Position numbers and translations under genes: made by a program. The notes under the pieces are model-generated. The model worked only from the letters and a program-made list of their open reading frames with translations. It searched no databases and was not told where the DNA came from. Shown piece after piece: positions 1 to 64,000 of a DNA stretch of 64,000 nt (positions are counted from its first letter, which is position 1; every line of letters starts with the position of its first letter). The stretch is from positions 2,790,001-2,854,000 of the forward strand of contig NW_026570227.1 in the NCBI RefSeq assembly GCF_019649055.1, read 5' to 3'. The stretch is from Paramacrobiotus metropolitanus. Taxonomy: Eukaryota; Tardigrada; Eutardigrada; Parachela; Macrobiotidae.

Positions 1-161
1 GAGTGCTGCCGCGTTTCTGCGCTTTAAGGTATTTGCGCATTCGGTATTAGCACAATAGCTAAATCGTAGCGCTTAAAATCCTGTTATTTCCGTAGAGTTC
101 GGAATTTTGGTGCTCTGTACAAAGCAACGGTAATTCACTCTGTTTAAGCAATTGCTCGTAC

Positions 162-206
162 CTTTGCAAGTGTCGTCACAGACAGCACAGGACAAGAATT
201 TGCCAT
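162..206 (-). CDS. First coding exon of a fourth clathrin-like RING gene (copy 0)
   Basis: This 45-base exon gives ATG plus 14 codons (MANSCPVLSVTTLAK) and ends at a GTACGAG donor. It matches first exons of copies A (16175-16219), B (27957-28001) and C (36661-36705) in length, phase and sequence; copy A reads MADSCPVLSVTTLAK. The rest of the gene would lie left of the window. The sequence upstream of it (207 to about 1250) also matches the 5' flank of copy A, which supports a real gene start. Whether this copy is intact cannot be seen from here. Confidence 0.7.
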
Positions 207-1250
207 CACATACTGTAATTATACCTATCCGTATGATACGGATCGACTGCATCTAACAGACAACTGTGGAAAATTTCCCCGCTAGCGGTTGATCATTATT
301 TCGTTGATAGGTGTAGTACAGTCATGTAAATCACGCTATCAGGAGCATAAGGTATTTCAGCGTATTCTAGCCGTTTTTGATAGCGCACAACAACAATATC
401 TCCACATTATTGCCGATACCGTGATAAGTAGTTACAAAAATGCTCACGCTGCATTTGGTATGTACAGTATCCACCGGTCCTAAGCTATCATGATATCATA
501 ATCTCAACAGCTAATAAATATTAGAATTATAAAATGAAGTAGAAATTCAGAGCACGCGGAGCACGCGATGCAGCCGTTTAGATACTCAAGTATCAGTTTT
601 TACTACAGTTGTAAGTTGCAAGTGCTGTACTAGTATTTCAACAGAAACGCAATGCTCGCTCGGAGGACCGGTACTTCTGTTGTAAAATTATCGCTCAGTG
701 AACAAACAAGTATTAACAAGGCACGCTTCATACACTGTAATATTTTTATCTCACTGCAATTATTATATGGCCCAGCGTGTTTTGAAGTTTTGAAGCTTGC
801 TCACATCGTACTTGTCTTCGGCAATAAATCAACCGGCAACATGAATTAGCCACAGCACGTTACATACGACAACTTTGCACCGGTATTATGCCACCCATTG
901 TACATTCGCCATCCAATTAAGGAGGACAATGTATGCTTATACGCATTCCCATGCTAACGCAATTAATTTAATAACGTCAGCAAATAGCGCATAAACATTA
1001 TAATGTGTAATCAGTTTTCTATTAAATTCTATCTGGACTCTCTAGATGTAAACTGAAAATTCTTACCACAGACGAAAAAATTGATGACACCATGCCGTTA
1101 TCTCGAACATATACTGTACGTAACAAAACTCATGTCATAATCCATTCAAGCAACCTATTGGATTACAAAAATATCTACTGTTGCTACGACGAATACTTCA
1201 AATGGCACTCAGCATTCTGGCAGTGAAAAGACCTGCTAAGTGAGAAAGCG
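207..1250. other. 5' flank of copy 0, homologous to the 5' flank of copy A
   Basis: No gene is seen. The stretch aligns by eye, with many small indels, to 16220-17200 upstream of copy A; shared words include the AGCACAATAGCTAAATCGTAG block at the left edge and the AACAGAAACGCA and CCACAGCACGTTACA blocks further in. It is best explained as a duplicated promoter-side flank. No TATA box or other promoter element is identified with confidence. Confidence 0.55.
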
Positions 1251-1290
1251 ACCAGCTAACCACTGGAACTGTTCTTACTTCTTATTGTAA

Positions 1291-1429
1291 TTTGTCTGAA
1301 TGCTCATTTGCTACATTTTTGTTTGATAATATTTATCAAAGAGGTTTGGTTCGTTTGTCTGAATTTAGTTTGTTTGTCTGAATGCTCATTTGCTACATTT
1401 TTGTTTGATAATATTTATCAAAGAGGTTT
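1291..1429. repeat. 57-bp direct duplication (1291-1347 and 1373-1429)
   Basis: The same 57 bases, starting TTTGTCTGAATGCTC and ending CAAAGAGGTTT, occur twice without a mismatch, 82 bases apart. A partial third start (TTTGTCTGAAT) lies in the spacer. Identity implies a recent event. The sequence from about 1430 to 2100 shows no gene. Confidence 0.9.
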
Positions 1430-2533
1430 ACATCACTATCAACGTGAATTAGACCTAAATAGCATTTTGCAACATCATTTCTGGCCCATACTACAATTAC
1501 TACGATTGGCGTTCTGAATAAATATCACCAAATAGAACAAATGCATTAAGTTATACTATTTCATGTTTGCTCTGTTCATATGAATATATGCTTAGAAAAT
1601 GTGCTTACAGATACATTTGCTTGTATGTCACATGCGTTTACCAACGAAAATGTGCTGTAAAATGTATTAATAATATGCAAAGACTCTGGGTGTTCTTATC
1701 GTTAGTAACGCAACAGACGGGTAATTTAAATCTACACAGCAGTAACATTTCCATTGTAATATGCTGTCGCGTCTCCTCCACGATGTGTATGGCTCATTCG
1801 ACATTATGAGCATGTACTGTAATCAGTTTACAAATTCATTCGACTCCTACATTTACTTCTGATTTACAAGTTGTAAGCATACGTATTTCGACAACAACTC
1901 ATGCACCTACCTTGGAGGAAAGCGGATGTTATAAAATTGCAAATATCGCCCGATAAAAACAAATACCACACGCCGCCTCTTACATGGTCGGCTTGCCTTA
2001 AAAGTTTGCTCGCGTAATAGTACTGCTGGTACCGTATTTTAAACACCAATAAAACAATCGCCAGGAAACGATTGACTAAACGTCGCATTGATGCTTTGAG
2101 CGTACCGGTATAAGCATCCTATAACATTTGTAAGGATTGAAATGCCTCCACAAGGACACGCTTATGAATTTTCAACGTGTTTGCTTAATAGGTTTGGTTT
2201 TTGAATTTTTAAAATAACCGTGGATGACATCAGCTGACGACTCGGCCCCTAAATAATCTATCGAACAATGTAAACCGGTAAAACTTGTGTGTCGCATTGC
2301 TCTAGCGCATGAAAACCTACACTGTTTAAACACAAAACGATTGTAACGGTACCGCACTTTGCTGTAACATTATCTTGTTCATGCCTTATGCGTTCGGTAA
2401 CGGTTGTATTGTATATGCAGAGCCACAAGCAGAAAAGTTGCACCGTGCAGAAATTATGTCATTGGATTATGTACGCCGGTTTCCTCGCACAACTAGGTGC
2501 GTGATACGTACGGGGGAAATGACAACGTCAAGC

Positions 2534-2810
2534 ACTAAATGTCTTCAAATTTCTTGATCTTTAAGTCGATTGGTTGCCGGCAAACAGGGCATAAGCGGAG
2601 TTCTTGCGCGCAATCCATACACGCCACCATATACCGCACGGGGCGAATGTCACTTCCTTTGGAAGGTCATCACTGATGCGACAACAACCGATGTCTTGCG
2701 TTCCGCTCGATCTGCCTTCGTTCTTCACTATACAGAGAACACAAAGAGCACAGTCAGCACACGTAGTCGTCACAAGCAAGTGAATGCGGAAATTTCATAT
2801 TTGAACGTAT
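2534..2810 (-). pseudogene. RING-exon remnant of a fifth clathrin-like RING gene
   Basis: On the minus strand this aligns with the last exon of copy C (29055-29245) and part of the intron before it; its 3' flank (about 2100-2533) also matches copy C's 3' flank (about 28640-29054). Two lesions are visible. The second zinc ligand of the first pair is lost (CRIC has become CRIS). One base is missing just after APCG, where GGCCATATGG in intact copies has become GGTATATGG, shifting the frame in the middle of the RING. Past the deletion the expected residues (HMVACMDCAQEL) resume in another frame. No upstream exons remain, so this is a 5'-truncated relic. Confidence 0.85.
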
Positions 2811-3137
2811 TTAATATTTTGAATCACTGTACAACGCCATATATTGCAGCGGTGCGCCGCGATTGTATATTAAGCCATGTCATGGTTTTCATGCTTTTTC
2901 CTGTCATGCTTTTGTCATGCATTTTCCTGTATCTTGTAGTTTGTGCGGTGTACATACATACTAGCATTTTCCTCTTTGCTGCAAAATTGCTTAACGCTTC
3001 TTCCATGACGGCGCTGTTACCGTAAACAAATTGGCGTAAAGTTCCGTAGTCTCTCTCAGCTTTCGATTGTTACGAACAAATTCCGACTGGATAGATTTCT
3101 GTGACATTGTGCATGTGATACGTTACACGAATGCGGA

Positions 3138-3162
3138 ATGTTCGCGATAGTATCGCGAACAT
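3138..3162. repeat. Perfect 12-bp-arm palindrome
   Basis: ATGTTCGCGATA, one base, then TATCGCGAACAT. No gene context explains it. Confidence 0.8.
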
Positions 3163-3224
3163 GACTACGAGTATTAAACTGTGTGCGTCCCGTCAACCTA
3201 AGAATTCACAAGCAATTTTGAAGG

Positions 3225-3350
3225 CAGGTAGTAAAACGTGGCAGTGGCACCTGGCAGTTGCAATGCCAACGGCCTGGCATGCAATAAAACCTGGAGACTC
3301 TGGCAACTGGCAAACGATAAAATCTGGCAGATGCCAGCAGGTTCGAAAAC
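3225..3350. repeat. CTGGCA-rich degenerate short repeat
   Basis: The hexamer CTGGCA or a near match occurs about eight times in some 120 bases. It reads as simple-sequence expansion rather than coding sequence. Confidence 0.5.
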
Positions 3351-3399
3351 AATTGTTGGTGTCCCGATATGAAAATTCGCAAGTACAGTAAATAGCATC

Positions 3400-6216
3400 A
3401 GTAAATAATTATATCTGTTCACTCCAAGAAAGTTTCTAAACGCTTTGGCCACCGGTGTGCTATTTTCAACAAGTACAGTATGGACGGAAGTGCGCGTACA
3501 TTTTCCAAGCTGCACCGTTTCACGCCTGGTGTGAACGACGATAGCGGTGATAGAAATGGCAGGCTACAGAAGCTGAAAGAAACCTCGCTCACAAGCAAGC
3601 GCCGGCATATACAATATCATAGGTAAAATTTCAAAGGACAATTTGTACTTGGCCGTTTGCGCAACATTGCACGGTACCGAAGTATAAACTATAAACGCAG
3701 ACCTCACCGAACTCGGGCAGAAGATACGCCAAGAAGCGGCCGGCGAGTGTTTGCGGCAGCGGCCCAGCATCGAAATCCAACGTGAGAATGTGTCGTCTGC
3801 CATGGGAACAGCACCAGTATCGGCTAATTTAGATGGGATGTTCTTATAATTAGGCCACCTATTTTTTATGTCGAGTGGGGGTGTGGAATCAGTACATCTT
3901 TACTATGAAAGAAAAATTGTGACTTTGCAGACTACCGTTTCCCAGCTCGATCCCATTGCGGCGATTCGCTTCTGTTGACTCAGTTTGTTGGTTTCAGACT
4001 TTCAGTAATAAATTTTCAGTCGTGGCCCAACTGACCAATTTTCACTGTTTCTGTCTTAACCTGTTCCTTCCCATTGGTATCAAAGTGATACCGTGGAGGA
4101 CTTTTTGCTACCGTAGCCGAACCAAGCATGCAAATTTCGATTTTTCAGTTTTATTAGAGAGATAAGATGTTGGGGCACATTCTGTAAGACTTGAGCGCAC
4201 AGTATAAGTATAACGCGCACTCGCCAGTGGTCACCAAAATATGCCAATTTTCGATATCACGGGTGCACCGAGGTCGTGAACACCTCCTGACCATCCGGGT
4301 GATGCGAAAAATTCTAAGTAAATAAAATAAGTAGCTGACATAATGGGCTACCTAACGCAGCTTAAATTTTGGATTACGTAAAATGAGTGACCAGTGGTGA
4401 TCTCTGAAAAAAATTTGGTATCATTCTGACAGCAATGGGCCATAGGGTACAATGCAGGACTAAATGGTCGCATAGCCCCATACCTAGCATTCTGTACGCA
4501 AGCGTGCAGTGCACTTGTACGAAACGGATATTTCGAACTCAGTCGTACAGTGCACTGCGGTGCATACGTACTGTATGTGGAGATGTTGGGTATGCGACCA
4601 TTTCGTCCTAAGCTGTACATTACGCACATTATACAAAATTGTCTAGTAAATTCAGCGTGCTACGCTGTACACTTCAAATTGATATACTAAGAGAACCTTT
4701 TATGGGCTATTAAGCGATGAGTGTTTTAGTGGTCATCCGAGTGAACACCGTCCAGCAGCGTAATAAATGCCCCACAATTAGATCCATTTCATACCACCAT
4801 ACTGTCGGAAGCCATTCTGGCAAAAAATCATGGTTGCTGGCAGACGGGATAAGTAAAGAGTGACCAGAGGTCACTTATGCTGCAAAAATGTGCATCAGTG
4901 TGTAATCCACACTGCAAGCGCGTACATGCGCATGTTAACATGCGCGTAAACTGCCGGTGAAGTACGACGTTGGCTACTTTTGGTTCCAGGTACGTGCACA
5001 AAGACTGCCCACGATTGCTAGCGACCTTTCATGGAGGTCAAAAAGGAGTAGTGACCGCTCTGGCACGTGCATGGTCTTAGGTATTTGAGCTAGCCTTGCC
5101 CTTTTAATTCTTTCCGGGTGGTAGAAATCAAGTGCCGGTGCTGCACGGCAACTGCGGTGCTTTGTTTTTTTTGTATCTTTATATTTTTTGTGATATATTC
5201 ATGCTGCTGACCGGTGGTCAGTTTGATAACCATAACGAATGTGCTGGCAGATAGCCCTTTTAAAACTGTCTGTATTACAAAGTGTTTTAGTTTCAAAACG
5301 TTTTGAATGTAAATTTAGTAAAATAAAATATATCGTGGCATTAGTTTCAGTCAGCCCGTTGGTGTCAGATTGATACCATGCTGCCGTAGCTGACCTGTGG
5401 CAAGCAAAATTCTGAAAAAAAATTAATTTCTTATTTGAATTATTTGATCGACGATTCCTAGTATTCATGGGCCAATTCGGACGGGATCGGGTACCGGGAA
5501 GTCCTGGGTTTAACTGGGTGTAACGAACACAAAAAACATGTTGCATGTAAAATATACCGCCACTGGAACGCTTACCTAATGAGCAGCTTATCACAACAAG
5601 AATTCCTGGTAATATACATACGTAATTCTAGCTATACTTATGTAATTGTGTAATGAATGCAAAACATGTTAAAGTCTTTACACACCTTAACACATATGAC
5701 CATAAATATCTTTCACACAGATATGGTTATAATTATATTCGAACTAACACGAGGATGCAAACCATGCACATGGATAATTAATGAAAGCCACGATAGCCGC
5801 TGTCCATTTGTCAACACCACGGTCGTAACAACGTGCTAAAGTATACCGGCATCCGAATGTTTACCTAATGAGCAGTTAATGAGCGTGAACTTCGTATCTC
5901 TCTCCACGGTCTCCGTCTGACTAAAGCCGATAGTTCCTGAACACCACCGTAGTAGTATATAAATCTACCACACACTTTGCCAACCGGTTTGTCATCCATG
6001 TCAGACGGTACACTATCACGTGATCACACTGAGATACGCTTCTTGCACAGCCCATTCATGGAACAGATCATCGACCTTGAACCAGCATTGGTAACGCCCG
6101 GCATGATGCGCCTGTACCCGCGAAATGGTCAAAGTGGAATAACAGTGGCATATTCCATCCGTGGCGGTATTAATACTTCCTTTAAAGCCTTTCTTCGTGG
6201 ACTTACTGGTTCTGAA
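3400..6216. other. No gene recognised; scattered degenerate repeats
   Basis: Only short, unconvincing open frames are present. The stretch carries several GACC(A/G)GTGGTCA-like half-palindromes (about 4215, 4390, 4860, 5208). There is a loosely similar pair of segments (about 4067-4160 and 5346-5430) sharing the pattern of TGGTATCAAAGTGATACC followed by GCTACCGTAGC. These look like old interspersed elements, which I cannot classify. Confidence 0.4.
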
Positions 6217-7041
6217 TTAATCAATTCCCTCAGAGTATAGTAGGTGATCTTCGTTTCTCCAAAGAAAGCGATTTTTGAAAATACCCCTCATGGCTAAGAA
6301 TTTCACGTAGCATGGAAAACGGGCGGTATCACCTACATGAACCGTCACATTGGACATCGGTGGTCGAAAGACTTGAGACGCGGTGAGCGTCGGACTAACC
6401 AAGAACGTTTGGGTGACCACATAGCGGCTGCCGTTGTACTGCAGGCATTCGTACTTGCCGGTGTGCAGATGCGAAAACTCCGGTAAATCGAACGTCAGTG
6501 ATCCCGTAATCGGATTGCTTTCGACGTATGTAACATTATGGTAATAGGGTTCATCAATGGAGCTCAAGAGACAACTGCATAGATCTACAAGGGGTTTCGG
6601 TGCCGGTGACTGCGTTTCCTTGACTGAGCTCAAAACCAAGTTTCCATTGACCGATAGCCGTGTTGTATTGTCGGGCATGCCGGCAAAAGCCATCGCAATG
6701 TCTCCTCTGCAGCGCAGTCGTACTGTTCCTCCTTCAGGTGGTCTAATGATGTTATCAGTTGACCGTGTCGCCGCTGATTGGCGGGCGGCCATCAATGGCT
6801 CCTTTAAATGAGTAACACCATTACGGGCATTTTGGAATGCTGCGTCCAAGAGTTCATTGACTATCAAACAACATATACAATGAGTTATTAACATATTATT
6901 GGTGTCGAAACCAGGTAAACGGTAATCTGTAATCATATACATGGTGTCATAGGGACAATTAACTATGTCAGAAAGGTCATGGCATAAAATGCTATGGTCC
7001 GGAGCAAAAGGAATTTTGAAACGCCCATCAGTTGTTTGCAT
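6217..7041 (-). CDS. Ig-domain protein, apparently secreted or surface-exposed, with a truncated second Ig domain
   Basis: The frame runs about 270 codons. Near residue 105 a run of PPEGGTVRLRC begins an Ig-like fold. It closes with TGKYEC (the D/T-x-G-x-Y-x-C signature of the Ig F strand) about 110 residues later. A second Ig-like start follows (VHVGDTARFPC, then FLW about 20 residues on), but the frame ends at a TAA before the second cysteine, so this domain is incomplete. A GTTTCG...GATAG segment of 51 bases after RLPG could be an in-frame intron. The start at 7041 is uncertain because an upstream exon may exist (7259-7510). Ig proteins of this kind act in adhesion or receptor roles; nothing here tells which. 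Confidence 0.5.
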   Translation of the reverse strand: MQTTDGRFKIPFAPDHSILCHDLSDIVNCPYDTMYMITDYRLPGFDTNNMLITHCICCLIVNELLDAAFQNARNGVTHLKEPLMAARQSAATRSTDNIIRPPEGGTVRLRCRGDIAMAFAGMPDNTTRLSVNGNLVLSSVKETQSPAPKPLVDLCSCLLSSIDEPYYHNVTYVESNPITGSLTFDLPEFSHLHTGKYECLQYNGSRYVVTQTFLVSPTLTASQVFRPPMSNVTVHVGDTARFPCYVKFLAMRGIFKNRFLWRNEDHLLYSEGID

Positions 7042-7258
7042 ACAGAGTCGTGTACAACGATTTGTAAAAATTCACCGATCTCCATTTTAGTGGGATTAAA
7101 TTCCAGAAGAGGCAGTAGCGCGAAGATACGAAACAAGCGAACGATAGCAAATTAAGAGATCCAGCCCCAGGTAGAGCATTCTGACAAGACTATGGCTGAG
7201 AAAGTCATTCGCATGAGAAACTATAATGGTACTATTACTATTATTACTAGTATTTACA

Positions 7259-7510
7259 TTAATCATGTGTAGCCAACCGGCGATGCGGTTGTGAAATCCG
7301 GTTATTGAGCTCACAAATCGCAAACTGCTGTACATAATACAGATTTTCCTTGCTTTTTAATGGCTGGACAGTCACAACGTTCGCGCCTGTTATACATACA
7401 TGTAACTTACTGGTCTCTCGGCTTGATCCTGGCTGAACCGGGCATGTTTCGAAGCGCTGGAATGCCAATATCAACCAAATCGCCCCGTGTAGTACATCCG
7501 AAGAGGTCAT
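7259..7510 (-). CDS. Possible first exon of the Ig-domain gene
   Basis: The frame begins MTSSDVLHGAIWLILAFQRF, a plausible though weak signal peptide, followed by a cysteine-containing stretch (HVCITGANVV). A GTGAGC donor follows the codons for QQFA, before the frame's own stop. I could not find a clean acceptor joining it in frame to the exon at 7041, so the link rests on strand, spacing and the secreted nature expected of an Ig protein. It may instead be chance. Confidence 0.3.
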   Translation of the reverse strand: MTSSDVLHGAIWLILAFQRFETCPVQPGSSRETSKLHVCITGANVVTVQPLKSKENLYYVQQFAICELNNRISQPHRRLATHD

Positions 7511-7679
7511 CTTAAAAAATGTGGGTTCCTTAGCAACAAAAAAGTCTTGAGCATTCTTCCTAGCAAGAATAACTGCAAACTACTTGCGTACGCACACTAC
7601 TCAGGTTTCTTAGTTGCTCTTAGCTGCATCACTTCTGAGAATCACGGCAAGATTTACTAGATAGCAGGGATGAAAATCT

Positions 7680-8668
7680 TTCTAGCTGAAATGTGGCGTA
7701 TGAAAACAACCGGCCGGACCATCGAAACACGTGCCTCCTAATTATCAAACCATAACTACTGCTGCGCTGATGTTACAGACTGTGGCTCTCAACTCCCCGT
7801 ACGCAGCACGACCCATCAACAATCTTAACCATTACGCTTTTTCCACTGAATCACTAGCATAATTTCAGCTGCGGAATAATCAGGCAAAATACGAGTAATT
7901 ATAGTCAGCGCTTCAGGTAATCAATAACCGAAGATGATCAAGCAGTGATCCATAAAATAAGTTAAATTTCAGGATCAAATGAATTTTAAATCAGGATAAA
8001 AAATTAATAATTTATAAGCTAAACTAAAGTTTGCAATACCCCTACAAACCGTATGTGTACGGTAGGCTACAGTATGTGTATGTGTTAGCGTGAACTTAGC
8101 GTGGTTCGGCGGTTACGTGAGACTCTCATCACTCATCAGCGTTCAATTTACAAACGTTAAATCTCACTTGTCTTCCTTGTGCTAAATGCCGACTACTCCT
8201 GGGAGGGAAGCTTGTGGTGGTTTCTTTAGTTTCAAAGGCCACCATCGATAATTGACTGAAATACTGTATACGAAAGTTTCAAAATAACCAGCGCTTGAAA
8301 TGTAAGCTTAGTGGAGCTTAGTGAACTACAGTACCTCCAAACGAGATACCTTTTAATAAAATTCTTATTTATTAATTTTGGTTTTTGACATTTTCATAGC
8401 AGCAAAGAATCAAAGTAACAGATGACCAACGATTAACAGCACACATTAGTAGAAAGTTTCTTTGCGACCTAATATTGATGGCAGCAATATTAATGCCGTT
8501 TATTCCCGTAATCCAACACCAACATAACCGTCACCTCCGCGACAAACGGCAGTGAAAACGCAGAAATCAAGTCAAGCGACTTCAGCAATAGTCGATCCGG
8601 TGAATGGATTTGGGCTGCATTGATCACTAAAATGCGCCAACTTAACGCATACCAGCGCAAAAATTGCG
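7680..8668. other. 3' flank of copy A, duplicated at the 3' flank of copy B
   Basis: No gene is seen. The region aligns by eye with about 18950-19957, including the shared AAAACAACCGGCCGGA, GATCAAGCAGTGATCCA and GGAAGCTTGTGGTGGTTTC blocks. Copies A and B therefore share a 3' flank type distinct from that shared by copy C and the 2.5 kb remnant. Confidence 0.7.
8499..8504 (-). promoter_or_regulatory. Candidate polyadenylation signal of copy A
   Basis: AATAAA on the minus strand, about 165 bases past the stop codon. An equivalent AATAAA lies at a similar distance after copy B (19795-19800). Confidence 0.5.
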
Positions 8669-11600
8669 CTATGCAGTAAATGTTTTGACTTTTAAGTCGA
8701 TGGGCTTGCGACAAATGGGGCACAGGCTCAGTTCTTGCGCGCAGTCCATACAGGCTACCATATGGCCGCACGGGACGAATGTTGTATTCTTCGGTCGATC
8801 CTCACATATACGACAACAATTGACATCCTGCGATCCGCTGGCCCCGCCCTCATTGTCCACTAGGTAATTTATAAAATAACCTGGTCACAGAACGGACTTA
8901 GTGCAGACAGAATTTGCACTGCTATTACTCAGTTTCCCCAGATCATGCGTTCGGTTGGTTTTCCCATATGCCATTGCCAGCGCCATAGAAACCGCTGGGT
9001 CTTTGGTGGTGGTGAGCGCACCCCTCCAGGAAGCGAACAAGCAGCTCCCATTCGGCTACACAAGTTAGCATTACTTACATGGATAATCTTATGCTACCTC
9101 AACTCGACAAGCAGAAAGCACAGAAATCAAGAAAACTAACCAAAGTTTTTGTCCAACGGAATCATCGAGCAGACCAGTTTATATTTCGTAAATCGACCCG
9201 CTTCTACAAAATATTGCAGTGCCAGAACCAGGTCACCCGATGCCAGATAATCTTCGCCAACTGTCGCTAGTAAATCTGGATCGCGACTAAGGAACGCCAA
9301 CTGTTTGATATCGCCGAGGTCTTCGGTTTTGTTAGCCGCAACCAGCTGCATAACCAAAACAAAAGTGCACTTTAACATTTTTAATGGTAATAACAACAGT
9401 ATTTTATGAAAAACTTGGAGAGTTTGGCTTAAGTAACTACGGGGAAAAGATGGATTTCTATGCGCCAGACCTGGGCGGCTTCTTTCCAGAACTTCCCTCT
9501 GACCAATATATCTTTGGCAAGCCGTAGCATTCCTACTTGGACGAGCACGTCGGCAACCGTACACGGATCATACGTGTATAATTGGTCGCTGAATAGCTTT
9601 TGAAATTTCGCTGCAGGATATCCACTTCGTAGTAAAGATCGAACAGCTTGCTTCTGCAAATATCTGTAAAGCTGACTTTTTAGCCAGTAATCGAGCGGAT
9701 ATGCTTCTTCAAACTGTAACTGGCCATACCGGATCTGGTCTTGATCGACAATTTTGGGAAGTAGTCGGCGGATAAGCGTCTGGGTCTCAGATACCAAATC
9801 TGTTTCGGCCATAGTTTCAATGAGCACCGCCACTTGTTCAAAATCACCAGAAGCTGCCTCATAACCGGCTTCCGGTTGGCCCACCATAACGTTAACCAAG
9901 TTAGAGCGTTTCCCGTTAACCGGACTCAAAACGCTTTCCCAAAGGGCTTTACTACGTAAGTTTAACAGGTAGTTAAACTGACGTTTGAATACACCGAGAT
10001 TGCCGCTCAACTGCAAACAAAAAGGCAGTGACATGGAAATATTAAAAACGTATGATAAAAAGCATTCAATAACTACGCGTATTGTGCAAAAGGCGGGAAT
10101 ATGTTTCTGGTGCCCTAAATCATTTTTAGGCATTCCATATCATCGAGTAGCAGCGCCATCATTGGCAGTAATAAAAGCTAAAATCTCTAACCGGAAAAAA
10201 ATTATTGCTCACCCGGATGAAATCTTCACTAAGGTGTCGTTCTTCATACACCGACAACGCTGTCATAGGCCACTTCTTCTCTTCGCACCATTGGCCAACG
10301 GCAACGGCATCATAAAATTTATTGTTCCTGTAAATAAAGTGAGTTTCACGGACGAAGGAATTTTTCTTACCGGCAAAAATTATATCAAGATGTACTACTG
10401 CACAGTAAAAAATGGCAACCGTCGACAAATAATGGTTAATGTGCGATATCTGCTCGTGTGATTCGTTGCCGCAATTACTTCAGAATTTGATCCAGCTTTT
10501 CGCCTCCCATGTTTTCAATGTACATCTTCACCAACTGAGAATGTACACTTTCATCTGGAACGCCTTTTCCTGCGAGATATTCCAGAAAGCTCATCGTTGT
10601 TTTCCTAGGGAAAAGTAAAACAGGATCAAACGACGGCTCATATCCAAGCCGGCTCTCTTGACACTGAGTAGCGGAAAAGGTTTCTACGCTCGTTTTCCGT
10701 ACCGATTTCCTTTCTGCTCTATCGATTGCAGAATGTCAGGATAGACGCCTCGTAACATGTTGACCGTCAATCCAAGGTTCAAATTCATCTCAAGTGCAGC
10801 TAGATCGGCGTTATCGTTTAGAAGAATTTCGATTATCAGGCGCAGCTGCTCCCTGGCTTCCTGTGAAAAATTATTTCAGACAGTTTAAAAGACGATGCTT
10901 GGTCGCGGGCTTGTTTGTACGTGTATTACAAAAGGTACCTCAATCGGCAGTTTCTCTAATAAAAGGTTCAGTCGCACCGGCCGTCCATTGCGTATTTTGT
11001 GCGTAACGAGTTTGACGATAAGGCCATATTTAATGCACATTTTTTCCACCAGTTCATCCACGGCACGTTGCACGCCAGTTGTCACAGTTTCCGACAGCAG
11101 GCTATCTACTACGCTCTCCGGGTGTAATATCTTACTCTGGTTGGCAATAAAGTGAAACTCCAGGATCTGTATGAGACCATGTTGCAGAGCCACCTGCACA
11201 AAATATCGCCCGCCGTAGAAATACCTAGAGAAACTAGATACACGGGCGCTTGCAAGCCTTACTTTGACGAGTTCCAACAAAGCACTTTCCGACATCTTTT
11301 TCGGCGATAGAGACTTTAGAAACGTGGGAAGACCTAGGAACAATAACCCAGCTATTTAAGAAATAAGTTTAAAATTTAATTTTATTAATGCGGTTAACAG
11401 CAATTCTAAATTTTCGTGAGTACTCCCGTACCAATCGCCCACAGTATACTGCGTACGCTTGCAGCGGTAAGAAATACACAATTAATATGCCGTTAGAATT
11501 GTGCTTACATTCTTTTTTAGCGTTGCGCGTTTTGCGCTCAAACATGGCGATCAAAACATCCAAACCAGCTTTCTCGCTAAGCTTCATGGCGAGATGGCCG

Positions 11601-14600
11601 GTAAGCATAAGCTGGTGAGGTGTGGGTGGAACTATATCCACAGCCCATCCAAACACATCTATCGCCTGTTCGGCCGACAAGTGCACCGCATTCAGCCTTA
11701 GAAAGGTCGCGAAGTCGACCGACTCCATGTCGAGCACGACACTGATCACTCGCATAAAGGTGCTGTTCTCCATGGGAGCACTTAACCGCAATGCATATTT
11801 TCCGGCTTCCATTGGAAGATTCTTGTCCAACAAAGTCGCAATCAAATGGTCGAACGATAGACTGACCCTTAATACCTTAAAGGCAGAAAAAAGCGTTTTT
11901 GTTCGCAAGCGTTTCTGCTTGTTGTTCGTTGGCGGAGCGCAGTTCAGTGTCTTAAGGGAAAGGACACGATACATGGTGCCACTGATACATGATAACCGAA
12001 ACTTTGCTTTCGCGCAGTCTGAATCATGTTTTAATGGTTATATCTCATTCCGAAACCGAATTCTTTGTATACACTGGACAAGAAACCGTTTAAGGTGCGC
12101 GAAATCCGGTAACTGAGGTAGTTGGCAAATTACTGTAAATCAGATTTCGAAGCATTTTTGAGCATCAAAAGTCAGGCTAATATCCGATCTTTTGGAAACT
12201 TGGCTGTACTGGTAATAGGCCCATAGGCCATAGCCACCTATAAAGATTCCGATCCAAAAACCTGGTCGATAACACCGCTGCTCAACGTTTCTGAAGATGG
12301 TACCGATTGATTGGCCCGCGCTGAACCTTGGATTCGGATTCGGAGTTGGATTACTCAAACTTGGATTCGGATTACTCAAACTTGGACTTGGATCTCTTAA
12401 CTTGGATTACATAAGTTGGATTACTTGACTTGGATAAGTTGGATTACTAAATTTGGATCACTTAACTTTGGTTACTAAACTTGGATTACGTTTTTTTGTG
12501 TTTATTCTCTTTTCTCATGGTATTCTTAGGTTTCTTAGGTTATTCTTAGGTTTCTTAGGTTTCAGGTTACCTAAGAAACCTAAGAAGCCTATACCCTGAG
12601 AAAAGAAAAGAATAAACACGAGCGGTAAAAAAATAATTCACGCCCAAAATATGTAGATATGTATGTAGTCCAAGTTTAGTGATCCAAGTTAATAAACCAA
12701 ATTAAGTAATCCAACTTATCCAGGTCAGGTAATCCAACTTTTGTAATCTAAGTTAAGAGACCGAAGTCAAAGTTTGAGTAATCCGAATCCAAGTTTCAGT
12801 AATCCAATACGAATGGAATCCAAGTTAGAGTAATCAAACTCCGAATCCGAATCCAAGGTTCAGCGCGGGCCCGATTGATTTGTACTGAAAAAAGTAAGTG
12901 TATGACGTGCTATTTCCAAAAACGGTGAACTACGATTACGATAGCAATCAGCATGGAAACAAAATTTGAACGAGCAAGCTGGCCTTGTACAGATTGGTTA
13001 TAACGGGATGCGGCGCATTGTCTAGAGGCTACAGCGCAGAGTTAAATTTGCTCTTAAATTTTGTTTTGGTCGCGTCCATTTAGTAGCAGATAAAATAAAT
13101 ATTTTTGCTTCTTCAAATGTTTCTGTCTCTTCCTGCAAAATATGTAATGTTCTGGTATTTAGAGCTAATGACGGGACCCTGGTTAGAATAAGACACTTGA
13201 GGCTACACGCTTACAAGTTGTAATACGAAACGGAATTCGGATGCGCGAAGCAAGTTTCCGTGATTGCATAATATGATACTAGTACCATAAACCATGTATC
13301 GTGCTATTTCCCTTCCTTTAAGGGAAATGGCACGTTCTATACATCGTGTCAATTTCAACGGCAGTGTTGGACTTACTAATCCGTCACTGCTAATAACAGT
13401 CAGACCTCCAGAAGAATCCGCGCCACGTGCAACGCAGTTGGTGCTCTCGCCTTCGGCTAATTTCCTGGAGGCTAAGTGGCGCATGCTCCGATAGTCAACC
13501 AAATGGACATATCCCATTTTGGTGGTGATAAATGCCAAGGAATGATCGTCCATGGGGTGTAACTATAGGAAATCTCTTATTGAAGGCTTCATACAATTGA
13601 CATGCGCATCCGTTAACATAGCTACCGTTACGGCGATTGGAATATCATTTTCCGTTCCCTTGGCGTCCATGGGGCACTTGATTTCAAGAGTAGAGGTTTT
13701 GGTGTTCGAAAAAAACACCTCCCCGTACCCTAGACGAAAATGACGATACAGTACAAGTATGCGGTGGTTGTTATTGCTTGTGACAGTGTGGGCGATTAAA
13801 ACAGCGATGTCGTCCATCGGTTGGGGCGGCAAAAAAGCAGCTGCGAATCCTGGAAAGGTTGCGGAAGTTTTCTTTTTCATGTGGAATACTTCCACGAGAC
13901 CCCTTGCTTGATCCACCTAGGAAGTACTTAATGTAATAGTTAGTATCAGAGCAGTGTCTGACTGCAGTAACTTCGCTTCAGTTTTTGTTTTCTCAACGAA
14001 AATAAATTTCATCGTCACACGTAAGAACAGCATGCATACGTCAAGCTTGACCGCTGTCAGGAACGACCACCCCTCCGAGCGGTTTATTTGATAATCGGTG
14101 ACGCTGTAAGTTCCCGCACCATCGTCCTCGCGAAGGCAACTCCAGCTGACGTTCCAGCTCTTAACATTCATATGAGTAACTTCTCTATTTGTTATAACTG
14201 CAATGCAGTTGAGGTCTATCCATTTAGCGAAATCCACGAATGATGCAATAACTGTCTCCTTTTCGAGGATGATTACTCGCAGCACGTTCGCAGCATCTAC
14301 AGCATAATATTGCTATTTACTGTAGTATTTACCAGAGTTAAATTCATTTCGCATTAGATACGCTTCTTTATCCGTGTTATTTCGATTTTGCATACCATGA
14401 ACCAGAGCCCGATCGACGACGTAAACACTTTGACATAAACGAATTTCTAATTAGCTGCTCCTGTTTTAATGCAGAGCAACTTTCCGAGATACATAATATT
14501 GTGGCATCAAAATCTTTAAGAACAGCAGTTTAGAATCGTCAAATTAAATCGTTAGCTATCACTAGTGGTAGTGAATTCTGTTGATTTACTGGATTATAAA

Positions 14601-16219
14601 TTATAATGCTGCTGATATGATTGTACGTACGTACGTACATTGTTGTACGTTGTACGTTGTTGTCGCCTTTCTCCTAATGTCTAGAAATCCCATCTTAATC
14701 TTGAAATTCATGATTCTCTTTGTACTCTTCTTGCCCAATCTCTTCGTCAAAACCTTTCAATAAGAAACCTAGGGTAGTTATAAACTGAATGTGCTGTTGC
14801 TTTTCACCGCTTGGGTAGAACTAGCGTCCTGGGACCTGACCAGTGTCCTGGCAACGCTGCCAGTAAATATCTGTGTTTGGTTGTTGCTGTGTTGTGTTGC
14901 TGACTTAGTTGTCATTCGATTAAAGATCAGCGCAGGTCAATACGTGATATACAACGTTTTCAGCCTTCAGGCCGCCCGGCTGACGGGTTGTACCAAGTCT
15001 ACATTACTTACAGTACAGCCGCATAATCGTGGTAAAAATTGAATTCCACTAGAACAGCCAGCCAGATAGGCGGCTTTTACAGCAATATTAGTTTAGGAAT
15101 TTGACCAATTAACTGGCTCAAGCAGTCAAGCTGCATGAAACTAGTATTGGTTCATCTGCAGATCGGAGCTTTGTTTCAGCCATTGTGTTTGTCAACAGCT
15201 AACAAACGGCCCGATCATTTCGGTACAGGCATAATTGTTTCGGCCAAAGGTCATTCATTCAGAAATTGCATCCGAATTACAGCCAAAACACTAATAAAGG
15301 GATGAAAAAAAGAGCTACGCGACAGGTGGTCTCGGGACATTTCGTTTTACGGACATTTCCTCTAAGGACAACTCGTTTTTGTGGCAAATAGTTATATGAT
15401 TTTTCGTTGCCATAAACCGTTCGATAACTTTTGGACTCCCAAAAAGTCGGGCGACCAAATGTCACACAACAAAACGGCTGCAAAACGAGTTGTCCCAAAA
15501 CAAATTAGCGGCTGTGACGAAGAACGTGTAGCGAAATATCCCACGACAAAATGCCCCGCGACCACTTGGGCTGCCACGGAAAAAAAGCAGTCGTAAAAAA
15601 TAACTACTCATAGTATCTGACCTGACCCACCTTGAATGAAGCAAAACTCGCCATTTGGACTGTGAGTGGCACTAACAATACGGTCCCGCATGCGATGTCG
15701 TTTGAAGTCTTTGCGGGTCACTTGAGGGGGAGAAGCGGCCAGATCGAGAAAGAACAGGCTCGGGTTAGACCACAGATCTCCCTGGCTGGCAACCGTAATA
15801 CTGTGCTCTGACGCCATTGTAATGCTTTTCCCGCTGTTCCATTTCGAATTAATCAGTTCGGAAATCTGTTGCGACAAGCACTTGCCATCACGGGTGACAG
15901 GTTGAATTACATGGGCTCTCTGCGATATTTTTCTGATGAATCGTTCAGTATCTAAGTAGCTATCGTTCAATAGTGCTATTAATTATATGATCACATTACT
16001 AGAGTACTACAGCTTTTCTGTGCTTTAAAATATTTGTCCATTCAGTATCAGCACAATAGCTAAATCGTAGCAACTAGGTAGGTTTTGTACTTATTTCTGT
16101 AGATTTCTGTACTCTGTAGATACTTTCGGCGCATTGTACAAAGCAACAGTAATGCAGCCCGCTTCAGCATTTACCTTAGCAAGTGTCGTCACCGAAAGCA
16201 CAGGACAAGAATCTGCCAT
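8669..16219 (-). CDS. Clathrin heavy chain-like protein with C-terminal RING, copy A (frameshifted before the RING)
   Basis: Sixteen exons in transcript order: 16175-16219, 15631-15865, 14040-14296, 13626-13916, 13377-13562, 11509-11875, 11263-11333, 10939-11193, 10703-10860, 10479-10604, 10213-10327, 9730-10010, 9471-9663, 9141-9345, 8929-9055, 8669-8859. Every junction is GT-AG, and phases agree with copies B and C. Exons 1-5 (about 338 residues) match the clathrin terminal propeller (MGYVHLVDY; family YGYIHLYD). Exons 6-15 match leg repeats (KFYDAVAVGQWCE, LWESVL). Exon 16 is a C3HC4 RING with all ligands. In exon 15 a run of four Cs (plus strand, 9021-9024) replaces three in B and C. The frame shifts after FLEG and stops at 8943-8945, which would remove the RING. 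Unless this is a sequencing error, the product is about 965 residues of clathrin-like part only. Corrected length is 1,033. Intron 5 carries a foldback element. Confidence 0.82.
9021..9024 (-). other. One-base insertion site in exon 15 of copy A
   Basis: The plus strand reads GCGCACCCCTCC here against GCGCACCCTCC in copy B and GTGCACCCTCC in copy C. Exon 15 is 127 bases in A and 126 in both others. A homopolymer indel of this kind is either a real null mutation or a consensus error. Confidence 0.85.
11952..12118 (+). repeat. Diverged arm fragment of the 53.7 kb foldback element
   Basis: Begins TTAAGGGAAAGG and shares ordered blocks (ACATGGTGCC, TTTCGCGCA, CCGAAAC, TGTATACACTGG, AACCGTTT, ATCCGGT) with the left arm of the inverted repeat at 53714-54401. 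Its left end coincides with that element's terminus (TTAAGGG). It lies in intron 5 of copy A. Confidence 0.65.
12313..12871. mobile_element. Foldback MITE with 9-bp target duplication, copy 1 (Mutator-like by TSD length)
   Basis: The element is 559 bp. It starts GGCCCGCGCTGAACC and ends with the exact inverse. The inverted repeats run most of its length, with internal TTGGATTAC/GTAATCCAA sub-repeats and a central palindrome of TTCTTAGG/CCTAAGAA units. It is flanked by CGATTGATT at 12304-12312 and 12872-12880, a perfect 9-bp target-site duplication. It sits in intron 5 of copy A and has no coding capacity. Nine-base duplications with long terminal inverted repeats are typical of Mutator-like elements; that class assignment is an inference. 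Confidence 0.9.
15321..15570. mobile_element. Candidate 250-bp terminal-inverted-repeat element in intron 2 of copy A
   Basis: The left end (CAGGTGGTCTCGGGACATTTCG) and right end (the inverse of CAAGTGGTCGCGGGGCATTTTG) match with a few differences. Internal inverted blocks also pair (GGACAACTCGTTTT). No clear target duplication is seen, so boundaries are approximate. Confidence 0.5.
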
Positions 16220-17273
16220 TACATAATAATATTTCCGTAAGGTACGGAACGACCACGCCTAACAGAAATTGTGCGAGGGTTTCGCGTTAGCGATCATCTG
16301 TTGACAGCTATAATAAATCACGATATCGGGAGCCTTAGGTATCTCTGCGTATTCGTGCCGCATCTGATAGCACACAACATCAGTTGTTACTCATTACTGC
16401 CAATGCCGTGATAAGTAAACGCAAAGACGCATTGGTTATCTTCCGAGCTTAAGCTATCATGATAGTATCATCTCGACTGTCTTGACAGATAAAAGATATT
16501 ACAGATGAAGTAGAAATTCAGCACGCGCAATGCAGTCGTCTGACAAAATACCCGCACCACAGATTCTAAAAGTTTACCACTGTTGCAGCTCGTAGGTGCT
16601 GTAAGTATTTCAACAGAAACGCACACTGCTCGCTCGGAAAACCGGTATTTCTGTTATAAATATTACGCAGTAATCAACAAGTAAAACAAGGCACGTTTCG
16701 TACTCTGTACCTAGCTCGCTGCAGTACATGGCTCAGCATGTCTTGAGCTTGTCACATGCGTATTCGTTCTTGTGATGCTGTACTTATAGTTGTATTGTAC
16801 TTGTATCACCTTCGGCAACACAATCAACCACAGCACGTTACAAACGAGTCATACGTACACCAGCATTATGGCACCCATGCTACACTTGTAAACAAATTAA
16901 TAAAGAAGGCCAGTGCAGTGTGCATGCTTATGGGCATTCTTTTATTAACGCAACAAAGTCAACAAATTAAGCAAATAGTGCGCAAAAATTATTATATGTA
17001 ACTAGTTTTCTATTAAATTTTATCTATTCTGGGAAAATTATGACAGCAATCCGTTATCCCAAACACCTAACAAAAACAGCTGGCAGAAGCCAAACTTAAA
17101 CAATGCAGGGGCCAGGGGCTTACAAAAAAACTGTTACAACGGTGAAATTTGTAACTGAAACTCGGCATTCTGACAGAGAACAGAACCGCTGGGTGAGCGA
17201 ATGACCAACTTACCACTACGTAAAAGTGTTGACATGCTATACGAGTACGGAAGGCACACGCTTTCTACGCACA
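16220..17273. other. 5' flank of copy A
   Basis: No gene is seen. It aligns with 207-1250 upstream of copy 0 and more weakly with sequence upstream of copy B. It presumably holds the promoter of copy A, but no element can be named. Confidence 0.5.
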
Positions 17274-17282
17274 GCGTATTTG

Positions 17283-17864
17283 GGCCCGCGCTGAACCTTG
17301 GATTCGGATTCGGAGTTGGATTACTCAAACTTGGATTCGGATTCGTATTGGATTACTGAAACTTGGATTCGGATTACTCAAACTTTGACTTCGGTCTCTT
17401 AACTTAGATTACAAAAGTTGGATTACCTGACCTGGATAAGTTGGATTACTTAATTTGGTTTACTTAACTTGGATCACTAAACTTGGACTACATACATATC
17501 TACATATTTTTGGGCGTGAATTACGTTTTTTCATACCGTTTTCTCGTGTTTATTCTTTTTCTTTTCTCAGGGTATTCTCTTAGGCTTCTTAGGTTTCTTA
17601 GGTAACCTGAAAACCTAAGAAACCTAAGAATAACCTAAGAAACCTAAGAATACCATGAGAAAAGGAAAAGAATAAACACAAAAAAACGTAATCCAAGTTT
17701 AGTAACCAAAGTTAAGTGATCCAAATTTAGTAATCCAACTTATCCAAGTCAAGTAATCCAACTTATGTAATCCAAGTTAAGAGATCCAAGTCCAAATTTG
17801 AGTAATCCGAATCCAAGTTTGAGTAATCCAACTCCGAATCCGAATCCAAGGTTCAGCGCGGGCC
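17283..17864. mobile_element. Foldback MITE with 9-bp target duplication, copy 2
   Basis: The element is 582 bp, with the same GGCCCGCGCTGAACC termini and internal organisation as the one at 12313-12871. It is flanked by GCGTATTTG at 17274-17282 and 17865-17873, again a perfect 9-bp duplication. It lies between copies A and B, just upstream of copy A's 5' flank. Close similarity between the two copies indicates recent activity of the family. Confidence 0.9.
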
Positions 17865-18080
17865 GCGTATTTGTGTTTTTTTTGGATTTGTTTGGCTGCA
17901 AGCGTATGTGATTGCTAATTTTTGAATTCATTAAAGAGAGCTAAATCACAATTAACGTGACTGTATGGCATTTTCCAATATAATATATTTGACAGATAGC
18001 ACCGCCGCATAAACAACAAACGTTCATCGCGCTGATTACCTAACCCACTTGTTTTGAAGTATGCTCACGTATTTGTATAA

Positions 18081-18139
18081 CCATAATATTACTAAATACT
18101 GTCTAAATATTTAGTTTAGACTGTTTGGTAATATTATGG
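18081..18139. repeat. Near-perfect AT-rich hairpin, arms about 26 bp
   Basis: CCATAATATTACTAAATACT... pairs with ...TTTGGTAATATTATGG around a loop of about 7 bases; one arm carries two extra bases. It marks the left border of the degenerate repeat that follows. Confidence 0.75.
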
Positions 18140-18159
18140 TACAAGAAACGGCCTCGGCT

Positions 18160-18760
18160 TCTTGTGGTCTGCGGTCGGTTTCTCGAATGATTTTGGTTAG
18201 TTTAGTATTACTGCGTCGCAGTCTTCGTACACTATTTGCGAACACTATATGCACTAAACAGTGGTGTTACTTCAGTTCTTCACCACCTATCACGATTTGC
18301 GGTCAAAAAATAACGGTAACTTGGTTACTTACTCAAACTCTTATTGTCAGTCGGCTGTGCGCATTGGACAGTAAGGGAAATTGGTCGCTCACTATGTGCA
18401 GTGAGCAGCAGTGGTACTACAGTTACTCATCACCACTTATTTCGTCACGTACCTATCTAGGGAACGATGCGCAATGGTTGTTTTCAGCAAGTCGGTCACC
18501 CACTCGCATACCGGCCTCTGCACACGAGAATAGTGGTACTTCGGCCACTCGCTATGTGCACTTCCAGACTGTTCCAGTAGTGGTAGCTCAGTTACTCGTT
18601 CGTTACCACTCGTTTGGTTACTCACTCATCTAGCGAGCTCTGTGCACTGGAGAGTAGCGGCAGTGCGGTTACTCATCCATCTATCAAACTAGTAATTTGA
18701 CCACTCAATTTGTTCACTAAATAGTAGTGATAATTCAGTAATTCGTTGATCCAAACCCCT
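18160..18760. repeat. Degenerate tandem repeat
   Basis: At least six diverged copies of a motif like AGTGGTACTTCAGTTACTCATCACCACT occur (about 18261, 18410, 18531, 18580, 18657, 18722), separated by variable sequence with TGTGCACT-like words. The open frame across it is a by-product of the repeat. Confidence 0.55.
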
Positions 18761-18929
18761 GTGACCGCAGTCTCCAAATTAATACCCTTTTTCTTAGGAA
18801 TGCTAGTTGTTTATAAAGCAGTTTTTATTTTTCTAAACTGTTCTTTGAGTCGATGTACTACAACGGTAATGTTTTGTAATTTAGGTAATTGATAACTTTT
18901 TTTATCTATATGGTTGCTAGATAGCGGCG

Positions 18930-19957
18930 CTGAAACATCTTCCTCGTTGCATGTGAAGTATGAAAACAACCGGCCGGATCATCGAAACGTGCCTTCTGAT
19001 TATCAAAACACAAAACTACTGCATGCGTAGATGTGTAGTGATGCAAGCTCGCAAATACCGAGCCATTACAGAATGTGGCTATCAACTCTCGTACGTAGCA
19101 CGACGCAGTAACAATGTTAACCATTATGCTGTTATCACTAGCATAATTTCAGCTGCGGAATGATCAGGCGAAATAATTTATAGTCAGCGCTTCAATGATC
19201 CAGTAAGTACAGTAACTGATGATGATCAAGCAGTGATCCACAAAATAAGTTAAATTTCAGGATCAAAAAACTTTTAAATCTGGATAATAAAGTTTGCAGG
19301 ACACCTACAAGACTGTAGGCGTATTTAGGCTACAGTATGTGTGAGCGTGCAGAGCGCACTTAGCGTGGTGCGGCGGCGGTGAGATTGTCATAATCCATTA
19401 GCGTTCAACTTACAACCGTTAAATCTCACTTGTCTGCAGTTTGCTAAATGCCGACTTTTCGGTATTACTCTTGGGAGAGGAAGCTTGTGGTGGTTTCTTT
19501 AGGTCCAAAAGTAGCCATCGATAATTAACTGAAACACGGTATACGAAAGTTTGAAATTAGCCAGCGCTTGAGCGGTAAAGGAAGGAGCTTACTCAGCGTT
19601 ACTGAATTACAAGTACCTTCAAACGAGATACGCTAGCAATTAATCCTTATTTATTATGGTTTCTGACTTTCTGACATTTTTATAGCAGCAAAGAATCAAA
19701 TTAAGAGGTGACCAAAGAATAAAAGCACACATCAGTAATATGTACGTAAAAGTATCTTTGCGACCGAATATTGATGGCGGCAATATTTATGCACTTTATT
19801 CCAACATTAGCGTAACCGTCACCTCCGCGATCAAACGGCAGTGAAAACGCAGAAATCAAGCCATGCGATTTCAGCAATAGTCGATCCAGTGAATGGATTT
19901 GGACTGCGTTGATCACTTAAATGCGCCTACGTGAAGCATACAAGCGCATCGATTGCG
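18930..19957. other. 3' flank of copy B
   Basis: No gene is seen. It is homologous to copy A's 3' flank (7680-8668) over most of its length. Confidence 0.65.
19795..19800 (-). promoter_or_regulatory. Candidate polyadenylation signal of copy B
   Basis: AATAAA on the minus strand about 160 bases past the stop codon, in the same relative position as in copy A. Confidence 0.5.
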
Positions 19958-22900
19958 CTATACACTAAACGTTTTCACCTTCAGGTCGATCGGCTTGCGA
20001 CATATGGGGCAGATGCTGAGTTCTTTTGCGCAGTCCATACAGACTACCATATGGCCGCATGGGACGAATGTCACATTCTTTGGCAGATCTTCACATATGC
20101 GGCAACAATTGACATCCAGCATTCCGCTTGACCCGCTTTCGTTGGCCACTTGATGATGTACGTAATACGGTCATGATATGAATCAGAACAGTCAGAATCT
20201 GAACCGCATCTTACTCAATTTCTTCAGATCGTGCGTCCGGTTGGTTTTCCCATAAGCCAGTGCCAGCGTCACACAAACCGATGGGTCTTTAGTGGTGGAT
20301 AGCGCACCCTCCAGAAAGCGAATTAACAGTTCCCATTCGGCTAAATGTATCCCATAAACAGTTACCTCAACAAATAAAAGCCCAAAGATTCTTAGAACAC
20401 TTACCGAAACTGCTGTCCAACGGCACCATCGAGCAGATGAGTTTATATTTTTTAAATCGACCCGCTTCCAGAAAATACCGCAGTGCCAAAACAAGTTCGC
20501 CCGATTTCAAGTAATTCTCGGCGACTGTCGCCAGTAACTCCGGATCACGGCTAAGAAAAGCCAGTTCCTTGATATCGCCGAGTCCTTCGGTTCGGTGAGC
20601 CGCAACCAACTGAATAATTAAACAAAAGAAGCAGTTTCAAGAATTTACTTCGTAAGGAACCGCTGATAAGAATAGAATCTATGTTAATCATGAAGAGTCG
20701 GAAAACAAGCATATCCATGTGTTGCGGACCTGCGCGGCTTCTTTCCAGCATTTTCCCTTGACAAGTATGTCTTTGGCAAACCGCAGCATTCCTCCTTGAA
20801 CGAGTGCCTCGGCAACTATGCACGGATCATATGTGTATAACTGCTCGCCGAACACCTGCTGAATTTTCTCTGGGGGATATCCACTTCCTAATAAAGATCG
20901 AACGGCATGCTTTTGCAGAAACCTACGAAGGGAATAATCAGCTTGTACTTATGAAGACACGCTTTATTACTGAAACTGGCCTTACAAGATCTGGTCTTTG
21001 CCGACAGTTGTGGATAACAGTCGGCGGATGAAGGTCTGGGTTTCGGATACCAAATCAGTCTCGGCAATAGTCGCGACGAGTACGGCCACCTGTTCAAAGT
21101 CGCCAGAAACTGTGTTGTAGCCCGCTTCTGGTTGATGTAACATAATGTTAACCAGGTACGCGCGTTTTCCATTGATCGGACTCAGAACGCTTTCCCAATG
21201 GTCTTTACTGCTTAACTTTAGGAGGTAGTTAAACTGACGCTTGTATACACCGAGGTCGCCGCTCAGCTGCAAACAAAAAATTTTTATGGTCAGAAAACCA
21301 GAACGCCTCCAAAAAGCAGTACACGCAAAACAGCAACGAAGATACTACTCTAATCTGAAAAGAATGACGCAGATGTGCCTGCAGTGAAAGCGTTTGGCAG
21401 GTCACATGTTCTATTTAACAATTTTTAACTGCTTAAACGTTACTGCTCACTCGGATAAAATCTGCACTAAGGCGTCGCTCTTCGTATACCATCAAAGCCT
21501 TAGTCAGCCAATTGTTCTTTTCACACCATTGGCCAACGGCTACCGCATCATAAAATTTGTCGTTCCTGAAAGACAAAGATGACAGAAATTTCTGTAGAAT
21601 CCAAAAAATATTTTAGCTTATTGCATGGCAAAGGAAATCTTTGACAAGTAAAGCGTAATGCTACTCGTACGATTCGTTGCCGCAATACCTCAAAATTTGG
21701 TTCAGCTTATCGTCTTCCATGGTTTCAATGTACAGCTTCACCAGCTGAGAATGCACGGTTTCATCGGGTATGCCCTTTCCCACAATATATTCCAGAAAGC
21801 TGGTCGTTGTGTTCCTAAAACGTAATACAATAAGTACCACGGAATGATTGCATGTTAACGGACCCCTTTGGCACTGATCGGCGGAAACTGTTTTCCATCC
21901 GCTTTCCGCACCGCGTTTCATTTTTCTTTAGGGATTGAAGAACGTCAGGATAGACGGTTTGCAACATGTCAGCGGTCAGTCCCAAATTGTACTTCACCTC
22001 CAGTGCACCCAGATCAGGGCTATATTGTAGAAGAATTTCAATGATCATGCACAATTGTTCCTTGAATTCCTGCAAACATACGCCTGGAAGATTTAATGTG
22101 AATGCGTTTAATTGGAGATTACCATAATCTCCAATTAAACCATTAATTGGAGATTACCATAAGAGAAGAGGAAATTACCATAATCATACAAATACATCAA
22201 CTTTGTCGAACGGACTTTGCTTACTTACTGTTGTAGGCTGATGCCGTGCTATCGTTCGAAATGCACAAAGAATCTACACGACATACCTCTTTTGGCATGT
22301 TTCCAAGCAATTCGTCTAGTCGCACCGGCTGTTCGTTGCGCACTCTGAGCGTTACGAGATGTATGATGAGACTGTACTTAATGCACAGCTTTTCCACGAG
22401 TTCATCCACGGCATGCTTCGAACCTGGTGCAGCATTTTCGGACATCAAACAATCTATTACCGAATCCGCAAACAAAATCTTGCTGTTGACGGTGATAAAA
22501 TGAAGCTCCAGGATTTGTATAAGACCATGCTTCAAGGCCACCTGTACAGACCGCAGACCATTGTAGATTCGTGGGTGGTACCTTGACGTATAATTCGGGA
22601 TTCTTGCAAATACAAAACATACTTTGACAAGTTGCAATAAAGCACTCTCTGTCATCTTCTTCGGCGCCAGAGACTTCAGAAACATAAACAGACCTAGGTA
22701 CAATAACAACCTATTATCTACTAGCCGGGAGTACTGACGTTGTTCTCGCTGTTATGACAAGAAAGTTGTGTTTACGTTCTGTGTTAGCACTGCGCTCGAA
22801 CATGCTTATTAAAACGTCCAAACCAATTCTGTCGCTAAGCTTCATGGCGAGATGACCGATGAGCATAGAATGATGAGGAGTGTGTGAAGCCATATCAACT

Positions 22901-25900
22901 ATCCATTTAAACATCTCCTTGGCTTGATCGCCCGATAAATGAACCACATTCACCCTGAGCAGGGCGCAGATGGTTTCAAAGTCCACCGTCGCGCCGCGTA
23001 CAACATGGACCATCCGCATAAATATGTCGTTCCCCATTGGAATGTTCAGCCGAACTGCATACTTTAAGGCTTCCAGCGGAAGATTTTTACTTAACAGAGT
23101 CGCTACCAAATTATCAAGGGACACGCTGACCCCGAATACCTGGAGCGAAAGGAGTGGTTACAACTCTAACTCGGTGGTCTTCGGTTAGTGACATACAGAA
23201 TTATCGTCTCAAGCTAGGTAAAACATGTACAGAGGGTGATTTTGCAATGTGCTTCCAGTTTCTTTATGAATTGATAGCCATTATCTCCGTGCATGTTTTA
23301 CTCTTGAAGCCTTTATGTCTGAAAGCCCTTTTTCTTAGCGATTATTACAAACTGATTTTAAGAACAGAAAACAATTTAGAATACGATGGGATTTTAAAAG
23401 GGTCTGTGCGCGACACCAAACAATTCGCAAAAGGTTGTCCGGTGCTTTCCATTAAACATTTGCCAAAAAATCGCTATTAATCCTTAATCTATGGATGCCA
23501 GGTTTAGTGAACTCTAACAACATCTAGCTTCGTGAGATTCGAGGCACTGGCACGTTTTGTCAGCCCGGGTGAAATGGAAGAGAGCCATTTTGATTGCTCC
23601 CCTTGCGTTCTCCTCGGGCTACAAATGCAAATTGCTTTTCGAGAAGTTATTTAAGCGACCTTTTAGTATAGACATCCGCGGTGGTTTTAACACTGGGAGG
23701 AACCAAATGCACTGCCTTAATATTCCGGTAAATAATTTCGAAAGACAAACATCATTCGTTTTGATTTTTAACTAATTTTGAGTTTTGTTTTTACGATACT
23801 TAAATATGGCAACACGGCATTCGTGTCTCCCGCCCAAATAAAGAAGCTACATCTGCGCCTCACCGATAGGCGATTGCGACGGTCTATGTCAAACTTCAGA
23901 TAATAAGGAAACAGGCAAATAGAATTCCTCGTAGAAAATTTGTTCCAGTTTGGAAAACTGGGCATTCTGCTTTAAAATCACTTTGGAGTGCCACTAACTT
24001 CGTTCTTCGAATTCAACGAATGCAGTCTAATGATGAAGTCTAATCATGAATTATCATATCAAGCACATATTGAAGTATTTTTAAGTGACAAGAAGTAAAG
24101 GAAAGAACAAGGAAGAGAATTACTGCAACTTTGTGTCCGTGCTGGAAGCATATTGCGAAATCACCCTCTGTGCATGCATACTCGTACCGGTAGGTACAAT
24201 ACAATGTACACAGAACGTTGATTCTTAGTGAAATTTTTGAACTCACCATCCCGTCACTGTTAATTACCATCACACCCCCAGAAGACCGCGCGCTGTGCAC
24301 AACACAATTGGTGCTCTCATCTTCGGTCAACTTCGTGGACGCCAAGTGGCACATCTTCCGATAATCAATCAGATGTACATAATTCATTTTGGTGGTGATA
24401 AATGCAAACGGCAGTCCATTTGTGGAATGAACCTGTAGAGACCGCTTCAAACAATGCACTCGAAAGGCACACATAATTCACGGTCGCTTAAGTACCGTAA
24501 CGGCAATCGGGAAGTCATTAACCGCTCTGTTTGTATCCAATGGGTTCTCGATCGCAAGGGAAGCATCTTTGCTTAAACTGTCATACCCTGGAAACTGAGC
24601 GTCCGCTAATGTGAGAGACGTGACAAGGATGCGGTTCTTGCTGTTGGGAACGGTGCTGGCGACCAATACAACGTCGTCATTCGCCGCTAGTGTCGGCGCA
24701 AAAGCAGCCGCAAAGCCATAGAAGGTTTTCGAAGTTCCTGATTTCAACTGGAATACATTCACGAGGCCTCTTGCTTGGTCTTCCTACGAGGAAAGAGGTT
24801 GTTAACATCAGAACTTTCCTCATCGTTGCATCCCTTGCCGCGTGTTTATTTCCAAGAAAAATTATTTCCGCATACGTAAGACCAGCGGGCGTACATCAAG
24901 CTTAATTAGTGCCAGAAACGACCACTTTCTCGAATGGCTTAGCTGATAATCGGTGGCAGTGTAGCATTTCGCCACAACCTCGTTGCGAGAAATACTCCAA
25001 CCGACTTTCCCGCTTAACGCTTCCATGTGGATAATTTCTTGTTCCGTTAGAATCACTGCGTTAGTGTTATCAATCCATCCAGCGAAGTCCACCGATGGTA
25101 CGGTATTTTCGGGCCATTCGGCAATTATTTCCTTTTCTACTGTGCTCACTCGCAGAACACTGCCAGCATCTACATCATAAATTTAGGGCAGTACAAAATA
25201 TGCATTACGCTATTAGTATTATTTAGATTTAAGGAAGTAGGTTTGGCCAGTCGGAAGACGGTTCAGTGCAGTGCGCAACAGGATCAAAAGCGCATAATGG
25301 CCAGCACTGGCTTCGAACGGGGAAGAAAACCGAACCATCTACCTTTGTAAAACCGAACCATCTACCTTTCGTAGGTTTTCTTAGGCTTTCTACCTATGCT
25401 ATGGCAGGCATTTACATAAAATTTGATGTCCTGTATATGTACATATGCCCTCTGCCAAACTGCCCTGGACTAATGAGAGTCGGTATGACTGAGCAGTAGA
25501 TTTATAGGTAGGTTCTTGACCGCGTCTGAATGCTTGCATTCAGCAGAAATTGACGTGACAAGTGTCACTCACGGTGTCTGTCTGAAGCACTATCCTGCTA
25601 CCGACGGTGAATGGTTGGGCGCCGACTCGCAGTTCAATTTGAGCATAGCATGCCAAACTACTGTAGTCAAATGTTTCACCTATGGCACGGTTAGTACACG
25701 TTAAATTTTTTTGACTTGTTTCCACAGTATCCTACTATGAGGAGGAGCGGCCTCTCTGCACACCCGCGCTGGGGTGGCTGTTAGGTTGTTTTGCCTATCT
25801 TCTGCTGATTTTCTCCATCTACCAGACTTTCAAATCTGGTACATATACTTTTATTTTATATAATAATATACTTTATTACTTATACGAATATTTTATGTAC

Positions 25901-28001
25901 TGGTACATGTACTTATTATAACAGAGGCAGCCATAAGTCGGCAGTCCGTGATGATCTCAGCGAGGGAGGGCGGTCAGATGAAGATCCTGTCTGTTGAGGA
26001 AATTCCGAAAAATGGCGATGGAGCGGAATCGAACCGCTGGCTACCGAGTGAGATCCACGTATGCTAGCCACTGTGCCATCGCCGCTGTTGGCGAAGATCA
26101 AGATATTTGTGCTTGAGCTTGAGCCAACCAGGTAGGCGGCGGATGGGCGGCTGCTGTGTGTAAAGAGGATTCTCCTCTTACATTATCTATAGATTTATAA
26201 ATCGCTACGTCTTTATTCCAAGAAAATTAACTCCTAATTCCAGATTAAACTTTTAAAGTTACTTTAATTTTTCAGAAAATATTTTATGATATTTTCAAAT
26301 GCTGGCCCCGTGCGGCGTGGCCAATACCTCCATATTTTAGCATTTTTGCGTTTAAAAAAACTTTAAATTATTAATATTTGAACAAGGATTTTAATTACAG
26401 TAACGCAGCTGCAGTAATTACAGTCAAATAATATTTACGAAACATTTCCACAAAACAGGCGATATATTTCCACATTCCTAATTTTTAAACCGAAACCCCA
26501 TACCTTAAACTCAATTGAGGGCGCGCTAGCGCGACCAGCCTTGTATTATTTCAGTAGCTTGGCTCCGTCGTCTAAGCTGTTTGCTTATCGGTTGCCCCGC
26601 AGAATGTGCGGATGCCTCTGTGCTTTGTGTGAGAGGTGATATAAACGTGCAGTGTGTTGGCGTTAAGTTCCCGTTTCTTTTCGTCTAGGGTTGACCTAGC
26701 CACTCATCCCCTGTTAGACTACCGTATCCGACAGTATCTTCTACTATCCTTTAAAATTACTACTCGTACTTTTTTTAAATTTCTGCCGTATCCCAACGTA
26801 TCGCTTCAGTATCCTTTGTGTATTCTGAATGGATTCCACTAGGAAAGAAAAGAGATACCTGAAGATACTCGACGGATAAATCAAGGATCTGGTAAGATAC
26901 ACTGGGATACAGCAGTTACCGATGAGCGCTAAAGCTGTATTCAGTAGCATACATGAAGGATACGTAGAGGATTTTATGCCCTCGAAGGTGATACGCTTGC
27001 AAGTATCAATTACGCATGGGTAATATAAAATATTGTTAAAGTGGACATTCTTTTTAACTACGAGTAGCGTATTCTACAGTATCCCTCGTGTATGCTCAAT
27101 GCATCCCGTTAATGTTCTTAGGTTCTTCGGGTTTCTTATGTTTTATTAGGGTTTTTGTGGGATACATGTATACGTTTGTATACGGCAATGAACAAAACGA
27201 AGTCAGGAAATTGTGAGGATGCATGAGGAATACATAGAGGATACCGTATGATACGGTGGGATGGTGGTATGGCTGGACATACATTAAAGCAACGAGCTTG
27301 GAAAAATTTAACGGGTACGAAGTCGTCCATATCTAAAATAATTTGATGCACAATATGTTACTATATATAACTCTACAGCATGCTAATACTGTTCGCAGCC
27401 GTACTAGGCAATACAGATACTGTCAGATAGCAGAGCCTGGAAGATTTGTATGGCTTTACATTGTGTGCAGATACTCACTTAGAACGAGGCACACTTTCCC
27501 GTTCGGACTGCGGGCGGCACTGATAATGCGGTCTCGCATACGGCCGCGTTCGAATTCAGTTCGGGTCACGTTAGTCTGTGAACCTGCTAGTTGAATGAAA
27601 AACAGACTTGAGGCGGACCAAAGATCACCCTGGCTGCACACCGTAATGCAGTGCTCGGATGTCATCGTCATGCTTTTTCCGCTGTTCCATGACCGAATCA
27701 AATCGGAAATCTGTGGAAGTAGATCAGTGCATACATTGCAATCATTTTTATAACACTGTGCTTTTGCTACAATATCCTCACAAACCACTCATTACTCAGT
27801 TTCGGGTTATTGTTCATTCTCGTACATCAGTCGAAGTCGAGATTTCGAAATAACAGTCCTATCGATATTAGTATTTCCGGTAAAAAATCCTCATTACCTT
27901 TGCAGATATCTGAAAATTTTATAAAGAAACGATAATGCAGCATGTCATCGCTTTACCTTCGCAACTGCCGCCACGGAAAGCCCGGAACCAAAATCTGCCA
28001 T
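19958..28001 (-). CDS. Clathrin heavy chain-like protein with C-terminal RING, copy B (intact)
   Basis: Exons in transcript order: 27957-28001, 27479-27710, 24895-25169, 24496-24783, 24247-24432, 22776-23139, 22623-22693, 22287-22541, 21912-22069, 21689-21814, 21451-21565, 20986-21266, 20730-20922, 20405-20609, 20215-20340, 19958-20148. They sum to 3,111 bases (1,036 residues) with no stop and GT-AG borders throughout. The N-terminal 340 residues follow the clathrin terminal domain (SEHCITV, DYQLSHSRKWSFLALIK, MNYVHLIDY). The middle follows clathrin leg repeats (KFYDAVAVGQWCEKNN, LWESVLSP, ALAYGKTNR). The end is a RING (CRICEDLPK, CGHMVVCMDC, CPICRK) closing with KTFSV. The RING suggests an E3 ubiquitin ligase; the propeller would bind cargo or adaptor peptides. 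Clathrin's trimerisation hub and light-chain-binding region are absent. Introns 2 and 5 are enlarged by insertions. Confidence 0.85.
23224..24176. repeat. 35-bp inverted repeats bounding about 950 bp in intron 5 of copy B
   Basis: The left arm (23224-23258, starting CATGTACAGAGGGTGA) and right arm (24142-24176, its inverse) differ at three positions. They are probably the ends of a non-autonomous DNA element. No target duplication is obvious, and no transposase is seen between the arms. Confidence 0.55.
26015..26082 (-). tRNA. tRNA-Glu(CTC)-like sequence, probably a pseudogene or SINE head
   Basis: On the minus strand a 7-bp acceptor stem (GCGATGG/CCATCGC) and a perfect 5-bp T stem (AGCGG/CCGCT) with loop TTCGATT can be drawn. 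The D loop has AGTGGCTA. The anticodon loop reads ATCTCAC, giving CTC (plus-strand 26050-26052). The anticodon stem has two mispairs and the D stem is weak, and the base after the acceptor stem is C. This fits a decayed tRNA-Glu better than a working gene. It lies in intron 2 of copy B. Confidence 0.45.
26680..27260. repeat. Degenerate GATAC/GTATC-rich repeat in intron 2 of copy B
   Basis: Words such as AGTATCC, GGATAC and GATACG recur in both orientations. One pair of diverged direct segments reads CAGTATCCTTTGTGTATTCTGAATGGATTCC (about 26808) and CAGTATCCCTCGTGTATGCTCAATGCATCCC (about 27076). It explains why intron 2 is 2.3 kb here but 0.2 kb in copy C. Confidence 0.5.
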
Positions 28002-29054
28002 GACTAACGGGTCTCGACCTCGAAAACCACAATTAGCAAGTTTCGCAATAAAGGCGCTCGCCTTGCGCATGCGTTAGTGTAATGAACAACGATAGCAAAA
28101 CCAGCGGAAGTTTAGGATGCTCACGATAACGTACATCATGTAATCATTACTGCCGTGATAACTGATAAGTTATCACAGACAAGTTAAAATTGCATTATGT
28201 ATTTCGCAATGTACGCTATCATACCGCCAATCCATTAGGTAGAAACGTACTCAAAATTCAGAATGCCGGTCGTGAACAATGCATGAGTACTAGGTACAAT
28301 ACCCTGGCTGAAAACCATGGCAGGTTTACCACGGCACTTATAAGTATGTACTTCAGCTACCATCATGGTACTCCTTCCAAGGAAAGCCAATTTTGTAACG
28401 ACCGCCAAATAAAAACACGCACGCCACACATTCACAAACTCATGCTCTTCACGCTTCTTGTACATACGAATGTATGTATATATACGCTTGTATATACGCT
28501 CCTTGTATATTGTATATACCTGGCACCAGCATACCGTAGTTTTGCTGCTAAAACCGTATTTTATTCTGCAATGAAATAATTATTGGCAGTAAACGATCAA
28601 CAGAATGTTGCATTGGTCGTACGTACGTGCACTAAAAATTTTGTAACATTACGTATTCTGGTGAATTTAAAAAAGGCTCCCACAAGGACACACTTATAAA
28701 TTGTCTCGGTGTTTGCTCGATATTTTTTTAATAGAGTATTATTGTAAACTAATCATGGCTGACATCACCTGACGAGTCGGCGGCCAAGAAATCTACTAAA
28801 CATTGTAGACCAGTAAAACCAGTGTACTGCATTGTTCTAACGCATGAAAGCTTACATCGTTGAAACAAGCAGCGATTGTAACATTTCCACAGTTTTGCTG
28901 TAACATCAGCATGCTAATGACCTTTGCGTCCGGTATCGGTGGTATAAGCAATGGCACAAGCAGAACTTACGATCACTGTTCAGATATTAATCGGGTAGTC
29001 GGATTACGCCCACTAAGTATGTTGTATGTGATACATACGGTGGAAATGATGGCA
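28002..29054. other. 5' flank of copy B and 3' flank of copy C
   Basis: No gene is seen. The right half (about 28640-29054) aligns with 2100-2533 beside the RING remnant, starting at the shared CACAAGGACAC block. Confidence 0.55.
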
Positions 29055-32000
29055 TTAGGAACTAAATGTTTTGATTTTTAAGTCGATTGGTCGGCGACAT
29101 ATGGGGCACACGCTCAGTTCTTGGGCACAACCCATACACGCCACCATATGGCCGCACGGAGCGAATGTCACATCCTTTGGATGATCCTCACAGATACGAC
29201 AGCAGTTGACGTCTTGCGCTCCCCTCGATCCGCCTTCACTAGTCACTATATAATAACAGAGCACACATTCTGGCCGTAAACAAGTGACGGTGGAGAGTTC
29301 ATATTGCTTTTTACTGAGCTTCTGCAGATCGTGCATGCGGTTGGTTTTCCCATATGCCAGAGCTAGGGTCACCGAGAGCGAGGGGTCTTTGGTGATGGTA
29401 AGTGCACCCTCCAAGAAACGTATGAGCAGTTCCCATTCGTCTACATACAAGCTGCCATCATTCACAGCAAACAATCTTATGTTATTCGGGGTTCAAGAAG
29501 TTCTTATGCAATTCCCAGAAAATATTAGAAAATCCAAAAAAGGCTGACCAAAATTGTTGTCCAGCGGTACCATCGAGCAGACGAGCTTATACTTCGTAAA
29601 TCGTCCAGCTTCCACAAGATATTGCAATGCTGGAGCCAGTTTGCCTGATGCCAGATAACTTTCGCCAACAGTCGACATGAGATCCGGATCGCGACTTTGG
29701 AATGCCAGTTCTTTGATATCACCGAGGTCTTCATCCTTGTGAGCCACAACCAACTAAACGAATATATGGGAGAAAGCATGTAAGTGCAAGGCGTTCATAC
29801 GAGCCGGGAACGAATTCACTTCGTCAAGGCAAGCTGGCTACCAAGTCCGTAAACGGTCGAAATTAGTAGTCAGCTGTAGATGGATCGGGATGTGCCAAAA
29901 TACTTATGTACGCGCGGCGCGCCGATCCGGATGATGAGCACGCAAACGTACAGCTATTACATTATAAGCGCTATGATAGCGCTTAGCACGATGGCCACTA
30001 CACTATGTTTGCCACAATGCATAAAGGTGCTGCGCAGTAAGATTGGCCCCTACTGTACCACCTTCCGCCAGGCAGCTACGATTATACTAAAAATATAAGG
30101 CGTGCACCAAGCCACCAGCCAGCGAAACGCATGTTACGTGTTTAATCAGTGTGGCGTGGCGCGGCGTAGTATGTTGTTTGGCGTGACCCATGAATTTACA
30201 TTTTTCGTGCTCATCATTCGGACCGACTTGTACAGGATGGGAATCAGGGATATGGCGATACGTATAATTACAGAAACCATCGACGATTGCCGGTTAAGCC
30301 CGTTAAGATAATCATCGATGGACATGGTATCCAGCTTGTCTTGACGACGCGTAAACGACTCGATCGAAATAGTGGTGGAGGTCAATTACATTTGGGTAAC
30401 TGTTGCGCGTCGGGTAATGGAGAGCCGCGTAAAAAATTTGCCATGACTCAGCAGAAAAACAATCGTCCAATCGTGAGTCGAGTACGCTTCCGTGCCAAGA
30501 AAGAAATTGAACACCGTAGTGGAACTGAAAAACTCCTTTTTAATGCTGTAATGTGGTAAATGTGGTATCACGTCAAAAAAGTTAATTATGAGTTTTGGAT
30601 TGTGACTCTGGGTCGTTAGATTTACTTTTGGTCCAAACACAGACAAATTTTGTTAATCTGTGCAGGAGAGTTACGAGTTACTCGTAGTTTGGGTAATGGT
30701 TGCGCTTCGACGTCGAAGCGCAACGCTTACGCGGACAAGTAAGCTGAAAACCCATCCCAGATTTTGTGACTGCGAATCAGAATGTTTGCTTGGTTACGCG
30801 CTGTTACGTCACATTTTTTACGCGTTTTCCCGTTACCCGACGCGCAACGCTTACCCAAATGTAATTGACCTCCACCAGTATTACTTGGAAAATTTACGAA
30901 TCGCGGAAGCAATGGCCAAAAGAGTTCAAGCAGAAACGTGGGTGCCGACAGATTAGTATGCAACAGACCTGTGCTGCTTCTTTCCAGCATTTTCCCTTGA
31001 CCAGTATGTCTTTGGCCAACCGCAACATTCCGCCTTGAACGAGCACTTCTGCTACTGTGCATGGATCATACGTGTCTAGACTCTCATCGAACCGTTGTCG
31101 AAATTCCTCTGCTGGGTATCCACTCTTCAATAAACAGCGAACGGCATGCTGTTGTAGGAACCTGAAAGCAGGAGCGACCTTTACACTGCCACCAAACACG
31201 TTCCACTGATCACAAACTGTACCCACCTGATGTGTTCCGTACTGACAGCTTCGATCAGTAGTTTGTGAATAAATGCCTGGGCTTCCGATATCAAATCAGT
31301 TTCGGAAAGAGCTTCAATGAGCACGGCAAGTTGTTCAAAATCGTCAGCAGATGCCTTGTAACCGTCTTCAAATCGGTCCATCATTATGTTAACCAAGTGC
31401 CAGCGTCGTTCGTTAAACGGAGTCAAGACCCGTTCCCAGAGGACTTTACTGCGTAGCTTTAACAAGTAGTCAAACTGACGCCGAAATTCCTCCAGGTAGT
31501 CGCTTATCTGTAGGTAGAAATCCATTTATTGAAAGGTCAAACTCATTACCATTAAAGAAGTGTATAAGCGTATGAGAGGTTACTACTGTTAAAAGCAGAA
31601 TACACTATACGTCTACAAGGGAAAATCCAGCGTTGTCTCTGTTAAACCTAAAGCGTCACACCAGGATGGTGACGTTCTGATGAGGAAATCTTCCACTTAC
31701 CAGTTAGGAGCATTTCGTTAACGAAAGAATAGGTTGCGTGTAAAGGGGAATGTAAATAACGTAAATACGCATAAGGTACTTGTACTTTCAGTAAAAATGT
31801 AAGTATGCTAAGCGTAAGGTAACCGCCAATGCCAATAATATTAATTCGTAAATTATCGAAGTCAGCGTGAGTAATCTATTTCGACAAAATAAATTGCATA
31901 CCCGGATAAAATCATCACTAAGCTGTCGTTGCTCGTAGACCATCAGCGCTTTAGTTAGCCACCTGTTTTGTTCACACCACTGTCCAACAGCCGCGGCATC

Positions 32001-35000
32001 GTACAGTTTATTGCTCCTGAAAATGCAGACGATTGAAAATTGTCTCCACATCTAAAAATCCGACCCTTTAAAAACTAATGGCGATTAAACATTCAAGTAA
32101 ATAAACATATTTATAAGTGGCGAAGCGTATATGCTCGTGGTTCGTTGCCGCACTATGCATTCACCTAAGAATGCGATCCAAATCTTCGCCTTCTTCCATG
32201 GTTTCAATGTACAGCTTCACTAGCTGAGAATGAATGGTTTCATCGGGAATGCCCTTTCCCGTGAGATATTCCAGGAAGCCGATCTTTGCTGCCCTGCAGA
32301 GGAAAACTTTATTTGGAAAATGGAGTTACAAGTCGAGAAAACCAGCTCTTTTGGAAATGATAGGCCAAACCAGTAATTCCAGCCCTCACCACTTTGCATC
32401 CTCATCCAGCGACCGAAGGACGTCGGGATAGGCGGCTTGCAACATGTCTACAGTAAGTCTAAGATCGTGCTTAACCTCCAGCGAAGCCAGATTAGCGTCA
32501 ACAGTATTTAGAAGAACGTCGATGACAAGACACAATTGCTTCTTAGATTCCTGTGAAACACGAACGCGGTAAGTTTGATGTAGATTTTTTATTCGCAAAA
32601 AAGCGATGCTTCGACTATGCCTACATTTTTTTATCACTGTTTTGCGTCAGTTTTACGTCAGTTGAAGTAAATTTTTCAGCGCATGGCTATATGGAAACTA
32701 CAGTAGCTACACTGTATTACAAAATGTTGCTTCACCGCTGCCTTAAGAAAATACATTTCCGAGAAATACCATTCGCGGAAATAAGACTGTTTTCAATATT
32801 TGTCGCACGTTTTATGAGATACTCATAAAAACTGTACCTTTTTCGGCAACTTTTCAAGTATAGCGTCCAGTCGCACGGGTCGTCCATTGCTTATTTTGTA
32901 TGTAACGAGTTTCACGATAAGGCAGTACTTAATGCAGAACTTCTCCACAAATTCATCCACGACAGACTGTACACCGGGTTCCACAATTTCAGACAGCAAG
33001 CAATCTAGTACGGCATCCGGGTGCAACTTGCTCTGGTTTGCAATAAAATGGAGCTCCAGAATTTGTATGATGCCATGTTTAAAAGCCACCTGCCGCAAAC
33101 CAGCGCAATCGGGGCGGTTAAATTAGAAATCTTAGGTACGGTACTTCACATAAATATCGAGCGCTGGCAGAGTACGAGGCTTACTTTGACAAGTTTTAAT
33201 AAAGGGATTTCCGGCATATTCTTCGTTGACAGGGACTTGAGAAAGACAAACAGGCCTAAACACAATAACGCTGTTATGTAATATAATTATATTTCATTTG
33301 TTTTGCAATACTCGCTATTTATGCCGGTAGTATTTCTGCGTGCAGCCAAATCACTACAAAAAGATGGTATGATGCCTTGTCCCATAACACAACTCACATT
33401 GAGCGGTTCGTTCGAAGCCTGCATGCAAAGCTAAACGTATTAGTATGGCCGACTTATATGGCGCAACGCACTGCTCGTCGACAGAAAACACAGGTTTAGT
33501 GACTACTGCACCGTTTTGACCGCTAAATAAAAAAACCAGTTGCTTTGACTGATTCTGCAATCAGGACATTTTAGATGCCTGCGTCCGCGCGACGTACTCA
33601 TGTTGTACACCAACTTTAACACTGACAGATCGAGTTTAACGATAGCAAGTACTTACTATAGTGTGAGGAGGACTGGTAACCAACCGTTTGACGTCATCAC
33701 TCTCGCATACACGTGAGGGCGGCTGCCATGGTGACAGATGCGCGTTTTTCACGGTTTTTGTCAGTTTTCTCAGCCGATTTCTGTTCTCTTCTATTTTTAG
33801 CCCTCGAAATAAAAGTTTCTATATTCATTATGGTCTTTTAAAAATATCAGTAAGCTTTTGATGAGAAAGAAACTTCAGAATATCTATTAAAAGGGACAAC
33901 AAAGGCTGTGGGACTATGGTACGCAGTAGCACAGCAGTGCTTTCTGTATGCGACAGTGATGACGTTGTCGACCGTTGCACAGCAGTTACCAGTCCTTCTA
34001 GCTATAGTAAATTAGTAAGTTCCTGATGATATTTAAAAAAACCAACATGGCAGCTGATTTTGGCTTACATTCATTGCTAGCCCCGTGCTCGAACAGAGGG
34101 ATCAAACTGTCCAAACCGATTTTGTCGCACAGCTCCATCGCGAGATGACCGAGTAGCATGAAGTGATGGGGAATGGATGGAGCCACATCAACCGCCCATT
34201 TAAACACCTGGACGGCCTGATCGGCCGACAAATGAACCGCGTTTAGCCTGAGGAAGCCGCAAAAGGTCGCAAAGTCCAGCGTCATGCCGCCTACAGCGGG
34301 GACTACGCGCATAAACGTTTCGTTCTCCATGGGAACATTTAACCGTATTGCGTACTTCCCGGCTTCCATTGACAGATTGTTGTTTAGCAGAGTCGTTATC
34401 AAATGGTCAAAGGAAACATTAACTCCAAATATCTTGAAAGGTAAAAAACGGCTTTTGAGTTTTGCTTACCAAAGTTGATTATAAAAAATCGTTTGAATAC
34501 CACAACAAAAATAATGCAATATAGTATGTACTCTGTACGTATATCCGTAAACTCGGGTAATTTTTGTTTGATTTTTTACCGACCTGCAGTTTGACACTGA
34601 AGTCCTCCTTACCTGGTTGTCTACTCCTGATGCATTAATGAATGAATGAAAGAGCCTATTTTCAATAATTTCCCCCCAACCATTTTTTTCCCGAGTTTGT
34701 GTTTTAACGGGTTCAGGAAACATCTGTTTATTTAGCTCTACTTGACCCCTCTGTGGCTTGCTTTGTCGCCCGCACGCAGGTAGCTACGCCACACGGGCCG
34801 CTCACATATCGCTAAATAGTCAGCGCAGCCGTTGTCAGCATTAGTAAGTAAGCTCTGTGCTGCTGCATTCATGATGGGCGTGCCCACTGCGCTTCAGCAT
34901 TTTGCCCACGCTTTACGGCACAACTGATCCTCAGCCGAGGCACGCCGGAGCCAGACGTTCAACCGTTGATGGCTGCGGTGTTCGGCGTAACACGAAGCAA

Positions 35001-36705
35001 CTGATGCGCTTCGGACGCAACCACAGTCCCCTTCGTACTCATCGTAAAAACTCGCAATAAAATTTACAGACTTACTGTTCCTTCACTGGTAAGGATCACC
35101 GAGCCTCCAAAAGAGCACGCGCTGCGCGCAGCACACAAGGTGTTCTGCTCATCAGTTAACTTTTTGGACCCCAAATGGCACATATTCCGATAATCAACCA
35201 AATGAACATATCCCATTTTTGTGGTGACAAATGCCAGAGGAAGATCGTCCATGGGATGTGGCTATAGAAAAATCATTAGACAATGCGCCGATTACGGCTG
35301 TCAGGCACGTAATTTTATGTCGTAATAGCCTTTACGTACCGTTATGGCAATTGGAACATCCCTAGTCAGTCCGTTTCCGCCCTCGGAGTAATCTATCTCC
35401 AGAGTAAAGGTTTTGGTGGCTCCCGCATCAACAGAAAGCTGAGAATACGCAAGCGGGCGATACTTAATGAGCACACGGTGCATGTTGTTGGTGATGGCGG
35501 TGTCGGCGACCAAGATAGCGTCTCGGTTGTTAGTCGATAGTGGGGGCACGAAAACAGCCGCAAATCCGGCAATGGTTCGGCAAAATTTGGCCTCCGTGTG
35601 CCACACCTCCACAAGACCTGTTGCTTGATCCACCTAGGGAAGGTCACTCAGTGGTAAACTGGTAACCCTTAACGCTTGTCAAATTCGTCGTTGTTTAAGT
35701 TATGGTTGCGTCGAACACAATTATTCCGCCGCTCATAGAAAAGGGGACTGCATCAGTTTGCATGCGTACATCAAGCTTAACCGCTGCCAGAAATGACCAT
35801 TGTCTTGAGCGACTCATTTGGTAATCGGTGACGGTGTAGCTCCTGGCTGTCACCTCTGTACGAGAACACATCCAACCGACTTTCCAGGTCCTCGTATCCA
35901 TATGGTTTATATCTTTCTCCGTAAGAACGGCAAAGCACGTGTCATCTATCCATGCAGCGAAATCTACCGATGCCACGGTAAACATCTCGTCCTCCAGGCT
36001 GAGCACCCGTAGTAACTTGGCAGCATCTACAGGATAAAGTCGAGTGGTAGTTAACCAATCTTTAATTATTCAATTTCTCCGGTATAATGCCATAATTTTG
36101 CCAATTTTTCTACATAATTACATTAACGGGTTGATACGATTTAACATAACAGCAGTTAAGCGTAAACAATTACATCTAATACAGTAAGGCGCCGTTGATA
36201 GATTTAGCATGTGTTTCGTTTTCCGCTCACCCTGAACGAGGCAGAATTCCCCGTTTGGACTACGGGCGGCATTGACGATACGGTCCTGCACACGGTGCCG
36301 TTTAAAGTCTGTGCGGGTTACATGTGGCTGTGAACCGGCCATATTGATGAAGGACAGACTGGGGTTGGACCAGAGATCACCCTGGTCGCACACTGTAATG
36401 AGGTGCTCGGATGTCAAGGCCATGCTTTTCCCGGTGCTCCATTTCCACGGAATTAGTTCGGGAATCTGTTGCGGAAGCCAAAAGCAAGAGCAAAACAAAA
36501 TTTTATGTACAAGGTATACTCGCTCAGTTGTGAAATCAACATCAAATCGCTCAGTTGTGAAATCAACGAAGATCAGCGAGCTCGCAAAAAGTTCTGCCGA
36601 TAGTATTCGCACTGATACATTTCGCTTCAACGTTGTAGATCTGAGCGGTACATTATTTACCTTTGCAATTGTCGTCACCGCAAGCACGGAAGAAGAATCT
36701 GCCAT
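29055..36705 (-). CDS. Clathrin heavy chain-like protein with C-terminal RING, copy C (intact)
   Basis: Exons in transcript order: 36661-36705, 36231-36465, 35770-36026, 35340-35633, 35076-35261, 34069-34432, 33185-33255, 32838-33089, 32390-32550, 32165-32293, 31902-32016, 31227-31507, 30969-31161, 29549-29753, 29315-29440, 29055-29245. They sum to 3,105 bases (1,034 residues), open throughout. It is the clearest copy against clathrin heavy chain: DYQMSRSRQWSFLAAVKLD, MGYVHLVDYRNM, KLYDAAAVGQWCEQNRWLTK, LWERVL, and EWELLIRFLEG with ALAYGKTNR. The RING spans about residues 987-1025 (CRICEDHPK, CGHMVACMGC, CPICRR), and the protein ends KTFSS. About 180 residues expected between the propeller and the first leg repeat of clathrin are missing. 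Intron 13 is 1.2 kb against about 0.12 kb in A and B because of insertions. Confidence 0.87.
29880..30385 (-). pseudogene. Possible remnant of a membrane protein in intron 13 of copy C
   Basis: The minus strand gives hydrophobic runs (VVAIVLSAIIALIM, LYVCVLIIRIGA, IIRIAISLIPILYKS) separated by stops and frame changes. It could be a decayed multi-pass membrane gene carried in with an insertion, or chance. No family is recognised. Confidence 0.2.
30373..30877. mobile_element. 505-bp terminal-inverted-repeat element in intron 13 of copy C
   Basis: Both ends read TGGTGGAGGTCAATTACATT inward, followed by GTTGCGCGTCGGGTAA; the arms extend about 70 bp with few mismatches. An inner palindrome (GCGCTTCGACGTCGAAGCGC) lies near 30720. 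It has no coding capacity and no clear target duplication. Confidence 0.7.
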
Positions 36706-37531
36706 GGCAGACGGTGTTTTTGCGACGCTCACGTTAGCTTTTATTGTTGATATACAGTTGCAAACTTTTACACTAAAAATGAAAAACAGGCTCTCATAAG
36801 GATATTGCCCAAGGCTGAGATCAACGAGTACCGACGGTTGCGTTATCGCACATCCGCTAAAATCTAATATTATTGCCGTGATGTGTCGTCATTCTCGCCA
36901 CAATGTCAAAGAAGTGCAAACGGCTTTAAGCATTTTGCGGTATGCTACTATGCGTTATCATGGCACCAGGGAAGAGAACGAAGTAAAAATGAAATCTGCT
37001 ACTCAGTAAGCGAACAATCCGATCGAATACCCACATAACAGGTACTGCTGGCTCACGTTGACACAGAGAATGTACGTACGGTGTTCCGACAGCAACGCAT
37101 ATTCATGTTGTCGGAGGAAATACATTATCGTTGAATAATCAATAAATGCGCCACGTTTCAAGATCATCGTGCTGCTTGCCTGGCCCACTTGCTTTGATGA
37201 CGTTTGCAGCCGGTTTGCTCATATAAGAGCGTTGCTAAATAATTTGTGCAGAAATTCAACAACCGGCAATTCAATTATTCAATTACGTACGCTCATAATA
37301 TCGGCAGTGGTACATCGAGCGGCCGGTATCGTGGGCGCAGGTATTAACAATAATACGTACTAATACCCGTTAAACTGTTATTGAAGAGGTAATGTAAAAC
37401 CTTGGAAGTTGCCGACAAATACCATTTTTTTACGATACAGTGTACAATGCAATGTACAGTATTATCGTGATTCAGTGTTGTTACAGACATAATATTATCT
37501 GTTCATTCACGACCGTGTTCGGAGTTACGTT
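36706..37531. other. 5' flank of copy C; no gene recognised
   Basis: It holds the presumed promoter of copy C. No open frame longer than about 60 codons is convincing. Confidence 0.4.
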
Positions 37532-37559
37532 TTTGATTGATTGATTGATTGATTGATTG
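37532..37559. repeat. (TTGA)n microsatellite, possible retroelement tail
   Basis: About seven TTGA units. Read on the minus strand it follows AATAAA directly (AATAAACAATCAATC), like the 3' end of a minus-strand SINE or non-LTR element. Confidence 0.7.
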
Positions 37560-38010
37560 TTTATTGAGTAGCCAAGCCGGGTACATTTCGGCATTATCAC
37601 ATATCCTTATTCACGAAGAACATCAAATACGCTATGGCTAGTCAAGTCACCACACTCCGTTAAAGAACAGTAATACGTACACTACAGATGTAACACGTCA
37701 CAGAATTGCCGTAGCTTAAACGGGCATAAAGCGCACCATGCACAAGGCACAGAGCCACGGAACAACAAGATCAGTATCACTCTAAATCGCATCCGTATCA
37801 AAGTTCAGTCAGAGAGGGCCCTTCGTACGTCCACCGGGTCCAACACACCGTTGGCGTACAATTCCGATTCGAAGTGGTGAGTTGATCCAAGTAGAATCCG
37901 TATTAACCACAGGCATCGAAGAAACGTACACGCCACTCCGTACGGTCAGCGCTGGTGCTGACTAACCACTTCGCACACAGGCCTGACGGACCGTGCACTC
38001 GCAGCCTGAA

Positions 38011-38046
38011 CTCAGTGGTCACCCATCTAAGTCCAAACCGCGCTCG
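38011..38046 (-). other. 5S rRNA-like fragment (possible head of a SINE)
   Basis: On the minus strand, 26 of 30 bases up to GATGGGTGACC agree, by my recollection, with the 3' half of eukaryotic 5S rRNA that includes the box C region. The 5' half of 5S is not convincingly present. Downstream on this strand the sequence runs about 450 bases to AATAAA and the (TTGA)n tail. This is the layout of a 5S-derived (SINE3-like) element, but it is not proven. Confidence 0.4.
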
Positions 38047-39923
38047 ATGTAGGCTATCTTTCAAAACCCGAAGGCTTATCCATTTTGCTACACGTTGAAA
38101 CGACACATGCGGACGCGCGCGTTAATGTAAAGCTCGATTTCAGAAACGCCTTCAATACATTGCGTCGGGACGTTTTGTTGACTGCTGTACGTGACAAATT
38201 CCCTGCATATTTCCGATACTTCTGGCAGTCCTACCGGCACGCGTCACACCTGAGTTGCGGCAAGTTCATGTTGTCTTCAGAAACTGGTGTACAGCAAGGC
38301 GATCCCGCTGGTCCGTTTGGATATGGCCTTGCAACACTTCCACTCTTTGAAGACTTATAGTGCGACAGAGCAGCTGGATACCTTGATGACGTCACCCTAG
38401 CTGGTTTCGCGGAAAAAGTTATTGCAGCCATTCGACTGATCATTGCACGCGGTTTAAGAATGGGACTGGAGCTCAATCTCAGCAAATGCGAAGTTTTCAG
38501 CGTGGGACAATTCACTGCGGATCGGTTACATGCTGTTCAAATGGTGCTCAATGCATTTCCCGAAATGGCCGTTTCTAAGGAAGAAGAATGCACACTCCTT
38601 GGAGCTCCTTTAACGACAGCGGCGTGCGAGACTTTCCTCCGCAGTAAATCCGTGCAGCTGGAGTATTTCATATCGCGACTCAAACTGATACCTGCACATT
38701 ACAGCTTGTACCTTTTGCGAAATTGATTACTGATACCGAAACTGCTCTATGGATTCCGCACAAGCAGATGTTATGAGCACGTGGCGTTGATTGCATCGCT
38801 GGATGACATCGTCCGTGCCGGTTTGCAGTCCATTCTTAACGTCCGTCTGAACGACTCACAGTGGACCCAGATGTCGCTCCCTATCAGGGATGGGGGAATG
38901 GGGCTACGGAGTACGACATCGCTAGTTTTCCCTGCCTTTCTGGCATCGGCGTATTCGGTTACTTCCCTAGTCTCGATGATCTACCGCCCTGCAACGGCGA
39001 CACTTCTCGATCCAGTTGTGCTGCGATGGTCCGAAGAAACTAACTGTGAACCCCCTGCTACCGATCAGAGAAAGTTCCAGTCTGCATGGGATCGACCGTT
39101 GATTGACCAAGCAGTGTTGTTAATGAAGCAAACAACCACCGACGAAGCGAACAGAGCCGTACTTTTAGCTGCGCTACACCGTGATTCGGGCGCATGGCTA
39201 AATGCTTTGCCTGCACCTAATTTGCGCACGTTCTTGCGGGATGAAGAAGTGCGTATTGGCATCGCACTTAGGTTTGGACTTCCAGTTGTAGAAGAGCACG
39301 ACTGTGTGAACTGCGGAAGCCATGTGGAAACAAATGGTCACCACGGCCTATCCTGTTCCAGCAGCCGAGGAAGATGGTCTAGACATGTCGAACTCAACGC
39401 CGTAACAAAGCGGGCTTTGGAACATGCTGGGTATCCATGACATGCTGGGTATCCATGTCAAAGCGAGCCACTGGGACTGTCCGGTATAAACAATACGCGC
39501 CCAGACGGCATGACTCTCGTCCCTGTACGTGATGGCAAAGCGCTCGTTTGGGACGCTACATGTTGGGACACAGTAGCCTTATCGCACGTGCGGGCAAGCG
39601 CGAGTGCATCCGGAAGTGTTGCGCTTTTGGCCGAAGACAGGAAACGTCGTAAGTACGCGTTTGTGGAAGAAATGGGATATCTTCTTTATCCTCTGGCGGT
39701 CGAGACCTTTGGAACCTTTGGTCCTGCATTTGCGGAGCTTATTCGTTTCGTTGGCAGAAAGATTCGCGACGCCACTGGGGAGCCCCGTTCTACCGCATTT
39801 TTAAAGCAGAGATTTAGCCTGGCTGTTGTAAAAGGAAATGCTGCTGCTGTTTTGGGCACTTTGAGTATGCGTTCTAAAATGACTGATAGCGCTAACGATT
39901 TTGGTTGTTTTTTTAATGTTTAA
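38041..39923 (+). pseudogene. 5'-truncated non-LTR retrotransposon reverse transcriptase with C-terminal endonuclease-like region
   Basis: Reverse transcriptase motif A (VKLDFRNAFNTLRRD), motif B (GVQQGDPAGP) and motif C (GYLDDVTL) follow in order, then GLELNLSKCEVFSV. Near 39300 a zinc-like segment reads CVNCGSHVETNGHHGLSC. It is followed by RPDGMTLV and VWDATCWDT, which resembles the PD-(D/E)XK nuclease of R2-type elements. In-frame stops occur after LPLFEDL (about 38358), after YLLRN (about 38723) and at 39437. The last lies in an 18-base in-frame tandem duplication of CATGCTGGGTATCCATGA. The 5' end is missing. AATAAA follows at 39987-39992. It is a dead copy. Confidence 0.8.
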
Positions 39924-39986
39924 ATGTAAATCATTTTGCGTAGTATTCTGCGTATGCACTTTTTGTTGTATTGATGGCTTTTGCCC

Positions 39987-39992
39987 AATAAA
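39987..39992 (+). promoter_or_regulatory. Polyadenylation signal of the retrotransposon remnant
   Basis: AATAAA about 65 bases after the last stop of the reverse transcriptase remnant. Confidence 0.5.
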
Positions 39993-40483
39993 GAATGTAA
40001 AATTCACGACCGTTCTTCTATGCGGCATGTGTCCTCTAATTTGAACAGCTACAGACTACGGTGCACTTCACTTATAATACAGTCTGAATGGGTACCGACA
40101 ATGTTTTGTATATTAACGAACTATGCGTACATCTATCTCACAGCCATTCGCGCAAGTTCTTCAGTAACATAATTCAAATACGCCCATATCAGTACTTTAA
40201 TATATCACTGAGTTAATGCTGATGTTTCCTGAATTTACAAAAATTACAATTTTGCCCGGATATGCAGCAGAAAAAGATGTAAGGTATCCTTTAATGCAGC
40301 ATTAACCATACTGCCATCAGTCGATAAATTGATCAACGAGCATAAATATCGGACAAGGTCAACAGAACTCCAAGACGATTAAAGCAAATGTAGGGGACGC
40401 CACCGTAGGAACCAGACAGTACAGAAACAACCAAAGCAAATGGGCGGCTTAACCACTACCCTGAAAGTGAAGGGACCACGGTT

Positions 40484-40513
40484 CGTCGCCCAGCACGTCC
40501 ACGCTGTTCCAGT
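40484..40513 (-). pseudogene. Relic of the 5' end of an F-box/Tudor-like family gene
   Basis: The minus strand reads WNSVDVLGD, the conserved start of the F-box family (compare F4 near 59370), then diverges. Nothing else of that gene remains. Confidence 0.6.
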
Positions 40514-40599
40514 GGTTGCTTGTTACGGCCATGGACGATAATCACTTACAAATATGAGAAGCCCTCCCCAGTCGCTTCTGTCCTGATACCAACAAAGAA

Positions 40600-41350
40600 C
40601 AAAATAATTCAGATTGCCTTAGAACTTTGCATGGGGATACCACAAGCAATATTAGCAACGATCTTACAGTCGGCTTTCTCTGAAGTTACAACCATAGTTA
40701 ATGCCTGGCGGAATTAGCTACAAACTAGAAATAAGGTTTCATAGCTGCTGGCTACAGTTGCTTTTTAACTGTCAAAGTGAAGACTGCAGAAGCTATTGTT
40801 TTAAGAACAACACTTACCTGCTTTTAGCGTGATAAAATGCACCAAGTCGGAAGATCAGGCCTCGCTATTTGACGATCTACAGAGTGGTATGCTAGCACTA
40901 GCAGTAACGTAAAATGTGCGGATTTAGGTAAGATACGTTCCACTAAATTTAAACTCGTGCGTAAGAACAAAAAATTTAAATCATAAACGGTATGGTCAGC
41001 TTACAAAAACTCTTAGCGCGTACTACGCTCATGGCGAGCTAGTCAGGACAAGCATTTACAGTACATTTTACAACGTGGCTTTACGTTAGCCAACATTACT
41101 CTCGCTTTCCTATCTTGACTTAACCATCGTATTCGTTTCTCTCGTTTTCTATTTCACTATGCAAAATAATTATTGAGCCAATATCATCAGTATGTCCCGA
41201 ATCCGGCAACCTGCAGCCGTACAACACGATGAAAGCTCTCAAAAGGTCAACTTTTATCTCCCTGTTATTATGATAAACATTAAAAAGCAGTCGACGTTCA
41301 TTTCATCTGCCTAACGGGCAGAAGTTTACAGCGAAGCTCCTCAAATATCC
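40600..41350. repeat. Segmental duplication, partner of 47090-47810
   Basis: Ordered shared blocks include GCTGCTGGCTACAGTTGCT, AAGTGAAGACTGCAGAAG and AGAACAA...TTACCTG, then the CGAGCTAGTCAG/CGAACTGGTCAG and CTTGAC...CCATCGTATTCGTTTCT regions. Both copies are non-coding and lie beside F-box family genes. The rest of 39993-41835 holds no recognised gene. Confidence 0.65.
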
Positions 41351-41835
41351 GTATTAAAATAAAAAAAAGTTTTTCTCACGAAACAGTCAAACTAGCAATC
41401 GGAAAGAAGACCGAAACAACAATATCTCTCTTTTTGCACCTGTAATTCATACGTTTCTTCCGCCACAAGCGAGGTTCACGACCTATGTCTCCACTTGTAT
41501 CCCCTTGTACTCGTACTGGATTTATTCGTTTTAATAGCTGACATTTGAAACGTAAAAGCTAACAGCTTCCGCCAACACTACAGAATAAAATGCAGCAGAA
41601 GATGATCAAGAGTACAGTAACTGTTTGTAAGTCAATTAAAGAACATCAGTACTATATTAGCTTGGATTATAATTTGCCATGGCAGAATTTGTTTCAAGCT
41701 ACGCAAGTAACCGACAAAAACGTTCGGCAGGAGTCTGTTCGGTTATCTCCGTGGAACAATTCAGCATTACGCGCTGCTGTACAGATACGACTCTGCCTAC
41801 GCCACACCAGGTACGACTATGTACTGCGGCAGGAA

Positions 41836-43628
41836 CTAAATGAGCTGGACCAGGAAATACAGCGCCACACGCGACAGCTTTTCCAGCTGCAAACCCTGCA
41901 GACCATCCACGCACCAATTCTTTCCGCGGTAATGCAGCGAGGGGCGCGGATCCATCGTCTGCGTCGCGCACAAGGTCTGTAAAAGTACGATTAAAACAGC
42001 GAAGATCTCCCTTTTTTCCTTTTGCTGCAGTCTCACCTTGCAGACCAGGGTCTTGTAAGTTCTCTGTCGATCCGTTAAAACAGCTTGAGCCAGCAATGGT
42101 GTTAACCAATTGGAAAGGCGAAGTAATTCCGTCTCACTTGGTCCGGACAACCCCCCTTCCATGACACTCCACAGCGCACCACCCAAATCGCCAATCAAAC
42201 GCGGTCGATCCACGTGAATATCGGCTGACAGCTTCAAGCTGTCCCCTTGAACTTGCCGGGCTACTACGCATTCAAAACCGATAGTGCTTCTGACTAAATA
42301 AATACTATTACACGGAAGGTTTCGGCATGCAAGGACGGATTTCGTAATGGTGTTGCGGGCTATATCAAAAAGAGATCGATGCATGTGTCCGTATTCCTCT
42401 CGATCGTTATACCAGCTTCTCTGTAGATGAAGCTTCACCCCAAACAAAGAGATGGTTTTCAGTCGAATGCCCACAATGCGCTGTGCAATCAGGTTGAGAA
42501 TGTTGAGTATTTCCAGACAGTCCATTTCGCTCATACAGCCTCCCCGATCCATCACAGCAACGTGTTGCGTGGATGGGGTGAGATACTTCCAGAGAGTACA
42601 GATGAGAAAATACATTCGTCCGAAATCTTTGCAGTTTTCCATCTGGTCGAATGCCGCGCTGTCGAGAACAACACTCGCCCGGACGGACACTGAATCCAGA
42701 ATGAAGCTCTATGCTGGGCTCACAGTGCGCAGCTTGGTCTGCGTCAAAGTGTCCATATACGAGAAGACTTCCGTCCACAATTCCGAGGGCAATACAGCAG
42801 GTTCACTCATTGCAGAAATCGGGACTAACGGTTCCGACATCTCGGAAACGAAGTCGATTAACGCGCGATGAAAACGGTGGAGAGCATTCTGCAATAGCAA
42901 TACCGCTTAGTTACATGTCCATCACCGCTAGACACTAGAAGTATCATGGCTTCTTACCACTTCCTTCTGCGTAGCAGTATCGTCGGGTTCTGATCCGACC
43001 GTGGATCGACGTTGAATATACACGACACAACCGTCCTCAATGTCCACGCCCACCGCTTGGGCAGAAAACCAGGAACGACTGTAGAATCCACATTTCTGCT
43101 GCTTCAGCGCTGCTGCCACCAGCTCCAAGGAACAACCTTGCGGCAGTTGTGCATTGCGCTTGACGAACGTCCATTTCTCCACGCACTTCGGCAAATCCAC
43201 GATTTGCAAGCCATAACCCTTAATATGCCAGCGAATACGCGTAATGGGAACACCATCCACATAATCTGGGGGGCTCTCGAGGTGGACGACAGCCACGCTG
43301 TAGTCTGCATGCGCGATGTCATCAGTCTGTAGAAGCAATTCCGCCGCGTACCACGTCCACGCACCCGAAGCACGGTCGCGCATCAGGACTTCTACGGGCT
43401 TATTATAATATGAATTGCTGTGACGGGCCAGATCGTCTCGATCCAGGTACCGTTCGCGATCGTTCAGGAAAACCCGGTCAAAGGGGGTGAATTCGTGTCG
43501 CCGTCCGGGGCAGAGGAAATCGATGAAAAGACCCTGGTCCGCCACATCTACCACGCGCCCATAAAACGAAAGAGGCCGTCGTCGCCACGCACGTCCACAC
43601 TGTTCCACGGACGGGTCCATGGCGCCAT
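41836..43628 (-). pseudogene. F-box protein with N-terminal Tudor/Agenet-like module, F1 (damaged)
   Basis: Three exons: 42958-43628, 42037-42888 and 41836-41976. Family landmarks are present: RVVDVADQGLFIDFLCP and GAWTWYAAELLL in exon 1, an F-box (LPSELWTEVFSYMDTLTQTKLR) in exon 2, and TLCATQTMDPRPSLHY in exon 3. Two lesions are seen. Near 43561-43567 two extra bases (CGTTTTATGGG where F2 has CGTTATGGG) put the ATG at 43628 out of frame; an overlapping ATG at 43620 would restore the downstream frame with a garbled start. At 42709-42711 the codon for the F-box tryptophan is TAG. It lies head to head with F2. It is probably non-functional. Confidence 0.75.
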
Positions 43629-44045
43629 TGTCGGCAGTTAAATGTTCAAGATTTTGTCTCGCAATCGATCCTCATATCGCCAGATAAAGAAATACATCTC
43701 ATTATCAACGTTTTTTGCAGTAAACAGCTAGGCTGAGCTAGTTACAGGTTGGTTTATGTCTACAGACTACAGATACATTATCATGCACCTTGTCGGAAGA
43801 CATTACTTACCGTACAAATCATCGAAAATGAAAAGATACTTCTAAAAACATGTTTTCGTAGAAACAGACGAGAAATACGAAGAAGAATTTATAAGTTAAT
43901 GCTTAACATCATTCTGTTGACATCCTGAAATGCGAAAATCAAGCAGGTGCATTTTGATCTGGCGATCTAACGAGAGCAGTTTTTATGTGCAGCACATTGC
44001 CGATATTGTGAACAATTTAGAAACTGCAGATTTACGTAGCTATTA

Positions 44046-44440
44046 GATAGTACGAGTGGAAGACGTGTGACTTGATCTTTAAAATTTGTTATTTGAAATA
44101 AATTTCTACACATCAGCTTGAAAAATAGAGAATAATACATACTGCTAGGCAAAGCAATTGTTTTCTTGCTTTCATCTTAAGGTTTGGCAAAATGAGCATA
44201 CGTGGTTAGCATAGCTGTCTATGGGAAATCTTGAATAAGTCCTCCATAGACAGCTATGCTAACTGCATTGAGCCACATTGCGTAACCCTAAAAGAAAACA
44301 AAAAAAAATTTGTTCTGCCTAATAGTATGTATTACTCTGTATTTTTCAAGCTTATGTATAGAAATTTATTACGAAAATTAACGAAGTTAAAAATTTTTAA
44401 AGATCTGGAAGTCAGCCGCGTGCGGCATGGGCCACCGTAC
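44046..44440. repeat. Foldback element between F1 and F2
   Basis: A perfect 20-bp inverted pair (44205-44224 and 44244-44263, GTTAGCATAGCTGTCTATGG) surrounds a 19-base loop. Similarity extends outward on both sides for about 150-190 bases: both arms, read outward, encode SMYYS(L/V)FFKLM(C/Y)RNL. The element sits in the head-to-head intergenic space of F1 and F2. Confidence 0.75.
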
Positions 44441-44873
44441 TCGTACGTTGCTGCTAAAGTACTGCCGTAGCCAGGCTACGAATAGAATCTGCAGTTTCAC
44501 AAATTTGATTGCGCAATGATGATGTGCTGCACTCGTCTAACTCTAATGAGTATGCCGTACGGCGCACAGTGAGTGCTGAGGCTTGCTCACTCCTCAGCCA
44601 TTATTGGCGAGGCGAAATGTGCTTTTTAGTCAGGCCAGGGGGCGTCTCAAGCGAGAAGGGTAAAACCAAGCACACAGTCATCATGCGGGATTCACAGAAC
44701 CTTTAGCAAGCTCGATACCGCTCTGACTTCAAAGCACAGCTTGAAAAAGTACAGTACAACCCGTAGTACTGTATTACTGTTGTTTTGCTAAGAAAAACTG
44801 GATTGGACAGCTTTCATAACTTCCTTATTAGCATTTACAGGATCGAGGCTTCTTAGCCCTGCAACTGTCGACA

Positions 44874-46698
44874 ATGGTCCCATTGGTCCCAGGAAGCCGT
44901 CCTTGGGACAGTGTGCTTGTGTTGGGCGACGACGGGCTCTTTCGTTATGGGTGCGTGGTAGATGTGGCGGACCATGGTCTTTTCATCGACTTCCTCTGTC
45001 CCACTCGCCAACGAGAATTCACGCCGTTTGACCGGGTCTTGCTCAGTGATAACCGATATCTCGACCGGCACGAATTGGTCCAGACAGGTATCCAGTTTGA
45101 AATGCCCACAGAAGTCCTAATGCGCGACAGTGCGTCTGGCACACGTACCTGGTTCCCTGCGGAACTGCTCATTCGGAACCGCAACCTCAGGCACACCGAC
45201 TACAACGTGGCTGTCGTCGACTACGGATACCCAGAGGAATTGGCAGATGTTGTTTCCATGAGTCGTATCCGCTGGAAAGCACCGACTCATTGGCGAAGAC
45301 CAGCTGTAAGAGATCAGAAGGTTTTCCCAGAAGGCCCAGAACAAATTGAGACATGGACCTTCTTTAAGCAGAGCAAAAAGTTACCGGATGGGTGTCCAGC
45401 TGAATTGGTAACAGCAGCGTTAAAACAATATGGAAGGGAACTGCTTTACCACTCCCGTTGGTACTCTGTCAAAATTGTCGACGTAGACAATGTGGACGGC
45501 TCCGTGATGTACATGCAGCGGCGGTCCAAGCCTAAAGAGGAATGCGATGATATTCTTATGGCAAAAGAACGGGTAAGGAAGACCAGGTAGAAACTAACAG
45601 TTTTGCTAACATGCGCTTTTGCAGGAAGCACTCGACGAATTCCACGCCAAGCTAATTAGCTTCGTTTCACGGGCAGCAGAACCGCTACTCAAGATTTCAG
45701 TACTGGAAGAATTCGATAGGTTGCCGGTGGAATTGTGGACGGAAGTTATCTCTTATCTGGACACTTTCACGCAGACCAAACTCCGTTCGGTGTGCGCCAC
45801 ATGGAACCTCATCCTGAATTCAGCTTCCTGCACAGCTGTTATTGTTCTCGACAGTGCAGCATTCGGCAAAGCCGAGCTGTGCGGTATATCGACTCCAACG
45901 TATTTTATGATCTCAACCCTCTTTAAGCATGTCTCCACATCTACGCAGTACACTGCCGTGATTATCAGTCAGGAGTGGCGGAGTGTGTTGGAAAATTGGG
46001 AAATGGATATCGTGGAAGTGTTCGACATGCTTAAATTCATTGCACAGCGGAAACCTGGCATTAAGCTGAAGGCCATCTATTTGTTCGGAATGCGGCTGTG
46101 TCTGGTAAGCGGCTCTTACGGCGACCATCAACCATCCGAATGCCAGCTGCATCAGTCGCTTTCGGCTTACACGAGCAACGCTCTCACAGACTCGATTGTA
46201 GCGTGCCGCAGTTTTCTTGATGCCATCCATTTAATAAAATGCACTGTCGCAATACAGTGCATGTATGAGACGCAGTATTATCCAAGACTGTGGAAGCTGA
46301 CTGCCCAGGTTTACATTAAGCGGCAGCGCTTTACCGGGGATATCGGCGGCGCCCTGTGGAGTGCCGTAGAAAATGGATTGTCCATTCCCAGTAGCACAGA
46401 ACTGCGTCGCCTGTCCGAATTTATGGCATCATCTCAAGCATATGCCGATTTAACGAGTTATGGGAGAGTATTCGTGGCCATAGTGTCCAGGGTAAGATAA
46501 GACCGACCAGGGCAAAACGAAACCTAATTCTCTTTGTTGCAGACGTTGTGTGCGACACAGACGGTGAATCCGCGTCCATCGCTGCATTACTGCGGCAAAA
46601 AGTGGTGTCTGGACGGCCTGCAGGGTTTGGAACTGGAGAAGCTGTCGCCGGTTACACTGTATTTTCTCGTCCAACTGATGGAGTCCCTGCCTCACTAA
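44874..46698 (+). CDS. F-box protein with N-terminal Tudor/Agenet-like module, F2 (intact)
   Basis: Three exons, 44874-45572, 45625-46491 and 46543-46698, with GT-AG introns of 52 and 51 bases, give 573 residues. Residues about 20-60 (LVLGDDGLFRYGCVVDVAD, GLFIDFLCP, EFTPFDRV) and 80-135 (PTEVLMRDSASG, WFPAELL, YNVAVVDYG, SRIRW) look like two small beta-barrels of the Tudor/Agenet kind. That is inferred from pattern only. Residues about 265-300 are an F-box (LPVELWTEVISYLDTFTQTK). The rest is a family-specific region with GDIGGALWSAVENGL and a C-terminal LCATQTVNPRPSLHYCGKK. F-box proteins usually bind SKP1 and bring substrates to SCF ubiquitin ligases. This is the only undamaged copy of its family in the window. 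The start codon is supported by the equivalent ATG in F1 and F4. Confidence 0.8.
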
Positions 46699-47089
46699 AA
46701 CAGCTGTTACTGGTCTCACTCATGCCATGCAGCATAGGAATTATAAAGAACTGCTTCAGTTCGTTTACATAATGGTCTAACTGATCCTTCTGTTCTTTGC
46801 CTCTTTCCGTTGGCGCTGTTAACTTTCCGATTTGATTCATTGGCTTAGTTTACGGACATGGACAGCAACTGAATTGGCCATTTTTAGATTTAAATCTGTC
46901 GCTGACGGTCTAAATAATTTACAGTTTACTGGCCTGCAGATCGTCATTGTTTCACGTTAATTTGGAAATTTGAAGGCAGACAATGACCTATGGGAAAACG
47001 ATAGGGATTCCTTGACGGTAATCGCAAGTCTAAGAAGCCCTTAGATATTGCTCATGCCACGGTACAAGCAACATAAAAAACGTTCAGAT

Positions 47090-47810
47090 TGATTTACGTT
47101 AGACCTTGCAAGGGGAATATTAAAAGCAATTAGTAACCATAGTATAGTCGACTTTCTCTGCATGCACAACCGTAGGGTCAGGGTCTGGCCAGCGGAATCA
47201 AGTAGAAACTGGGAATAGGATTTTATGGCTGCTGGCTACAGTTGCTGTTCAACCGTCCAAGTGAAGACTGCAGAAGTTGTTGTTGTTGAGAACAATATTT
47301 ACCTGTGTGTAGGTGGCACAAGGTCGGGCATCGACGGGCGATCTGACTTTGCTATCTGGACAGTCTGCACAAAGTGGTAGGCTAGCAGTTCCATAAAATG
47401 TGCGGGTGAAACGATGGTTTGCACGAAATTTGAGTTTCAAGCGTGAGAACGAAAGGAAAAGAAATTGAGTATGATCAACGTCCGATAAATCTTCAGCCCG
47501 CGCTGCGCATGGCGAACTGGTCAGACAAGCATTTACAATGTGGTTTTACGCACATTAGGCAACCTTACTTCCGCTTCTCTAACTTGACCCACCATCGTAT
47601 TCGTTTCTTCCGTTTGCTGTTTCACTGCGCTAAATAATTATGGAGCCACTCTGGTCAATGTCACGGATCTAGCACGCTGTAACCATACAATATGATGGAA
47701 GTTGTAACGAGGTCAAGCTTTTGTTTCTTGCTATCATTATGCACATTAAAAAGGCAACCATACTGATAGTTATTAAGAACTTTACAGAAATTTTAACAGT
47801 GAAACTCTTT
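47090..47810. repeat. Segmental duplication, partner of 40600-41350
   Basis: See the partner copy for the shared blocks. It lies between F2 and F3. The rest of 46699-48371 holds no recognised gene. Confidence 0.65.
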
Positions 47811-48371
47811 GCATGAGTTTAGTCAAGTCGTCATTATCATCATAACTTTACCTGGGCCATCATCCGCCGTCCAGTGGCGCCGCCATCGGCTGTACTTTTT
47901 CTTTACAGAAAGAAGCTTTCCGCTCGTAGTGCTGCTTATCTTTAAGCCAGCCATTTTTTCAAACTTGCGCATACTGGTCTGGTCAAGCGCGCTGCATTAG
48001 TAGGAGTGGCAAAAGCTCGTTATTGGATTTCTTTTGGGTTGCTGCCTTTTAACCAATATGAACCGTCAGCAATTGATAAACTCACAAGCAAGCCATTCCA
48101 TTTCCAACTGTTTTACATGTTTTTAATACAATGCTAGAACGCACTGGTCGCGTATTTGAAGTGCTGCACTTGTCTTACTATAAACTGCACAGCCGCGGTC
48201 AAAACTGCACAGCTAGGTTGCTTACTCCATTTTTTTCAGGTACGGTTGTGGCTTTCAGTAAGTACAACTTGTTTAAAGCTCATTTTCAAATACGCTTTTT
48301 TCATTTCTTACAGTCGCAGCCGAGCAATTGCGATACTTCGCTAAACTGACTGGAAAAAGTTACCATTAACC

Positions 48372-50637
48372 ATGCCGTGTGAATTCTGTCAATCCAACTG
48401 TGTGAGTGTGTTGGACGGTGACGGCATTTCTCGTTTTGGACACGTGCTGGACGTGGACGAACACGGTCTTTGTGGATTTCCTCTGTCCGAACCGACGACG
48501 CGAGCTGATCCCGTTCGACCGCGTCTCGTTGCCGCAGTTATTCGAACCATGGATTTTAGGCGCGGCCCTGGCTCAGCCGCAGCCGTACCCAATCGAGGTG
48601 CTCATGCGCGAATCCCCATCCGGTCCGTGGACGTGGTTCCCGGCGCAGTTGGTCAACACGTCCCGTGGCATCCAGCACCATAACTACCATGTGGCTATTG
48701 TCGAGTGGCGCAGTACCATACAAAAGCATCCGGAAATGTCTGCCATAGAGGAGATGGTTCCCGTTGAGCGGATCCGTTGGGCGGGCGGTCGAGAGACTCC
48801 ACGGTGGTTCCTCCGGGTCGACCCGGGAGGCTGCCATTCCCTCCTGCATCGCGACTTAACCCCAATGTCCGCGGGAGAAGCGAAAAACTGGATGCGGGCT
48901 CTGAACCGCTCTTATGATTGTACTGAAGTCTACCACGGCCCGCCTGTTTCTTTTGTTAACCTCGTGGATGGGCAGTTGTCTTACATTTACCTGCAGGACA
49001 TCGGCGACAAAAACGCTGCGCGCTTTCGGGTAAGAGTCAGTTGAACTGATTTGCGTACACCTCGTTTCATGCTCACCTGAAACAGTATTTTGCTTCCATC
49101 CTGTACCTATTACAAAGCAATGAGAGAGAGAATCAGTGCGACCAATGTGTCGCATTAACCAGCTTTATTTTATTATTGAAAGCTGAGGATTGTGGAATAA
49201 GTCGCTATTATGCTGTGACTGATAATGACGTACCATTTCGTCGACGAAAATTCGACGACAAACCAAGTAGAACACGCACGATGTCGACCCGGTACGATGT
49301 CAAGCTTAGCGTTACCTTTCTAGTTTTCGTAGATTTTCTTAGTTTTTTTAACCGTCACCCTTGTGACGGTCGGCGAAATGTCGGAGATCCGTGACCGGAG
49401 TGTGCGTCGGTTATGCAAAAGTTTTTTCAGCTAATCTGTTTGTGGAGCGGTTTCACGGAAACCGAATAATGAACTGAACTATACTGTGCGCTTTTGTAGG
49501 AGTGGATCGACACGCTAAACGGGAGGGTGATTAGATTTTTCATGAAGCACAGCCGCTCGTTTATCAAACCACCGGAGCCTTTGGTCGGGATTTCCGACAC
49601 TCGTGTCTTGCCGGTAGAGTTGTGGCTGGTAAGTGTTTTCCTACTTGGATGCTTTGACGCAGACTGGTCTGCGTGGCGTTTGCGCAGCTTGGAATGGGAT
49701 GCTGGTCTCGCCGGCGCTGCGTATTAGCCTTTTAATTGCATCTGATACAATTTCTACCAGGGCATGTAATCCCGCTTACTTCTTGGCTGCGCCAGTTTAC
49801 TATTGCTGGGGCGCGCATGTTCAACATGTCGTCATATCCGACAAGCGACCTTCAGACGACATCTTGCAGGTGCTGGATGTGCTGCACTACACGATCCAGC
49901 GGAAACCTGGCATCCATCCGCCATCGATTCATCTAATTGGCCTGGATATGTCCTTGTACGTCAACCGTCTCACTCGGTATAGCATTTCTCGCGACTGATT
50001 GTATTGTGCATTCGCCGGGACCATTTATAAACTACGCAAAGTTTGCACCTTGGGTCGAGCAAAACTTCCATCTTCAGGATTTCATTGCTTCCGTCAGCGG
50101 TCTTCCATGCGGCGTCGTCCACATTAAAAATCTCTCTGTTCTCCTGTGTTATAATATTAAACCATGTCATGACTGCTTAAGCGGCACCCAGAACCCCATT
50201 CCCGTCCTTCGTTTGGAAAGAGGAGATAATTTCGGCTGTAAATTGTGGGATGCGCTAGATACGGCGCTATCGAAGCCGAACTCTAAACAGTTAGCGGGAC
50301 TGTCTGGAAAGCTGGCCAGCGGTACCGTGGACATCAGCGCCATCGGCAAGGTATGATACTCTGATGCAGGCGCAGAATGTACGGTAAATGAATGTGGCCG
50401 GTGATGGCTTCGCTCTAAACCTTTTCCGATTTGGCAAATATAGGCCACACAGTGGGAAAATACCGGAATTTATCTGGCTTTTTTTTCCAGATGCTATGTG
50501 CGACACAGACCGCCTATCCGCGTTCCTCACCGCATTATCGCGGGAAGATGTGGTGTGTGGACGGTTGCAAAGAACTGCAGGTGCAGAAGCTATCTCGGAT
50601 TTCCCTGCGCGTCCTTCTCCTTTTTTCGTTCGATTAA
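48372..50637 (+). pseudogene. F-box/Tudor-like family copy F3 (multiple frameshifts)
   Basis: Exon 1 (48372-49029), exon 2 (49500 to about 50350) and exon 3 (50491-50637) are all recognisable: VFVDFLCPNRRREL, GPWTWFPAQLV, VELW then FSYLDALTQTGLRGVC, and LCATQTAYPRSS. Three breaks are seen. About two bases are missing near 48469 (CTTTGTG for CTTTTTGTG), one base (T) is inserted at 49630 inside the F-box, and there is a further shift near 49985. The copy is more diverged than F1, F2, F4 and F5. It cannot encode a full protein. Confidence 0.75.
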
Positions 50638-51174
50638 TTTTCAGCTCACTGAAGTGGTACGCGGATTTATTGGTTTTCGCCATGCCGATTCGTGCGGCTG
50701 TAAGTATCGACCGTCTCTCTCATTTACGCGAAGAAGTGTGATGCAATACGCCACAGTACTGCATATATTGTACTATCATCCATTGCACTTATTTACAGGT
50801 GCCATTTGCGCTTTCATACTTTTGTGTTGTTATACTTACCGCATTTTTTGTGGGTGTTTACTATTTTTAGTTTCTTTCTACTTAGAAATCGAGTTATTCG
50901 ACAGCTGTACGATGAATATGCGATGATACAATAAACCAGGCGCCAATTATGCTAGCAGTTTGACTGCACGCTCCATCTGCGATCTGTTGGAGTAATCGTG
51001 CAAAAGCACCGCCATGAGCGCGAAGAGGTCGCACCAGTATCGCATTATTGTCTGACCTAACCAGAAAGAAACCTTAAGAAAATATGCAAAAATGCGGGAG
51101 CTGCGAACGGCTTGGTTAAAGTAGCTTGGATTCGGATGACGAATCCAGACGAATTTGACTTCTGGTGTGACTTC

Positions 51175-51525
51175 TTCGTATTCTTATCATCACATTCTTG
51201 TTGGTGTTGATTGTCCTGCCAGCTGTAGGCTTGTATGCATGGTGTATTAAACCAAACTTAACTAATTTTAAATAATACTAGAGGAAGCCACCACGTTTCA
51301 CCACCAAAGTCTCCCGAGTCGGGTGGTGTCCATAAACCACACAAATCCGGTGACACCATTACAGACAAACAACACACCAGTATCGTCTCTGACTCTCGGG
51401 ACATCGCTATACAGATCGCTGTATGCCAATACTGTGAGTTGATTACGGGCGGGAAGAGCACAGCGATATTTTCTCGAGTCTTATACCCAATTTCGTCCTG
51501 AGCTTAGCTTTTCGTCGCACTTGTT

Positions 51526-51528
<3 letters not shown>
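51175..51528 (+). repeat. Dispersed repeat, partner of 60360-60722
   Basis: Shares TGGTGTTGATTGTC, ATTAAACCAAACTT, CACGTTTCACCACCAAAGTC, GGACATCGCT and GAGCTTAGCTTTTCG blocks in the same order and orientation with 60360-60722. It ends directly at an (AT)n tract. Confidence 0.75.

Positions 51529-51591
<63 letters not shown>
51529..51591. repeat. (AT)31 microsatellite
   Basis: An uninterrupted run of about 31 AT units at the end of the dispersed repeat. Confidence 0.95.
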
Positions 51592-51592
<1 letters not shown>

Positions 51593-51846
51593 GTTAATAC
51601 GCGTAACGAAGCGAGGACCGGATTTTTTTCCGCAGCTTTTAAAACAGCCTTGCTATTTTGCTAAGCCAGTCTTTTGCTGTTTTGCCGCAGTATCGTCGCC
51701 AAGTTGCTCGTTGGAATTTAATGCGCGTATTTGTCACAGATTGTGGGGTTTCATGAAGTTAACCGCACTATGGTAATTTCATCACACTATGGTGATTTGT
51801 AATAGCCAGGGCGACAGCTTTCTTTTTTTGTGTTAGGTTTATTAGT

Positions 51847-51940
51847 TTTCGATAGTTATGCATAGTTATGCATAGTTCTTAGTTTTCGATAGTTATGCGA
51901 TAGTTTCGAATAGTTTCGATAGTTATGCGTAACTGGTTAT
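51847..51940. repeat. ATAGTTATGC-type short tandem repeat
   Basis: Several imperfect units of GATAGTTATGC and GATAGTTTCGA follow each other. Confidence 0.7.
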
Positions 51941-53713
51941 GCAATCTCTACAATTTTGCTTAAAATTTCCACTCCGGTTTCGTTTTCTTTGTATTTTTGG
52001 CCGTTACGGGAGTAGATGCGTTCGGTAGTTCGTTATTTTGATAATTTGGTGCCACCATAGTACGGCTAGTTGGAGTCTGGACTAGTTGTTCAGCATGCCT
52101 GAATTCCACTTTGTTATTAATTTTCGAAACCGGTGTACTTCAATATTTTTTATTTATTAATCTGTTCAAAATCATATTCAAAAATATTTATCAATTTACT
52201 AGTATTCTGTTTAATTTATTTATTAATCTTCTCTTTAGATAGAGGGGCAGATGCCTCAAAACCATCCGATTTGCGCGAATATATTGTTTCCAACAACCTG
52301 TTTGATAGCATAAGTCAAGCGCTTGTAATTGTGCCCTTTTAGCTGCTTTTTAAGTTTTGTGCATTTTTGATTGTCTGTAGAACTTCGTAAGGCGCGATTC
52401 TTTCCTTGTATCTATAAGCAATAAATCTACACCTAAAATTAGAGAAGTTAAGCAATAAATCTACACTTAAAAAAGACCGAATGTCGGGCGAGTGTAATAG
52501 ACATCAGTTGTCGGCTTCCGCTGTTGCTTGCCACTTCCGCTGTTGTACCACTTTTTGGTAATCGGGAATCTTGATAAAAAATAGAATTCATTTTCATTCA
52601 AACTAAGTTAACTAACGTCAAAAGTGGCGTTACCCAACAATCGCAGAAAGAATAGACGTGTCTAGCACTGTTTGCTTGTTGTTACTGTTTTGCCCTAGTA
52701 GTTCAGTAACTTCAGTTAGGCTCGGTCGTTCGGCATTACGATCACTCAGCGATAAAAATGTTTGTTCTGGATAATTATCTGCATAGGGGAAACGAAGACA
52801 ATTCTGCGACAGCATCTACATAACAAGCATTTCAATGCTGCAGTGAGAACCGGCAAGCCCAAGGTGCATATGAACCGATCGCATGGAACATTGTTTTACA
52901 TTCCTTTACTAGAATCATACACATTGTGTTTGCAGTGTCTAATAACTGGATACAGGGTAGTAGGGTACTTATGCATGTTACTTGTTAGCCGAACTGGCGT
53001 TAATCATGTACATGTTTCCCTATTCGTTCAGACTCTGTAGCTTTACTGCTGCACTGCATTCTGCAATGATTGCTCCATTTTGGCACAAGTAGCATTTAGT
53101 TGGCAAAACTTTTATGAAACATCTAGATGAATAGCAATGATGAAATCCGTTGTCCGGTGCCACCCTGTGTTCCTTATGGTGTTCTTTGCCGTTGCGTTTG
53201 CTTTCTGCATTCTAAATTATCGAATCCTAGAACTTAACCCTTAAATCAGTTGTGTGTTGTCAGAACCGTGTATTATGAACTATGAAGCATGCTTTGATGA
53301 GTTTGATCGCATTGTATTAGCCGCTAGGCCCGCTTCCCAGTGTATGGAACTGGTGCCTTTGTCACTTTGTGAAGCAATTGAAGTAGGGAACATAATTATT
53401 AATTTATTACTATGATGGTACAGTGTGCCAGTTCTGATAACCTTGAGCCATTGACTAGGAGGAGATACGGTACTTATTAAATTAGTTAGTAGATACCGTA
53501 GAAAGTAAGCGGTGGCTGCGGTGCTAATTGATTTCATTAATTTACGTCAATCAGAGCAAAATTCTAATTGTCACAGCAACACATTTTCCGTTTGCAGTTT
53601 CAGCGTTGCTATATTACGAAGTACCACGCGAGACAAAAAATTCGGCACGAATACGAAAATATTATCTTTTATTACGCTTAGCTACATTTTCGCTGTTAAC
53701 TGTAAAATCCAGC

Positions 53714-54401
53714 TTAAGGGAAGTGGGCCGGTACATGGTGCCAAATTCGTATACATGCACGAAAACTTTCACTTTCGCGCACTCCCAAACACATTTTTGT
53801 TTCGGTTTATGACATTCTACAGCCAGAAGGTTTGTATACACTGGCGTGAAAACCGTTTGTGCGCGCAACATCCGGTTCGAGAGCTATGGCTGTTAGAAAA
53901 TTCCAAAAAGTTTAAATGCATTCAGATGTACCAAAAGTCTGATTATGGACCGATCTCCCTCAAATTTTGCATATAAATGCGCATATCTATGAAGATCGTT
54001 TTTACACCGATCCAGACTTCCATGAGTTTTTTCAAATTTTAAAATGAATTTTAAAATTTTTGTAATTCATTTTTAAAATTTGAAAAACATGCTAGAACAG
54101 TGGATCGGTGTAAAAGCGATCTTCGCGGTTATGTGCATTTACGTGCAAAATTTTAGGGAGATCGGTCCATAATGAGACTTTTGGTACACCTGAACGCATT
54201 TAAACTTTTTGGAATTTTCTAACAGCCATAACTCCCGAACCGGATGTTGCGCGCACAAACGGTTTTCACGCCAGTGTATACAAACCTTCTGGCTGTAGAA
54301 TGTCATAAACCGAAACAAAAATGTGTTTGGGAGTGCGCGAAAGTGAAAGTTTTCGTGCCTGTACACGAATTTGGTACTATGTACCGGCCCACTTCCCTTA
54401 A
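53714..54401. mobile_element. 688-bp foldback element with TTAAGGG termini
   Basis: The two halves are inverse copies from TTAAGGGAAGTGGGCCGG to its reverse, with only scattered differences. The arms meet near 54060 in an AT-rich centre (TTTTAAAATTTG). Matching open frames on opposite strands (FRALPNTFLFRF, QKVCIHWREN) are mirror images and not evidence of a gene. A diverged arm fragment lies at 11952-12118. Confidence 0.85.
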
Positions 54402-57085
54402 CTTAAATTGTAAACGTTTCGTATTATCCTAAATTTAAGGTTGTAATCATCAATTTAAGTACGAGCACGTCCTTACTAAAGCAAGAGACATTCCAGAAAC
54501 GCTTCCTTATTTTGTTGGCCGGCCATGTGAAAAAAGCACACCAGTAACAACATTACATATTTGTTTGATCGGCCATCATTTAAACTATCTGGAGAAAACA
54601 GAATCAATGGTTTCGGTGAGATATAGAATGAAGGAAAGTCAGAGAATGGCTTGTGCAACGTTTGTGGAACTTTTCTCTTGACCTTTCTGAGCGCTATTGC
54701 ATCCGCTGTGATTTCAATACTAAGAAGTCTTTCACGGGCGTCAACCATCCTTTCTTCATATTCTCGGTTCTGTACGTTTTCGACCGATCCCTTCTTTTTA
54801 CTTAAGGTTTTCTTTAATTAAATGTCGTTTTTTAGCTACTTCCTCCCCGGCAGTCTTTTTACCGATGCTTTGAAAGTGGCAACTACAAATAGTGTTCAAG
54901 TATCAGCTAAACAGTTTCAAATAATTATGTAAACCGCTAAATACGATGCAGTTTGAATACGTCAAAGTCGTCAGTATCCTGACAGCTTGTCTGCCGCACG
55001 CTGGCAGACATTATAGACAGATTGACAGAACAAGAACGTCAGCGATTGGCTAATTTGAGTAATTGACAAGGTTTCGATAGGAGTATAAGCTGCAACGATT
55101 AGTCCGACAGCGCGACCGGGAACAAAGAGTTCGGCATAGGCGACAGTTTTTTCAGCTGCAAATCGTGCAGACCGTCCACACACCATCTCTTCCCGCGGTA
55201 ATACAGCGATGGACGCGGATCCGTCGTCTGTGTCGCACACAAAGTCTGCCAACAAGAAAACCATGTTTTTTTCTGATGGCAGATCTCAAGGGTCGGTGTA
55301 GTCTTACCTTGCAGACCACATTATGTTTTGCCCACCCTGTTGTCTCGGCGTCTGCTTGAATGGCTTTTAACCAAGTGGACAAGAGGTAAACCTCCGTTTC
55401 CCTTGGCGCTGGCAGTTGCGCCTCCATGGCATTCCATAACATCTCACCGAAATTGCCGATGAGGCGTTGATGACGTACTTCAGCAATCTCAGACAATTCC
55501 AATGAAAGCAAAATGTTTAAAGCGATCGTGCATTTTATCAAATGGATGTTATGACACAGAAGATCGGGACATGCTACCACGGAATGCGTAAATGTTTCCC
55601 GGGTGCTACCGACCATATTACCAGAAAAAGGTGAACGAAGTGAGCATTCGAATTTGTAACTGCCATCGTACTTGAAGCTAAGGAGATAGCACTCCAGTCG
55701 GTATAAAAAAATACCTTTCGGTCTGATGTTGGCATTGCGCTGTAGGATGAAGTTAAGGATGTCGAGAATCTTCACAACGTCCATTCCATCCATCCTCTCG
55801 CCATAGTCGGCAATAGTAATGTATTGCGTGAATGGGGAGATTCGCTTGAAGAGAGCCGAGGTCATAAAATACAATGGTTTAAGCTCACTGCACTGATCTT
55901 CCTTGGTGAATGCCGCGCTGTCCAGAATGACTTTTGCTTTTAAGGACGCAGAGTCCCAAATGAGGTTCCATAGTGGGCACACGCGGCACTGTTTGACCTG
56001 CGTTATAACGTCCAAATGCGAGAAAACTTCCGTCCACAATTCTATCGATAACACAGCGACTTCCGCCGCTGGTAAAATCTCGGTCGCCGCTGGTAAAATC
56101 TCGGCTAACGGCTCTGACATCCGTAAAGCGGACTGAATTATGAACTGGTGAAGAGATTCCAGGCGTTCCTGCCAAACCGTCACGCTACAAGTCGGACATG
56201 TAGACGTCGACCAAAGTGTAATAAAAAAAGGGATCCTTCTTACCGTTTCCCATGTCGTATACAGTACGTATCGTCGATATCTTTCGCGCTATTGGGTCGA
56301 CACTGAAGGTACACCACACATCCGTCCACGATATCCACCGCATGAGCATGATACCGGGCATAATCGTACGGCATTCCCTTTTTACCTTGTTTCAGACTTG
56401 CCGCAACCAATTTTGCCGGGCAACCTTCCGGCAAAGGTATAATACGCTTGACAAACGTCTGTACGAATTTTGGTACAGGTAAGTGCTTGGCGTGTATGTA
56501 ATGTTTGTAATTATCCTGGATCGGTGACCGCCAATTAGGATCCGTCTTTACGCGAATCCGCAACTTGGGAACCACTGTCGCATACTCCTGCAGTGTCCCG
56601 CCGTAAACGATCGCCACGCAGTAGTCAGCCCGAATCATGTCTTGGAATGTGCCAAGTATTTTCGCGGGAAACCACGTCCACGCACCCGATGCGTTGTCGC
56701 GCATCAGGATGTCTGCGTCTGGTTAAGGTTTGCAATCCAGATCAACGGCGCGCGCCGGGGAAATTTATGGTAATGCTTGGTAAAGAGTGGCATTTCTACC
56801 AACATATCAACCGCTTCCGTATTTTGACCTACCTTCTCAACCGCTTGCGTACTGGTAATGCAACGCTGCGGTAACGCTTCAAAGCAGAAGAGATGTTGAC
56901 TTTGTAGAAAAATCAACAGCTGTTTGCGCAAATACCGCCTATATGCACACATTTGACTGAAAAGGTTGCCATCTTTTCTAAATTTTCTAATTACTACCGC
57001 TTCGTCAGTGACTTTTCGACCGGAGCGCAGCGAAGGTCCTCTAATTCAGACAAAATTAAAAAGGTGCTGTCTGTCTGTCCGTTAC

Positions 57086-57190
57086 GGAAGTAAGAAATGA
57101 CGTCATACAAGGAAGTAAATGTCGTCGTATAAGGAAGTTAAGAAAACTATGTCATATAAGGGAGCCGGAAATGACGTCATATAAAGAAGT
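57086..57190. repeat. About 25-bp tandem repeat with TGACGTCA motifs
   Basis: Four to five units of the form GGAAGTAAGAAATGACGTCATACAA. Two carry a perfect TGACGTCA, the CRE/ATF-type palindrome. Confidence 0.7.
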
Positions 57191-58789
57191 AAAAAATGTT
57201 TTCAGAGAAAGGTCACCTCAAAGGCTCAATGGAGCACCAGCCGTTGTAAGGTCACCGTAAAATTTGAGATTTGCAAACGTTTCTTTATTAGCTCCGCTAT
57301 CTGCCTTCTGAAAGGTTTGACACGGGTCTGGCACTGGAGTTGCCGAGAAATACTTAATTTAAGGCAAACACAGCTGGTGCTGTTTAACTTTACTTTGGTG
57401 GTATATGACGTTGGCGAAGCCCTTTGTTTGTGTTAAGGTTTATCTCAAAACCGTTTCAGTCAGTGAAACAGCAAGCAGATATATTTTTCTTTTGGAATTC
57501 AAAAATCAGTCTTTAGCTCTCGATAATAATAATAATACTTATTGCTACTCTGACAACAATTTCCCTTTTTATTTTTCAGTGCAACCCCTCTGTATAGCTT
57601 CTACATTTTATGATTAATGCCCCAAACTTCGATCCCCTCTCTGAGTAAATTTTGGAATACATAGTTTTGGCAGGATTACGCCATAGTGACGCTTGTGGCA
57701 GACAGATCACCGATTTCATAGGTTTTAAATTTAGGCTCAGTGGTAATAGTACATGGCAAAAGCGCCTGATGATTATTGTTGTTGGAGAGGAAAGTTTCTA
57801 CTTTTCGTGCAAACATTTATCACAAAAACTCTTTACAGTTCTTTTTGAAAATGTTTTTTTTGTAGTCTGATCAAAAGTTAAAATTTTCGGAAATACAGAG
57901 TAGTTCCGAGATGTTATTGATTTTAGAAATTGTTTTCCAGAAATTGTTTTTAAAGGGGCAGAGAGCATTTTTTGTACTGCCCCACTGATTGTTTGTGCAC
58001 ACAATAGCAACAAAATGCGTTGTAGTATTGCGCTGTAATGTATTTGTATGTATAAAAATGCGTTGAAACTTACGATTTTGTTGCCAACTCTGTAATTTAT
58101 TTCTTATCTTCCTCTTAACAGCTTTTTCCCGTACCCCGTACAAAGGAATAACGGAGCAGGTAAACCTGCATTTTACTGGGTCACTTTTAGCGAAAACCAG
58201 CTTTCATTGGTGCCGGTTTGTTGCGAAAATGTTCGTTTATAAATTGCTAAATATAAATGAAGGTAACTTCCGGTGTCGAAAAGTTGTTTTTTTCTAGGGA
58301 TAGGGTAGGTTTTGTCAAAAAAAGTTCCACAAATTTTAACTATTTGAGCTAACCAAGCTTACAGCGTTGTGTTTGAATATAATTCTTCAAGAATCTGCTT
58401 CGGTTGTTGTTACTTCCGCAGAAGAACGACTTTCAACTATCAACCTTTACACTTTAAAATACCTTCATTGAGTTCAAACTTCAAAACTTGTAGTAAAAAT
58501 ATTATTGTGCAATCTCAATTGCGTAGTTATGATGAAACGCAAGCGCACGCATTGTGCCAGCGAAAATAGTCGAAAGTCGTCCAAATCGGTATAGTCTATT
58601 CTCAGGGAGTTTTGGAGAGCCCAAAAATTGAGCTTTAACAAAAAATGAGCTTTTCTTTTAATTTCCTCCAACGATGTCATCACTAGTAAAAAAGTTACTG
58701 TTTCATGGTGACAAAGGCGACATGCAAAAAATGTCAGGTCGGCAGCTGCTTTCTTTGTGAAGACTAAAGAAACATGCGCCATCGACACA

Positions 58790-58823
58790 GGCATGCGACC
58801 AGCATTATTGCTGGTCGCATGCC
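58790..58823. repeat. Perfect hairpin, 15-bp arms, 4-base loop
   Basis: GGCATGCGACCAGCA, TTAT, TGCTGGTCGCATGCC. Confidence 0.9.
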
Positions 58824-59406
58824 TATGTGACTATGTCGACGTGTGAGCAGAATTTGTACAAAATGAAAGGGTTTTATTTTGCTTGAGGACGCACCACTTA
58901 GAAATTCCTTTAAAAATCAAGTTTTGAGATTTGGGCATGAAGGATCACTAGGAAGCATTTCTGAAGTTATAGAGACATTACAAAAGTTCTGATTCACTAT
59001 AAGAACAATTTCATCAAAATCGAATGTTTTCAAGAAAAATTGAAAAGGATAATAAAAGCAGGTGCAACACTTAATTAAACGACTAAGCTGCGCTCCGGTC
59101 TGCCAATGCACGCCAAAGTGCATTTTCCTAGTATAGTTCTTAACCACGCTTTGCCACAGATTTCCCCGGCAAAGGCCTACTTTCGGATTCCCACGGGGAC
59201 ATGCTTGCGCTCCAACGGTCGTCATTAACATGGAAAATCTTGTGGAAAGGGGTGAATTCACGTCGGCGATTGAAGCAAAGGAAGTCGATGATGAGACCGT
59301 CCTCCGCCACATCCACTACGCGTCCATAACGCAATAGTCCATCGTCGCCCAGCACGTCCACGCTGTTCCACGTAAAATTTCCTGGGACCATCGTCGAATG
59401 GCACAA

Positions 59407-61697
59407 ATCCGGAATGTTTCTAGGAAAAATTCGGTTAATTTGCTACAGCTAGGAACAAAATTGTTTGAATTCAGTTTTAAAGTGCAACAACGTCAAAATC
59501 CTACAATTTGTCAAAAACTCAAACTTTTCCCGGAAAATTAAACAAACACGATATTCAAGTGAACTTTCGGAACTTTCCGAACTTTCGGATTAATTGTTAG
59601 TTTGAAAAATCACGATAATGAACACTGTAAAGCTATAGTACTGCTCGATTGGTAATAAAAAAAAGCGTTCACTGTTAGAGGCAGGCTTTATATCGGCAAT
59701 CTAAACGCTAAAGCTGCTGTTCAGCCTGAAAAATACAGTATAAAGACTGCATGTGTACATGTAACACTTACACAACATGATCACATCATGTTTTGCACAA
59801 GACATTGCCGGAAGACAAATCGCAATGTACCGTAGTAAGCCTTAAAGTATAAACAGATTCGAGGTAAGTAGCATTTCTAACTACATGTTAGCAGATCTCG
59901 TTGCAATAACACCCAATGCTTCAACTGCAGCAGGGGGCTTTGGTGTTCACTTTGATGTTGTGCCTTTAGGCACAACTGTAGTCTACCACCACTACCAGAG
60001 TCTACATAATTCCAGTATATTGAGGCAAAGAGCCGAAACAGCTTTAATAACACATTGTGCGGGAAAATAGTCTACATATTTTTTGCCGATTGCACTGCGG
60101 CACAGCAGCCGCTTCCAGTAATTTTAATTTTATTTGCAAACAGCTTTAGTTTACAACTGAATATCGAGATTTTTAGTGCGCTTATCCATCCGGGATACGG
60201 TGAATTTACCGCACCGTAGTTAAAAAGATACGCACGATCGAGCCGGTTCTTGAAACCCGTACTTGCTCGTATTTAGAGTAACGCAACACCCTTGTTAATT
60301 CAACGCTAAATCCATCGTAATTCCGTTTCATTATAGAAGTGCAGAAGTAACAGAACGTTTTAGTACTCTTATTCACATTCATATTGGTGTTCATTGTCGA
60401 GTCAGTTGTATTACTTTTATGCATGCTGTATCAAACCAAACTTTACAAAATATTATTAGTGGACGGCTCCAGGACCACGTTTCACCACCAAAGTCTCCCG
60501 ACACCACCCGAATCCCGAGTCGGGTGGTGTCCATAAATCACACGAATCTCGAGACACCACTACGGACAAACAACACACCAGTACTGTCTCTGACTCTCGG
60601 AACATCACTTTTTGCCAATATTTTTAAGTTGATTACGCGCGGGAAGACAACAGCGATATCTTCTCGAGTCTTCTACCCGATTTCCGTAATCCTGAGCTTA
60701 GCTTTTCGACGCACTCGTTGTGCTGACCGGCCAGGCGATGACTGAACTTTCATCTGCACTTTGAAAGTTAGATTTAAAGGATGCTGTAACGTACGGCGTT
60801 TTTTCGAAAAACGAACTTCGCTGGGAATCGTTTCCCTTCAGTAACTCGTATCCAAACGCGTTAATGAGCTTTAACTCCGTTAACGAGGTCCAGCTCGTAT
60901 TTTTGCAACTATCTGGTGGTGTCATGAGACTAACGGTGTTGTCTGTAAAATGGTCTCTCGAGAAGTTTCACGGCAACTCAGCAGCAGCGTATTACGACAT
61001 TTACATTGGTCGAACAAAACAAGCGGGTGCGCGACCGCTCTGCTTTCGGCGTGAGAGTTTGCAAACCGTCTTTCGTTACGGTTGATTAGGCATCGCTCTT
61101 ACGGCGTGGCCATGCTTGCCAGTGCAAAGCCGAAACCGACCGCGCCCTGTCAGTTTGAATAAGAGACTTTCTGCATTTCATTGACTTCGCGGCTATGCCT
61201 TGATTACATGGGCCGGGAGTCGGCAAATACCATTTCGTGATCTTTTGGCGCAATCTGCGTTGGACGATTTCATGACCTTGGCTTTCGCTTGCCATCCATG
61301 CACGCGTACGCGAAATGTACCATACGTGCCATCCATGTACGCGCTAAGACTTTTGAATTCTTTCAGTTGAGCGTAAACTTTATTCAGCTCACTCTGCCTA
61401 TACTTTACTTTATTTCGTCGATCGTCACAAAGGCGACGGTTAAGAAAGCTTAAGAGACCTAAGATACAACAAATCTGAGAACCTAAGAAAACTAAGGCAG
61501 TTTAGCATAACGGTTGAACGATTTCGCGATGGTTCGATTTGACGTCTGTTCGACGAGGTGTCAGTCGACGAAACGACGGGTCACCGCTTAATTTTATCAT
61601 ATGGCTGAATCCCGTATCCACTTCAACAAACTTTGCCATCCATTATCCATTACGCGGCGCTCCAAGAGTCCCGGTGGGCAAGACCGCGAACAACTAG
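59407..61697. other. No gene recognised between F4 and F5
   Basis: Contains the dispersed repeat at 60360-60722. Other frames are short and unsupported. Confidence 0.45.
60360..60722 (+). repeat. Dispersed repeat, partner of 51175-51528, with a 12-bp hairpin
   Basis: This copy has an extra segment that completes a hairpin (GACACCACCCGA, 8 bases, TCGGGTGGTGTC) lost in the 51-kb copy, where only one arm remains. Confidence 0.75.
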
Positions 61698-64000
61698 TCA
61701 GACAACAACTTCATCAGTTGAATAAGGAAGTGCAGCGCAACGCGCGACAGCTTCTAACTCCAGCCCTTGCAGAGCATCCACGCACCACCTCTTCCCGTGG
61801 TAATGCAACAAAGGACGTGGATCCGCCACCTGCGCGCCGCACAACGCCTGTCAAGATAAAAATGCGATTGCAAGAAGTGTAGATTTTGGCGTCAGCAAAG
61901 ACCCACCTTACAGACCATGGTTGCATCACGCCATTGCCGTTGGTCGTGCGATTGAAGTGCTGCTAACCACGTGGACAAATGTGCTAGTTCCACGTTGCTC
62001 GGCGCTAGGATTCCCGTTTCCAAGGCACCCCACAGGGCTCCTCTCGAATCCCCAGTAATACCGTGTCGATGCACGCAAATATCGGCACATAGCTTCAACT
62101 GGGTGCCTTGACTGAACTGGTCGTGAAGGCGAAGAATACACTCCACCGTGAAATTACATTTAATCAGCCGAATATTAGCGCATAAAAGGTAGCGGTACTT
62201 GAGGGTAGATTTCGTCAGTATATGGCTGGCGTTATCAGTACACAACCCATGCCGTGGGCATGGAGATGTATGATGATCGCAATACGAAACTTTTCCCAAA
62301 GAACACTCCAGACCGAACAAGTACACAGTTTGCAGTTTGATACTATTGCGCTGTGTAATGAAACTAGCCATATCGAGCAATTCCACAACGTCCGCTTCGC
62401 TCATACACTGCCCTCGATCAGCCACAGCAAGGTGCTGCGTGGATGTGGAAAGACGCTTCCAAAGAGCAGCGACCATAAAATACCGACGTCCAAATTCCCG
62501 GGAGTTATCGGTGTCGAGGGCCGCGCTGTCGAGAACCAGGTTCTCCGTGATAGAAACTGAATCCAGAAGTGCGTGCCATGTGGGGCAGACCGGGCGCAGT
62601 TTAGTCTGCGACACCGTGTCCAGATACAAGAAGACTTCCGTCCACAATTCGGGTGGCAATACAGCGGCTTCGTCCACTACGGGAATCTGGAGTATCGGTT
62701 TGGGAATCGGGCTGACGGAATCCATCAACGCGTTGTGATAACGTTTGAGTGCTTCCTGCAACATTATTACCCGATATTCAGTTTCAAGCACATACCCGGA
62801 TGCCTCTTTTTTGGCCAAGGCAGTTTTTTTGCTCCGAAAAATAAGCATGCCTAATGTGTGTTCCTTTGCTGCGTACTAAGCCACCCTTGCAGGTCGAGAT
62901 TTCCCAAACGTAGTGAATAATTTCATAGAAACGTAATTTTAAAGTTTAAAATTTTATTCCATCGGTTTCTACTACAGTCCAGAAATGCAGACGAAATTTG
63001 ATCTAGGAAAACCTAAATTGCGCAGGTAATCAGGTTTGGACTTGAAACAAAAGACAATTCGACGATTTCGATAACGGCGTCTACGCAATCATAAGGCAAA
63101 CTGTTCGCGTCGCTAATATTTTGTCCCTCCAAAAAATGTTTATCTGCAAAACTTTTATGCGCCATAATAAAACTTTTTTCTGCTTTTCATCTGTCGTAGT
63201 ATAAAAAGACTGAATGAAACTGACGACTTCTGTGAAATAATGAAACGAAATACGGGTCACCCAACGCCTGGAATAAGCATTTGGCATGCTTGTTTTTCGT
63301 TAGAGCAACACTGCCCTGGCACTTAAACATGTGGGTAATTAGGCTCGTCAGTCACTCCCTCTTACCAGTTCTCTTGCCGCGTGGACAACGTCGGCTTCCG
63401 TCCCAGTATGTGATGGACGCTGAATGTACACCACGCAGCCGTCCACAACATCCACACAGTCCGCTTTGGCAGCGTACCATGAACGACATTTCGTTCCCTT
63501 GTTCTGCTGCTTCAGCGCTGCTGTAGCCAGTTCCACGGGACAACCTTTCGGTAACGGCATTGTGCGCTTGACGAACGTCCGTTTCTTCACGCATTTTGCC
63601 AGTTCCGCAATTTCACAGTAGAACTGGCTGCCGACCGGCGGCTGCACGCCACGGTCGCCACCGTACGCCTTCCAGCGAATCCGCGCCTTGGGAACAACAT
63701 CTGCGTACTCCTGTGGTTTCCCGCGATGAACAACAGCTACGATGTAATCTGCATGACCCATTTCGGCGGTCCAAATGAGCAGTTCCGCGGGGACCCATGT
63801 CCACGCACCCGATTCATGATCGCGCAGCAGGACTTCGGCGGGCAAATCAGCCCAGGTATGTAGACCACCCATGTCGCTTCCGTTCCGGTATCGTAGGTCA
63901 TCATTCAGAAACACCCGATCAAAAGGAGTAAATTCACGTCGGCGACTGGGGCACAGAAAGTCGATGAAGAGACCATGGTCCGCCACATCCACCACGCGTC
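61698..64000 (-). CDS. F-box/Tudor-like family copy F5 (partial at right edge; shifted C-terminus)
   Basis: Exon 1 is 63366 to beyond 64000 (MVDVADHGLFIDFLCP, PAEVLLRDHESGAWTWVPAELL, ARIRWK), so the start lies outside the window. Exon 2 is 61907-62755, with an F-box (LPPELWTEVFLYLDTVSQTK) and DSRGALWGALETGI. Exon 3 is 61698-61847. Near 61752 two bases are missing against F1 (TTAGAAGCTG for a CTGGAAAAGCTG-type sequence), so the last residues differ from the family (ending STDEVVV). The rest is open, and the protein could still fold. Exons 1 and 2 are about as well preserved as in F2. It probably acts as an SCF-type adaptor, by family knowledge of the F-box only. Confidence 0.7.

Follow-up and report, generated by a model that had tools for sequence, protein, structure and literature searches.

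A candidate RING E3 ligase family built from a duplicated clathrin heavy chain gene in the tardigrade Paramacrobiotus metropolitanus

Clathrin heavy chain coats vesicles, and this is usually presented as its sole task. In Paramacrobiotus metropolitanus, a member of the tardigrades, which are known for stress tolerance, three neighbouring genes encode a clathrin-like propeller and leg repeats and carry a RING exon at their end, and the question raised by this locus is whether clathrin itself has been turned into part of a ubiquitin ligase. The window, i.e. the whole stretch of DNA that was analysed, comprises 64,000 nucleotides. Exons were placed with GT..AG introns, and the resulting gene models were compared with RefSeq proteins. 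The features of the locus are shown in Table 1.

Gene structure and descent from clathrin heavy chain

All three 16-exon genes of the original prediction were placed on the minus strand, with the predicted outer limits at 8669 and 36705, the part that did not hold being the RING of gene A, which is out of frame. Exon 15 of gene A (9055-8929) has 127 bases compared with 126 in B and C, and due to this frameshift gene A, as assembled, stops ahead of its RING. The RefSeq protein P0003 matches the gene A model as far as this early stop. P0002, listed in RefSeq as "clathrin heavy chain 1-like isoform X2", is identical to the gene C model (1034 aa), and P0001 starts 23 codons upstream of the gene B model, giving 23 extra residues, and is otherwise identical to it.

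Table 1 Features of the clathrin-RING locus. Positions are those of the window unless a contig is given
Feature	Position	Strand	Description
Gene A	8669..16219	-	16 exons; LOC129582166 (P0003, 965 aa)
Gene A exon 16	8669..8859	-	RING; own reading frame open
Gene B	19958..28001	-	16 exons, 1036 aa, intact; LOC129582247 (P0001)
Gene B exon 16	19958..20148	-	RING
Gene C	29055..36705	-	16 exons, 1034 aa, intact; P0002
Gene C exons 1-5	35076..36705	-	clathrin-type terminal propeller; profile matches clathrin 71-373
Gene C exons 6-15	29315..34432	-	leg repeats, approximately clathrin 658-1200
Gene C exon 16	29055..29245	-	C3HC4 RING of IAP type (PF13920), with KTFSS as C-terminal tail
Copy D exon 1	162..206	-	91% identical to exon 1 of gene A
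Copy D, remainder	C7:2780313 to left window edge		LOC129582254 (P0005, 533 aa)
RING-exon relic	2544..2731	-	lies in two frames

A PDB search with the single gene C sequence matched clathrin heavy chain with an E-value of 1.1e-32, and with a profile of four family members clathrin heavy chain was the best match (E 1e-55), followed by IAP-type RINGs; E-values of this size rule out a chance resemblance to clathrin. The profile covers clathrin residues 71-373 and then 658-1200, in order, and the four clathrin anchors named in the original prediction (including YGYIHLYD/MGYVHLVDY, LWGSVL/LWESVL, FALAKTNR/LAYGKTNR and YDAAAVGQWCE) all fall in order in the clathrin heavy chain alignment. A clathrin-like propeller and leg followed by a C3HC4 RING were thereby recovered as predicted, the former by the profile match and the latter by PF13920 in B and C. 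The clathrin match stops at about residue 1200 and is followed by the RING and a stop codon; the end of the proximal leg, the light-chain region and the trimerisation hub are absent from the family. Replacement by the RING at the point where the proximal leg and hub would follow was correctly foreseen, and to it has to be added an internal loss of about clathrin residues 374-657, which had gone unseen and whose site lies in gene C exon 6. Over the alignment the family is approximately 20% identical to canonical clathrin proteins. Matches in the Pfam scan were to the leg (PF00637) and the RING only, and Pfam's own clathrin propeller model was unmatched in the scan of models B, C and P0006.

A canonical clathrin gene is retained in the same genome on contig C5. 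Eleven of the 14 introns upstream of the RING junction coincide with those of this gene (eight by column and phase in an automatic alignment and three more, i1, i2 and i8, by inspection), and introns i6, i9 and i11 are absent from it, the canonical gene model used for the comparison being reliable only to about residue 1194. These common intron positions indicate that the family descends from clathrin heavy chain itself.

The family has lost the clathrin adaptor-site residues as well as the hub. Residues Q89, F91, Q152, I154 and Q192 of the clathrin propeller, named as adaptor-site residues in PMC5182127, are replaced in all five family rows and kept in the canonical protein, and the clathrin-, W- and arrestin-box residues are replaced in the family propeller. 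These losses bear on the possibility that the proteins modulate the ordinary clathrin coat, entering coats by the leg and ubiquitinating coat or cargo proteins there. Retention of the leg repeats of about clathrin 658-1200 and the presence of canonical clathrin in the same genome would suit such a role, which is nevertheless unlikely for a protein that has neither hub nor light-chain region and whose adaptor-binding boxes are replaced.

An IAP-type RING at the C terminus

The RING matched PF13920 with E-values of 5.2e-13 (gene C) and 2.1e-13 (gene B), and BIRC7 (8.6e-13), cIAP2 (1.3e-12), cIAP1 (1.7e-12) and XIAP headed the PDB matches of that exon; a chance RING was rejected on the basis of these Pfam and PDB results. 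The IAP type of the RING had gone unnoticed in the original prediction. In 8/8 RINGs typed there are eight zinc ligands (C3HC4, IAP spacing), a linchpin Arg following the last Cys and a [KR]T[FY] tail; the frame-broken RINGs of C50-3 and of the relic did not form part of this set. The cIAP1 equivalents of the linchpin and tail residues, Arg606 and Phe616, are required for E2~Ub discharge according to PMC6349121. E3 activity of the family is what we infer from these sequences. No BIR domain (PF00653, E up to 1) was detected in model B (P0001), model C (P0002) or P0006. Among the RINGs of this genome that do not belong to the family, the closest lies at C5:3056810 (48%), and because no listed BIR adjoins it, an IAP gene is regarded as a candidate RING donor only.

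The HOPS/CORVET subunits VPS11, VPS18, VPS41 and VPS8 have a propeller, a solenoid and a C-terminal RING in that order. A closer match to these subunits than to clathrin had been set beforehand as the refuting outcome, but clathrin heavy chain was the best match for both leg and propeller. No VPS chain was present among the matches listed (the best 60 of 77 for gene C alone and the best 60 of 100 for the profile), and the sole VPS signal was a sub-threshold match of P0006 to PF23356 (PEP5/VPS11 repeats) with an E-value of 0.035, scoring 13.8 bits where the cut-off is 27.5; a VPS origin was rejected on these two results. The common order of parts and the P0006 match could still suggest a tether or scaffold of the HOPS/CORVET kind, in which the propeller would bind a membrane or GTPase, the solenoid would form a strut and the RING would serve assembly and not catalysis. 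Such a role is distinctly improbable, as the Arg and tail aromatic residue for ubiquitin transfer are kept in every RING typed, constraint is strongest in the RING, and VPS chains are absent among the matches listed.

Copy number, selection and the exon 15/16 junction

The family is not limited to the three genes originally predicted: copy D starts in the window and continues past its left edge, the RING relic lies in the window, and further loci were found on contigs C22, C50, C206 and C278. This genome contains nine RING-bearing loci on four contigs, plus one fragment and one RING relic. Exon 8 of copy D is split by a 3.5-kb insertion, the genome search recovered one C50 copy without its middle exons, and the RING of another C50 copy is broken between frames. 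Together with the frameshift in gene A, these defects indicate that part of the family is decaying.

Selection acts on the family. The dN/dS values for exons 1-14 are 0.262 (A/B), 0.251 (A/C) and 0.315 (B/C), and those for the RING exon are 0.133, 0.138 and 0.053, respectively. That the cluster consists of functionless, decaying pseudogenes, as the frameshift in A, the interruption of D, the relic at 2544-2731 and the C50 copy without middle exons might be taken to mean, is highly improbable, since the reading frame runs uninterrupted through 16 exons in B, C and the C22 gene and dN/dS is far under 1 and lowest in the RING; a pure pseudogene cluster was rejected on the dN/dS values.

In A, B, C and the C22 gene alike, 63-69 bases separate exon 15 from exon 16, and the phase is shared. 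The phase of the junction is identical in A, B, C and P0006, which is encoded on another contig, and the junction is predicted by RefSeq in three genes. Intron 15 of gene C (69 bases) is in frame and open (ORF 29492-29058), so the RING is encoded in frame there whether the intron is spliced or not. That the RING exon is a small gene of its own, downstream of a shortened clathrin-like gene, is scarcely credible, although the RefSeq model of A stops before the RING; this reading was rejected on the exon spacing, the common phase and the open gene C intron.

Proposed origin and comparison with known systems

The genes probably form a family of RING E3 ligases that arose from a duplicate of the clathrin heavy chain gene and has given up the coat role. 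In the proposed course of events, the clathrin heavy chain gene would have been duplicated in a tardigrade ancestor, and the duplicate would have dropped an internal segment (about 374-657) together with all that follows about residue 1200, comprising the rest of the proximal leg, the light-chain site and the hub. Acquisition of one exon for an IAP-type C3HC4 RING would have provided a new C terminus, and the fusion gene would then have given rise to tandem arrays and to loci scattered elsewhere. The protein may act as a RING E3 whose RINGs pair to form a dimer, as in BIRC7 and cIAP1; the RING would recruit a charged E2, and the donor ubiquitin would be held by the partner's linchpin Arg and tail Phe/Tyr. 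The clathrin-derived propeller and leg would in that case form a substrate- or membrane-binding arm, not a coat strut. On balance, and with somewhat more reserve, we favour a single conversion of clathrin, which would have made it the arm that selects substrates in a dimeric E3 with an IAP-type RING. The new family would then have diversified in tardigrades, with nine RING-bearing loci here, and would have abandoned both coat assembly and the binding of canonical adaptors; it would have reached the propeller-solenoid-RING plan of HOPS/CORVET independently.

The original prediction knew of no described clathrin-RING fusion, and a search of the literature for such a fusion, or for clathrin in tardigrades, likewise yielded no description; the word "clathrin" is absent from the text of PMC11191345. 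Protein searches, in which approximately 8000 candidates were scored each and one of which missed P0002 despite its being part of the query, gave no fusion from another organism, a result that counts for little as a sign of absence. The same genome holds a canonical clathrin gene and a family with an IAP-type RING in place of the coat-forming parts. If its members are ligases, the family would be an example, dated and marked by introns, of a coat protein turned enzyme, and the propeller-solenoid-RING plan could come from clathrin and not from VPS tethers alone. With this family it can be tested directly what the propeller and leg of clathrin are able to bind once free of coat duty.

Compared with known systems, the family shares with clathrin heavy chain the ordered propeller and leg repeats and the placement of 11/14 introns, and differs from it by the loss of about 374-657 and of all past about 1200, by the gained RING, and by replacement of the adaptor-binding residues that clathrin keeps in its propeller. 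With the IAP-type RINGs of BIRC7, cIAP1, cIAP2 and XIAP it has in common the C-terminal place, a linchpin Arg and an aromatic tail residue (Phe/Tyr), whereas the three full-length members scanned are without the BIR of IAP proteins and the remainder of the protein is clathrin. The likeness to VPS11, VPS18, VPS41 and VPS8 lies in the order of propeller, solenoid and C-terminal RING, but the intron positions of the family track the clathrin gene, and the matches listed include no VPS chain.

Gene models and clathrin descent

The window lies on contig C7 of the tardigrade Paramacrobiotus metropolitanus (Eutardigrada, Macrobiotidae). Comparison of its open reading frames (ORFs) gave three homologous exon series on the minus strand, here called A, B and C. 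Splice sites were placed by hand and then checked, giving 16 exons apiece with every intron GT..AG and intron phases identical as far as exon 15. The C model (1034 aa) agrees with RefSeq protein P0002, the B model (1036 aa) is 100% identical to P0001, whose start lies 23 codons upstream, and the A model agrees with P0003, which ends at a frameshift. Clathrin-RING sequences are already in RefSeq as automatic models, C as 'clathrin heavy chain 1-like' and A and B as 'uncharacterized protein'. The three 16-exon genes of the original prediction were recovered, but exon 15 of A has 127 bases and that of B and C 126, and the reading frame of A therefore ends before the RING. Selection was assessed as dN/dS (Nei-Gojobori), which was 0.262 (A/B), 0.251 (A/C) and 0.315 (B/C) over exons 1-14, and 0.133, 0.138 and 0.053 over the RING exon, the last with saturated dS (2.84); exon 15 was left out of all three pairs because of A.

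A Pfam scan of the models found PF00637 in C (6.3e-28) and B (2.3e-24) and the RING PF13920, and no match to the Pfam propeller model. In a phmmer search of the PDB, C matched residues 84-368 and 674-1194 of clathrin heavy chain (E 1.1e-32). A four-member profile (P0002, P0001, P0003 and P0006, a member on contig C22) used with hmmsearch reached clathrin at 1e-55, over residues 71-373 and then 658-1200 in order, and the isolated terminal domain at 4.7e-21, with IAP RINGs as the second group of matches. VPS chains were absent from the best 60 of 77 phmmer matches and the best 60 of 100 profile matches, and VPS11 repeats gave a sub-threshold match in one member (P0006, E 0.035); the family descends from clathrin, as had been proposed. 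The proposed order of propeller, leg and RING also held, with the RING directly after the clathrin match stops at about residue 1200, but the clathrin stretch ~374-657 is missing as well.

The canonical clathrin gene of this genome, on contig C5, carries all 12 PF00637 matches listed; a crustacean clathrin query (tblastn) matched it up to residue 1624 of 1713, and the exon model of the canonical gene extends to about residue 1194. Eight of the 14 introns of gene C before the RING junction share alignment column and phase with clathrin introns, and inspection adds another three (i1; i2, allowing for an indel of one residue; i8, at equal distance to the next conserved Leu-Leu). The canonical gene does not share i6, i9 and i11. 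The RING junction itself is new.

Distribution in the genome and neighbouring features

A genome search with P0006 gave at least 67 matches, and clathrin-like exons with a RING exon occur at nine loci on four contigs. The internal loss is shared by P0006, and exon 6 is uninterrupted in the C50 copies; the loss is therefore older than the spread of the family. A 3,545-base insertion splits exon 8 of copy D. Its ends are inverted (AGGGTGTAAAACCTGGCAGTGGC...), a flank of ~9 bases is repeated and no ORF in it reaches 120 aa; by its looks it is a non-autonomous DNA transposon. Tandem arrays and dispersed copies, some of them decaying, suggest that the family turns over rapidly.

Of ten ORFs scanned, three have F-box domains; they lie in window 41836-62875, and look-alike ORFs close to them had no Pfam match. 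This region resembles a further ubiquitin-related tandem array, adjoining the clathrin-RING array.

Family loci and other features
Feature	Location	Strand	Remarks
D, A, B, C	C7		clathrin-like exons + RING exon
A	window 8669-16219	-
B	window 19958-28001	-
C	window 29055-36705	-
P0006 gene	C22		16 exons mapped exactly
Three copies	C50		clathrin-like exons + RING exon, from search matches
One copy	C206		clathrin-like exons + RING exon, from search matches
Fragment	C278		exons 2-4 only, within 9 kb examined
RING relic	window 2544-2731
Insertion in D	L009 (stretch holding D) 3676-7221
F-box ORF	window 45610-46500	+	PF00646, E 4.9e-7
F-box ORF	window 55152-56288	-	PF00646, E 3.7e-4
F-box ORF	window 61892-62875	-	PF00646, E 1.8e-7
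Two neighbouring ORFs	window 38727-39923		237 + 160 aa; no Pfam match; presumably resembling the end of a retroelement protein (our impression)
ORF	window 6217-7071		284 aa; sub-threshold immunoglobulin match, PF00047, E 0.066

Source of the RING

Among 114 genome matches to the RING exon, the ten best were the nine family loci and the relic; the eleventh (C5:3056810) is 48% identical, and lower-ranked matches adjoin BIR domains (e.g. C7:332639, C5:2757489, C72:465544). Because of the PDB ranking of the RING, an IAP gene is the likely donor. BIR domains are very numerous genome-wide (at least 150; of 491 first-look candidates, 150 were scored and all of these exceed the cut-off), and many have the same score while lying on different contigs. 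The IAP family has apparently undergone a large expansion or been dispersed by mobile elements.

Residue pattern and proposed function

All five family rows retain fold-type propeller residues, among them Tyr156 and the FWKW Trp. The canonical protein keeps the residues of the clathrin box (Q89, F91), the W box (Q152, I154) and the arrestin box (Q192), all of which are replaced in each of the five rows. K96 and K98, which we take to be clathrin-box residues, are replaced as well. E11 and Q14 of the Royle box are replaced in 4/4 rows reaching that far, and F9 is still F in P0006 (box names from PMC5182127).

Literature searches, in full texts that include few subscription journals and no bioRxiv preprints, yielded no description of clathrin joined to a RING or of tardigrade clathrin, and 'clathrin' was not found in the available main text of a P. 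metropolitanus transcriptome paper (PMC11191345). What the proteins have retained and what they have lost speaks against a coat protein and in favour of a RING E3 whose arm derives from clathrin; the RING is predicted to bind E2, and the protein would form a dimer and might choose substrates. Eight RINGs were typed, from A, B, C, D, C22, C50-1, C50-2 and C206; the frame-broken RINGs of C50-3 and the relic were excluded. In all eight, the eight zinc ligands show IAP spacing, the last Cys is followed by an Arg, and the tail reads [KR]T[FY]. In cIAP1, ubiquitin discharge depends on the counterparts of this Arg and the tail aromatic, Arg606 and Phe616, and the cIAP1 tail works on the partner's E2~Ub, according to PMC6349121.
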